Assembly (NCBI GenBank): GCA_024305405.1 | Contig: JAKNDB010000088.1 | Span: forward strand, 2,312,001-2,376,000 | Reading direction: 5' to 3' | Source of the DNA: Dirofilaria immitis | Lineage: Eukaryota; Nematoda; Chromadorea; Rhabditida; Onchocercidae | DNA: 64,000 nt | Notes under the pieces: model-generated | Seen by the model: only the letters and a program-made list of their open reading frames with translations | The model's database searches: none | What the model was told of the DNA's origin: nothing | Made by a program: the position numbers and the translations under genes | Shown here: in pieces, positions 1-64,000 of the stretch | Position numbering within the stretch: position 1 is the first letter of the stretch | Layout of the letters: the number at the start of each line of letters is the position of its first letter

Positions 1-3000
1 TTTAAATAAAGAAGGAATTACTGCTTTGGATCTTTATCAACGTATTCTGAGACATAAGGTAATATTTCTTACATTTCTTGCATTTTCTTTCTTCTTGGTA
101 TGACGCATTGTTCACGAATTTACTGCTTGAATGATTTCATTATGAATATGTATCTATGCAATAATCAAATAACTTTTTTTTATTGTTGTTCCCATGCTTT
201 TAATTTCTACATTTCAGAATTATTTTGTCGCCCTTGTGAACAAAGAAATACTGCCACCAATAATCAATGTGCCTTTCATTGGTCCAATGCCGTATTTACC
301 GAATGGTTTGAAAATGAATTTGGAATGGCTGTTATTTTATGGAGTGTGGTCACCATGGAAAGGGCCATATGAACTAAAAGAAGAATACAAACATGCACAA
401 AATATTTTTAGGCTTGGTAAGAACAACGTAATAATAAATGAAACACTATTTGATCTAAATTGAAATGATAAGAAGCTTCGTTCTTTCGCCTTAGTACTGA
501 AATTTTCCTTCACTATAAAATTCGATATCAATAAATTTCTTTCTTAAGAACTATTTTAAAATTATCTGATGATAATCAGCAAGAATATGATTGGAATTTT
601 TATTTTATGAATAAATGAAATTTGTTTACAATCCAAAACATTTATGAAGATGAGTGTTCTGTGGTATTTAACATTGTTCGTAATGTGGTTATTGTTTTGC
701 AGCGGATGAATTAGATTCAGCAATATTGAAAATGGCTATTGGTAACTTTATTCTTTTCCCGCTTGTATTCATTTATCAAGTACTATATTTCTTCTTTACT
801 TATGGTGAGCTGCTAAAGCGAGATCCGAGTTCTTTTGCTATGCGTAGGTATTCAAACTTTGGAAGGTAATTTCTACACTACTTATTTCGTATTTATGTGG
901 AAGTTTTCGACCTTATGTTTTTTATGAAAATTTTATAATACTTGATATATGATTATATGATAACAAAGATGAATATATTGCAGGAATAAGTTGCGACATT
1001 TTAATGAGTTAGATCATGAATTACGAATCCGTCTTTCAAAAAGTCATCGAGCGGCAACTCAGTATATGGAGCAATTTGTTTCACCACTTGGGCAGGTTAT
1101 CGCTAGAAAAGTGCAATTCGTTGCAGGTGCAATTTGCATAGTATTGCTTCTATTAGGTCTGTGGGATGAAGATGTATTATCGGTTAGTTTGATGCACAAT
1201 TTTAATCATTTTAGTTTCCTTTTTCTAAAGAAATAATTGCTTTGTTGTTGCCTCATTTATTCTTTTAAAAAGTGATTGGTGATTTATGTTTTTGAGCAGA
1301 AGGTCTAAGTGAGTTTTAAGATTAAAATTGAAATAAACGAATCATTTTGTTAGAATGCTGATCGAAAGTTTAATCTTAGGAAAGAGTCTTTATTGTTAAT
1401 GATGATAAGTTACAAGTTTTTGCATATTTGATCTAAAAAGCTATAAGATATATTGGTAAGCATTAAAACATATATGATTTCGAGGTTACGAATATGAAGT
1501 GTTATATGAAAAAAATATTTTAAAGTAAAATAAGTTAATTTGAGATTGAACACGTGCTGACGATCATATCTGCATCTGGTTTAATTGCTGTCGCATGTCA
1601 ATCATTCATTGGGGATGAAAATATGATTTACTGGCCTGAAACACTGCTGGATATGGTAATTGCACAAATACATTATGCACCTGATTCATGGAAGGGAAAG
1701 CCCACACAGGTAGCGCTGTTTTTTCAATTAATCGTTTTCATCATCATAAAATTTATACTAAACTAAGAAAGTATTGATAATACATGCATAGTCATAGTTT
1801 AGGAATCTTAATCGTCTGTTTCTCTTTTAAATTTCCATATCTTTTTGATTAGATGGCTCTTTTGATAACGTTAATGTAGATATTGGAGAAAAAGAATTTA
1901 TGACTGTTATGTTTTATAGCTCGTGAAAGGATTTTTGTCCCTGTTAAACTTAAAATATTTCACAATAATTTCGGTTCTTTAAAAGCTGCTTGTGAAGATA
2001 TGCTTTATAATAATTTTCACTTTATCTTTAACTAATTTATTAAAAAACATGTGAAAATGAAGTTGATCCTAAATAATTTTAGTTTAATTCTACTACTGTT
2101 GAGCAACAGCAACGTTGCAACTTCCGGAATTTTTACTTCTCTACTTTCGAAAGTCTTGGTGCTATCTTAATTAAAATCATCAGTTAATAAATGTACTTAT
2201 TTACTTTACAAACAGAAAAATTTGGCAGAATTTTAAGACAGAAAGGATAGGCGTTTATTTTAGACACTGTTCGGAAAGAATTTGGGCATTTGTTTGAACT
2301 GAAAGCGAGATTTCTACTCGAAGAACTTCTGAGTCCGATTTTAACTCCATTTGTTCTGCTGTTTTGGTAAGTGAAAATTATGCTGTAATAAGAGAGAAAA
2401 TGAAAAAGTTATTCCTCAGAAATTTCGAGATGAAAAGAAAAACTTATCATAATTTTTTTCATTTTTCTCCATATTTTCATTTTCTCCATACTCTTATTTC
2501 TATAATTCTCATCTTAAAATTATTGTTATTTTTGTTACAGTGATAAAATCATATTGTATTTTATCTTTTATTTTCAGGATTCGTCCTAAAGCAAAAGAGC
2601 TTGTGGATTTTTTCCACAATTTTACAATTTCTGTGGAAGGCCTTGGCGATGTTTGCTCGTTTGCGCAAATGGATATTAGACAACATGGAGATCCAAATTG
2701 GAGTTTTCATGAGCTTACGAAGGAAGGTGAAATGCATATTTTAATTTCTAGCATTATTAATTTTTTCATTTATAACTGGTGTGTAATTTTTAGGCAAATT
2801 CACAAATTTTTTTGTTAGGATTGATATTTTTAAACTATGCAAAGTATGGAATAGTTTGTCTTATTATGACAAAGCAATAGAAAATTATATATGCTTCTTT
2901 TTTCTTATTTTTTTTATTTTCAGAAATTGTGAATATGCGTGGAAAAGTTCATGCTAATGATGGAAAAACGGAATTATCTTTGGTAAATTTTGCTAGCAAT

Positions 3001-3938
3001 CATCCAGAATGGAAGCCACCAGCTCGCGCTACTCATTTTCTTGAGGATATACGAGACCGTGTATGCCTTTGTTTTTAGTTTCGCATCAATTTCCAAAATA
3101 ATTCTCAACTATTAAAAACCTGAACAAAAATTTTTGTGTGAAATTTCAGATAGCACACGATATAAATGCATTGAAAGAAGGCATTATGGATGATAATGTA
3201 CTGCTGAATAGTTTACACTCTTTTCACTCCACTTCTGAACAGCAGCATAGAAAATTTATTGGCCGACAGCCATTTCTTGCATCCTTGCATGATCCTGACT
3301 TATTTGATGCGATAGCGAATGCATCTTTACATGGCGAAAGTAAGTTTAGATATATTTTTTTAATCGTCGGTTAGTGAAATTTTAAGTTTTAGTGCAGAAA
3401 AACAAATGTATTTAGCAATAATTAACGGCACATTATATATATTTTTCAAAATAGCTAACCGGGCAGAGATATGATGCTATTAAAAGATGTAAATGATAGG
3501 ATTTAGTAATTGTTGATTTAGCTATTGACATATATCAAATAATTAACTATATGTATCATTACAGGAAAAAATCAGGTAGCTAATATGGTTGCTGCATCAC
3601 AAATGGCAACCTTAAGTATTGCATATCTGCGTAATTTACATATGAATTGCGACAATTATCGCCTTCAAATAATATCCCCGTCGGTAACTATGCCAAGTCA
3701 GCATGTAACAGAAATGTCTCCGATTTCTGCAAATATAGCACCAACAGTAAGTGGAATGACACGAGGTTCAGGCGACACAACGATAGAAACAACAGGTAAC
3801 GTTTGGGGTGTACCTGCGCAAAGTGCGATTTCACCTCTTCAAGCTTCGCTTTCGCCTCGAAGTGAAGATGAACAGCTGCAGCATGAAGGAAATGAACCAC
3901 CACCTCCTAGATTGTCGCAGCATATTCTGGATGTTTGA
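1..3938 (+). CDS. atg-9: Autophagy-related protein 9 (ATG-9), 5' end cut off by the window
   Basis: ATG9 is the multispanning lipid scramblase of autophagosome formation; it cycles between Golgi/endosomal vesicles and the growing phagophore. Exons as read: 1-58, 218-416, 703-865, 984-1182, 1545-1709, 2264-2366, 2578-2726, 2924-3060, 3150-3339 and 3565-3938 (stop TGA), about 578 residues of C-terminal protein against about 840 in human ATG9A. Family signatures are clear: GELLKRDPSSFAMRRYSNFG in exon 3, the amphipathic core around NELDHELRIRLSKSH in exon 4, EELLSPILTPF in exon 6, and CSFAQMDIRQHGDPNW in exon 7. Hydrophobic segments lie in exons 3, 4 and 5. The last exon encodes a low-complexity Ser/Pro tail, usual in metazoan ATG9. 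Exons 5 and 6 join in frame only if one base is missing in the G3A3 run at 1694-1699; adding it gives W-K-G-K-A-H-T, matching the family. All other junction phases agree. The gene is probably functional. Confidence 0.95.
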
Positions 3939-6217
3939 AATAAAAATCGCATGTTCTTTTTTTCATCAATTTTGCAGTATTTAATGAACTTGGATAATGC
4001 TTTCCTGTTTGCCTCTCCTCTTTTGTGCAACCAGCGCTTCCGAATGCCGAATATGCTTTGTTTTTCTTGGTAATTATGAAAGAGCCTCAAAAATGTGAGA
4101 AATTAATTTTCTCTAATAAAATGACGTTTCGGGATTTCTGGTGATTAGTGAAGTAACTGTTTTTCAAGCTTCCCAGAATTAAAACAGAATTCTTTGGAAA
4201 CATTATTTTGAAATCCTTACAAATATTAACTTTGAAAATATGAGAATGCTTGAAGCCAAATTTTGATCGCTGTTTTTCATTGACTTATTTGATGAGCACT
4301 CCTAAAAATAAAAAAAAAAAGACTGAAATAGTGTTATTTCATCTTTTTAGAAATTAAATAAAGTAGAAATTGAAGATTTGAAATTCTAGCACGGGTTCTA
4401 TTTTCATTTTATTTACCACTTGCTCATTGTGTAAGAAAATTATTGTATTTTATATGCTAATGCTTTTCGTGTTCTCAAAAGTTCTCATTATACTTTGATA
4501 GTCATGTTTCATTTTTATATTTTATTTTTAATATTTTAACAGTTTAATTTCCTTACCAAAAATTTGATTGGAACAAAAATCGCCGTTTTTAAAATATAAT
4601 ATGGGAAAAAAATATAAAATTTGTGTCACTGAAATAAACCCATAGTTTTTTGTGAAGTAGTAAAGGTTTTATAGAAATTAGATATTTATGTATATTTTTT
4701 CCGACTCATTCTTATTACATCTTACCTTTCTCTCTTGGTTTTATAACAAAATATTGTCTCTGTGCAATTGATTTGGAAAAAAGATAATGAAATAATATTG
4801 TTCAAAAAAGTTTAGTTTTATTTCATTATTATCTTAATTTTAATCAAATATATTTTTATATATTTTACTATTTATTATTATATTTCGCTAATTACTTATT
4901 GATTAATAATTTCTTCATTTTGAAGAGGAAATAATGATAAATGTAAAATTTCTTAACAAGTTTTTGCAAATCAATTTCTGTTAACTACAGTTCATGTAGC
5001 CTAGCATTCCTTTTTAGGCTTAATTTCACATTATCCATTACAAATCCTATTGCATTTCCTATTGTCTCTTATACATTACTAAACTTATGTAGTTATAAAT
5101 TTGTGTGTAAAATTATTAATTTTTTTTTATTTGCTTTTGCTTCAGGAGTGCTAAATCATTCAGTCTTTTCATTTACATTGAAATCTACTTGTTCATATGT
5201 AACTACCGTTTTCAAATTTTTGCCAATTTTTGTCAATCCAAGTCTGTAAATAGAATTTGTAAATAAAATGCATTGTTTGATTATTTGTTGCTTTCTAAAT
5301 TCCCTGTTAAATTTATCACAATCTGTTTTTCTTTTCTTTAAATTTAATTTTTGAAAATTTTAAGTTCTCTAAAAATTATCACTAAATTACAGTAGTTAAT
5401 CACTGAATAGCTCATCAAATTTACTTGATTAATTTGGCTTAATTATATTGATTGCAATGACGCAATCATACGTATGATATTACAACTAAGATAAATTATT
5501 CCTCATAGAAGAATTAATGGATGGTGTAAATTTTTATGATTTATGCGATATTTCAAAAGACTTATGGATAATTTGAATTCCTTTAAATTCTTCATACGAT
5601 CATTACTAGCGATTTATATTCGCTTCATAAAATAGCTATGATAAGAATATGATTACATAATGAGAAAGATATGACCGAGGCTAATTTTCATCTTCGATTT
5701 ACAACCATAAAAATATTGCTAGAAGGGAATTCGATTGTCATTTTTCTTCCAAAAGGGATCATTTCAATGGGATAATTTAAATTTGAATTCATTTAATTTC
5801 TTTTAAGAAAGAGATTTTGCCGAAAGACAGAAATTTTTTTAATTCAAGAAATGCTTGAAAAAATTCCCGTAATTAGTAAAAGTACTGTTAAAGATTTAAG
5901 TACTGTTTGATTAGATTATTATTTTTTCATTAAATCCTTGTTTTTAAGAAAAAAGTGATTTATTTTATAATAATTTTCATATTTCGAATATAAACAAAGC
6001 TTAGTCTCTAAAGAATATTTTGAAATTATTAGTTCCACGTAGCTTATGGCCTTAAAAGACTTAGAAAAATTAATGAAGTTAATTTAATTCTAGACAGTCG
6101 AAAGTCGTTTCACTTTTAAACTTATTCAATGATAGTTATCAAGATTTTAATTATATTTTTTCGAAGTTTTTGTACATATTATTTAAATTAATAGCTTTCT
6201 TTTTGTTTTTATTTAAG
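3939..6217. other. Intergenic, no gene seen
   Basis: This 2.3-kb AT-rich gap separates atg-9 from rrp36. AATAAA-type polyadenylation signals follow the atg-9 stop (near 3941 and 4114). I found no conserved reading frame on either strand. Upstream leader exons or the promoter of rrp36 may lie here, but no start exon could be recognised. Confidence 0.6.
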
Positions 6218-9200
6218 GAAAAGAGAAGAATTAAAAGAAATGAAAGAGGAAATTTCAAATATTCGACGAACTTTTCCAAAAAAGACAGCAGTCAATAATA
6301 AGTTGAATTCAAAAAAACGAATGCGGAAGAAAGGTTATCAAAAATATATTCAATCAGTCTTTGATGAAAGTAATGATGATGATGATGATAACGATGAAAT
6401 TGGAGTTAATTTAAAACAATTCAAGTAAGTATTAGATTCTCACATTATTTAGATTTTTCATCAAATTAAATGGCTTATTTTCAAATTAGACAATTTATGA
6501 GATAGTAGCATTTAAGTAAATTGTATATTTGCAATTTAAAACTCTATGTGAATGAAATAATTTTTTTGGACAAATCTAAATCATGCTACGTTGAATATAC
6601 ATATGAGTATTTTATTGAATTTATCAAAAAAAATATCAAACTAATACATTTGTCAAGTTGACGTATGATAATTTAGATTAACAACTATGTTAAACTTATT
6701 TGAAAATATGCCATGATTAGCTTATAGATTAAACTATGATAGACGATGGTGTGCAATAGTACATTATTTATTAATCTTTATGTTATTTATGGTTATTTTT
6801 AATTAAACTTAAAATTTTTGCAAAATTTATTTTACAAATTAAGCAGTAATGTACTATTCCACACCATCGTCTATCATCTATCGTCTATCATAGTTTAATC
6901 TATAAGCTAATCATGAAAAATATTATATTATTTCTTATATTGCTTAAAATTAATTTTTAAATAAATCTTGAAATCATTTCTTTAGTACACTTATAGTATT
7001 GTATATAGAAATTCTGAAATTAATATCATTATTTTGCTAGAATATTACAGATTTATTAAAATATTTAGTATATTATATTTTTCGAAATTTTAGATGCATT
7101 TAGACAAACAATATTCTTCCTTTTTATGTTTAGCAGAAAAAAATCATAGCGCTAAAATGTTTAACTATTTATTTCAACTTATCAAATATTTTAACTTTGA
7201 TTGATTTATTAATTAGTTTATTAGGAGAAAGTTATTTGCCAAAATAAGATAATTACGACATTACGAAATTTTGTTAGTATTTCCTAAATCCTCCTGCAAT
7301 AGTTGTAATTATAAGAGGAATTTATTCAAATTATTATATGATAAATAAAATATTCAGAAATAGGAAAACGAAGAAAGCAAAAAGCAGAGAGTTTTGTCGA
7401 GAAAAATGCAGCAAATCAACCAAAGGAATCACTGCTTAGTAAAGAATGTAACTCCGACACGTACTTTTCAGCAGAAAACGATGGATTTGTTACGTTGAAT
7501 TCTAATGATGATCAGTAAGTAATGAGAAAAAATATTTCATTCATTTGAATCATAATCCATAATATTTCAAATGGAAGCGAAATGTTTCTGCTTGAAAAAT
7601 AATGAATTTTTAATTCGAAAATTTTGAGTGTGATCATTGACTTGTGCTATCATTTATTTCAAAATTGTAATTATTATAAATTTATGTAATTGAATCATTA
7701 TTTCTAGTCTACTGATTTTATTATTTTTCTTACATTCATATTAAATCTAGAAGCATATCATCTAGGATGTTATTAATATAGTTTTAGAAACAAAAAAAAG
7801 AAAAGATATGTTTTTATGCAAATGATCAGAAGACATTGATTACAACGAATGCAAATGCATTAATTTTCTTTTATCATGCGATTATCAGTTAAATCTTAAA
7901 ATTAATTTTGAAAATATCAGTCGTTTATCAATTTAGATCAAGTAATAAAAGCGAATTTGCAACTTCAACAGAAATCGTTCGGATAGTCGGGAAGAAGAGC
8001 TATCAAGCATATCCAACGGAAGAAAAATAATATCGATTTCAATGAACTCCAAAAATCTGAAATAGAAATGAAAGATGGCAAATTATCTTCTACAAAGTTT
8101 GTTATTTCTCGTATGGGAATCGGATGCAGAATATTAAATGATAAAAATAATTTTAAATATCTTAACCAGATAAATTTCTTAAATATTTAACAAAAATTTA
8201 ATCATGTTTGTTACAAGTAAAATTAAATTTCCTACTGATTGCCTCATTCCAACTTTTTGCAGTAATCAGTATATGTGCTTATAGGAAAATTCGGAAGAAT
8301 TCAGGACGATATTATAATTTTAATCTATAAGGTAGTAGAAGAATAAATTCATCATTTTTTTATACAGATACGGAAAAAGACGAAATTTACTAGATAATAT
8401 CATTAAAAAGTGCTCTTCTACCTTTAAATTTTTGTATTCTTAGCGGGATTTATTTTCAATATGATCTGTTTTTCAGTAGTATAGAACAAGAAGAATTTGA
8501 CAGGTATTCCTTAGATGAAAAACAAACGGAATCTATTAAAAAGCCTATTCAAAATATAACAATTTCTCCAGCGAAAAAGCATGAAAAAGCAGATTTTGAC
8601 GATGAGGGATTTCGTGAAGGCACTTCTTTTATTTTTGTATTTTCGAAAGGCTTCTAATTGTTTAATATATTTGTTTCATTTTTTTGTGACTATAGTTATT
8701 TTTCTAATTAGAAGATTATTTTATTTCTTTAATTTTCAAGATTTATACCTTTTTCAGCCTGCATTCGTGAAAATGCTAAACTAATATATTTTTCGCATTT
8801 CAGAAATAGCGAAGATTCCATTAGGCAAGACAAAACAGCTACAGGAACGATTAGGGACAAAACTATTCAACAAAGCATTCTTTGTTCACGATGCATCATC
8901 TAATCTTAATAAAAAACCGATTCAAAAAGTTTTTATGGTATTTATTTTAAATTTCATAAAAATCCAACGTATTTGGTTATTCCTATTATAATTTCTCATT
9001 AAGTAGCTATCTTATCTTAACACATTATAATAGAATGCAATTTCCTTCAAATACGATGATTATGTCGTTGAAAAAATAAAAGTATTTTTCGAAAGGCTTC
9101 TAACTATTTAATATGTTTGTTTCATTTTTTAATTTATTTGTCCTTCAGCTCTCTTTCAAATCACGTAAGTAATCTAGTAATTGTATTTTTATGTAAAGAT

Positions 9201-10920
9201 CTTAAATAATTAAGTTTTTTTGATTTCGTATCATCAGTTTGCGTAGCATAATCTAATCGTTTAATTTGTAGCGTGAAAACCCAAAAAGGCCACGTGAAGT
9301 GTCATCGAAAATGCCGGTGTCTAAATTCAAGAACATATTCGCGAATGAAAAATTGGAAAGACCTATGTAAATTTTCAGATGACATTCTGCTATATATTTG
9401 ATCTTAAAATTCTTTTTTTTTTAAATTTAGTTATTTTAATAAGCTTTATTTTTGCGACGTTTGTTTTGTATATTTTCTTTTCTTTAATCCTTGTAATATT
9501 GAGCGGGCTATATTTGAAACGTATATATATGTATATATCAAGTTATACTATAATAAGATTTCTGGGTGTTAGAACTTTTATTAATGTGAAGATTATATCT
9601 TTACTTATAAGATATTATATTAGAAAAGGGAAGTATCATTATAATATAACTTGAGATTTAATACTGTTCTAATATATAATCAGTATTTCTGTTGTAGACT
9701 TGATCCTCGATTCGATAGCAGATGTGGAGAATTTAATGATTACATATACCACCATAATTATAGTTTTCTAGATGAAATACGTCAACGAGAGAAAAAGTAT
9801 CGTTTTGTATATCTTTTATATACAATTAATTAGTTCCATTTTATATTATAAATGATAGTTTGACAAATAATAACATAGGTCGTTTTAAGATGATAAAGTT
9901 ATATATAATCACATGAAAAGAAATTTATTTGGAAGTTGTGGATTAATAATTCAAGTTCAGATTTATGAAAAAATATATTCAAAACGAAGCCTTTATTTAA
10001 TTTTAAAAAGTTATGAACTTCTTTAGATATTAGTGGAGGAATTGAAAAAACGACGGAAGGAGAAAATATTGATAAAAAACGATTGAAAGAGGCACTTAGA
10101 AAAATAAAAAATCAGGAGAAGTAAGTTTGCATAAATATATTTCTAAAATTTTGGCCATCTTATATGTCGATTAATATTTTTGATAAAAAAGTATATAATA
10201 TTTGGTGGAAACTATTGGAATTTCAATTAGAAATTCTTATGGATAATCATAATCATTATTCATTTTTCTTTTCACCTCTTTTTATTTTCTTCAATTTTAT
10301 TTGGTCTTTCTGTGAGAAATGAATCATGATTTAATATGTTGACTTCTTTTAATGATTTATTTATTTATAATCATTATTATTATTTTCGTTACAGAACACG
10401 AGCGGATGTTAATCGTCGTAAAGAAATAATCCGTGAAATACGTCATGAAAACAACGAACGCATGCGTCAAGGCTTACCACCCATCTTCAAGACAAGAGGT
10501 TTTACATCATATAAATATCATTTTTAAATATTAAGCATATCCTTCAATTTATATTTTATTTTTTAAAAAAAGGTAAAAAAATGTCTTTCTAAATTTATAA
10601 TAAACTCATTATTCTAATATTTCAACTATTATGCATTTTTTTGGAGAAGTTTCTATAATTTAAACAATTAATTTCAATTTTGAAGTAATTTCGAATTGAA
10701 AAAAATGAATTTGCAAATAAATACATCTGAACCAATATTCATTTTGATATTTTAAGCACAAATTCGCGAACTCGTATGGCGGAAAAAGTATGATGAATTG
10801 AAAGGCGGAAAAAAGTTGGAAAAATATCTTCGTCGCAAAACCAAAAAACAAGACAAACGATATGATATCAATAAATTAGTAAGCCATGAAAATGAAATAG
10901 CATCACCTACAAGTGATTAA
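6218..10920 (+). CDS. rrp36: RRP36-like ribosomal RNA processing protein
   Basis: RRP36 is a nucleolar protein of early 90S/SSU processome assembly, needed for cleavages of pre-rRNA that yield 18S rRNA. Exons as read: 6218-6424, 7358-7514, 7972-8096, 8477-8613, 8804-8937, 9272-9366, 9698-9796, 10027-10120, 10395-10498 and 10757-10920 (TAA). Family landmarks in order: LGTKLFNKAF (exon 5), RPREVSSKMPVSKFK (exon 6), LDPRFDSRCGEFN then FLDEIRQREKK (exon 7; the DPRFD..GE signature), the basic helix NRRKEIIREIRHENNERM with RQGLPPIF (exon 9), and KKYDELKGGKKLEKYLRRK (exon 10). Exons 1-4 give an acidic and basic low-complexity N-terminus, including five consecutive Asp, poorly conserved in the family. 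The start is uncertain: ATG at 6240 is used if no leader exon exists. Exon 3 needs one A added at 8023-8027, and the exon 1/2 and exon 7/8 junctions have unresolved phase, so the N-terminal model is tentative while exons 5-10 are firm. Confidence 0.85.
6712..6915. repeat. Foldback (inverted-repeat) element in rrp36 intron 1
   Basis: The left arm 6712-6766 and right arm 6847-6915 are reverse complements over about 55 bases with one or two mismatches, around an AT-rich loop of about 80 bases. The right arm carries an extra copy of a short stretch containing TGATAGACGAT, about 14 bases. There is no coding capacity. It looks like a MITE-type foldback or a hairpin that expanded by slippage. No clear target-site duplication was seen. 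Confidence 0.85.
8637..9135. repeat. Dispersed pair of ~48-bp direct repeats in rrp36 introns 4 and 5
   Basis: A block beginning TTTCGAAAGGCTTCTAA at 8641 recurs at 9087 with roughly 85-90% identity over about 48 bases. The copies flank exon 5 (8804-8937) of rrp36. This suggests a small duplication inside the gene. Its position on both sides of one exon is notable, but the exon itself is not duplicated. Confidence 0.7.
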
Positions 10921-12231
10921 GTGATTTGTTTGAACAATGAATTTTTTTCATAATTTTGGATTTATTTGCTTTTGTTTTTAATGCAAACATTCAAAATTCG
11001 ATATTTGTGTCTTTCGGTGTTATCTGCCGACATTCTGACATTTTGTTTACTAAAATTTTATGCTTTATAATTTGGAACTTGCTTAATATATTTTATGTAT
11101 GTCTTTTAAAACAACTGGTTGATGTATCATTTGTTAATAAAATCATCAAATCAAAGTCTTTAATTCTTTCGCAGATTTAATATGAATCAATTTCTCTACG
11201 TTTTCCAGACTTCTCTGTCTATGCAGTAAATTGTTGGATTAATTTGTTCAAATAATCCAATTATTGATTTTTGTTTCTGAATAAGTTGCATTCTAATAAA
11301 ATATTTAAAATTTAAATTGATTTAAATATCTGTAAGTGACGCTATCAAAATGAGAATTTTCCTCAAATCATTTTCTCATATGTGTAAATGATAGATATTA
11401 TCAGTTTCTCTCGCTTTCTCCAAAATGTTGAGATTGAAACTTTTAATGTGAATTAATTACACAAAATAATTGCGAGACTATAGCAAAAAGATAGCCTTTG
11501 ATCTTAGGAAAAGAAAAATTTATTTAATAAAATGTTAAGAAAAACTATTTTGCCAATTCTTTCATCATTATCTTGATGGGGAATTCAAAAAAAAAAAAAG
11601 ATAAAATTGAGCAAAGATTTTGATAACTTTCTACTTTCATTGATATTGCGCATAGATTATGCATCAATTTTAATTCAAATACATTTTCTCGAGAAAACAA
11701 ATGTGACAAACGAATAAAATCAATTTTATTTGGATATTTTTTTTTTCTAATGAATAATAATAACTCATAATTCTGGAACAATTGAACAAACGAAAGCAAT
11801 TAATTAATAAAGGATGAAAATTTCTTGACGGCTAATAATTTCATACTTAAAAATTATTAAATAATTATTTAACAAATAACCTAAAACAAAATCAAAAAAA
11901 AAGAGAAAATTGTGAATGAAAATTTTTGAGTGAAATAAGTTTTGTTTTATTTGATTAAATATAAACAAATAATTGGAATATTATATGATAATAGGTTTAT
12001 AAAATCATAAATTTTTAATAATTCATTCAAAAATTTCTTCGCTTTTTTATTGAAAATAATTTAAATTAATTTTTTTCCTCATTTTAAGTTAATTTATTCG
12101 TTTTAATGTATGCAAATTATTATTTGAATTATTATATTAAATAATATATGAAATGTTTTTAATGAAATATATAATTAATTAAATAAAAAAATTGCAATTA
12201 AAATTTTAAAAAGAAAAAATAAAATTTAAAT
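10921..12231. other. Convergent intergenic spacer, no gene seen
   Basis: AT-rich spacer between the 3' ends of rrp36 (+) and the CRAL-TRIO gene (-). It contains several AATAAA strings on both strands, as expected for 3' UTRs. I see nothing else supportable. Confidence 0.6.
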
Positions 12232-15200
12232 TTAACTATTTGTTTTATTTTCGGCTACATTCATATATTCGTTATTCGTACATAATTCAATAACATATTG
12301 TAATTTAATTGGTATAAAAAATTTGCTTAGATTTGTAAAACGTACTATATATTTGCCATGTTTACAAATTATTGAACCTTGTTCAGGTGTACGTAAACTT
12401 CTAAGCGTAATTTTTGGCCATACAATTTGCTCATTATCATTTTCAATTTTAATAATCGAAAATTCAATATCACTATTTACCGTAAAATGCCATAATAATA
12501 TTTGTGAATCTGTTGTGCAAATTCTGAAAAAAGAAAAAAGAAAGAGAACGATAAATATGTTTTTTAGAATTAAATTTTTAAATATTTAAACAAATTAATA
12601 TTAAAAAAAAAAAAATAAAAATAATATGCAAAATTTTCATTTCAAGCATATTTCAAAATTTCTTTTTTTTCTTTTTCAAATTTTATTCATTTTTATATTT
12701 ATATACATACATATATGTATTCAGGTATATTTGTATTGATTAAGAAAAGAAACTTTTTTCCTAATTATAAACTTACTTTTGAATTTCAAATGTTTCCTTT
12801 CGTTTGATTAATTCAGTATGTTTTGGTGGAATATTTGTATAACCATATTTTTGCCATAATAAATCACAATTATAATAATGTTCAGGTTCTATTTTTAACG
12901 GTTTTTGGCATATTAATTCTGGTTTTTCCGCATATCCACTTTCATCGTACCATTCTCCACCGTACATTGCTGGTACTAACTATAAGTAAAAATTTTTTAT
13001 TTTTGCGAGTAATTAATTATTAGAAATACAGTATGATGCAAAAGTACAGTAGAACTTCATTAGAAAGTTATTAGGCAATTCCAGTAAATCGTTTCAAATT
13101 GCAATCTGATTACAATAATTTGAATAAATATAATTCATATTAGAGAATTAAAAAGAATACAAAGCCATTCCGCAAATTTACATATAACTTCATCCGGCAA
13201 TAGATATCATATGTCATTATTGATAATGATGTTTAATAATAACTGTTAAATCAATACTAAATCAATCGTGGACGAAAAACTTTGAAGATTTACCTAATGA
13301 ATGTGATTTTAAATTGATAACTGAAATTTATTAATTATTCAGATTATTAGTTTCCAAATTTTTGTTTAACATATATTATTTAATTATTTCAATTATCAAA
13401 TTTGATAATGAATTCGTTAGGATTACTTTTTATTTAATTTGAAAAATCGATTATTTAATTAATTGAAAATGAATTCATTGATTGATATAATTTATTTCAT
13501 AAAATGAAAATTTTATCATTTGTTTATTTATTTGTCTTTTTTGAATTTAAATATACTTACTTTCGGATTTAAATATTTCATTAAATCAGTTGGTTGATGA
13601 AGAAAATGAAGTCGTGATTGTGTCGATTTATCTACCAAAAGTTTAGCAATTTGTCCCATTATATTTAATAATGCTGGTGAATTTACAAGAAATAATTTCG
13701 CTTGCTGTAATTAAATAATAATAATAATTATTATTAATATTATTATTATGTATTTTAATTTATTAATAAGTAAATGTAAAATTAAAATTAATTCTATCAA
13801 TATTAATTTCTAAATTTATTCAAAGTAATGAAAATAATTAAATAAAATTAATTACTTTCAATTTAATTTCTTCAGGAATATTGCAAAAGTTTTAATAAAA
13901 AATATGAAAAAATAAGAAAAATAATATTTGCCATGCAAATTGATTTATATTTGTAATTAATATGATATTTGCTTTTAGTAATTAATTTCAACTCAAAAAT
14001 ATCTCACAATTTCAATTCTGATTTACATTACTGAATTCTAATTCAAAATGTTTACGAAATATCATTTCACTTTTATTCTCAATTAGTATAGAAAGTATTC
14101 TCGATAGAGTATTCGCGATTAGTATCCTCGATTATTTTGTATTTCTTATATCTTTCTATTCACACTTGTATTCTCGATACTAATTCTTAGATTGGTTGAC
14201 TATAGTTTAAAATGTTTCGAGAATTCCGCAATCTGGCCAATATTCTAAGAATGATACCAGTCAAATCGAAATACAAAATAATTAAAATTTACTACTATTA
14301 TCATATTCTTGTAATAATATTGTAATTAATTGCTTTAAAAATAATCGATATAATAAATTTAAAATTGAAATTAAATTTTTAAAATAAATAAACAATGAGA
14401 TGAAAATTCCACATTCGACAAGCTTTATCTATACCATGAAAGAGAAAGAAAGGAAAAAAACACTTTAATATTATTTCATCTATTGATAGCAAGAAACAAA
14501 AAAACAAATTAAATTAAAAAACATAATTTAATTTTGATATCAACTTTAATTATTCCATTTCAAATTATTATTAATAATAAATAAATAATTATTCGAAAAA
14601 AATTTGTTTTATTACCGTTTCAGCAAAATAATCTGCCCATATTTTCACAATTAATCGTACAAAATGCGCCGATACACTTAACGGATTCAATAAAGCTGTT
14701 GTATTGACCTCAGAAAGGTCAAGAATACTAACAACAATTGCAGGTGTACCTGTTGCTTTTTCAACTTCTAATTGAGCACGTGTAAATGCTTCTTGCGCAA
14801 TAAAATAGGAATGAATAACGTAACTGAATGGTATTACTTTTGTTATCTGTAATCTTTTATCATTTTAATTTTACTTTTTATTTCCTGAATATTCTTTCTA
14901 AATAAAAGAAAAAAAATTTATAAATTTTTTTATTTATTCAAAAAATTTTTTTGAAAAAATAATTAATTAATTTGATATAAAAAAATTTGAAATTTTTATT
15001 TTTATTTTTTGTAGAAATTTATAAATAAAAATATCAAAAATAAATTGAAAAATTAATAAATTGTTATCATAAATTAACGAAAAATTTTAAAATTTATTAT
15101 ATTAACTATGGTATAATTTTTATTATTAAATAATATGATATTATTATTTTTTTTGTTTTAATAGAAATTTATGTACTTAAAAAGTATTTGAATTGGAAAA

Positions 15201-16467
15201 TTTCAAAATTATTTCATAAATTATATTAATAGATGATAAATAAATAAACATTTGGTACAGAAATATTAATTTTTTTGTATTTTAAAATTTTTTGATTTTA
15301 AAAATTGTTAAAAATTGAAATAAAAATAGTACTAAATCAATGAAATCATAATAATCAAGAAGTGAAAATAATAATAAATCCAAAATGATATTAAATTCAA
15401 CAATTCAAAAATTGAAAATGATAATAATGATATGATACTAACCTCATCGATATCATTTGTAATCATTCGTTGAAAAAATACATATATATTATTTATCTTT
15501 TGATTTAATGCTATTTTTGAGATGCAAAACGCTGAAAATTGATCAAAAATCATTTTATAAAAAAAAAAATGAAAATTGCAAAAACATTTTGGGAAAGAAA
15601 AACAATAAAAATGACTCATATGGGGAGAAAAGGAAAAAAAAGAGAAAAGAAAAAGTAAGTACAAAATAATCAATTTATCATTTCAGATAACAAAAGGCGA
15701 ACAATTTTATTTTAACTGAAAATTTTATTTTAACGGAAAAAAGAGGAGAATTTTCTAAGTTTAAAAAAAACTTTTAAATCGTATTTGCTTGAATATCATT
15801 TACCTCAAATGTTTTTTTAGCAATTTCTAATTTTGTTTGCAACAATTGTGTTTCGATACAATCATAGGCAAGTGCTCGTCGATGATCAAATAAATCCTTC
15901 ATATTTCGTTTAATACGATCTAAATCACCATCATAAGCACGCCACCAGCGTGCCAAATAAAATACTGTATTGAATAAATCCGGAATATCATCAATTATTT
16001 GCCTACAAATAATGCGTTTATACGGTATATATGATACAGTATACTTGCCGAGCAAATACAGCATGATTAATTAAGCTGACATTTTATTCTTCATATTCAC
16101 TGTATGCGTGAAAAAATGGAACTTCCATCATTTTTAACTATTTTGATATATCATTTTTGATTATCACATTAAAAAATTTTTATATAATAAGCAGCAATTT
16201 TGTGGTGATATATACAGTGTCCTTGATGTCAAAAGAAATACATTTGCAGTAATATCAACTAATAGATTAAATAATGCATAAAATATAAAAAATTTTAACT
16301 GAAAAAGTTGTATTTTAATGAAGAAAATGTAATTGGTGATTATTACAATAATATAATTTAATTTAAAGAATTTAAAATTCTCTTAAAAATACTAACCGAA
16401 TTTTTTCAGCTCCAGCTATTTCATCTTCCGTTATTGGTGCTGGTGTAATATACTGAGGTGGTTTCAT
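12232..16467 (-). CDS. SEC14-like CRAL-TRIO / GOLD domain protein
   Basis: Predicted cytosolic lipid-transfer protein of the SEC14L family; C. elegans relatives are called ctg (CRAL/TRIO and GOLD). Exons in transcript order: 16467-16397, 16002-15804, 15531-15443, 14846-14616, 13704-13561, 12979-12777 and 12523-12232 (stop TAA), about 409 residues, the usual family length. Residues ~25-90 form the CRAL-TRIO N-terminal helices (FYLARWWRAYDGDLDRI). The lipid-binding lobe follows with VSILDLSEVN, KLFLVNSPALLNIMG and LVPAMYGGEW, the family's closing motif. The last ~150 residues form the GOLD beta domain (QILLWHFTVNSDIEFSI; YIVRFTNLSKFF). All junctions are in phase except the third exon, which reads in frame only with one base added in the four-base run at 15526-15529 (T on the coding strand). 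I do not assign a ctg number. The ligand is unknown. Confidence 0.87.
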
Positions 16468-18556
16468 ATCACTTACGAATCACTTATAATCGTGTTTGTC
16501 GTAGTAATATCGCTTTAGATAAGTTCAGATGAATAAGCAAATGATAGCATTTGATAATTATAAAAATTATCGTTCTATAAAAATTTATCACATGTCATCT
16601 TTACGAATTATTGTTGTTTCATAATGACTTTATCACCATATCATTGTTATTACATGACATAATCAATTCAGTTATATATGCGATAACGTTACAAATTAAT
16701 TATGTTAATTATATTTAATTAAAATGATAATCGATGACATGATAATAATGGCAATAAAAAACAATGAAAATCTTATGAATTTCAATTTCGAATGATTGCA
16801 TGAAAAATGTATCATATTATTAATATTAAAATCGATTTAATTGATAATTTAAAAATGCATATTAAAATTGCTTGACTATTTCATTTTTATGATAAAAAGT
16901 TTTTAGTAATTTTTATCGTTTTTATCAAATTAAATTTTTAATTACTAAATTGTATTATAAAATGCAAATTTTTTGTTTTTTAATTTTTCTGAATCATTTT
17001 TAATCAATAACATCTAATAGAATCAAAATGAAAACACAAAGTAATCATATTTTAATCAATTTGCTTTTTAAGCAAATTTTTATGATAATATAATAGTTAT
17101 ACGAATTACACCATCTATTCTGTTTATCATTTCATTGATAAAATATTCCATCTATGAGCAAAATTATTTATCCAATATTGCAGATATCTTATCAATTTTT
17201 GAAATTACAACTAATTATCATATCAATTATCATGAATATGACAAAAATGAAAAAAGTGTTAAAATTGGAGGAAAGAGAGAAAATGAATAAAATGTAAAAT
17301 CTTTTAAATCAATGCAAATTTTTGCTAAAATGAATATATAATTGATAATGAATTATTTTATAAATAAATAAATTAAAATTAAAATTTCATAAATTAGTTT
17401 TTCAAAAAAAAGACAAAAAACCGAATATATTTGTTTCATTGTTTCCTTATTTTTCCTATTGATATTATCATTTAGTAACAATTATTTTTAACAAATATCA
17501 AAATTGAATTTGCTTAGTAAATAAGATGATGAAAATAAGAAAAAAATTAACAGTTAAAATTTAAAATTTATTAGAATGCCATTTTAATTATTTTGTTTTA
17601 ACAATTAATATCAAACATAATTCATTCATTAATCGATGAATAAAAGTTTCTAATTACTAATTAATCGATTTATGAATCGATTGCTAATTTAAATTATCAA
17701 TGATAAAATTTTGATTAATAACAAGATTAATATACAAGACATTTAAGCATTGTAATATAAAATAATTTAATCATAAATTTATGTCAATATTAAGTTAATA
17801 ATAAAATATTTGACAAAGACGCTGCTAATTTCAATAACAATAGCATTTATTTATTAGTGCTACTGTATGATAACTGACATCCGCATTGATAACGATAATT
17901 AGATGATATTTATTAAGATACGAAATACGATTTAGAAATTTAAACAATAGTTAAAATTTCAAGAATTCATTTTAACAGAAAGAAAGTCTAAGATAAATGA
18001 CAATGTTATATGACATTTTGACAAGGCGAAAATATTTCATGCACTTGATAAAACAGGTTTCTTAAATCTTATCAAAACTGGTATCTTATTTTCAGTTTCA
18101 TATATTTTAAAATCAATTAATTCATTGAATGAAAATGAATTAGGCATATTCCGATAAGATAAATTTTGAATAAATAAATGGATGATTAAATTAAAGGAAA
18201 AATTTTTTCATATTCTTTTATCAGATATTTCAAAAAAAATTTTCTATTTTTTCCCACAAAAAAATAAAAAAGGCTTTTTTGATATTTATAAATCTTTTTT
18301 TTCACTTTTTTAAATGATGAATTCTAAATTTGTAAGAATTGATGATAATATGTTATGACATTTAAATAGTTATCAATCAATATTGTTGCAAAGATGTAAA
18401 AATGATCAACTTTTGTTGTCATATTTCGATTTAAAAAAAAAAAAGAAAATGAAACATTAAATGTTTATAAAATTTAACACATCATATTTATAAGATCACA
18501 AGAATTTAATTATCAAATTCTGCAAAATTTTTAACTTCAGAAATAAATAAGATTAT

Positions 18557-18620
18557 ACTTATATCAAAGGAATCAAATTAATTAAAAACTTATATCAAAG
18601 GAATCAAATTAATTAAAAAC
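18557..18620. repeat. 31-bp tandem duplication, two copies
   Basis: Two adjacent, essentially identical 31-base copies start at 18557 and 18588, each containing ATCAAAGGAATCAAATTAAT. The lack of divergence suggests a recent slippage event. No function is evident. Confidence 0.8.
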
Positions 18621-19671
18621 ATTACCTAAGCGTAAATTTGATTAGGCCATGATTATCACATTTTAGGCAAATATAATATTTTATGATCGTATCAGATTTA
18701 TAAAAAAATTTGATACATAAAATGTAAAACAATAAAATAAATTTAATGTAAATTTTTGGCATTGCGATTATTGATTTAAGTGAGGGATGTACGATTTACG
18801 TGATTTGACGTAACGTAATACAGTAAATAAGAAAAAAAAAGAAATTTGAATTTTCTTTAGGAAATAAATAATGATGAATAAAATCTCAAATTAAAGAGTA
18901 TAAATAACAAAATTTATTGAACAAAATCAAACAAATATGAAATTTTTTTAACCAAAAAAATCATTCGATTAGTTAAATCCATCTTTTATCAGTTAAAATC
19001 CATTTTAGATTTTAATGATTAAAATGATAATTCTAGTATAAATATCAGTAATTAACAGTAATAACAATGATAATAAAGAAGTTTTCCGAAAACGTTTCGC
19101 AACTTTAGAAAATTTGTAGTATTTTTCGAGTTACTCCTATCTTTCCCTTATCAGCAACACTGATAATATCGATTTAAAATGTATCGAATGAAATATTCTT
19201 GCCATTATATTGGTCATCTTTTAGATTTGAATATTGATTTTTAGCTTTTCAAAAGAAAGGAAAAACTAAAATAAAAATATTAATTGAAGACAAGCAATGA
19301 ATAAATAAATTTATTACACAAAATTTATAACATACATTTTTATAGCTAATATAATAGTTTAAAAGAAAGTATTTAAGAATAAATGTCAAAATTAATGAAA
19401 GATATTTATCATTTGTTAATTTTTTTATTTAAAATATTACCTCTACATATTGAAATTATTTATTTTGAGGAAAAGATTTTGCGAGTAATTCGATTTATAG
19501 TTTGGAATGGATCAGATCGTCTTGATACTTTTGAATTTTGCCATTTCGATAATGATTTTTATAATCCTATGCGATACTCTAGGTAACATCATACTTATAC
19601 AGTAATAAAAATACATGGTAAGTGATAAAGCATATCAACAGTCGTCTGAAGTTCATTACATTGCTGTATTT

Positions 19672-19858
19672 TCCTCTCATGATCGTCGTTTCATTTTCGT
19701 TGTATCACTGCTGTTGCTGCTGCTACAACCTAACTCTCGATCGATCCTTGATTGACTTGCGGATCTTGATAAATTATCACTCGTACTTTGAACTGCTGAA
19801 TTATTCTGCTTCAACCTTTCAACCGTCCTCGTGATTGAATTGAATTGCTTCTGACATA
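19672..19858 (-). other. Possible minus-strand exon with Ser/Arg-rich reading frame (weak)
   Basis: On the minus strand an open frame runs from an AG near 19861 to a TGA near 19680. It encodes a Ser- and Asn-rich, hydrophilic stretch including NLSRSASQSRIDREL and a basic end KMKRRS. The block is less AT-rich than its surroundings and its composition is protein-like. I found no matching upstream exon and recognise no family, so this may be a lone exon of a gene extending to higher coordinates or chance. Confidence 0.25.
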
Positions 19859-21629
19859 GACGCTAATAATGATACTGATTCTATTAACTCGAGAAGTTCT
19901 TTTTATTATAAGACAGACATCGGAAAAAGAACATTCAAGAAAAACATAAAAGTTATTATTATTGTTTTATTAAACTGTTACTATTATCACTATCATTTGT
20001 TATTATTGTTCATATCATATCAGCAATCATTATTTTATATATGCCGCAGGAAAATGTGCCAAGAAAACTTGAAATGCTGTTGCTACTAATTTTGATTCAA
20101 TATTTTAATCAGCAATTGCAGTGATCATTTTTAGCTATTATATGAAAATAAAAATAAAGCAATTTTTGGCAAGAACATTTGATTCTTTATAATTTTATGT
20201 GATATCGTAAACAGTATCATACTCAATATACAGTATTATATTTAATATACGGTAAGTCGTCAAGAATATTGACAATCGTTTTCTTATAGTGATCGTCACT
20301 CTTCTTTTTCCTTCTATTCCACCAATGCTTCTCCTTTTATAAAATTATCGATCACACCGAATTACGGATCTCGACGAACCTGTTATTCGCATTATTAAAT
20401 TTATAGAATTATCGCCCTTGCTGTCTTCGAATCATTCTAGTAACTGGATTGTAAACAAACAATTCTTTATCCTAGTACTAATTTACATTGTTCTTGATGA
20501 TTTAAGAAGCTCCTTTTATTTGAATAATCTTCGGCATATTGATAATGATCAGTAACTTATGATTCATTCATTAATTTAGTTATCAGAGACAAAAGATGAG
20601 AGATAAATAATATTTACAATATTTCAAATCGGTGCACATATATCTTAATCCTTCTTATAATATTCCAGATAATTAAAATGAATTTTAACTATCTTAAACA
20701 ATGCTTATAATCTTTATTAATAGATCGAAAGATAAGAAAACTCATTTGTCTGAAAAATATTATAAAATTTTTGCTATAAAAATATTTTAATTATTTTTAT
20801 TATATTCATATTATAATAAAATACCAGAATATTATCGATATTAATTTCTTTTTATTGTGTCTTGATAAGCAAAAAAATATTATCACTATTAATATATGAT
20901 ACATGCAAATAAAATTAACAAATGATGAATAGATTAATAAAATTGGAAATCATAAATTTCATTTAATTTTACAAAATTGTAAAAGTTAAAGTAAAATATA
21001 TCTGATTTTATTCAATGAAAAATGCTGAATAAATAAATATATTATCACTATCTATGTGTATTAATCAATGATTGTTATGAAAATTTGCTGATAGCATAAA
21101 AAAACTTATTGTAAAATTAATGTTTCAGTGTAAAACAAATTTTAAAAATTAAAAATTATCTATAATTGAATGAAAGTGAAATGTAATTATTTGAATTAGT
21201 TATATATATTTTTTCCTTTTATTTAATGCATAATGTATTATTAGTATGTAGAAAAAAAAGACGAAAGAATTTTAATTTGTTTATTAAGAACTTTTTTGGA
21301 AAATAAAAAGTAACAAAAAATATCAAAGAAAAAAATTCGAAAAGTCCTTGGTTTGATAGAATGATTAAAAAAATATGGATTGTCGAGAAAGACTAAAGGA
21401 ATTGATTATATCTGTTTATCAAAATAATTTCATTTCAATGCACAATTTGATCCAAGTCAACAATGATAATGATAATAATGATAAATTATGTAAAAAATTA
21501 TCAACGTTTCGTATATGTTTCATTGAATTTCATCTTAAGTTTAAAAGTTAATATTTATGATTTTTGAAAAATCTTTTTCTGCAAGTTCAATTAAATTTGA
21601 TTTTACAGCGCTTAATATTTGATTTTTTT

Positions 21630-21706
21630 TCATTTTTTTAATAATTTTCACACGGTATCGATGATCAAATTTTTTTAATAATTTTCACACGGTATCGATG
21701 ATGATG
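21630..21706. repeat. ~37-bp direct duplication
   Basis: Two nearly identical copies of a block containing ATTTTCACACGGTATCGATG start about 37 bases apart, followed by GAT repeats. Simple slippage or unequal-exchange product in the gene-poor region. Confidence 0.75.
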
Positions 21707-23754
21707 ATAATAATAATCCCATGCTCACTTTTCTCAATCCAAGTTTGATTTCATTTAATCTTTCCCTGCTGCATTCCTTTCTTCTCATTTGACTGATTTT
21801 CCAACTAGAATAAATAGCTCATTAATCCTTGTTTCTTGAAATCTTATAGCAAAGAACTCCGAAGTTCTCTAATTTAAAATATCTGATAGACATAAAAAAT
21901 GATATTTTAATCATAATACATTACTTAACATCATCTTCCATACTTAAAAATATATGCACAAAGGAAAATAATTGAATATATTATAATATAAAAGTTATTT
22001 TTATCATCAATCAACACCTTTCATATATTGATTTCTACAAATTGCTTGCATACTGTACACTACCATATCGTAACATTGCATTTATACTATCTTATCCTTA
22101 ACTACGTTACGCTAATTATTTTTATGCAATATTTCGGCAGAAGATTTTATTATTTGACAATGTTATGCATTATATTGTTAGCGGTACATAAGAAATTCTT
22201 AATTGATTTAAAATATATTGTATTAAAAACGTCACTGTATAATCATCATACGGTAATATAAATATACATTACTATGTTAATTCAATGATTCCTATGATGT
22301 GCATTATAAAATATACTATTATATTATTGCGTATCATATTATATGATTACTGCATGATATTACTGTATTATAATAATGCTGCGCTATTTTATACACAATT
22401 TCATCCATTATATCACGGCCTATCTTATTATTACTATATGCTTATCGATATTGCATTTTATTATGCTATTCTATTTATATTATACATGATGTATATTATT
22501 ATTATGTATATTAAATATAATATTACGTTCTATTGCATCATCATATTGCAACATAGTATTACGTCATTTTAATGTATCACGCTGCTATAGCTGCTACTTA
22601 GTATAATACAAGCGTACTATAATTTACAGTATACGATTGTATTTTTGTCATAAAATTAAGCAATCTTTTAATAGAAAATTAATCGGTTATTCGATATAAA
22701 TAATTTCTTTTTGAACGATTATTATAGGTTAGAAATAATATTTAATTTCTCAGTATATAAGTGCATGCATTTAAGAAAATGATACATCTTATATTCTCTT
22801 TCAATTTTTAGCAATATTTTCCTTGTTCAGATTAGTATTTTTCCATTTAATTTACGATATGTTTTCATATTCGAAAATCCATTAAAATGAATATATTAAG
22901 CAATAAAATCTGACAAACAAACAAACAAAAATTGTGGTCTTTTTTTTAAATTTCTTCAAAATAATTTTTTCATTTTCCAAAATGAAAATGAAATATGAAA
23001 CAGAAAAATTACTAATTTTTTCCTATATTAATCAAGTGCTAATGAAATTTTTACTAATTTATATGCTTCAAATATTGGAACAACCTTCTTTCCCTTCCTT
23101 ACATTACTGTTTTTATCCAGAAAATTATGTTATCATTTGAAAGATGATTGAATTTGAAATTGATTCTAATTTGAAAATTATTTCAATCAATCGAGCCTAT
23201 TCATTATTCATTATTATTATATTTGTTATATATGGATAACTGATCGATTTTTTCATTTCTAATTAATCAAAATCGTTTCTTTGAAATGAGCAAATTTGAT
23301 AATAAATCATTTCTTCCTCTTCTGACCAGATGATAATTTTTGCATGGATTTTCTTACAACATAAAGTCCTTCTCTTCCTTTTTTTTTCACATCTCACTTC
23401 TTATCCATCTATACTTGGCCAATATTGCTCTATAAATGTCTTCTATATGTGTCTATTCATATGTTTAAATTAAAAGTACATATGTGAAATGAAATTCTAT
23501 TTTCATTTCATTTTTTTGATTCTCTAATTTCAATTTATTGCTTCTTTATGCCAAGCATTAGATAATATTTATAATATGCAAAAATCGAATTATCTAATAA
23601 TATAGCCTAGTATTAAAAATCATATCTATATTTCTTATGCTTTTAATAAAATAATAAATTTCTATTTCTGAAATTAATATAGCATAAATTTTATTTAATT
23701 CTTTTCTTTAAATTTAATTTTTTTATTTTTATAATTATTATTAATAGTTTTTCT

Positions 23755-23782
23755 TAATAATAATAATAATAATAATAATAAT
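23755..23782. repeat. (AAT)n microsatellite
   Basis: About nine uninterrupted AAT units. Confidence 0.9.
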
Positions 23783-26700
23783 GATCTATTCACTTTACAA
23801 CTATTAATTAATTATTTATTTTATTTTTATTTTTATAATTCTATAAAATTAGAATTAATTAATTTGTAAAAATATTAAATAATCATTGGAGAAATGATTT
23901 CCGAAAAAGATCGCTTATATAATAAGCATTTGAAACTTTTTTCTTTCAATAATTTCAACAATTTGATGTAATTTAAATGCAATTTATTTGTTAAAAATTT
24001 TAAGACATTTTTATTTTATATTTAAATTACACATTGTTTTTTCTCAAATAAAATTTATTATTTATTTTAGAATATGACAATATTTTGCAAAGAAAAAGAA
24101 AGTTTAAATTTTTTTTTAATGAAAAGAATTATGAAATGATTTCATTTATTGTTATCATTCAGTTTTTGTAAACAAAATTCTTGTAAATAGAAATAAATAA
24201 AATGTTTCGAATAAATCTGAAGTAGAACGAGAATTATCATTTCTATTCAAATAGATGCTATGCTGGATTTTAATTTGAGTTCAGGTTAAAATCTAATTCA
24301 AAACACGATCAATATTCAAGCAAAGTTTGGCTAGAATTTAGAGCAGCATAATTATCCAACCGAATTCTGATTGATCTGTCTGATCGAGAGACATTTTGAC
24401 AAAAATATAAATATATCAAAGTGCTTGGCTATGAATTTTATAATTGATATAATTTAAGTTTCGAAAAAGGTTAATTATTTTAGCATGTTAATGATGCCTG
24501 AAAATAAATGTTTAAAGTTTTATGCAAGTGAAAGCAAATTTTTTTAATGAATTAAGTGAGTAAGTAGATTTAAATATGTGTTAATTATCATAAAGTTCAC
24601 TTATCATACTACATGATACCATAATTATCATACTCTATGATACTATAATTATCATACTACATAATACTAATGAATGGTTTGCTTAATAAGAAAGTAAAGA
24701 AATTACATCTAACTAAGTTGCATTTATGACGTACGGAAATATTTCGAATTGTAAACTTTTCAATCCTTTTTTAAAATATTTAAAAATTACAAACTTTATC
24801 TGTAATTAAACACTTTAATATAATTTAAATAATATCATCTGATAAAAGTTCGCTATTAAGAAAAAACCGATTAGACAAGATATATGATGAAAGTATTAAA
24901 CTTTTGTTTAATTAAAAAAAATTAAATAGATAAATATATTTATTTGTGAGACATTTTTTATTTACTTATAATATGCAAATTAAAGTGAACATTTAATGAA
25001 ATGTATCAATCGAAGATATATTTTTATTAGTTTTATATCAAAATACTTCAAAGATGGAAAAATCAAATTTTTTATTCGAATCACTTTTTATTATAATATT
25101 ATTCAAAAGTTTCATATATCAATTACAAAATATGAAATTGTATAATTTACATAAATATATTATATGCAAAATGGAAAGGAATAAAAAACTCATAAATTTT
25201 TTTATATCAAATGAAAAAAAACTTTCTCGTCTTTTTCTCTCTTGAAAAAAGAATCTCGTAAAATGATTTGGAGAATATTTGAATAAGAAATGAAAAAGAA
25301 CTTAATTTTCTCAAGAAGAAAAAAATTTCATTCTTAAAATTTAATAGTTTATTTAAAAATTATTAAAATTATTGTTATACAAATATAATTATTTTCGTTA
25401 GAAAAAAGAATCAAAAAAATTATTTTATTTTAACATTTTTTTTTTAAATTATCATTATATTATATGATTAGTTTTCATCAAAGAAAAAGGCAAAAAATTT
25501 CTATCTTATTTTGATATTTTAAAGGTCGACGAAAAAAAGGCCGCAATAACTAATCTATTAGAAGTAAAGTTTCTAATTGTTATTTCATTTTAAATTTAAT
25601 TATTGAGTTTGAAATAAATCGAAAAAGAAATTATTAATACATTGATTTTATTTGGTTTATATTGCGTAATTTAGCAGAGAAGATTCGTATTTTTTACTAA
25701 TCTGAATAATAAAATAAAAAAATGAAGAAAGCGAAAAAAAGACAATAAACGATCAATGAAAAGGATAGCAATCAATTTTTTTTCTTTTTCAAATTTAAAT
25801 TTCAAGGAGAAAGCGATTAAAAGCGACGAAAAAATGATTTTATGAATGAATGAATGAAACAGAAAATACATATGTCTATCGATAAAATGTTCTTTTGCTA
25901 TAATCTTTTAAAAATGTAAAAATTTCTTATATGAATTAGAATGATTGTTTTTCGATATTATTTTAATAATATCTTTTTGTCATTATTAAAATATAACTTA
26001 AAAAACATTATTCAGCTTATAATCAGTTAACTTACAATAATACAAAATATTCATATGGTATTTATATGACAGTAATCCTATGATATGGTAATTAGATGTC
26101 TATGCTTTTTCCTTCTTTTCATTTTCATATTACGATAGTAAAAGTAACGTAAATCAGTAGTAGTATAACCATTTATCCTCTCGTAAAAAAATTATTATCC
26201 CTGAAATTGTTATTAAAATAGCATATTTAAAAGTAACGCATTCTCTGGTGTAATGCCAGATTTTATCAATATATATAATAAGCTAAATTACAATAATACT
26301 ACTTATATGCTACCTATACGATATCATACAATAGTCTCATAGTATGGTAATGAAATTTATACACCTTTTACGTGCTTTTCAATTTTTCATTATCATAGGA
26401 AAAATATTTGAAATGCTTAAATCGCTAATAGTGTTATCACTTAAATCAATCACTTAATTGTAATCCTGAAAATAAATTATTGGTAAATTGATAAAAAGTG
26501 TTCATATTTCTCTATATTCTTTAACAATTGCATAATAATTCTTTAAATTCGAAATTATATTATAATCTCGAATAATGGAACATGTTTTATCATATAATCA
26601 ATTCGTTATTTAATTTCATATTTTCGTTATCTATACATTCTAGAATGCAAAAAACATCTCATCAGTTAAATGTGATAACATATTTTGGTTGTAAAATTTA

Positions 26701-27290
26701 CCTGCACAAGATGAAAAATAATAAATTTTTAAAATTAAATTTAAAGAAAAATTAAAATACAGACGGAAAGAAAAATAGAAATTAAGCTACCAAGTAATTA
26801 CTAAATTAAAATCTTTAAATTTTGATAAAATTAAATAAAACTTTTTTCATCTATAACTATTAATCATTACTGATACATATACATGTGTATATGATAAAGA
26901 TGATTGATAAGTAAGTCCTTTTTCTTTCTCATTTGATGTTGTCAATTAGAAAGACAGTTCTATTTCAATTTTTTTATTAAAATCAAATTTCACAATTGAT
27001 AACAAACAAAATCCGAACAATTTTTATTTTAATAAATGTGTCAATGCAAATAGCTTTCTCCCATCAATCATCTCATTCATCTCGTTGAAATATAATTATA
27101 GAAAAATGAATTTTTTTAATTTTTTTTTAACCTATTCTTTTTCTTTCTTTATTTCTCTTTTTTTTTGAAGGTCAAACAATTCGAATGAAAATTTGGAATT
27201 TCATTTCGAACAATTTTTTTCATTTTTCCTTTTTAAAATTTTTTTTATCGCAATTTTAACACAAATTACATTTCTTCTATGCTCCATTTT

Positions 27291-27430
27291 TATTATTATT
27301 ATTATTGTTATCATCATTGTTATCATTATTATCATTGTTATTATTATTATTATCATTGTTATTATTATTATCATTGTTGTTATTATTATCATTGTTATTA
27401 TTATTATTATCATTGTTATTATTATTATGA
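27291..27430. repeat. (TTA/TTG/TCA)-type trinucleotide microsatellite
   Basis: About 140 bases of imperfect triplets of ATT, GTT and ATC with a higher-order pattern near 12-15 bases. Because it is triplet-based it leaves long open frames on both strands (Ile- and Tyr/Cys-rich), which are artefacts. Confidence 0.9.
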
Positions 27431-27925
27431 TAATTTTCTCTTTTATTTATCATGTTTTATATTTTCAAATTAAATAAATTCCTTTTTTAAATCTTTCATT
27501 TCTTTCCCATTTTTTCTCTTTTTAAAAAATTATTTTATCAATAATATCAATGATACAATTGCTTTTTATCTTTTCTGCTTTCTTTTTTCTTTTCACTAAA
27601 TTGATATAGTAAATCCCTTTTTTTTCTTTTATTTTTCTTTTTTCTTTCTTTTTTGAAAATCACTTTATCAATGATACAATTATTTCCTATCTTTTCTTCT
27701 TTTTACTTAAAGTGATATAGTATTAATATAATTTACGTTCTTTATTCTCTTTTTTTTTCATTCTTTTCTTTATTACTATCTTCTTTTCTCTTTGTTTTTT
27801 TTTGCCGTTCAATTTGGCATTATTAATAGCCTTTGAAATGTTTTTCAAAAAAAAAGACCACCAAGAAAATGGCTTGAAATAAAAAAAAGAACGAAAACAT
27901 CTGCAGTTTAGTAGCGTAATATATG

Positions 27926-28011
27926 TATACATATATATATATATATATTTCTATATAAAATTTATGTATTTCTATATAAAATTTATGTATTTCTGTATAG
28001 AATTTATGTAT
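27926..28011. repeat. (AT)n run followed by ~21-bp tandem repeat
   Basis: An ATATAT tract is followed by three copies of a ~21-base unit containing TTTATGTATTTCTATATAAA, the last one diverged. Confidence 0.8.
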
Positions 28012-31000
28012 AAAAGTATACATTTATATGCCTATACATTTCTCAAAATAAATCTATCAACATAACAACATTTATGCTAAAATACTTTCTAAAGCTCTCT
28101 CATTTTTTTTTGCATTTTCTTTTGAAAGCTTTTGAAATAACCATTTTTCCACAATCAAAAATGATAATTCTCTCACATATCAAAAGATAAAAATGTTTAA
28201 AAAAAAAAACGAAAAGATTGATGGAAGAAAAGGAAAAATAAAAGTATAAATTTTTTTTTCTTTTAATAAATAAAAAAATTAAACAAAAAAGAAAAAAATT
28301 TGATAGAATTGTTAATTTTTATTTTTTCAAAAAAAAAATTTGAAATGGATGAAAAGAAAACAAAATTTTTTTTTTTATAACATTGTCTAAATAACAATTC
28401 TAATTTTAATTATTCGTTTTTCCTTTTTCTTTTTTTTCATTTTTCATTTTGAAATATCTCTTTGATTGGTCATTTGTTTTATGGATAAAAATGAAATGAA
28501 ATAATGTACCGTATGAGTGACGTATGTAAATATACGCGTGAACATATATATATGCATGCGTGTGGTCGTAAGAAATTCATTCCTTCTTTCGGCTTATTTA
28601 ATTGTCATTGTTGGAAATTTTTTTTATCAAAAAAAAGTCCATTATCAATTCTAATTTTAATCGCTTATATTTAGCTTCTTTATTTGATTTGTTTAATTTG
28701 AATAGTAATTTTTAGCATAATTTATCACCTATTATCTAATTTGAAATGATTAGATTATTGCTAGATAGATGTAGCATAATTATTATTAAATCTTGATAAT
28801 ACCTATGATAAACTAATTAATTTATTTTATCAAACATGAATGATGATAATATAAATTTGTAAATTATATCAAATGATTTCTTTTCATTTGAAATTTTAAT
28901 TTTAGTAATTTAGTGTCATTTTAATTTTTGGAAGCAAAAAAGTGAAATAAATTTTAATTTAGTATTTTGCTATAATTTAGCATTTTTATCAAATATATTT
29001 GTTATAAATAGCAAAATTTTATTTAATATTACAAAATTATAATTTGTTCGCTCATAAATTTAAATTAATTGTGAAAATTTTTAATAACTTTTCAAAAAAT
29101 AATTTACTAGCAGAATTATCAATTATTCTTTTTGCTTTCTGATTTAATTATAAATTGATTATTCAATTTGAGTTATTTAGTATTTTATCAATTTTTTTAA
29201 AAAACGAAATAGCTTTAATAACTATAATTTTTAATTCTATCATTAACATTTCATTTAATAAATTTAAAATATCGTCAATCACATTTTAGCTATAAATTCC
29301 AATAATCATAAATTGATAAATTCAGGAATGCCTCTGATACAGTAAGAAAACTAAAGTTGAAAATTTAATAATCCCTAAATTTGTTAATCCAATCATGCTT
29401 TGAATTATCAAAAGAATTTTTTTGTTTCATATTAGAGATATTTCTTAAATTTCAATATTTCACGATAAGTCAGAATTAATGGACCAATTAGAGGAATTAT
29501 TAATAATTTTCTTAAAACTTATCAAAACTTATCAACTTCATTTTAAATTTATTTCATTCCTCTAATTGAAAATTACGGAAAACTAATAATTTTCTTCAAA
29601 ATTTATCAAATTTATTTTTAAAATTTGTTAGATTTTTCTGGCAAAAAGGATATGTTGATATGTTAAGAAGCTTAGGAAGCTTTTTGCCATTTTTCTTTTC
29701 TTCCGCTTCCTTTCTTTTTCTTTTCCTTTATATTGTAACAGTATAAAATTATCATGAACAAATCAGAATCATTTTTACGCATAAATTAACCTTAGATGTG
29801 CGGGAAAGCGGGGAGGAAATGAAATTTAATGAGAGAAATGATTGAAGACGATGATTAAGACGAAAATGATCATGATAATTTTACATTGATACAATATATT
29901 CATTGTGTTTTATACAATTTGCTAACATATTTATTTATTTATTTTTTCTTTGAAGTTGAAGTTGATTAAGTATTGATTGAAGAGCTTAATTATTCAAATT
30001 TCATTTACTATATCAATTTCATTTTTTAATTTTTGTATTCTAATTTACAATATTTTCTCCTTCTATTCTGTTTTATTTTTATTTTGTTTTTTCTTTGTGT
30101 CAATTCTTATTAAAATTTCTTCTAAAAAAGAATAAATATTTTCTTGCAAATATTTTTTAATAAAAAAGTAAAAAAATTTTTTTCTCAACTTTTCTTTTCA
30201 ATGTCAATAATTTAAATACAAAAATTTTTCAAATAAATAATATTTCCTTCAAAAAAAGACGAATTATCTTTCTTGCACCTTTTTTTCAATTTTGTAATAT
30301 AATAAATTTTAAATTCTGTAATTTTTCTAATTTTTTTCTTATTATTATGAAATATTTTTAAATTTATATTTAATTTATTTGATAAAATTATGAAATTTTT
30401 ATTTTTTTATGTCCTTCGTTTACTTTACTTCTCTTTCCTTTTTTCCTTTCTTTTTTGTAAAATACATAATAAATTTCTGATAAATTTTAACCTTGACATA
30501 ACCTTGATAATATATTTTATAAAAATGATAGTGATTAATTAAGCGATATTTAAGTTAATAAATATAAAATATAAAAGAAAATTTTCAAATAAATTAGACA
30601 AGATTTTATATTGCTTCTCATTAAATATGTCATTGTTAATCTAATAACCAATTAAATTAAATTAAGCGAAATAAAATGTTATTCTCGTACTAAACAATTA
30701 TTAAACTTCCCGATATATTAATTATATTAGCATCAGTTAATTAAATAAATGAAATTCAGTAAAAATTATTCGCCGATTATAAAAAAATCGTTGTAATAAT
30801 CTTCGGGAAAAATAATAATTCATTAAACTTTTACAATTTTTACAAAACTTTAAAACTTTTTTGGAAAATTACTAATATCTCCTCAAGCAAATAAAAATAG
30901 CATTTAAGCAAAAGAATAATATTTTTTTATTTAAAATAGTTAGAACGAAATTTCTTTTTAAATTCCAGTAATACCATTTCTGATTTATCAATTTCTTTTA

Positions 31001-32788
31001 ATTTCAAATAATATCGTTTCTAACTTTTATTTTGTTTTTTCCTTATTAAAAATTATCGGCTTTACACAAATTGATTTATTTTATCTTTCGCTTTTCGGAA
31101 AAAAAATTAATAGTTATTCTTTAATTTGAATTTTATATAAAAATTATATTTTATGTTTAATAATTTGAGTGATAAAATTAAGTGATATTAAATGAAAATA
31201 AAATTCTAAATTCTAAAAAATTAATAATTCTTATCATAAGTGATTTAATTCGTACATGCTTTCTTTCTAAATTACAATTAAATACAAAATTATTTTCTCA
31301 TTTAAAATATTTTTGATATGTTTTAAAATATTGAATATTAATTCTTGAATCTTTTAATTCTTCTTATATCATTTAATCTTTAAGTTCTTTATTTATTTAT
31401 TATTATTATTTACTAATGCATTATTACTGCTAACTGCCGATGTGCTTTATATTTTTAATTTATTAAATTTATTAAAATATAATTTAATTTATTGTATTTT
31501 ATAATTTATTAAAATGACTTATTCTTTTATTATAATTTATTAAAATGCAATTAAAATTGTGCGAAAATTTCTTTTGAAACCTTGGTTGTAAATAAGTTTT
31601 TGATTATTATTTTGCTTTTAATTTAATTTTTTATTAAATAATAAAAATTGAGCAAATGATAAGAATTTATTTCAAATATTTTTGATATATTAAAATTTAG
31701 GAAATAAATAATTTTAAATATTAGCTTTTTTATTTTGAATATAATTATTATCTTTGAAAATATAATTTCTCAAAAAAACAACATTGTGAACAGTTGCTAT
31801 TAGTAAATTGGAATTTAAAAAAAAAGGGAAAGAGTTTGCTTGTTTATATTTTCATTTGTGCTAATTAAAAATTACAAATGAAAAAATCTAATTTCATTTT
31901 ATTGATATTTCATTTCCTATATTTAGGTAAATATGAAGAAGAGGAAAAAAGAAAAAATATTGTTTGTTATTTAAATTTTAATATATAATTCCTTAATGTA
32001 ATTTATAACTTTGAACAAGAAAATAATTTCTTTTTTTTCTTTTAACCAATTAATTACAAAAGATATTGAAAGATTTTCAAAATTCATTTTTTATTACGGT
32101 ATAAAACAATTATATTATCGTTTTAAATTTAAACTTTTTTTATTTTAATGTCTAAATTATTTAGAAAATCTTATTTTAATGCTTTGAAAAATTATGTGCA
32201 TTCATTTTAATCTTTTATGTTTCTATTTTTTGTTACCGTATCCTCAACATGCTTGCTATATTAGCTACAATAATCTATTGGAACTTCAGTTATGGTATTT
32301 TCAAATCAATTGATACTTAATTTTATTGATAAAACAAGAAATAAATAAATGAAACGAAAAATAAACACATTCTCTTGGGATTTACGCATTTGTGTTAACA
32401 TTTCAGTTTTCTTAGAAGATATTTCTGATTAGAAATTCTTATCATTTCAGGTTAAGTTTGTTCTCTTTTTTAAAAAAAAATTTATTTTATATTAATTTAA
32501 TTCCGATAAGCGATTATTTGTGGAATAAATGAAATAAGAAACAAAAAAGATCAATCAATAAACTATGTTTCATATATGAATTAAAAATTGATTTCGTTTA
32601 TATTTCATCTTTATTTTATTTATTATACTTAATTATTAGTAATTTAATATTTTAAGTAATTAATATTTTCTAGTTGCATTTTGGTATTATTCTGTTAAAA
32701 TTAAGTATATTAATAATTTAATATTTAATTTTAATGTGATATTAATTTAAAAAATTTTGAATACTAAATTATTTCATTTTTTTTTTTT

Positions 32789-32947
32789 GCAAAAGAAACA
32801 CTTTGCTTCTAATACTGTAAAAATAAATAATTTTAAATAATCAGTTAGTCTGGTGGATATGGTAAATTCAAATGGCTGAAAGATTATTTTATTTGTAAAT
32901 ATTTATTTATTTTTACAGTATCAGAAGCAAAATGTTTCTTTTACAAA
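32789..32947. repeat. Foldback element
   Basis: Arms at about 32789-32838 and 32896-32947 are inverted copies over about 50 bases with a few mismatches; both contain TACTGTAAAAATAAATAA in mirror orientation. The spacer of about 57 bases is less AT-rich than the surroundings (AGTCTGGTGGATATGG). It is non-coding and resembles a small MITE or a transcribed hairpin. Confidence 0.8.
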
Positions 32948-33282
32948 AAAATAAATTAATTTAATATTCAAAATATGTGATAAATGCTAATTAGAATATA
33001 TAGAATATTTTGAAAAATTTTTTTGATTTATTATAAATATTGAAAAATTAAAATGTTTTATTAAAAATACAATTTTTATTAATTTTTTCTTTTCTTTCTT
33101 TTAACATATAATTTTTATTACCTGTCTGTTGTAATTTTAATTAATAACTTAATTTTTATAAAAAAGTTTTTAAATTCAAAAAATTGAAATAAAATAGTAT
33201 AAATGATTTATTCTTTTTTGTTCCTTAAATAATTTATTTTTGTTAAGTAATTGAAATAATGAAGGCAGAAAAAACGAAAGAA

Positions 33283-33317
33283 CATAGAGAGAGGAGAGAG
33301 AGAGAGGGAGGGGAAAA
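33283..33317. repeat. (GA)n microsatellite
   Basis: A short purine run of GA and GGA units, one of several strand-asymmetric purine or pyrimidine tracts between 33 and 36 kb. Confidence 0.85.
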
Positions 33318-35689
33318 ATGGGACAATTGATTTATTTAATTTTCGAAAAATTTTTTAAATCATATATCAGTTTTTTTCTTTTTATTTTTTAAAAGTGCTA
33401 AATATAAATGGACAAATTATGATTGCCAAATAAAAATGATTATTTCCAATTGAAATGTTTATTGTATTAATTTTAAATGTTATCATATTTTGAATGAAAT
33501 TTTTGCTTTTTGTTCTCTTTTTCCTTAGATGAATTTAATTAATTTTAACGAATGTCTTATTTTAATTTAATTCATTTTGTTTTATTCAAAAATTGAAATG
33601 AAATCTTTTTACTTTTTTTTTTCAAACGAATTTTCAATCATTTAGATTGATAGTAAATGATATAATTAAAATAATAATAGGATATCATATGATATTGGAA
33701 AAAATTCACATTGAATGATATTAAATCTCGAATTAATGATAAAAATTTCGGATAAACGTTATTATTCTCTTTTTTTTTGGCAATTTTATTATTATCATTA
33801 TATCAATAATATATTTATGTAATGCTTTAGTTTATAATTATTAATTATCATTATATCATATTTAGTTAGTAGGTTTTATTTTGAAAAATTAAGTTCTGAT
33901 AGGAATTAAATGAATAAAAATTATGCTAAAAAGTAAAAAAACTATTCGACTTTTACTTCATTTTTTGCCTTTAAATTATTACAATTAAATTTAAATTTCA
34001 TTTGCATTAAAATAAATATTATTTTTGGTAATTTTTATGAAATTTTTTTTTTGATAAAATATTTTTACTTTTGTACAATCTTTTGCTTTTACGCCAAACT
34101 CTAAATTCATTTAAACTACTTATCATTTTATTTTTACTACTGTATATTTTCTTCTTTTTTTTGCTCTTTTGGCCTAAAATTTTATATTTTTTCATTTAAA
34201 ATAAAATTGAGAAATGGATGAAAATTTACTGTCATATAAACGTTTTGATAAGCTTAACATATATTCATAAAAATTTTTTGAAAAATTTTATTCCATTTTT
34301 CCCAAATAAAAAGAAAAAGGAAGAAAATGAAAAATAGGTAAAATGAAATTGAGAGAAAAGGAAAAGGAAAAAGGAAGAAAAAAACGAAAAGAGAAAATGA
34401 AAGTTAATAAAATGAAAAATTTTTGGGACAATTTCGGAAATTATATCTGCCTTTTTTAAAAATATTTCCTTTGCGGGGAAAAATCGAGATTTTCATACTT
34501 ATAAAGATATAAATTATACGATACATTCAATATGTATATATGTATATTTAGTATAATTATATTAGAAACATCTTACTTTTCTATTCTATTCCTCTTTCTA
34601 TTTTACTCAGCATTTAAGAGAAATGAGTATAATTATAATTATGCGATATATATATATATATGGTTACTTATTTTATATTTTGCACAATTATATTGGAAAC
34701 ATTTTACTTTTATATTCTATTCCTCTTCATCTTTATTTATTTTTATTTCAAATAAATAGCTCAATTTTATATCCATTTAAAGAGGAATGAATGTACGAAT
34801 GAAAAGGAAGAAAAAAATATTGAGAAAGCAATTTTTATTCTCATCTTTCTTTCAATTTTTTTTTCTTCTTTATCCTCTCTCTTTCTCTTTCTTCCCTTCT
34901 CTTTCTTTTTCTCACTTTTTTTTGATTTTTTTCTTATATTTTAATATTTTTTTTTCGGAGGATAATTTTTTAAAGCTTATTTGCTGATTTCTGATAATTT
35001 TTTCTCTTTTTTTAGCTTTAATTTTGATTATTATTATTTGATGATTTTTCATTTTCTTTTTCTTTTTTTTCTTTTCTCTTTTCAAATAAATTTGATTGGA
35101 AGAAAAATGAAATAGGTTAGCTTATTTTTCTTATTTTAATTCTTAAATTAAATTATATTATTTTTGTATTAAATATTTATTATCAGTTATTATTGTTATT
35201 ATAAATATAAAAATATTAAAATTAAATGATAGAATGAATAGAGTAAATAAGCGACAGATCGAAGTAATTTAATTAATTAATAAAAAAATATCTTTTCAAA
35301 AAAATTTCTTTTTGAATATTTATGTTACAGTAATCTTTCTAACTTTGCTTTTTTCCTATCATATTTCAACATTTTTTATTTCCTAATATAATAAGCTAAA
35401 TTTAAAAAAAGCTTTTTTAATCATATCGATAATAATTTTTGATTAAAATAATATGAATGATAGATGAAAAGATTGATAATAAATTGATAAATCGATTAAA
35501 TCAATCGATATATCAATATCTCGGGAAGATAAGTAAAAAATTCTCAGAAGAACAGGAAAAAGATTCGAATAGATTGGTAAAATAAAAATGACACGAAAGG
35601 AAGAAGAAAAAGCCAATAAACATTTGGGATAACATTTTCTTGTCCCTTTTTTCTTCCTTATACTGTCATCTATAATCCCTCCTGTCCAT

Positions 35690-36034
35690 TTCTCCCTCTC
35701 TCTGTCTCTTTCCCTCGCTTTCTTTCTTAATCCATCTCTCTCTCTCCATTCTACAAGCCTCTACCTCTTTTAATTCTTTTTTCTTCCTTCCGTTTTCTTA
35801 TCATATTCAATATTAAGTTGCGATTACTGTAACAATTCTTTGTCTCTATCATTTATAAAGCGAAAAAGATGGATTTATTTTCAAATACATTAATAAAAAC
35901 TTCTTGCACAAAAAAATGCCTCTAACCAAAATTACATTATCCTTTTTCCATCAAGCAATTACTCATATGAAAAGAGAGAGAGAGAGAGAAAAAGAGGAGA
36001 ATGAAAGAGAGAGAAAGAGAGAGAGGAAGAGAAA
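35690..36034. repeat. Polypyrimidine then polypurine tracts
   Basis: CT-rich sequence at about 35690-35757 and GA-rich sequence at about 35970-36034 on the same strand, about 215 bases apart. They are partly complementary and could pair. The open frame through the GA tract encodes only Arg/Glu/Lys repeats. Confidence 0.75.
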
Positions 36035-36170
36035 AAGGTTTATTTTTCATTTTATTTTTTTTTCATTTTCAAATTGTATCATATCCGAATGGGACTTCCC
36101 AAATATATATAGAGATATTTTTTGAATAGTCTTTTTATTTTTTAAACCATTGTACTTTCGAAGAATTCGC

Positions 36171-36220
36171 TGTTGTTGTTGTTGTTGTTGTTGTTGTTAT
36201 TTGTATTGTTGTTGTTGTTT
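36171..36220. repeat. (TTG)n microsatellite
   Basis: Around fifteen TTG units with one interruption near 36200. Confidence 0.9.
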
Positions 36221-36360
36221 ATAGTATTTATTAGAATAAGTTTTATGTTATGCTTATAAAACGTTAAGATAAATTTAATTATGATATATAATTATGATTA
36301 CTATAATGATAAATGTATGATAATAAGCATATCTATATATAATTGAATAGCATTAAGAGA

Positions 36361-36722
36361 GATCAGTCGCAATATGTATAATCATGATTATTATAGTGAT
36401 AAACATGCATTAGTGAGTGATTGACATAGATGCATAAACATTTTTACGAGATAATTAATGTTGGTGTTAATTAATATATGTGGTGATGATATTTTTTCAA
36501 TGAACAATGCTGATCGTATTAGTCCACAATATACATAACCATGATTATTATAGTGATAAATATCTATGGGTAAGCAACTAACAGAGATAGATTTCTTCAT
36601 AATTAAATAATGTGGGATGGATTAATCGCAGTGTGCAAAATTATGATCAAGATAGCTATACATGCAAACGCACATATTGATACAACGATATGAATGATAG
36701 CACATATTGATACAATGATATG
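36361..36722. repeat. Degenerate ~150-bp dispersed repeat plus a 33-bp tandem copy
   Basis: A block containing CATGATTATTATAGTGATAA occurs at about 36361-36403 and again at 36511-36560 with several changes; a third weaker copy starts near 36620. At 36680-36722 a unit containing GCACATATTGATACAA is present twice, about 33 bases apart. Confidence 0.6.
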
Positions 36723-37572
36723 AATTTAGTCATTAAATAAGTAATTTTAATAATTGTTTATTTAATAATGTTTCTTTATTTCAAATTTTTATTCGTTATG
36801 AATTAATCAATGAATATTTGAATTAATAAAATTTCGCATTAAAGCTGTTTAAATTTGAAATGATTTTATATCTTATTTTAAATTAAATGTTATCGATTTA
36901 GAATTAAAATTAGCCTATTTATTTCATTATAATTGATAACTTTTTTGGAAATATATTAAAAGCATTGTATATTTTAGATATAACAAGTATGGGAAAATAG
37001 TATTTTATAATAATAGCGGAATCGAATTTTGAAAAAAATTTTTAAATTTGTAAAATTTGTTTCTTATTTCTTCTATCACTTTTAAAAAATTTTATCCTTC
37101 TATTATAATCTCGTTTTACTATAAATTAACAAAAGCTCAAAATTTTACTGAAATAATGTACTGAAATAATGAATAATTTTTGTATTTAAATAAATTTAGT
37201 TATAATTCATTGAGACTTTGATATATTATAATTTTGATATTCAATACAAGAATTAATCCAATTTAGGTTAATTTAAATTTGTATTAAAGTTATAATTTAA
37301 ATGTATATTTTAATTAATTAATTATAAATTTAATATAACATATTCAATGAATTCCAATTTTTCTACATAATCTCAATATTCGTTTTTCCTTATTCCTTTG
37401 ATTTCTTCAAATATACGATTATGCAATATATTCATTCTTGTCGTCGAATATTAACTATTCAACATATAAATTGAGTACTGATGATTCATGCTGTTGTTAT
37501 ATGATGAGTAAATTTTTTTTTCCTATTAGAAAATACATAATTACGTCCAAAATTTCATCATTAATTTAAGGG

Positions 37573-39262
37573 ATCATAGTTGAATTTAAATATATACGAA
37601 TTATGATAATGTTAGTTTTGTAATAGTGTATCATAGTTGAATTTAAATATATACGAATTATGATAATGTTAGTTTTGTAATAGTGTATCATAGTTGAATT
37701 TAAATATATACGAATTATGATAATGTTAGTTTTGTAATAGTGTATCATAGTTGAATTTAAATATATACGAATTATGATAATGTTAGTTTTGTAATAGTGT
37801 ATCATAGTTGAATTTAAATATATACGAATTATGATAATGTTAGTTTTGTAATAGTGTATCATAGTTGAATTTAAATATATACGAATTATGATAATGTTAG
37901 TTTTGTAATAGTGTATCATAGTTGAATTTAAATATATACGAATTATGATAATGTTAGTTTTGTAATAGTGTATCATAGTTGAATTTAAATATATACGAAT
38001 TATGATAATGTTAGTTTTGTAATAGTGTATCATAGTTGAATTTAAATATATACGAATTATGATAATGTTAGTTTTGTAATAGTGTATCATAGTTGAATTT
38101 AAATATATACGAATTATGATAATGTTAGTTTTGTAATAGTGTATCATAGTTGAATTTAAATATATACGAATTATGATAATGTTAGTTTTGTAATAGTGTA
38201 TCATAGTTGAATTTAAATATATACGAATTATGATAATGTTAGTTTTGTAATAGTGTATCATAGTTGAATTTAAATATATACGAATTATGATAATGTTAGT
38301 TTTGTAATAGTGTATCATAGTTGAATTTAAATATATACGAATTATGATAATGTTAGTTTTGTAATAGTGTATCATAGTTGAATTTAAATATATACGAATT
38401 ATGATAATGTTAGTTTTGTAATAGTGTATCATAGTTGAATTTAAATATATACGAATTATGATAATGTTAGTTTTGTAATAGTGTATCATAGTTGAATTTA
38501 AATATATACGAATTATGATAATGTTAGTTTTGTAATAGTGTATCATAGTTGAATTTAAATATATACGAATTATGATAATGTTAGTTTTGTAATAGTGTAT
38601 CATAGTTGAATTTAAATATATACGAATTATGATAATGTTAGTTTTGTAATAGTGTATCATAGTTGAATTTAAATTTATACGAATTATGATAATGTTAGTT
38701 TTGTAATAGTGTATCATAGTTGAATTTAAATATATACGAATTATGATAATGTTAGTTTTGTAATAGTGTATCATAGTTGAATTTAAATATATACGAATTA
38801 TGATAATGTTAGTTTTGTAATAGTGTATCATAGTTGAATTTAAATATATACGAATTATGATAATGTTAGTTTTGTAATAGTGTATCATAGTTGAATTTAA
38901 ATTTATACGAATTATGATAATGTTAGTTTTGTGATAGTGTATCATAGTTGAATTTAAATATATACGAATTATGATAATGTTAGTTTTGTAATAGTGTATC
39001 ATAGTTGAATTTAAATATATACGAATTATGATAATGTTAGTTTTGTAATAGTGTATCATAGTTGAATTTAAATATATACGAATTATGATAATGTTAGTTT
39101 TGTAATAGTGTATCATAGTTGAATTTAAATATATACGAATTATGATAATGTTAGTTTTGTAATAGTGTATCATAGTTGGATTTAAATATATACGAATTAT
39201 GATAATGTTAGTTTTGTAATAGTGTATCATAGTTGGATTTAAATATATACGAATTATGATAA
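37573..39262. repeat. 57-bp minisatellite, about 30 copies
   Basis: A 57-base unit (for example ATCATAGTTGAATTTAAAT at its start) is repeated head to tail about 29.6 times. Copies are almost identical. The variants I see are T for A at ATATATACG (two copies), one AATAG to GATAG change, and GTTGGATTT in the last two copies. As 57 is divisible by three and the unit has no stop in one minus frame, a spurious 569-residue frame results. The array ends about 135 bases before the mab-3 start codon. Confidence 0.98.
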
Positions 39263-39388
39263 TTATTATCTTCATATCACAAATTGAATATATGTAAAAA
39301 TATGTTCAAAAAATTTTGCTTTTTTACAAATTTTACATATATTCAAATATTATTAAATTATATATGTATGCATAAATATATGCTATTT

Positions 39389-39401
39389 ATTTATTTAGAT
39401 G
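39389..39401 (+). promoter_or_regulatory. Candidate spliced-leader acceptor at mab-3 start
   Basis: TTATTTAG immediately precedes the ATG. Many nematode messages are trans-spliced a few bases before the start codon, so this may be an SL site; an ordinary acceptor after a non-coding exon is equally possible. Confidence 0.4.
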
Positions 39402-41830
39402 AATATTGAAGAAATTTTACCAGAATTATTTGGTGAAAAACGTGTATACTATTGTCAACGTTGCTTAAATCATGGTTTAGAAATAAAACGTAAAAATCAT
39501 AAATCAGAATGCGCTTATCGTTTTTGCATATGCAATGATTGCCAGGTAAAGAAAACATTAATAATTAATGAAAAATAATAAAAACAAAAAAAGGTTAAAG
39601 CGAAATACGAATCAAATAAGCTTATATTATATTATTTATTTACAGCTATGATTACTATCACTAAGTTACAGCAATTACTTATACTGTAATAAATATAAAA
39701 AATTTTTATCATTTTATAATTGATCATTGTTTTTCTTCTTTGCCTTTATACTTTTCTTATCAACATGATGATTTCTACCAATATATATGGGATTATAAAA
39801 GCGTTGAGTTATATCAACTTTACAGCATATTGCTTTTAGCCCGTGGCATCATAATGCTGCTATAGAGTCATAAGGATATTACGGCAACATGGAAGGATAG
39901 CAATAACAGAATATTACGGTAGCAGTAAATATATGCTAATATATGAAGTTATGGTAGAATGGAATTACATCAACATTACAGTGCTTACATAGAATCATGA
40001 CGATACTGCGGTAGAATGGAGTAATACCAGTAAATATACATTAATATATGGAGCAAATATATGTTAATATATAGCTCTCATTCCATGATACCTTAGTACT
40101 GTCGTAATCATAACGGTATTACGGTAGAATGGAGTAATACCGGCAAATATATATTAATATAAAGCTTTTATCCCGTGATACCATAATACTGCCATAGAAT
40201 CATAACGATAAGATAACATGGAAAATAGACAAGAGTAATAATGACAACAATAAAAAGTCCATTTATCTGCAGTAATATTTATTAATTTAATCCATTTCTA
40301 AAATATTATCACTATGTTTGTCAAGTGATATGAACTGATTTTTTTAAAATAATATTCTAATTCAGATGGTTGACAAACGGCGAGAACTAAATTCTCGATT
40401 GTTACAAATTGAAAGTATCTCATCACCACCACCACCACCACCACCACCACCACCACCACCACCACCACCATCACTATTACCGCCACCATCATTAGCAGCA
40501 CCACCACCGCCACAATCATCAGCATTACCACCATCATCTTCATTATCATTGTCATTATCTTCCTCATCATCATCATCGTTATCATTATCATCATCATCAA
40601 CATCATCATCATCATCATCGTCATCATCATCATCATCATCTTCGTCTTCATCATCATCGCTATCATCATTCTCACAACCGTTATCAAATAGCAATATTTT
40701 GACGACAACCGTTCCACTTCTTCCAGATATGAACTTGTTTTCTCCAACACCAGAACAAGCAATATCACCACCTGCTATGAGGGGAAAAGGTTGGCAGATG
40801 ATGTTGTAGGTAATTATATTCAAGTTTAAACTGAATCCAGTGATAGGAAAATTTTATAAATTTATAAATTTGGAAGTTTTTTTTTCATTTTTTTCCATTA
40901 TTTCACAATTCCACCATGCTAGTATTGATTGTTTTCTTTTAAGAAAATATATATATGTAATTTAATTTAATTAATTTTTAGAAAGGCGACCAAATTGTCA
41001 ACGTTGTGCGCAACATTCAGTATTAGCACGATTAAAGGGACATAAGCGTTGTTGTCCATTTCGAGATTGTCCATGCGCTAAATGTCAAGTTGTTCAAGAA
41101 CGGCAAAAACTTATGGCTGATCAGGTTTATATCCTATTTTCTTTTTATTTCTGAAATTTTATTATATTTTTAGCTTATATCGATAAAGTTGTTAAAATTA
41201 ATTAAAACATTCTTTTCTTTTTTTTTCCTTTTCCAGATAAAATTAAGACGACGACAAAAGAAACAAAAAATTTGGATGCATTAAATGATAGTGATAATTT
41301 GCGAAGAAACAATTTGCGAAGAAATCTAAGTAATTATTTTTGAAATCTTCGTCTTTTCTTTTTTAGGAAGATGAATTTAACGTATGAAATTAAATGCTAT
41401 CAATACAATAAAAAAATAATAGTCCATTTAATTTTCAAAATTCCATTTAATCATATAATACTTTCTATGAAATTCAAAATATTTCATTTAATATTAAATA
41501 ATATTTTGCTTAAAAATTATGAAAAATTGCTAAGAGAATTGAAGAGGAATTTGATGAAATACTTGAAAATTTAAAATTTCATGAATACATCGTAATATTT
41601 TCATACTATTCTATCATTTTATAGGCTTTTCGGAGCAGCACAGTCCATTATTTAGTGGTTGTTTGAAATGTGCCCAGCAAGTATTGGCCTATCAGCAAAT
41701 TTTAACATTTATCGATCCAACTGCAACCATTCAACCATCTGCATTTTCAGCTATTCTTGCTGCTTGTCCGCATAATAGTGATACTAATAATAATAATATT
41801 AGCAATGATGATAATAATAATAAACAATGA
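39399..41830 (+). CDS. mab-3: MAB-3-like transcription factor with two DM domains
   Basis: DM-domain zinc-finger proteins bind DNA in the minor groove and control sexual differentiation; nematode MAB-3, with two DM domains, directs male-specific traits. Exons: 39399-39545, 40366-40789, 40982-41124, 41237-41329 and 41625-41830 (TGA), about 337 residues. DM domain 1 (residues ~17-65) shows YYCQRCLNHG and CICNDCQ, continued by MVDKRRELNSRLLQ in exon 2. DM domain 2 (~191-240) shows NCQRCAQH, KGHKRCC and CPCAKCQVVQERQKLM, with the basic tail IKLRRRQKKQK. The intact spacing of Cys and His zinc ligands in both domains argues for function. Between the domains exon 2 encodes 15 Pro and a long Ser tract from CCA and TCA repeats. 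The exon 2 donor is taken at 40790 (phase 1) because it alone joins to exon 3 in frame. Exon 4 needs one A added at 41265-41270; then all phases agree. A TTATTTAG acceptor lies directly before the ATG. Confidence 0.92.
39815..40215. repeat. Imperfect ~115-bp tandem repeats in mab-3 intron 1
   Basis: Three to four diverged units, each with a segment like GGTAGAATGGAGTAATACC followed by AAATATATATTAATATA and a segment like ATAATACTGCCATAGAATCA. They are recognisably related but perhaps 75-85% identical, so older than the 57-bp array upstream. Weakly similar strings occur near 26.0-26.4 kb. Confidence 0.6.
40422..40664 (+). repeat. Coding (CCA)n / (TCA)n trinucleotide tract
   Basis: Inside mab-3 exon 2: about 15 CCA-type codons (poly-Pro) followed by TCA/TCG-rich codons (poly-Ser with Leu). 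The opposite strand is open as poly-Asp/Gly or poly-Met, which are shadows. Length variation between individuals would be expected. Confidence 0.95.
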
Positions 41831-44154
41831 TAATATATAATAACTAAGACAAGACTAATGATCAAAAAATATATATGTATTTTAAATTTCATTTATTCAT
41901 TACTCTAATTTCATAGCTTTTATTTTTCTTATCCAAAATGATCTCTCAACCTCTTAGAGAAAAGTTAATTTTTACTTCAAAAAAAAAAGAATAATTCAAA
42001 GTTAATAATATGAATTTAATTTAATATATTAATAACAGCTATATGTTGTATCAATAATTATTGATATATATTTATATCATTAAAAGTTAAAATTATATCA
42101 CAATAATATGCTAACAGATATGTTGCTTAAAATATTCGTCCTTTATAATATTATACTTTAAATTATTCCAATATGATTAAAATTAAATTAACGATAATTT
42201 TGAGATATAATACCTCCTGCTAAATTAATAAATTAATAACAAACTTTACAGTAATACTCTTCGATTTCAATATATTAAAAGGAAGGGAAAGACGAAAAGA
42301 TATGATCAAAATTATAAAAATCAAAATTTAATAATTTTACAAAGGAAAATTTTTTCAAATTTGATCGAACAAATTTGAATCGGAATTTTCGGAAATTAAA
42401 AAAAGGAAATTTTTGATTAGCTAATATAGTTGAAAAATGAAAATAAACTTTTTGATTAATTCAATTTACTTCATGTAAAATTTTTTTTCACGCATAGTTT
42501 AATTTTAAATTTACGTCACGTAAAAATACGTTATCAGATATTTGCCATTTGTATTATATGCCAAAAGCGTTTGCAGCCAAATTCTTTCCTTCTTTTTCGT
42601 TTTTAATTCTTTTATTTGTTTATTATAGAATTTTAAAATAGGAAAGAAAGAAATGAAATTTAAAATTTTTATCAATTAATTTTCATTTTCGATTTTTCCA
42701 TTTCAATTAATAACATTTTATAATTTTATGTATGAGATAAAGAAATATTTGAAAATATCGTAATTAAATGATAATTTTTGAATAATTAATTATTCGTTTT
42801 AATTTTTTTAATCGTTTTTTCCTTTCCAAAAATTATTTATTAATTTTATTGAAAATATTTATTTTATTCATATTATATAGCAATGAAATTATTTCCGATC
42901 AATTTATCAAATTTTATTTTTTAGCTTAATTATTCAAAAAATTAATAATTCTTATTGCTTGCAAAATTAATTTTGATATTTATATATATATTTTATGTAA
43001 ATGTTTTATATGTAAAATTTTCTTTTATATTTCTTTTTTCTCTTTTCACAATTCGAAAAAATATAATTCTTCTTTTATGTTTAAAAATTTCTATTTTCAT
43101 ATATTTAAATTTAAGTATATGAAAAATTTTCGTCAAATTTAAATTTATGCAAAAAAAAGATAAAAAATGAAAATTTTTCTTTCCTTTCATTTTAGTAATA
43201 GTATGATAATGATACTATGAATAGTTTTATTCATTTTTATGTTAGAAATTATCGAAACATTCTAACCAGCAAACATAAAAAAACGATAAATAAAAATTCC
43301 ATAGATCTTTCGATTCTATTTTTCGCTTATTGTAATTTAATTTAATTTACTTTATTCCATTACTATTCCATTGTATTCTATTCTATTCTTTTATTTTATT
43401 CTCGTATAAATATTAAAAAACTGAAATGGAAAAAGAAATAATTAAATTTTAATCCTTTAAATTATATTTACCTATTTTCTTGAATTTTTCATACTGCAAA
43501 TCTCAATAATCAATTGAACCATTTATTTCAAAAAGTTTTCTATTAAACAGAATAGTTATTGTTTAAATTATTTGCAAAATTTTCTCCTATAAAGAAATGC
43601 CTTATTATACTTTTACAATTGTAAAAGTATAAATATATTTGATAGAATTATATGAAAGGAATAGGAATGGAATAGTATGTGCAATTCTGATAAAATTATT
43701 AAATAAATTATTCATTTTTCTTGAAAATTTTAACCAATTATAGTAATAAAATAAAATAAGAAAAAGAATAGAATAGAATAAAATGGATGATAATAAAAAT
43801 GAAATATTTGTTATTTGTTAATGATATGGTTGATATCAATGTTGATAACTATTTTTTTAAATTATTAATTATATCCATATCGTTTCGTTTGAATTTGCAT
43901 TTTTAATATTTATTTATTTTTTCTTATCAAACAAAATTTTCAATATTTATAATAAAAATAAACAAAAAAAACAAAAATTTCGTCATCATTCCATGTTTTG
44001 CTTATTTTTCGATTTTTTATTTTCTTCTGTTTTTGTTTTTATGTTTTGATTGAAATTGCATTGATGTAAAATACATATAGATGTATTCGTTTTTTTTCGT
44101 TCAATTACTATTTGTTTTCATTTGGTAAATAAAATGAGAAATTTCATCTTATTA

Positions 44155-44190
44155 TCATATCATATCATATCATATCATATCATATCATAT
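44155..44190. repeat. (TCATA)n microsatellite
   Basis: About seven tandem pentanucleotide units. Confidence 0.9.
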
Positions 44191-44560
44191 TCAATATATG
44201 GTCTCTCTTTTAAAAAAAAAGAAAAAGAAAAAGGAAAAATGATAATTTCTTATTAAATTTCATTTCGTTGCTTTTTTGTTTTTAGAAAAGAAAAAAAGAA
44301 TTGAAAAAGGAAACTTTTATTATATCTTCCAATACGTATAATTTTGCAGTTAATATACATAGAAAGACAAAGAGAATTTTATTTAAAAAACTGCCATTTC
44401 TCTTTTATTTATTTATTTATTTTTTCATTGATTAAATGACAATATATAAAAAACAAATGCTTTTTTTCTTCTTTGATGGAAAAGTATTAAACGAATAGAT
44501 AATAATTGACAAATTTTATTTTTATTTTTTTTTATATTACTTACAGTAATCTATCGTATG

Positions 44561-44642
44561 TATTATTTATAATCAATATTACTACGATAATAGCCTCAAT
44601 AGTATTATTTCTAATCAATATTCCTACGACAACAGCCCCAAT
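44561..44642. repeat. ~42-bp imperfect tandem duplication
   Basis: A unit starting TATTATTTATAATCAATATT at 44561 recurs at 44603 with several substitutions. Confidence 0.7.
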
Positions 44643-46274
44643 AATTGTTTAATTATATTACATTAAATGAGATAAATGCAAGTAAAAATCATTGTTATGA
44701 TAAGAAGAAAAAAAGAAAGAATATCGAAATTTCCGCTATATTTTTTAGTAGATTATTTATTATACTAATTTTTATATTCAATGATAAGAAATTTTGTTGT
44801 AATATAATCAAGATTAGGAATTTAATTAAATATATATTAAGTTTCGATTTAATTATCGATTAAATTTTAGGTAATTTCGAATTATTCGCTCAATGCGCTA
44901 ATATATAATTAAATTTTAAAAATATTTATCAATGCATTAATAATATTAACTTTCAAAATAGATTGATTAGTATATTGGGTGAAAAAATAATGTAAACAAA
45001 GAAAAAATATATCAAATAAAAAAGCGAAAATATAAAAAAATGAGGAAAAAAATGAAAAATTTTAAATTATATTATTTTGAATAATAAAATTAAAAATAAT
45101 TAATTTATATTTGCATTAATTGTACTAATTAATTAATTAATTATTTTATGCAGAAAAATCATTAAATATAAAATTTTTTTTGCTGCAAAAATTTTGTTTT
45201 CTCTAATATTTGTTTTTTTTTCTTAAGGAATGAATAAATAAAATGAAAAGAATGAAATAGAAAATAGAAATAAAAATAAATGGAATTGCTGTATTTTAGA
45301 AAAAAACAGCAAAATTGTTAAATATTCAGAATAAAATGAAAAAAGAAATATTAAAATTTCAAAATAAGTTTTTATAATAAATTCATTATCGATTATTGTA
45401 TTTTAAATTATTTGAAAGTATTTGATATATACAATATTTAATTTTTTAAATATATTTTAATTAAATTTAATATATTTTATTATTTTAATTAATTTATATT
45501 TTAACTTTTTTCTTGTCGATTTATAGCAATTATACATAAAATATCAAATATTATCAAATAATTTAATAATATTGAAATATTACGCTTAATTGATTAAAAT
45601 GTTAAAAATAAAATAAAATCAAAAACGCGTTAATGCATTTGAAATTTGGTAAGAAACTGATCAAGATTATTAGCATTATTTGAATTTAAAAAGTTTAAAT
45701 TTTGGCTTAACAAATTTTTAAGCTTATTTCTCATAATTTGTATATTTCCTGTAATTTCTAATATATTTAATTTTATAACTGTTATGATATTTCTTTTCAA
45801 AAAATTTCAAATTTGTCAAAAAATAAAAAATTCTGTAAGAAAGTTAAATTTCAAAACTTTGGACACCAATGATTCATAGCTTCTTTTTATTTTCAATTTA
45901 TATCGAAAAATTAAATTAAATTTGAATGATTTAAAAAAAATCATTTACTAATATTCTCTGCCCCACGATATTCATTAACTTTAGATTTTATATTTGAAAT
46001 TCATATCTGATATTTAAAAAAGACACACTTCATTTCTAGAAAGTAAATCATCTTTACATGAATTAATTTACTGATTGCTTGATTGATTCAAAAATTATTT
46101 TGTCCATTGAATTCTCAATCAGATATTGGGAATTATCTTATGATAAAGCTAATTTGACTAAAATTATTTCACATATTCGTTAAAGGATTAAAAAGAAATT
46201 AAATTAAATTCGAATAATTTTAAAAATAAATGTCATTTAATAATATTTAAAATGAATATTGTACAAATCTTGGG

Positions 46275-46387
46275 ATCCTTGGCTAGTTTTTCTATCTGTT
46301 CTTTACAAGTATCCATGTACTGCTTCATAAATTCATCTTCCTGCACTTTATCTATCATAATTATACCTACCTGGAATATATATTACT
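46275..46387 (-). other. Short unexplained minus-strand reading frame beside the valS fossil
   Basis: Minus-strand frame preceded by TATATTCCAG (46378-46387), encoding a charged helical stretch with QEDEFMKQYMDTCKEQIEKL then AKDPKIC, ending in a stop near 46275. Its composition is protein-like and unlike the surrounding AT-rich sequence. It may be another transferred bacterial fragment or an isolated exon. I do not recognise the family. Confidence 0.3.
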
Positions 46388-46664
46388 TTTGTTTATGCCT
46401 ATATTATAATTAATATATTGTGAAGAATGGCAAAACGAACATCAATTTATACGAAACCTAGACGTATGTGTGAATTTCTTATGAAGCTTCACGTAGAATA
46501 TATTAACATTTTACGCATAAAGAAAAAATTCTCTTCTGAATCCTGACCGCATACTATCACGTTAACCCTCTCTTTCTCTAATGCCTATTTTATATCTATA
46601 TTAATACTCATTAAAGAGTAAAAACTGTTCCTTTTCTTATAAAGAAGCATATATTTTTTCTAAT

Positions 46665-46920
46665 CATTCTTTATTAATATCAGCCCAATAAGCATCAAGC
46701 ATTGCATGAGGAGTAATAACATTACCTTTCGATTTACTCATCTTTTTTTATCATTAGTTAAACATCAGCCGCTGATAACAATATTTTTCCACGGCAATGA
46801 ATTCGCATGATAATGTGCCTTCAAAATTATATAAAATGCCCAAGTTCTTATTATCTCATAGTTTTGACTGCGTAGATCTATAGGGAATATCTTATCGTAT
46901 CGATCACCTGGCAAGTACCT
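46665..46920 (-). pseudogene. valS: Decayed bacterial (probably Wolbachia) valyl-tRNA synthetase fragment
   Basis: Reading the minus strand from 46920, the frame gives [17 protein letters not shown], then [31 protein letters not shown], a stop, CLTNDKK, and after a one-base shift KMSKSKGNVITPHAMLDAYW. These are diagnostic of class Ia ValRS: the [10 protein letters not shown] segment, the WKNI.ISGW segment and the catalytic KMSKS loop (46730-46744). The family Trp of ISGW is a TGA stop at 46765-46767, the frame shifts in an A run before KMSKS, and further stops follow. Only about 85 of ~850 codons remain. This match resembles the alphaproteobacterial (Rickettsiales) type, not the nematode's own enzyme. 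It is not functional. Confidence 0.85.
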
Positions 46921-46924
46921 TTTT

Positions 46925-47045
46925 CTCTATAACATTATACAATTGCTCATTTTTTCTCTCCTGTTTTTGCCTTTCATTTTTATCTATGAATTCTTCTAAT
47001 TTATTCACGTTAGTAGTTGGTACATTTATATCTATATTCATAAAA
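46925..47045 (-). other. Short unexplained minus-strand frame adjoining the valS fossil
   Basis: Minus-strand ATG near 47041 opens a ~45-codon frame with MNIDINVPTTNVNKLEEF then a lysine/glutamate-rich helix, ending at the junction with the valS fossil. It does not look like the ValRS segment expected upstream of the fossil (the DTW..SS..PQ region), so either the transfer was rearranged or this is unrelated sequence. Confidence 0.3.
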
Positions 47046-47534
47046 ATCCTCGATATCAAAGCTGTTTAGCTATTAGTACAGAAGTGTTGTTGAAAGAATT
47101 TTAAAGATATGCAAATTTTTCTTATAATTTAAAATCTTTTTATACATTTTTAAATTACGATAGATAAATTCTTATTGCTTTTAGCATAGAGAAGTTTTGG
47201 AATTGCCTTATTATCAGATAATCTGATAAGCATACGAATGCGAATATATATATGCATAAATATTGAAGAAGGAAAGAATATGATAAAAGAGAATTGCAAT
47301 AAGATACCTTTAAATTTTAACAAAAAAAATTAAAAATTTTAGATTTTAAGAAGAAAAGATCAAAATTTATTTTATATACGAAATTGACAAACAAATATTT
47401 TATTAAATATTTTAAAATTTTTTATAAAATTTTATTTAAAATTTATATTCGTTTAAAATTTTATTAGTTTTACGAAGTTTTGCCTTATTTTAGAACATTT
47501 TTAAATTTTTCAAATTTCACAGAAAATTATTAAG

Positions 47535-47652
47535 CAATAATTTGATAATAATTATTTTAATGATAATTTGATTATCATCATTAAAATAATTATTAAACAA
47601 TAATTTGATAATAATTATTTTAATGATAATTTGATTATCATCATTAAAATAA
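47535..47652. repeat. 63-bp palindromic unit, tandemly duplicated
   Basis: Two copies start at 47535 and 47598. Each contains AATTATTTTAATGATAA and its near reverse complement, so each unit can fold on itself and the pair can form a cruciform. Copies are nearly identical. Confidence 0.85.
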
Positions 47653-47862
47653 CTTGTTTTTACTATAACTTTACAATCCTATTAAAAGAAAGACGTTCCT
47701 GTCAAAATATGCAACGTGAAATGTAGAAAAATGAGAACGAACACATACGTATGCCTTTAAATATAAACGTCAAATGTGCCATCAAGAAGTAGAAAAAATG
47801 CATAAACAAAAAATCTCTTGGTATTTGCTGGTTGGTCTGGACTGATATTAGCGCTATGCTTT

Positions 47863-47936
47863 GATCTGTGCCGTAGTATCATTTTGGCGATTGGTGTTTT
47901 GATCCACGTCGTAATATCATTTTGGCGATTCGTTGA
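47863..47936. repeat. 38-bp imperfect tandem duplication upstream of the importin gene
   Basis: GATCTGTGCCGTAGTATCAT at 47863 recurs at 47901 as GATCCACGTCGTAATATCAT, both followed by TTTGGCGATT. This is one of the least AT-rich stretches in the window and lies about 100-170 bases before the start codon, so it may hold promoter elements. Confidence 0.7.
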
Positions 47937-48020
47937 TCAAGTTTGTAAGTATTCTAAAATTCGCCTCACAGGAGCAATGTTAACTATCTAACTTTTCTGA
48001 AACATCTCCTAGAAAATTCG

Positions 48021-48038
48021 TTAAATTTCAGGAAAATG
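48021..48038 (+). promoter_or_regulatory. Candidate spliced-leader acceptor of the importin alpha gene
   Basis: TTAAATTTCAG ends at 48031, four bases before the ATG at 48036. TTTCAG just before a start codon is the usual arrangement at nematode SL trans-splice sites. Confidence 0.55.
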
Positions 48039-51000
48039 GATGAACCAGGACCATCGTCATCATCGTCATTCGGTTATGATGCTACTTCACGTGAAGCTAT
48101 GTATAAAAATAGAGGTAATTTATTATTCAAATTTATTTTTTCTCTTCCTATCTTCTTTCGGATTATTGAGAATAGACAAATTGCTTGCTTCTTGATTTAT
48201 TAATATAAATGGATTTTTTACATATTTAGAAGCAAACTTATGTTTTTTTTCATGAATAATGAAGTCTGCTTAAAATTATCGTGTTTTTGTAACATACATA
48301 AAAAGCATTAAGTATGTTACTAATCTAATTTCGTGAGTCATGATATTAGATTCTACTTAGTTTCTTTCTTGCCGTTTTTCACTTATTTTAATATTTTGAT
48401 AGGAATGCTTTTTTTATGTGAGAGAAATATTAGTAAACAAATAAAATATTTTTATTTTTATTCGTTTTGTCAAAGAATTTTTTTAGCAGAAGTTGTTTTT
48501 TTGTTGTTTGGAAATATTGATAAAGAAACAGTGATACGTTTTAGGTATGACGTCGGATGTTATGCGTAAGAGACGTGAAGAAGCTTGTGCTGAAATCCGT
48601 AAAGCCAGACGGTTGGATGATTTGAATAAACGACGCCAAATAGATCTAGCACCACCTGAAATCATTGAGGACCCGGATTATGAACCTGTAGGACACATTG
48701 GCGCTATTTGTTTATAATGAAAAGATTCTTTTTAAGCATATAGTTGGAATGATTTGAGTTTGCATCGTGATCTTCTTTCAGGAATCTAATGCACAGTCGT
48801 GTTCAGCATGGAGCCAAGTTATCACAATGGCAGATCACGAGCAGGTTGACAGTTGTGATTTTCATTTCTATAAATTATTAGTATATAGGGCTTTTCCAGT
48901 TTTTACTTTTATCTCAATTTTAAGCATTTATTAATATGATATTTCACTATATTCCATTAAGATTTCTACTTTCTTCAATGAGAATTTTTAGGTAAAATCA
49001 TTGTTATAGAATGTTAATATATCTGATAAAATTTCTACGTGTTCCGAAATACATTACTAAAATTTTATAATATAAATATGAAGTATAAGTAGGCTGGCTC
49101 TTTTAAGATTCTAAAGAAATTAATTTTTGAATAGATGTTTTAGCCCTGTACTGCAATGGATGAGCGAATTATTGCAAAGTTATATGGAGAATGCACAAGA
49201 GAGATCGAGGAATCGTTAGATTTCTACAGACGTCGCTTTCGTACAAGTAATTTTAGTGCAGCATATTTTCTGAACGGTTTTTTTATTCGATTGAATCATA
49301 TCCAGTTGTGTGAAGCGTCAGTGTTATACATATATGCGGAGGGAGAAGGAAAGCGAGAAAGAAAGAGATAAAGTAATGACTGTTGCCATAATATATAGTC
49401 TTATACATCCTGATATACAGCAGACTTTACATTAATAGATATGATAAGATGTATTCGGTCATTCTTCATTCCATAATGTGCCCTAGCATGCGATACTTAG
49501 CTATATATATTTAAAAAGTATGTTGTATAATGATCGTTATCTAATGTATTTTGTGGCGGTATTTCTTGCTATTTCAGTACATAATTTATTTTAAATCTTT
49601 GATTTATAGCCACTTATCGATTCCATATAACAACCAAGTTAACTTTTTTGTTTATCAGTGAAAAAGTTTTCGTATCCGACATGCTCTGCTGAATCGTCAA
49701 ACTATCTAAATAATTCTAATGACTATTTAATTTTTCCAAAATTATTGAGGAAGTAATTATTATTCTATTTTCATGGGAAATACTTATTGCTATTCCTTAA
49801 TATCTTCAACTTCTAATTTTATTTCAAAACTTGTAATAAGATTCAATACATATAGCTAAGAAGAATATTTTTAAAAAATATTAAAGGTAATGCCAGTGAT
49901 GTGGCAGATGAAATTGTTGCTTTAAATATAATACCTCGCATCGTGGAGTTGTTGCATACTGGACCATCTCTTAATATACGTCGAACTGCTACCCATGTTA
50001 TTGGTGCTATTGTTTCCATCTGTTCAACGCACACCGAAGCAATTGTCAAGAGTGGTGTAGTTCCATATTTGATTGATTTGATTGGGTAATGATTTTTTGT
50101 TTTTGACAATTTTCAAAAACTTTTTAATAATTTATTTTATCAGTATGGTTTTACAATTTTTTCTTATTTACCAGCAGTTTGCTGAAATATCACTTATATA
50201 ATTGGATATTTGCAGTAATCCAGACCGTGAATTACGTGAGCTGACATTATTTGCATTGGGAAACATAGCCGCTGAATGTTGTGAATACAGAGATCTGTGC
50301 ATTGAATATGGTATGGCCCAGAAAATGACAATGATTCCGGATGGGTATGTTTTGTTAAATAGTGCATGTTTCTGTTTTCATTGCTATTTTCCTTTTTCAA
50401 TTATTTGGATAAAGTTTCATCTTTATAGTATGACATTGATGGAAGCGCGGTGTGCTGTTTGGGCTGCTTCGAATTTATGTCGTGGAAAAGAGCCACCTGT
50501 AGATCTCGAAAAGGTTAATATAGGCTCAAATGATTCTTCTCGTATAAGTTTATGAGTTTAGTTATGCACGTGATTTCTTCTCAGCCAAATTTCCGTCATT
50601 TACAATCTATTGAATGATATAGTTTGATATGATTAGCTTTATACCTCGGGGCCGAGACATAATTTCTTAGGAATGAATAAAGATTTTTTTTCATTTTTAA
50701 AGTAATATAAGCCTGAATAAACAAATTAAAGAATCGTTCGTATGGTAATGTTGCTTTGTAATATTTTTAATTATATATTATAATTACAAGTATTTTTGCT
50801 TATACTACTTAATAAATAGTAATTCGTATGCTTAAATATTTTATTTTATAACAATCGATGAATTACAGATCTCAGTGTTGTTACCACTGTTCAATGAAGC
50901 TTTATACAGTAATGATACACTAATCATCTCAGATGCATGTCGTGCATTTGGTCGGTTACTTGATGCTATTCCAGAAAGTTCGTATAAATATATTCTGAAA

Positions 51001-53250
51001 CCAAGTACCGTTGAATGTTTGGTAGAGCATATGGGAAATCCCAATTCGAAAATATCTCTGGCAGCATTATTGGCAGTTGGAAATATTGTCTCAGGAGATG
51101 ATGAGCAAACGCAGAGTATGATTCTCCTTGATTTCGATTCTTGCTTGATTCCTCTAGCTATAAAAAATATATATAAATTTTATTTCGAAGTCTTCAGTAA
51201 GCAATAGTTTCTCTCCTGAAAAGCTTGATCACGCTTGTATGGTCAAATAATTTTTCATTGGATAGATAATACGATTTGTATCTAATGCACAATTTTTTGC
51301 AAGGAATGATAATATCATACTGAAACTGTGAATATTTTTATATTTAATAATAGATATAACACAATTGAAGATGTTGTATGCTGTACGAATGCGTTAAACA
51401 ACATTCATCGTCTATTACTAGACGGTGATCAAAAACGAAGCGTGAAGTATGCTGGGTATTATCGAATATTGCTGCTGGTACATCTTCGCAGATACAAACC
51501 ATTTTGATGCTGGAATAATTCCGTCTTTGATACAAATTTTGAAAACGGAGACATTCCAGATTCGTTCCGAAGTAAGTTTTCATTCCCGTAAGAATTTTAT
51601 TTTTCTTATTTTATGCAAATAATTTTTCAAATATTCCTTAATAAAAATGCGAAGCTTCAAAAAAGATGCAAATTTTTATCTTTTAGATTAAAAACATAGG
51701 AAATTTCTAATTTGTTTTGATTTAGGATCGTTTACTTCATTTTAATTCACTCAATTTTGTTATTATACTTTCTAAAAAAATGCAGTCGGAAAGACTAAAG
51801 TTTTAGAAGTTTGTGAGAAATGCATATTAAAATGATTTTCCTTTCAGCTGGTTGTTGTAAGACAGCAAATGAAAATGTTATGGAAATCTTTCAGCTTTAA
51901 TGAATTATAAGATTAAAATGAAGTGAAACACTTTATAGGCGTGCTGGGTTATTGCTAATGCGGTTACTGGAGGTAGCAAAGAACATATAACGAGAATTGT
52001 GAATGAAGGTGCTCTTACACCTCTTAGTGATATGCTTACGGTTATGGATTGCAGTGTTGTTGTTGTGGTACTGAAAACATTAGCTGGGATTTTGGAATGT
52101 GGTGAAAGTTATAAAGGTGGCGTTCAGTTGTTTATTCACCTTATGTACTCTGTTTACTTTTCTTTACAGGCATGTAGAACTTTTGTCTGTACCTACGTTA
52201 CTATTGCATTATACAATTTCCACTGTCATTTCAAAAGATATAGAATTGGACTTGCCATTAAGCATGGCCAGACTTTATTTTAAATTTTAATACATGTTAA
52301 CGAATATTTATATATTTTCTTATCAGTTTCCAGTCGATTGGGATAGAATATCCTCTAAGACTGAACTTTTAAAGTCATCTGTGATCCTATTAAATTAAAG
52401 TTAGTTGAAAATGAAAAATAATTTTCTGACTAGAAATCATTTTTGGAATTTTTATTCTAGAATGTTGATGATACATTTGTCAACTATATCGGTAATATGG
52501 GATTTCTGGGAAAATGCAGTTCTGATAGTTGCATGATGATTTAAAAGTGTTATGATGATAGGGTTTTTTTTTTAATATATATTTATCTGCTATTATCATT
52601 CGCTTTGCAGTTAATGGCAAAAATCCTTATTCTGCGATGCTAGAAGAATTAAATGTGATCGACAAATTGGAATTCTTGATGTTGTAAGTTAAGCTTCAAT
52701 GGTGAAAATGTTGCAGAAAATGCCTTTTGTCTTTTGGCATGAACAGGTCTTCACACAACTTAAAAAATGCTAACCAATCTCTATACATTTCTAGATGAAA
52801 CTGACTAATCAGGGTTTTTAGCTATTTTTGTTTTCTTTTTTTTTATCGAATCATATAAGTTTAATCTTTTTTAGAAGTACAAATACGGAAATATTTTTTA
52901 AAGCATGCGCAATCATGGAAAAATATTATCTTTGTGATGATGACGAACAAGATGAGGCTGCCAGCAAGAGAAATTCCGATGCTATAGATTCTGTTGGTAA
53001 AGCTATAAATCATTTTAATTTCTCTTAATCTATGTATATTTTTTCTTTACTCTGCGGCTTTAAATATTGAATACTTTGGTTTTTTCCTTTTTGAAATCTA
53101 TCGTCAGGATGGAATCTTCTTGATATGTTTGTTCATTTAGTTACATTCGAGATTAAGGATTTTATTGAAATCACAATATCGCAACTAATGGAAAAAAAAT
53201 CATTTTGTGAATTTTCCTACAAATTGGTGATTCTGGTATCCTCTAAATGA
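48036..53250 (+). CDS. Divergent importin alpha (karyopherin alpha)
   Basis: Importin alpha carries nuclear-localisation-signal cargo to the nucleus with importin beta. Exons: 48036-48114, 48545-48687, 48782-48844, 49144-49246, 49887-50085, 50216-50344, 50429-50513, 50869-51115, 51371-51571, 51939-52116, 52611-52683, 52875-52996 and 53108-53250 (TGA), about 588 residues. Exons 1-2 hold the importin-beta-binding domain (MRKRREEACAEIRKARR, NKRRQ). Exons 4-12 hold about ten armadillo repeats, e.g. ALGNIAAECCEYRDLC, CAVWAASNLCRGKEPP, AVGNIVSGDDEQTQ, EVCWVLSNIAAGTSSQIQ, ACWVIANAVTGGSKEHI. The last repeat ends TNTEIFFKACAIMEKYY. The signature Trp of helix 3 is kept in repeats 4, 7 and 8 but absent from 2, 3 and 5, so the major NLS groove is altered. 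Exon 9 needs one base added at 51431-51435 and one at 51502-51505. The exon 8/9 boundary was chosen by phase and homology; the last exon is uncertain. I do not assign an ima number. Confidence 0.9.
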
Positions 53251-54045
53251 CAATAATTATTATATTTGCTAAGACATTGTCTTTTTTCATGTAATTCTGA
53301 CAAAAACGAAAGTTCGAAAAACGAAATATGAAAACAGGAATGTGAAAATCTCTTCAAAATGAGTACTTCCTGCTTATGATCGCCCTAAAATCGGGATTCA
53401 TCATTTCAAGGATCCACGGCGGTCTGTAAATGTGGCATGAATTTGAGATTGCACTATAATCTGTTTAATTCATTTATTAATAATGCATATGTCAATTCTA
53501 GCCTTAGAACATATTTCTGGTGATTGATTAAAGAATTTTATGAGCGTTATCAGTATATATTTTGTATATTCGTGCAAAAAAGTGCATTTAAAGTAGTATT
53601 GTAGAGATTTGCAACAGAACAACACCAATAAAAGAAAATTAAGAGAGTAAATATGTATCCTAAGAGGATATATGTTTTTTTTTCTGGTAAAAATATTAGA
53701 TGGGAGCGAGAAATAATTCTAAATGAAGATCGGAAAATTTTTGGCTTTTCCAGCATTTAAAAGTTTATCTTTTTTCAAAAGATATAGTCAAAATCAATGT
53801 CAACATGTTGATATTGAATATTATGATACACGATTGACTGAATTAAAAGTTTTTGCAGAAGTGCCAAAATTAATAAAAATATCTATGTCCATATATCAAA
53901 GATGTTTATAGGTATCGTGGTATGACACACATCAATAACATTATGTTAGCTATCCACAACATTAAACGTTGAAGTATGATTATTAATCCTTAATGCCATC
54001 GAAATTGTTGGTAAAAATTGTAGTGACGTTGTAGTTCGAAAATTT
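53251..54045. other. Convergent spacer between importin alpha and msh-5
   Basis: About 800 bases between two 3' ends. A plus-strand frame at 53723-53911 follows an in-frame TTTTCCAG but has no conserved relative and sits in what should be 3' UTR of both genes. I therefore leave it uncalled. Confidence 0.5.
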
Positions 54046-55503
54046 CTAGCTATTAATAGTTGATTTCGCTTCACTGTTTACTCTAAAAGAAAAATTTCAT
54101 TCAAATGTTCATTTTACAAAAACATATTAAAAGTAACAAATTTCCATGGTAAAGTACATCATGGCCGACTTAGTGTATATTATTTTATCTCAGTTCATTT
54201 CTAGTAGCGCAGTTTTCTCAAATCAAAACTGCTGTAAAATTCAATATAAATCTAACTAGGATAATATTGAAGAGATTAAAATTCGATTTGAGAGTATTAT
54301 CACTTACGCGAATATTTTGAAATTTTGAACATCAGCCACTGGACTCAAGAAGGAAACGTTGCGCGATGATTTTGATGACTAGAATTTTCATATTACAAAC
54401 TTCATATTTGAACAATGTTATTTACCTTTTGCTAAATTCTTTAAAAGATTTGAATTCCTCATGGAAATCACTCAGATTAACTGACGAACTTTTAGTTATC
54501 ATTAGCGAAGAAGCTGCTTTGTCATTATTTTAGTGTCTTATTGATAGGATATTGATAGCGCGCACTTATGGTACATCAAAATCCATATTATACAAGCTAT
54601 ATGGGATGAGATGTTACCATTTTGGCGCTTACGGCGATGGTTCAATGAAAATTATTCTAATTTGATCTTCAGAAAAAATTTCAACTTGCATGTTCAAACT
54701 GTGTTTTTTCAATATTGATGATCTTCCAGTAACACTCAGAATCGATTCAAGTACATTCGGTGTACTATCATTTTCTGTTGATTCAACTTGCAGATGCATG
54801 GAAATTACTGCTGAATTTCCCAAGTTTTGTAACACTCTGGGAGTGGATCCATTAGATTCACTACAAATTGAAGTTTTTCAATTGAAATCTTTTTAATTCA
54901 TATTAATATTTAAAGTTTGTTAACAATCTATAAAAGAATTTAAAATTTTAAAATTAAAAAAAAAGAAAATTTTTAATAAGGAATATCATGCAAAAAGGAA
55001 ATGTTATTCTGATCAAAAGACATTTCAAATGAAATTTTTATATTGTATAGTGTAAAGAGCGCTCTATGGATAAAAAAAAATTCTAATTACAGGTCTTTAA
55101 AGTCAATTACATATCTAAATAACAAAATTTGCCATAGATTTTCTCTTATAGAGATGAAAGACATTAGGAAGTGTTTTATAGCATATTAGAATTTTTTTAT
55201 GACTTTCCGTAATCATTTGAATGTCAACTCACAGAAAAATTAAATTATATTGATATTAGATTCCTCTTTTGTTCTAGCTATGTAAAATAATTTCAATATT
55301 GATGAAAAATTTTTGCTTATTTCTAATGTATTACCCCGATTTTGTCATCATATTTTCGCGTCGTGCTAAATCGATCTGTTCTTCTGTATTAATGCTATCA
55401 CCAATTTTTATTTTAACAACATCACTTTCAGTCTCGTCTTTCATTATTGCCATATCTTGTTCTTCCATTGGTAGTAATAATTCCGTCATAACTCGTAAAA
55501 AAT
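54046..55503 (-). other. msh-5 C-terminal tail exons
   Basis: The frame of the exon at 55503 runs to a TAA at 55331, but GTAATA at 55334 is a usable donor in phase 2. It joins exactly to an exon at 54860 preceded by TTTGTAG, and then by good donors (GTAAGC, GTAAGTG) to exons near 54513, 54378 and 54082 (TAG at 54046). The encoded tail (~190 residues) is rich in Ser, Thr, Asn and Glu. It contains four S/T-P sites: STPR, STPN, EPSP and LSPV. The boundary near 54513 and a one-base gap at 54427-54430 are unresolved. Confidence 0.7.
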
Positions 55504-58500
55504 CTGAAAACAATAAACATTTTTTCTTCTCACATATCAATAAACATTTTTTCTTCTCACATATTTTCCTGTAATTTTGATGTTTGTGCATATACTTTTA
55601 GATCTCATTCGATACAACATTTTGTAATTCATATTTGATTTATAGAATATATATCTGCTATATATGTCAGTACTTTTTCAAAATGTATAATATGGTTCTG
55701 CTTTTTATATAACATTATTTTCATGAAGTTAATGACAGTTCATAAATGAATAAATCACAACCCTAGTTAAAAATCACACTTGCCAAAAGAGGAAAATCAG
55801 AAAAAGATTGAATATTTAAATAATTATAAAAACTTTTAAATCCAAAAGTATAATACCTTTGAAATTCACGGTAAAATCAATATTTTTCAAATTCTCTAAC
55901 AAAGGTTTAATTTTGAAATATAATTCTCCATCGTCATCCAAAGGATCTATGGGTATATTGCATTTGAAGCATTGACGAATCTAAAGCTAGTTAATTTTAA
56001 ATTACATTTATACTGTTTCCCAATTTATTTTAAACTACATTTATATTGCTTCCCATTTATGAAAAACTGCAAAATATAAGTAAATTATTAGAAATAGACC
56101 TCATTAGCGCGTTTTATAATTTCGCTATCAATACCAACTTTGGATGCAATATATGAAGCATAAGAACAATCAATAAAGCCATCAACAAGTTTATATTGAA
56201 AATTGAAATTTCCATCTTTTAATATTACATCCATTGTCTACAGAAATAAATCTTAAACATTAGAAAAAATTTGGATTTAATTGTTTGCATTTTCATTTTC
56301 ATTGTTTCGATTCAAATAATTAAATAAACATGCAAATTATACAGTTGATATCTGTATTTGGAATATCTTTCTAGTTTCAGAATAATCATCACAACCTCGT
56401 CATCCCACAAAAAATCAATATTCATTTTTGAACAAATCGATTAATTTTTTAAGAAAATTCTATAAAATTTTTGATTTGCAGAATGCAACAACGATTTTCG
56501 TTGATAGAATTTTCAAACATTTCCAATTAATATTTTTAAAATCCTAAAGTCTATTTAAATACCAAGAACGATAATAAGCTGTCATCCTTAACGATATGAT
56601 CAATTAATGAATGGAAATGAGATACAGCGAAAATATGTGGACAATCAGTTTTTCCTTTCCGAATCCAATAATTCAATGATGATGTCAGCAAAGAGAAACC
56701 TGCTTCCTGAAAAAATATTATGCTATTGCATTAACACGAAAAGCTTTTGTCTTGCAGCAAATAAGCAAATGCATACAAGTGGTTTCATTTATTCAAAGAA
56801 AAGAAAATCTTCATGAAAGAATCTAGAAGTCAAAAAATTTTGAATAATTAAAATTGAGGTACCATAACAGTGCCTCTACCGAATTCATCGATCAAAATGA
56901 GCGAATTTCCGGTCCCACGTTGTAAAGCAATAGCCATCTGAAATTTTAAATAGAAATTATATTTTGCAAATAACAAGTTTAATTTTCATATATATTTGGT
57001 TTACTTTAAAAAAATCAAAATCACTTTTGAATTATACAACCTCTCAACTTAGTTTAACAATTAAATATTAAAATGAATGATGTGGTTCAATAAATAACCT
57101 GCGACAAATCCGTCGCAAATGTCGACATTCCATCAATACGCAATCCAGTGTATGTATTCGTGTAATAATACGATCCACTGGTCCAATAATAGCACTTTTA
57201 GCTGGCACAAAACTTCCAATATGTGCAAGAAATACAATAATTCCAATCTGTATTCAACTTATTAGCTAATTTTCAATTATTATTTATTTACATGCTATTT
57301 TCAAGATGCCTTTTCGTTGCTATTAGAAGCTAACTTTAATAACTTTAATAAAAAAATAATTCATAAAGATAAGTTATTAAAAATATATTTATTCTCACAT
57401 TTATAACCAAAGTACTATCCAAGAGTAATGCAAGACTTACGTACATTTTTTCTTGCATTGATAATGTAAACCGATTTGATCATTCAATTTCATGAAACTT
57501 AATATTTATATTGCCTTGAAATCATGTACCTGTTTCAGGTAAACACTTTTGCCAGATGCATTTGGTCCCATTAGAACTTTCACCTTTGTTTGCGCACCTC
57601 CAGAACTACAAAAATACATTTTCATTTGTTTTTATCAAAATTAAGCTAATGTAACTTCAATTCTTTTCATGAAAGCTTTGCAACGATTATTTTTTATGCG
57701 AAAAATAATATTCACTTATTTTATAGAGATACTGATTCTTATGCAAAAATAAAATAAAATGAAATTGAACCACTAATTAAGTAAAGACTCATTTAGAATA
57801 TCATATTGAAATGTGAAATGAAACATACTATTTGAGAATATATTATTCTTCAATAAGCGATTTAATATAATTTGTCAATCAATTATAATTGCGGTCTATT
57901 CAAATTCAAAATTAAAATTTTTGAATTTGTTAAATTAATAACCGAATTGAATTTGGAACGAATTTACTCGTTGATAACAATTCTGTAATAGCATGCCGTC
58001 CATCATCTACATCAATCACAGATTCATCTACGTAACGTGGAGAATGCCAGTTATATTCACGAGCTGTTAGTGCGAGTGAAATAACGCAATCTAACGTAGC
58101 GCAAACATAAACTGCTTGACGGATAGATTTATCATATTGGCAAACTAATTGCTTCAACCTAAAGTAATGAATTTAAAATTGGTCCATCAACAAAATCACA
58201 CAATGAATCATTAATTATACAATCAGATATTATCAAGAAAGAAAAATTAGCTAGAGAAGTTAAAGATAAATAAAATACTTTCGTGAAAAATTTCAAAGTT
58301 AAAAATCAGTAACGATGAAGAATAAAATCAGTAAGGATGAATTTCAGGCTTCCTGATATCTTCAATATATAAATTCTCTCATAATTTTTCAAATTCCTTT
58401 TCATTAATAGAGAAATAGATTTTAGTATCTCTTCTTAGATCATAAAACAGCATAAGAGTAAAATACGTAAGAATTATATATTGATTTTGAAGTTATTTAT

Positions 58501-61500
58501 ATTGTGGAAATACATCTCACTTCAAATTATTTTTCTGATTTTCAAGTATTTCTAAAGTTTCTAGAATTGGAAATTCAGGAAAAAAACAAACTTTAGCATT
58601 GCATTTGTTTCAATATCAATTATTTCCATTTTTATATCACCAATTTCTCGATCAAGTTTACGCATTCGTTCATTTTTACATGTATTGCATTTTCCGTCTC
58701 ATATAAAAGTTCAATTTCATTTCGAATAGATGATGGAAACACTGTATTTTTGGTACCACTAACAAATAACCAAACATCGGTATATAACATACGGATGATG
58801 GTACATCTGAAAAAAATGCTCATTCAATACGAATTTTTTTACAATTCTTCAAATCTTCTCTAATTTCTTCATTATAATTCCTCTATATTCGTAAAATTTT
58901 TTTATTTCATAGGATAATAAATATAACTATTCTTACTCAAAGCTGTAGCTTCCATTCTTGCAATGCGTGTCAATGTTTTGGGTAACGATGCATATAATTC
59001 CTTCACTGAAACTTAAGATTTTTACTAAAATATATTAAAATTTTAATTATTAATGATGTCTTTGGACTTTTCTTTAAATTATTTGAAAAACGATTTTGAG
59101 CATAAGTATAATATGAAGAAAAGATAAGACATTTTTAGATCCAAGAAATTTTTTTCAATTTACAATACAAATATTCAAAAGAAAGCGTAAAATTTATAGA
59201 TTCCTAAAACAACACTTTACAATGATCCAAATTCTCATCGACATTTGCATTTACGACAAATCGATTTTCCATAAATGATTCCGAAAAATTGATCTGTTAA
59301 AAAAATGAATTATTTAAAAATTATTATTAATGTATACGACAATGAATATTTCTTTCGAAATTATTTGTATAAACAGTGAACCTCATTAGTCAAGGAAAGC
59401 TTGTCTAATTATATCCTTTAATATGTGTGCTTCTTTATTTATTTCAATTTATACAGTTTAGTTTAGAATGTCCACTCATTATTATAATGGATAACTCATA
59501 TTTTCCGAGTAAATATGCTAGAAAATTGTGTAAAAGAGATCATATAAAAGAAAATGAAAGGTATTAAAAGTGATAAACTTACAACTTCAAAGATAACAGC
59601 TGTGATGCGAGTAATATCTTTGCCAACACTTGCCATTTCATTATCAAGTAAGGCAAATTTCATTTCTCGGATTTTGATATATTCCAGAATTTGCTGTGCT
59701 GTATTGCATGTCTTTAAAAGTAAAATGAAACTAGAAAAGGAAGATAAAGAAAAAGCTGGAAAAATAATCGTGAAAATTTTTCTATCAGTTCATCATTATT
59801 TCAACAAAATATGACTGCAAATTACTATCGTTTTTCATTATTTATTATTAAATCTTTTCTTCCAGAAAATAATTTCTATAAAATCATCATGTTATTTTTG
59901 TGGCAGGATTTTCGGTGTCTACAATAGTAGAAATTTTAATAAACTTTGAAACAATTAAAGATATGCACTAAAAATCAATGTCAATTGCATTTCAATTTTT
60001 TGTTTTTTTGCAAAGAGTAAGACAAATAATAAATAGAACCGTGTAAAGATTTCGCCAATCATTTAATGTTAAACGTTGCGATTTCACTCGTTTGAGAATT
60101 CCTAAAACAATATTGGTATCATGTGATAATGTTATAAACTCAGTACACTGATAACTTCAGTTAAATTATTTCAATAGTGAAATAAACATCAATATTAAGC
60201 AAGTGATTTGCGTCTTTTGATCATATGTGATTTCATACAAGATGGACTTCGATATCAATCTTTCAGGAAAAAATTTACAATTGTATTTTTAACAGAGCTC
60301 GTTTAATATCATTGCTAATTTTGTAATTGTTGATTTTACAAAAATAGAAACAGCGAGAAAAAATGCAGAGAAAAAGCATAGCATACTTTTAAAATGCAAA
60401 TTTTCTTTAATCTTATTCGTATGAAATCAGCCGCATCAAGATTGCAATCTTGCACGAAATAATGGATAGCTGTAACGCGATTCGTTAGCACTTCTCGATT
60501 TGTTGTCGGTCGTTCGAACCAACGCCCAAAAAAATTTTTTTAATTTTTTGAAAAAAATACTTGAAAATTTTCAAAAATTTTTAAGAAAGCTTAAATCAAT
60601 TCATAGCATTAATTCAGATGAATTTCTGTGAATTTTAAAAACAATAATTTTCAATTCCCTCAAACTCTTTGATTTCATTTGCATAGAAGATTTATAATGT
60701 GTAAATGGATCTATTTCATTATAACACATTTGTGTATAAGACTATGAGAATACAATATTAATTTTTAAGCAATAATTCAAGCCTTTTAACCATCATAACA
60801 GTAATTACTTACTAAGGATTATAAGTTTTGTATATGCTTTAAAAGTATTTCTTCTTTCGAAATTCTCTTGTTTTTTAATTTTACCATGAAAAACAAAAAA
60901 TACCGAAGTAAAGTCTCTCCACTTTTAGACTGGCATCGATTACACATACGAAATAAACTGATCCTTTCTCGAGCACCACCAGCTGCATATGTTTTACAAG
61001 CTGATGGATATAGATCATCCTGGAAAATTTGCAACGCACGCTTGGAATTGTCATCCACCTGCATTATTTCCTCCCTGAAAAAGTCAGTTATTTTTCAAAA
61101 TATTTTATGAAAATTATTTAATACATTTCCACTCTAAAATTAAACAAACAAAATAATCGTATTGATTGATCTGATGGGTGTTTTCATATTGATATCTTCA
61201 AATTCTACTCCTAATCGTACTGCATCCAAATATTTCAACAGAGCACCAAAAGCGCAAATCTAAAAATTGAAAATTAAAGAAACAAAAATTAACTGAAGCA
61301 TTGAAACATACTTCGTAAATATTTAGAATTATGCAATAGAAAAAGGAATTCGATACAGTATTTTTTCACTGATACGAAACCATTGAAATAAACAAATAGA
61401 TCAGTGCAATATTATAATATCGTTTAAATAATTATTCGATAAGAGTTTGGAAATGCAAAATAAGATATTAGGCATGGATTCAACATTTACTTATTCTAAA

Positions 61501-63853
61501 TGCTATCAATCCATAAAATAAAGAAACAACTTTTTAATAAACTAGCCATATTTGTTGCTGTCAAATCTAATCGAAATGCTAAACGAAGATTATTCTCTTC
61601 TTTAGTAGAATTCATAGATTCAAAGAGTGGTAAAATACGTTTCTTAGCATCTTCAAAATCTGGAAATGTATGAATCGGAAATTCATCTAAATAATCAAAT
61701 GCTGGTTGGATAAATAATAATTTTGATAATCACAGTAATTTGTTCATTAAATTATTAAAAAAAAAAAAAAAAAAAACGAACTATAAGCAACACTCGGCAT
61801 TAAATGTAATGCAATCATAGATTTTGCTTGTACTTCATCATCACTCTCGTCAACATTCTCATCTTGATCATCAATTCCTTCTTTATTTACAGTATTATCC
61901 TGTTCAATTTCTTTATCTGGCATTTCGGTAATTTTATCCGGTATTTCGATAGTGTTACTCTCACCAAAACCTTTTAAAAACAATCGATTAAGAAAAAATT
62001 TTTTCAACAATTTAATCCCTAATATATTTTATCTAATTCATTAAATTATACGACAAAGGAAGGAAATTCAATTATTCGAAAAATTATACATCAAATCGCT
62101 AAATTATATAAATTTCACTAATTTGATTAAATTCACTAATTTGGAAGATTTTTAATCTAATTTTCAAACACTTACATGATTTGTTAAGTTGGGCGAGAAG
62201 ATTGACATCTTGCTTTTTACTAACAATAATAATTGATGGTTCTAATTGCAACAAAACTATAACAAATTTAAAAAGAAAAAACAAAAGAAATCAGATTAAT
62301 TCATATAATTAAAAATAATCGAAATATTCCAAAAAAAAAAAACGCTCCCACTAACTTTTATGGATTATCATTTATAATGCAAGTAAAACAGCTAATTAAA
62401 TTATCAGATATATTGACCTATAACACTTCGAAGATAACAGTCTGGACCATTAAATCTACGGTCATCCATTTGAAACCTAAGGAAAAACTTGGATTCATTT
62501 GCATTTTCATCTTAATTTCAATGAACGAATTGGGAAAATTTAATTTTCTATAACTTTTTCAGTTGCATAGAATGTAACTGTATCAAGAGTAGCCTTTGTT
62601 AAACAATTCTAACTTCAGAAATCTCAAGCATTCTTAGCATAAATTAATTGGGATTAATGTTTTTAATTTTTTTCTGACTCTGATGGCTTAAAATTGTATG
62701 TTTAAAAATTTCTCGAAAATTCAATTATTTTTGAATATTCCCAACAATTCAAAAATTCAATTAAAACTTAATAATTGGAAAAACATAGAACTGGAGAAAA
62801 ATATTACTCGAAAATAATAGTTATCTATTTTAATGACATGTTTTGAGCTGTCCTATAATTCACAAGAAAAAAAATTAATTAAAGTTTTCAAAAAACTTAC
62901 GAGAATGTGTCATCTTGAAATCATTCTCATCCTCTAACAAATCGGTTAACACAAATATTGCAGCCGTTTCTTGATCATAGCACGCAGCGCCAAGTTTATT
63001 TCGATTATAATGCAACGATAAAACTTTAGTTGACATCTATAAAAGATACGAATTGAAATATTTTTAAGAAAAAAGGAATTATTGAAATTTGACATTTTAC
63101 AAATATTTTATCCAAAAATTCTAATAACAATTTTTGATTATATTTATGATATAAATTTATTGAAATATATTGTTTCTTTGAATATTTTTCAATAATTTGA
63201 AGATTTATTTTTAAATCAAAATTTTATAAGAAAAAATTTTTTAAATATTTCTAGCTAATGAAGAATTAATTTTCAATGAAACTTTTTCCTACATAATTCA
63301 TCAAAAATTTACTGTTTTTTCTCTTTCTTTCAAATATTTCTGATTAACAAAAGAAAAAAATTTAATTTGACGATTAATTTTTGATAGATGCTTTGCAAGC
63401 ATTTATGAATCGAAAATTTGAAAAAATAATTATCAATATATCATTATATTTAATATATCGTATTAATTTTAAATTCAATTAAAATCAATTTTTTCGAGCA
63501 AAAATAAAGCAAATTAATTTTTGCAAAAATTTACAAAAAAGTTTGATTCATTTCTTTCTACGCTCATCTTAAATCTATTTCCCATTCGCTTTACTTAAAT
63601 ATCATATCATTTCATATTTTAGCAATTTTCAAATTCAAATTTCAACTTTCAATTTCAATTTTAAATATTTAATTAATTTAACTCGAAAAGTTAGAAGGAA
63701 AATGATATGTCGAATTGTTTTAGAAATTTCATGAAATTTTCAAAAGTAAAAGAAGATTGAGAATAAAAGTTTAACTCACCCAGTCAAAAAGTGAAATTTT
63801 ACCGGAAATGATTCCGATAATTTGAATAATTGCATTATATCTTTTGGCGCCAT
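54046..63853 (-). CDS. msh-5: MutS homologue MSH-5 (meiotic crossover factor) with C-terminal extension
   Basis: MSH5 pairs with MSH4 as a ring-shaped ATPase that stabilises meiotic recombination intermediates for crossing over. About 26 exons; key ones: 63853-63780 (possible start), 63036-62901, 62476-62418, 62256-62176, 61970-61782, 61259-61150, 61074-60904, 60525-60387, 60101-60040, 59711-59583, 59293-59221, 59005-58937, 58806-58592, 58158-57943, 57605-57530, 57247-57099, 56937-56863, 56706-56563, 56237-56100, 55980-55857, 55503-55335, 54860-54633, ~54513-54426, 54378-54308, 54082-54046. Walker A is [13 protein letters not shown] (57.5 kb); Walker B is [11 protein letters not shown] (56.9 kb); [13 protein letters not shown] follows. 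The clamp/lever core gives [12 protein letters not shown] and WFERPTTN. As in MSH5 generally there is no mismatch-recognition domain I. Length is ~1060 residues against ~835 in human. Frame needs one base added near 62473, 58747-58751, 58673-58677, ~57143-57152 and 54427-54430. The true start may instead be the ATG at 63036. Confidence 0.95.
61755..61776. repeat. Poly(A) run on the plus strand
   Basis: A run of about 22 A, read as poly(T) at the start of an msh-5 intron just after the donor. It is the longest homopolymer I noticed and a likely site of length error. Confidence 0.9.
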
Positions 63854-64000
63854 TTTAGATTTTCTTTTTCCGGAATGTTCCATAATCACCGGCATTTGTC
63901 ATTGAACTTTTCGTTTATGCAAATTTTTAAATTTAAGATTTCGATTTAAATTTCAAATTGCTGAATGCTCTCATTTCAACTTGCCATCATATCCTTTTTC
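63854..64000. other. Upstream region of msh-5
   Basis: Short stretch 5' of the possible msh-5 start; no promoter element can be assigned. Confidence 0.4.

Follow-up and report, generated by a model that had tools for sequence, protein, structure and literature searches.

One-base losses in coding runs of a nanopore-only Dirofilaria immitis assembly: frame breaks in neighbouring genes that are very probably consensus errors

Introduction

A stretch of 64,000 nucleotides (hereafter the window), carried by a contig of 3,687,191 bases in the Dirofilaria immitis assembly ICBAS_JMDir_1.0 (GCA_024305405.1), raises a simple question: do the frame breaks seen in its genes belong to the worm, or to the way in which its genome was read? 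On the letters of the window, it had been proposed that ten one-base losses inside homopolymer runs interrupt six unrelated genes, and that the cause is under-calling of run lengths in a long-read assembly.

The way the assembly was made bears directly on this question. In the methods text of PMC9179477, MinION R9.4.1 data were base-called with Guppy 2.3.5 and assembled with Flye nano-raw; Pilon polishing was fed with the same raw nanopore reads, and that text names no short reads. As described there, the assembly is thus made of nanopore data only, without polishing by accurate reads. Passages of later papers show it in use: RNA-seq reads were mapped to it as the reference of D. immitis (PMC11144916), and it is listed among the evidence for the annotation of D. 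asiatica (PMC12546972). Among published passages chosen by accession or species terms, not by error terms, we found no remark on frame errors in this assembly, although such a remark may well have been published.

Results

A script of our own, which performs spliced, frameshift-tolerant alignment, served to align to the window the predicted proteins of another D. immitis assembly (contig 15,145,155), called the second assembly below. This second assembly was available through its predicted proteins, and all comparisons with it are made at the protein level; its gene models are not free of errors either (first exon and exon 8/9 of P0068, C-terminus of P0001). Proteins of other nematodes, 8 to 11 per gene chosen from those returned by the searches, were used as a second yardstick. 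Four genes, atg-9, rrp36, importin alpha and msh-5, could be compared with the second assembly, over 2,437 codons together. For the CRAL-TRIO gene and mab-3, no second-assembly protein was identified.

In all four genes, the second-assembly proteins are continuous where the window shifts frame, and at conserved break sites the aligned proteins of other filarial species hold the same reading frame. The comparison with another assembly of the species, which had been suggested as a check, therefore shows that the breaks are absent from it at the protein level. With a frameshift penalty of 9, picked after the outcome with a penalty of 16 was known, the window had 15 one-base losses and no gain (sign test, p = 6e-5), one gain printed by the script being set aside (see below). 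With the stricter penalty of 16, 13 missing bases were found in 12 events, again without gains. The one direction noted earlier, losses and no gains, agrees with these counts.

At least 11 of the 15 losses fall inside runs of 4 or more identical bases, which make up 8% of the coding bases; the losses were matched to runs by hand from the alignment. A position designates a run and not the very base lost within it. Two of the 15 losses, at 57130-57136 and 60386, have no clear run longer than two. The error in run length is not uniform, since in a tandem array of the window 30 units have a length of exactly 57 bases.

The 2,437 codons contain only 4 amino-acid substitutions, after exclusion of two mismatches that sit at the border of a model or exon (importin 542 and msh-5 933). 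This count bears on the possibility that the frameshifts are real in the Portuguese worm, either as polymorphisms or through local gene decay. Each gene set belongs to an assembly of its own, presumably made from a different worm, and the break sites differ between the two, as such polymorphism would allow; however, 15 frame-shifting losses against 4 substitutions is not what it would be expected to leave, nor are single-base losses, never gains, in five neighbouring unrelated genes. Decaying genes would show relaxed constraint, with substitutions, stops, and insertions as well as deletions, while here the identities are 566/566, 401/404, 528/529 and 936/938 codons, without any gain. We consider real frameshifts very improbable, and prefer errors of the assembly.

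The 3′ part of atg-9 (autophagy protein 9; 8..3935, + strand) is identical to the second-assembly protein P0054 in all 566 aligned codons, with a single frame break. One base is missing in a G3/A3 stretch at 1694..1699 (+ strand), at residue 489; in P0054, as in 10 further ATG9 proteins from nematodes, GKAHT or a similar peptide runs through this place.

The rRNA processing gene rrp36 (6321..10917, + strand) suffers six one-base losses, and 401 of its 404 codons aligned to P0019 are identical. All lie on the + strand and are numbered by P0019 residues. The loss in the A5 run at 8023..8027 (residue 117) had been predicted; the other five had been overlooked. They are an A5 at 7379..7383 (residue 42, seen with the lower penalty), a T4 at 7392..7395 (residue 47), an A4 at 7947..7950 (residue 92), an A6 at 10045..10050 (residue 306), and a phase break at an exon-exon junction. 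The latter is put by the lower-penalty alignment at 10028 (residue 300), or else lies in an A run by the donor at 9793..9797, a placement made by eye, coordinates included; the peptide across this junction is KKIL or KKML in P0019 and in 9 homologues from filarial worms. Another apparent break, at 8612-8805, vanished once GC donors were permitted, a GC-AG intron (8620) having mimicked it.

The divergent importin alpha gene (48036..53027, + strand) has two losses, both predicted, in an A5 run at 51431..51435 and in a T4 run at 51502..51505 (+ strand, one base short each), for 528 of 529 codons identical to P0001 (residues 1-542). The protein deposited with the window's own gene set, P0002, departs from the importin alpha sequence at the first of these sites. 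A genome search with P0001 found no close second copy, the remaining matches (on C21) being 33 to 40% identical, which is another point against real frameshifts. Two further candidates were discarded. The phase mismatch between exons 8 and 9 (51115 to 51370) is not a break, because both D. immitis proteins give TQNVV and the acceptor at 51370 keeps phase. A three-base difference in an A run near 53191 (P0001 residue 560) was left out of the loss count: the filarial proteins compared end like the window (with a peptide such as NHFNFS), so that the P0001 exon there is probably a modelling error.

The msh-5 gene (54049..63895, − strand) again shows six one-base losses, with 936 of the 938 codons aligned to P0068 identical. 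Two had been predicted, in coding-strand A5 runs at 58673..58677 (residue 482) and 58747..58751 (residue 458). The four overlooked ones, also on the − strand, are as follows. A coding-strand A6 at 54704..54709 (residue 926) is one base short with the lower penalty, and the peptide KKTQFE expected at this place is also found in P0084 and P0091. At 57130..57136 (residue 646), a base is missing beside a G/GG; 9 of the 10 aligned MSH5 proteins have CVLDGMS or CALDGMS here, the exception being the window assembly's own. A phase break at an exon junction (residue 326) was placed by eye at 60386..60394, or could lie by the next acceptor near 60101; a CILKGILK-like peptide spans it in 8 of the 10 proteins, but not in that of the window assembly itself nor in another that is gapped. 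The gene also has an exon without an AG acceptor near 60525. Finally, in the first exon of the P0068 model, an A4 run at 63842..63845 (residue 18) is one base short compared to the second assembly. This first exon may possibly be 5′ UTR, and the alignment is empty at this position in all 8 of the other MSH5 proteins from filarial worms.

The two remaining sites predicted in msh-5, 54427-54430 and 62473-62475, lie outside exons. Both are intronic in the alignment of P0068, and in P0074 as judged from its peptide. The exons proposed to contain them (54425-54529 and 62407-62511) were rejected, because no aligned MSH5 protein uses them. At 62473, the flanking exons are joined directly in 9 of the 10 aligned proteins; in the remaining one, P0089 of Litomosoides, some 24 residues are inserted, whose match to the proposed exon is no better than that of shuffled letters. 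Two other msh-5 candidates were set aside. The apparent break at 61543-61549 was gone once GC donors were permitted (GC-AG intron at 61546). The gain that the script printed at 54686 was taken by eye as a GC-AG intron with the donor GCAAGT (at about 54691); the script itself accepted GC donors only after G.

Could other apparent breaks then also be misread gene structure, rather than missing bases? This was the case at 62473 and 54427, and GC-AG introns mimicked breaks at 8620, 61546 and, by eye, about 54691. Most of the other sites, however, are internal to one exon and flanked by conserved peptide, before and after, and we find it unlikely that misread structure accounts for more of them.

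The CRAL-TRIO gene (12235..16467, − strand) was aligned to P0032 of Brugia pahangi over 390 codons, with one one-base loss. Its name comes from the PF00650 assignment precomputed for P0022 and P0032, since a Pfam scan of two exon pieces taken alone gave no match. The predicted loss, in a coding-strand T4 at 15526..15529 (− strand, one base short), is supported by other species: the four filarial relatives that were aligned, P0032 to P0035, all keep the exon start E-RFCIS. In P0022, as deposited for D. immitis, the E-RFCIS exon is missing.

The mab-3-like gene (39399..41827, + strand) encodes two DM domains (Pfam E 1e-10 and 2e-20). No D. immitis or filarial mab-3 homologue was present among the 35 proteins that the search gave. 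In the window, the frame ends at a stop a few codons after the A6 run at 41265-41270, while 11 of 12 DM-domain homologues extend well beyond this point, the twelfth being devoid of the motif. Judged on sequence, this run fits as a candidate one-base loss.

Altogether, the second assembly confirms six of the ten sites first proposed (1694-1699, 8023-8027, 51431-51435, 51502-51505, 58673-58677 and 58747-58751), other filarial worms add that of the CRAL-TRIO gene, and nine losses come in addition. Damage is thereby shown in five of the six genes, while the mab-3 site, and with it the sixth gene, has the status of a candidate.

We also looked at the proteins deposited with the window's gene set. 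P0002, P0020, P0022 and P0074, which all lie on a contig as long as that of the window, have missing exons or false junctions at the breaks. The expectation that automatic gene finders would split or truncate all six genes was right as to damage, found in all 4 models that could be compared, and wrong as to its form, since exons are dropped or falsely joined and genes are not split. Gene prediction also varies for other reasons, because some differences lie away from the breaks: P0002 has added stretches of 10 and 24 residues, P0074 has a different N-terminal sequence, and P0001 ends in a faulty C-terminus.

As controls, we took nine chaperonin genes spread over seven contigs of the same assembly, and aligned parts of them, about 3,130 codons in total, to PDB chains. 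We found 2 losses with the stricter penalty and 4 with the looser one, without gains, in 2 and 3 of the 9 genes respectively, a rate below that of the window. That essential chaperonins show the same pattern is a further argument against real frameshifts. In terms of length, the window has 15 losses in 7.3 kb, versus 4 in 9.4 kb for the chaperonins, the yardstick being PDB chains 54 to 81% identical in the controls and near-identical proteins in the window. The corresponding p-values, 0.002, or 0.04 without rrp36, are given no weight, because yardsticks and penalties (9 in the window, 11 in the controls) were mixed and the window had been picked for looking bad; a Fisher test that mixed gene sets was likewise set aside. 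Two other controls gave little: for the high-coverage mitochondrion, only six short COX1 matches, five of them with internal stops, and for intron-free Wolbachia genes, no complete groEL among the matches.

The general nanopore account does not by itself explain the higher loss rate of the window. Richness in A/T runs, a sharper yardstick and the choice of a bad patch by the earlier reader may all contribute to this excess. That it reflects a real property of the region, such as modified bases disturbing the signal or a very low read depth, seems to us rather improbable.

Discussion

We conclude that the frame breaks of the window are almost certainly consensus errors of a nanopore-only assembly. 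The homopolymer under-calling first proposed is supported by the sequencing recipe, the second assembly, the single direction of the losses, their mostly homopolymeric context and their recurrence elsewhere in the same assembly. The current signal of MinION R9.4.1 resolves the length of homopolymer runs poorly, and in the mechanism that we propose, an early base-caller, Guppy 2.3.5, followed by correction with the same raw reads alone, would drop one base in some runs. We infer that the raw reads themselves under-call at these exact sites. Several genes would be affected because AT-rich filarial exons hold many such runs. An ab initio gene finder would then drop exons or invent introns to hold the frame open, leaving damaged proteins in the databases.

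A correct genome sequence, with proteins rescued by programmed ribosomal frameshifting or mRNA editing, would also give the near-identity observed in the flanking frames on both sides of each break. However, the second D. immitis assembly yields continuous proteins, the context varies from site to site with no common motif seen by eye, and the deposited models go astray at the breaks. Programmed +1 frameshifting implies two frames and a conserved slippery site, whereas at the conserved sites the proteins are continuous in the second assembly and in other filarial species. Such a rescue is extremely improbable. With consensus errors as the preferred reading, the breaks are not genuine features of the genome and the worm's own genes look intact.

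This class of artefact is already known, and its finding here is not a discovery in heartworm biology. It means, on the other hand, that public databases contain damaged versions of several D. immitis proteins. Gene losses, missing domains or target sequences deduced from this gene set should be checked against another assembly.

A close parallel is found in passages of PMC7500977, on an ONT-only assembly of Drechmeria coniospora, where long-read-only data likewise led to homopolymer frame shifts in conserved genes, and where BUSCO was too insensitive to short indels. The two cases differ in direction: errors left after polishing in D. coniospora were more often over-predicted run lengths, whereas 15 of 15 were losses in the D. 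immitis window. Loss-only error is therefore not universal for ONT. The problem addressed by Kastor (PMC12007338) is also alike, namely long-read errors that fragment genes through frameshifts faking pseudogenes, and that come to light when a curated reference set is used for comparison. Kastor was built for small genomes, whereas D. immitis genes have introns, and the gene finder masks the damage by dropping exons.

Frame breaks relative to a second assembly

When the translated importin alpha exons were searched against proteins, two D. immitis matches came back: P0002, on a contig of exactly 3,687,191 bases, and P0001, whose 15,145,155-base contig places it in another assembly. Contig C18, of which the window is positions 2,312,001 to 2,376,000, has the same length as the P0002 contig and belongs to an assembly of 86,694,620 bases and 65 contigs. 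Spliced alignment with frame changes permitted was used to place the second assembly's proteins on the window, and the peptides flanking each site were set against those of selected proteins from other nematodes. The second assembly is represented by its predicted proteins, and some of its models are faulty.

At the lower frame-change penalty, the window was one base short at 15 places over 2,437 aligned codons of four proteins (1 in atg-9, 6 in rrp36, 2 in importin alpha and 6 in msh-5). No gain was found, provided that the 'gain' printed at 54686 is a GC-AG intron, as we read it by eye (sign test on 15/15, p = 6e-5). The stricter penalty gave 12 loss events (13 bases), again with no gain. 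Least certain among the 15 are the two at exon junctions, 9793/10028 and 60386/60101. Assigned by hand from the alignment, 11 of the 15 losses fall within runs of at least 4 identical bases, which make up 8% of coding bases (binomial p about 1e-9).

Six of the ten sites first proposed are among these losses, and the CRAL-TRIO site (15526-15529) is supported from other species only. Those at 62473 and 54427 lie outside exons and were not upheld, and the mab-3 site may be a further loss. Two of the proposed sites are accounted for by mis-drawn gene structure, as are three apparent breaks at GC-AG introns. A GC donor seems to be used in three introns, at 8620, 61546 (aligner) and about 54691 (by eye).

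Compared to the 15 frame-shifting indels, only four amino-acid differences were counted (rrp36 residues 125, 254 and 416, msh-5 residue 896), two more mismatches at exon or model edges being excluded. Natural variation in coding sequence gives the opposite ratio, with more substitutions than frame-shifting indels. The breaks could also be put down to five adjacent genes decaying, to true frameshift polymorphism, to frameshifting or to editing, but the second assembly, the near-identity flanking every break on both sides and the one-directional pattern all speak against these readings.

Deposited proteins and gene models

The deposited proteins of importin alpha, rrp36, msh-5 and CRAL-TRIO were compared, atg-9 lying outside this comparison. 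All four, each on a contig of 3,687,191 bases, are altered at the breaks. P0002 (importin alpha) is without the stretch around both breaks and carries a false junction, P0020 (rrp36) misses 107 residues, and P0022 (CRAL-TRIO) a 30-residue exon. P0074 (msh-5) misses three stretches, corresponding to residues 292-328, about 454-481 and 645-658 of its second-assembly counterpart P0068; the first also adjoins an exon without AG acceptor. The genes had been forecast to be split; they are unsplit, and the gene finder concealed the damage instead. Further gene-model differences between the assemblies sit away from the breaks.

The frame of msh-5 exon 9 (60380-60580, minus strand) is open, but the upstream tttttttgggCG has no AG acceptor. 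This stretch is missing from both D. immitis protein models, and it or a close form is kept in all 8 other filarial MSH5 proteins aligned; the splice site may truly have changed in D. immitis, or two gene models may have an error in common. At 53141-53235, P0001 terminates in an extra exon that has one more lysine codon than the A run of the window permits; the filarial importins examined end like the window, unlike P0001.

Control genes and other observations

As controls, the alignable parts of eight CCT subunit genes and HSP60, on seven contigs, were compared with PDB chains. Two clear losses and no gain were found in 3,134 codons, and four losses and no gain in 3,131 codons at a looser penalty, all four inside or adjoining A or T stretches four to seven bases long. 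The pattern is therefore not confined to the window. Loss density is higher in the window (15 in 7.3 kb, versus 4 in 9.4 kb), partly because the yardstick is sharper there, partly because rrp36 is rich in A runs (per kb, runs of at least five bases number 18.9 there and 2.3 to 8.1 among the seven CCT genes for which they were counted), and partly because of how the window was picked. Some of the excess may be left over after these three causes.

Two bacterial-type GroEL fragments were also seen. One (9536462-9537217 of C10, a 12.5 Mb contig) has five stops and is likely a nuclear Wolbachia transfer; the available part of PMC12693587 puts the number of such regions in D. immitis at 483. The other, short, has a 79-codon open frame (14134-14310 of C8, 978 kb). 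Our search of the assembly for COX1 found no complete copy, only six short matches, five with internal stops (C64:1211108, C26:881535 and 1610144, C58:519462-520413).

Directly upstream of the DM-domain gene (the mab-3-like gene), a tandem array at 37573-39263 holds 30 units of 57 bases (29/29 spacings exactly 57, 99% identity); within reach of the search, all 15 genome matches lie inside it. Within the gene, a long CAC/ATC repeat tract (40420-40690) encodes proline and serine runs separating two DM domains. A 63-base unit is duplicated in tandem at 47525-47652 (98% identity).

Assembly recipe

Homopolymer errors are expected from a nanopore-only recipe. In the portions of the sources consulted, PMC9179477 describes a D. 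immitis assembly of 87,899,012 bases in 110 contigs with an N50 of 3,687,191, PMC12693587 gives GCA_024305405.1 as 86,813,779 bases and cites PMC9179477 for it, and PMC11144916 names it ICBAS_JMDir_1.0. The assembly analysed here, with 86,694,620 bases in 65 contigs, deviates slightly from both sets of published values, and it is the shared length of 3,687,191 bases that ties it to them. According to the same portions of PMC9179477, a single adult worm was sequenced on MinION R9.4.1 with Guppy 2.3.5 base calls, assembly was by Flye 2.8.3 in nano-raw mode, raw reads were fed to Pilon for correction, and genes were predicted with GeneMark-ES (BUSCO 93.9% complete); this part of its methods names no short-read polishing. 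PMC7500977, in the part available, describes homopolymer errors in ONT-only assemblies, and finds BUSCO too insensitive for short indels.
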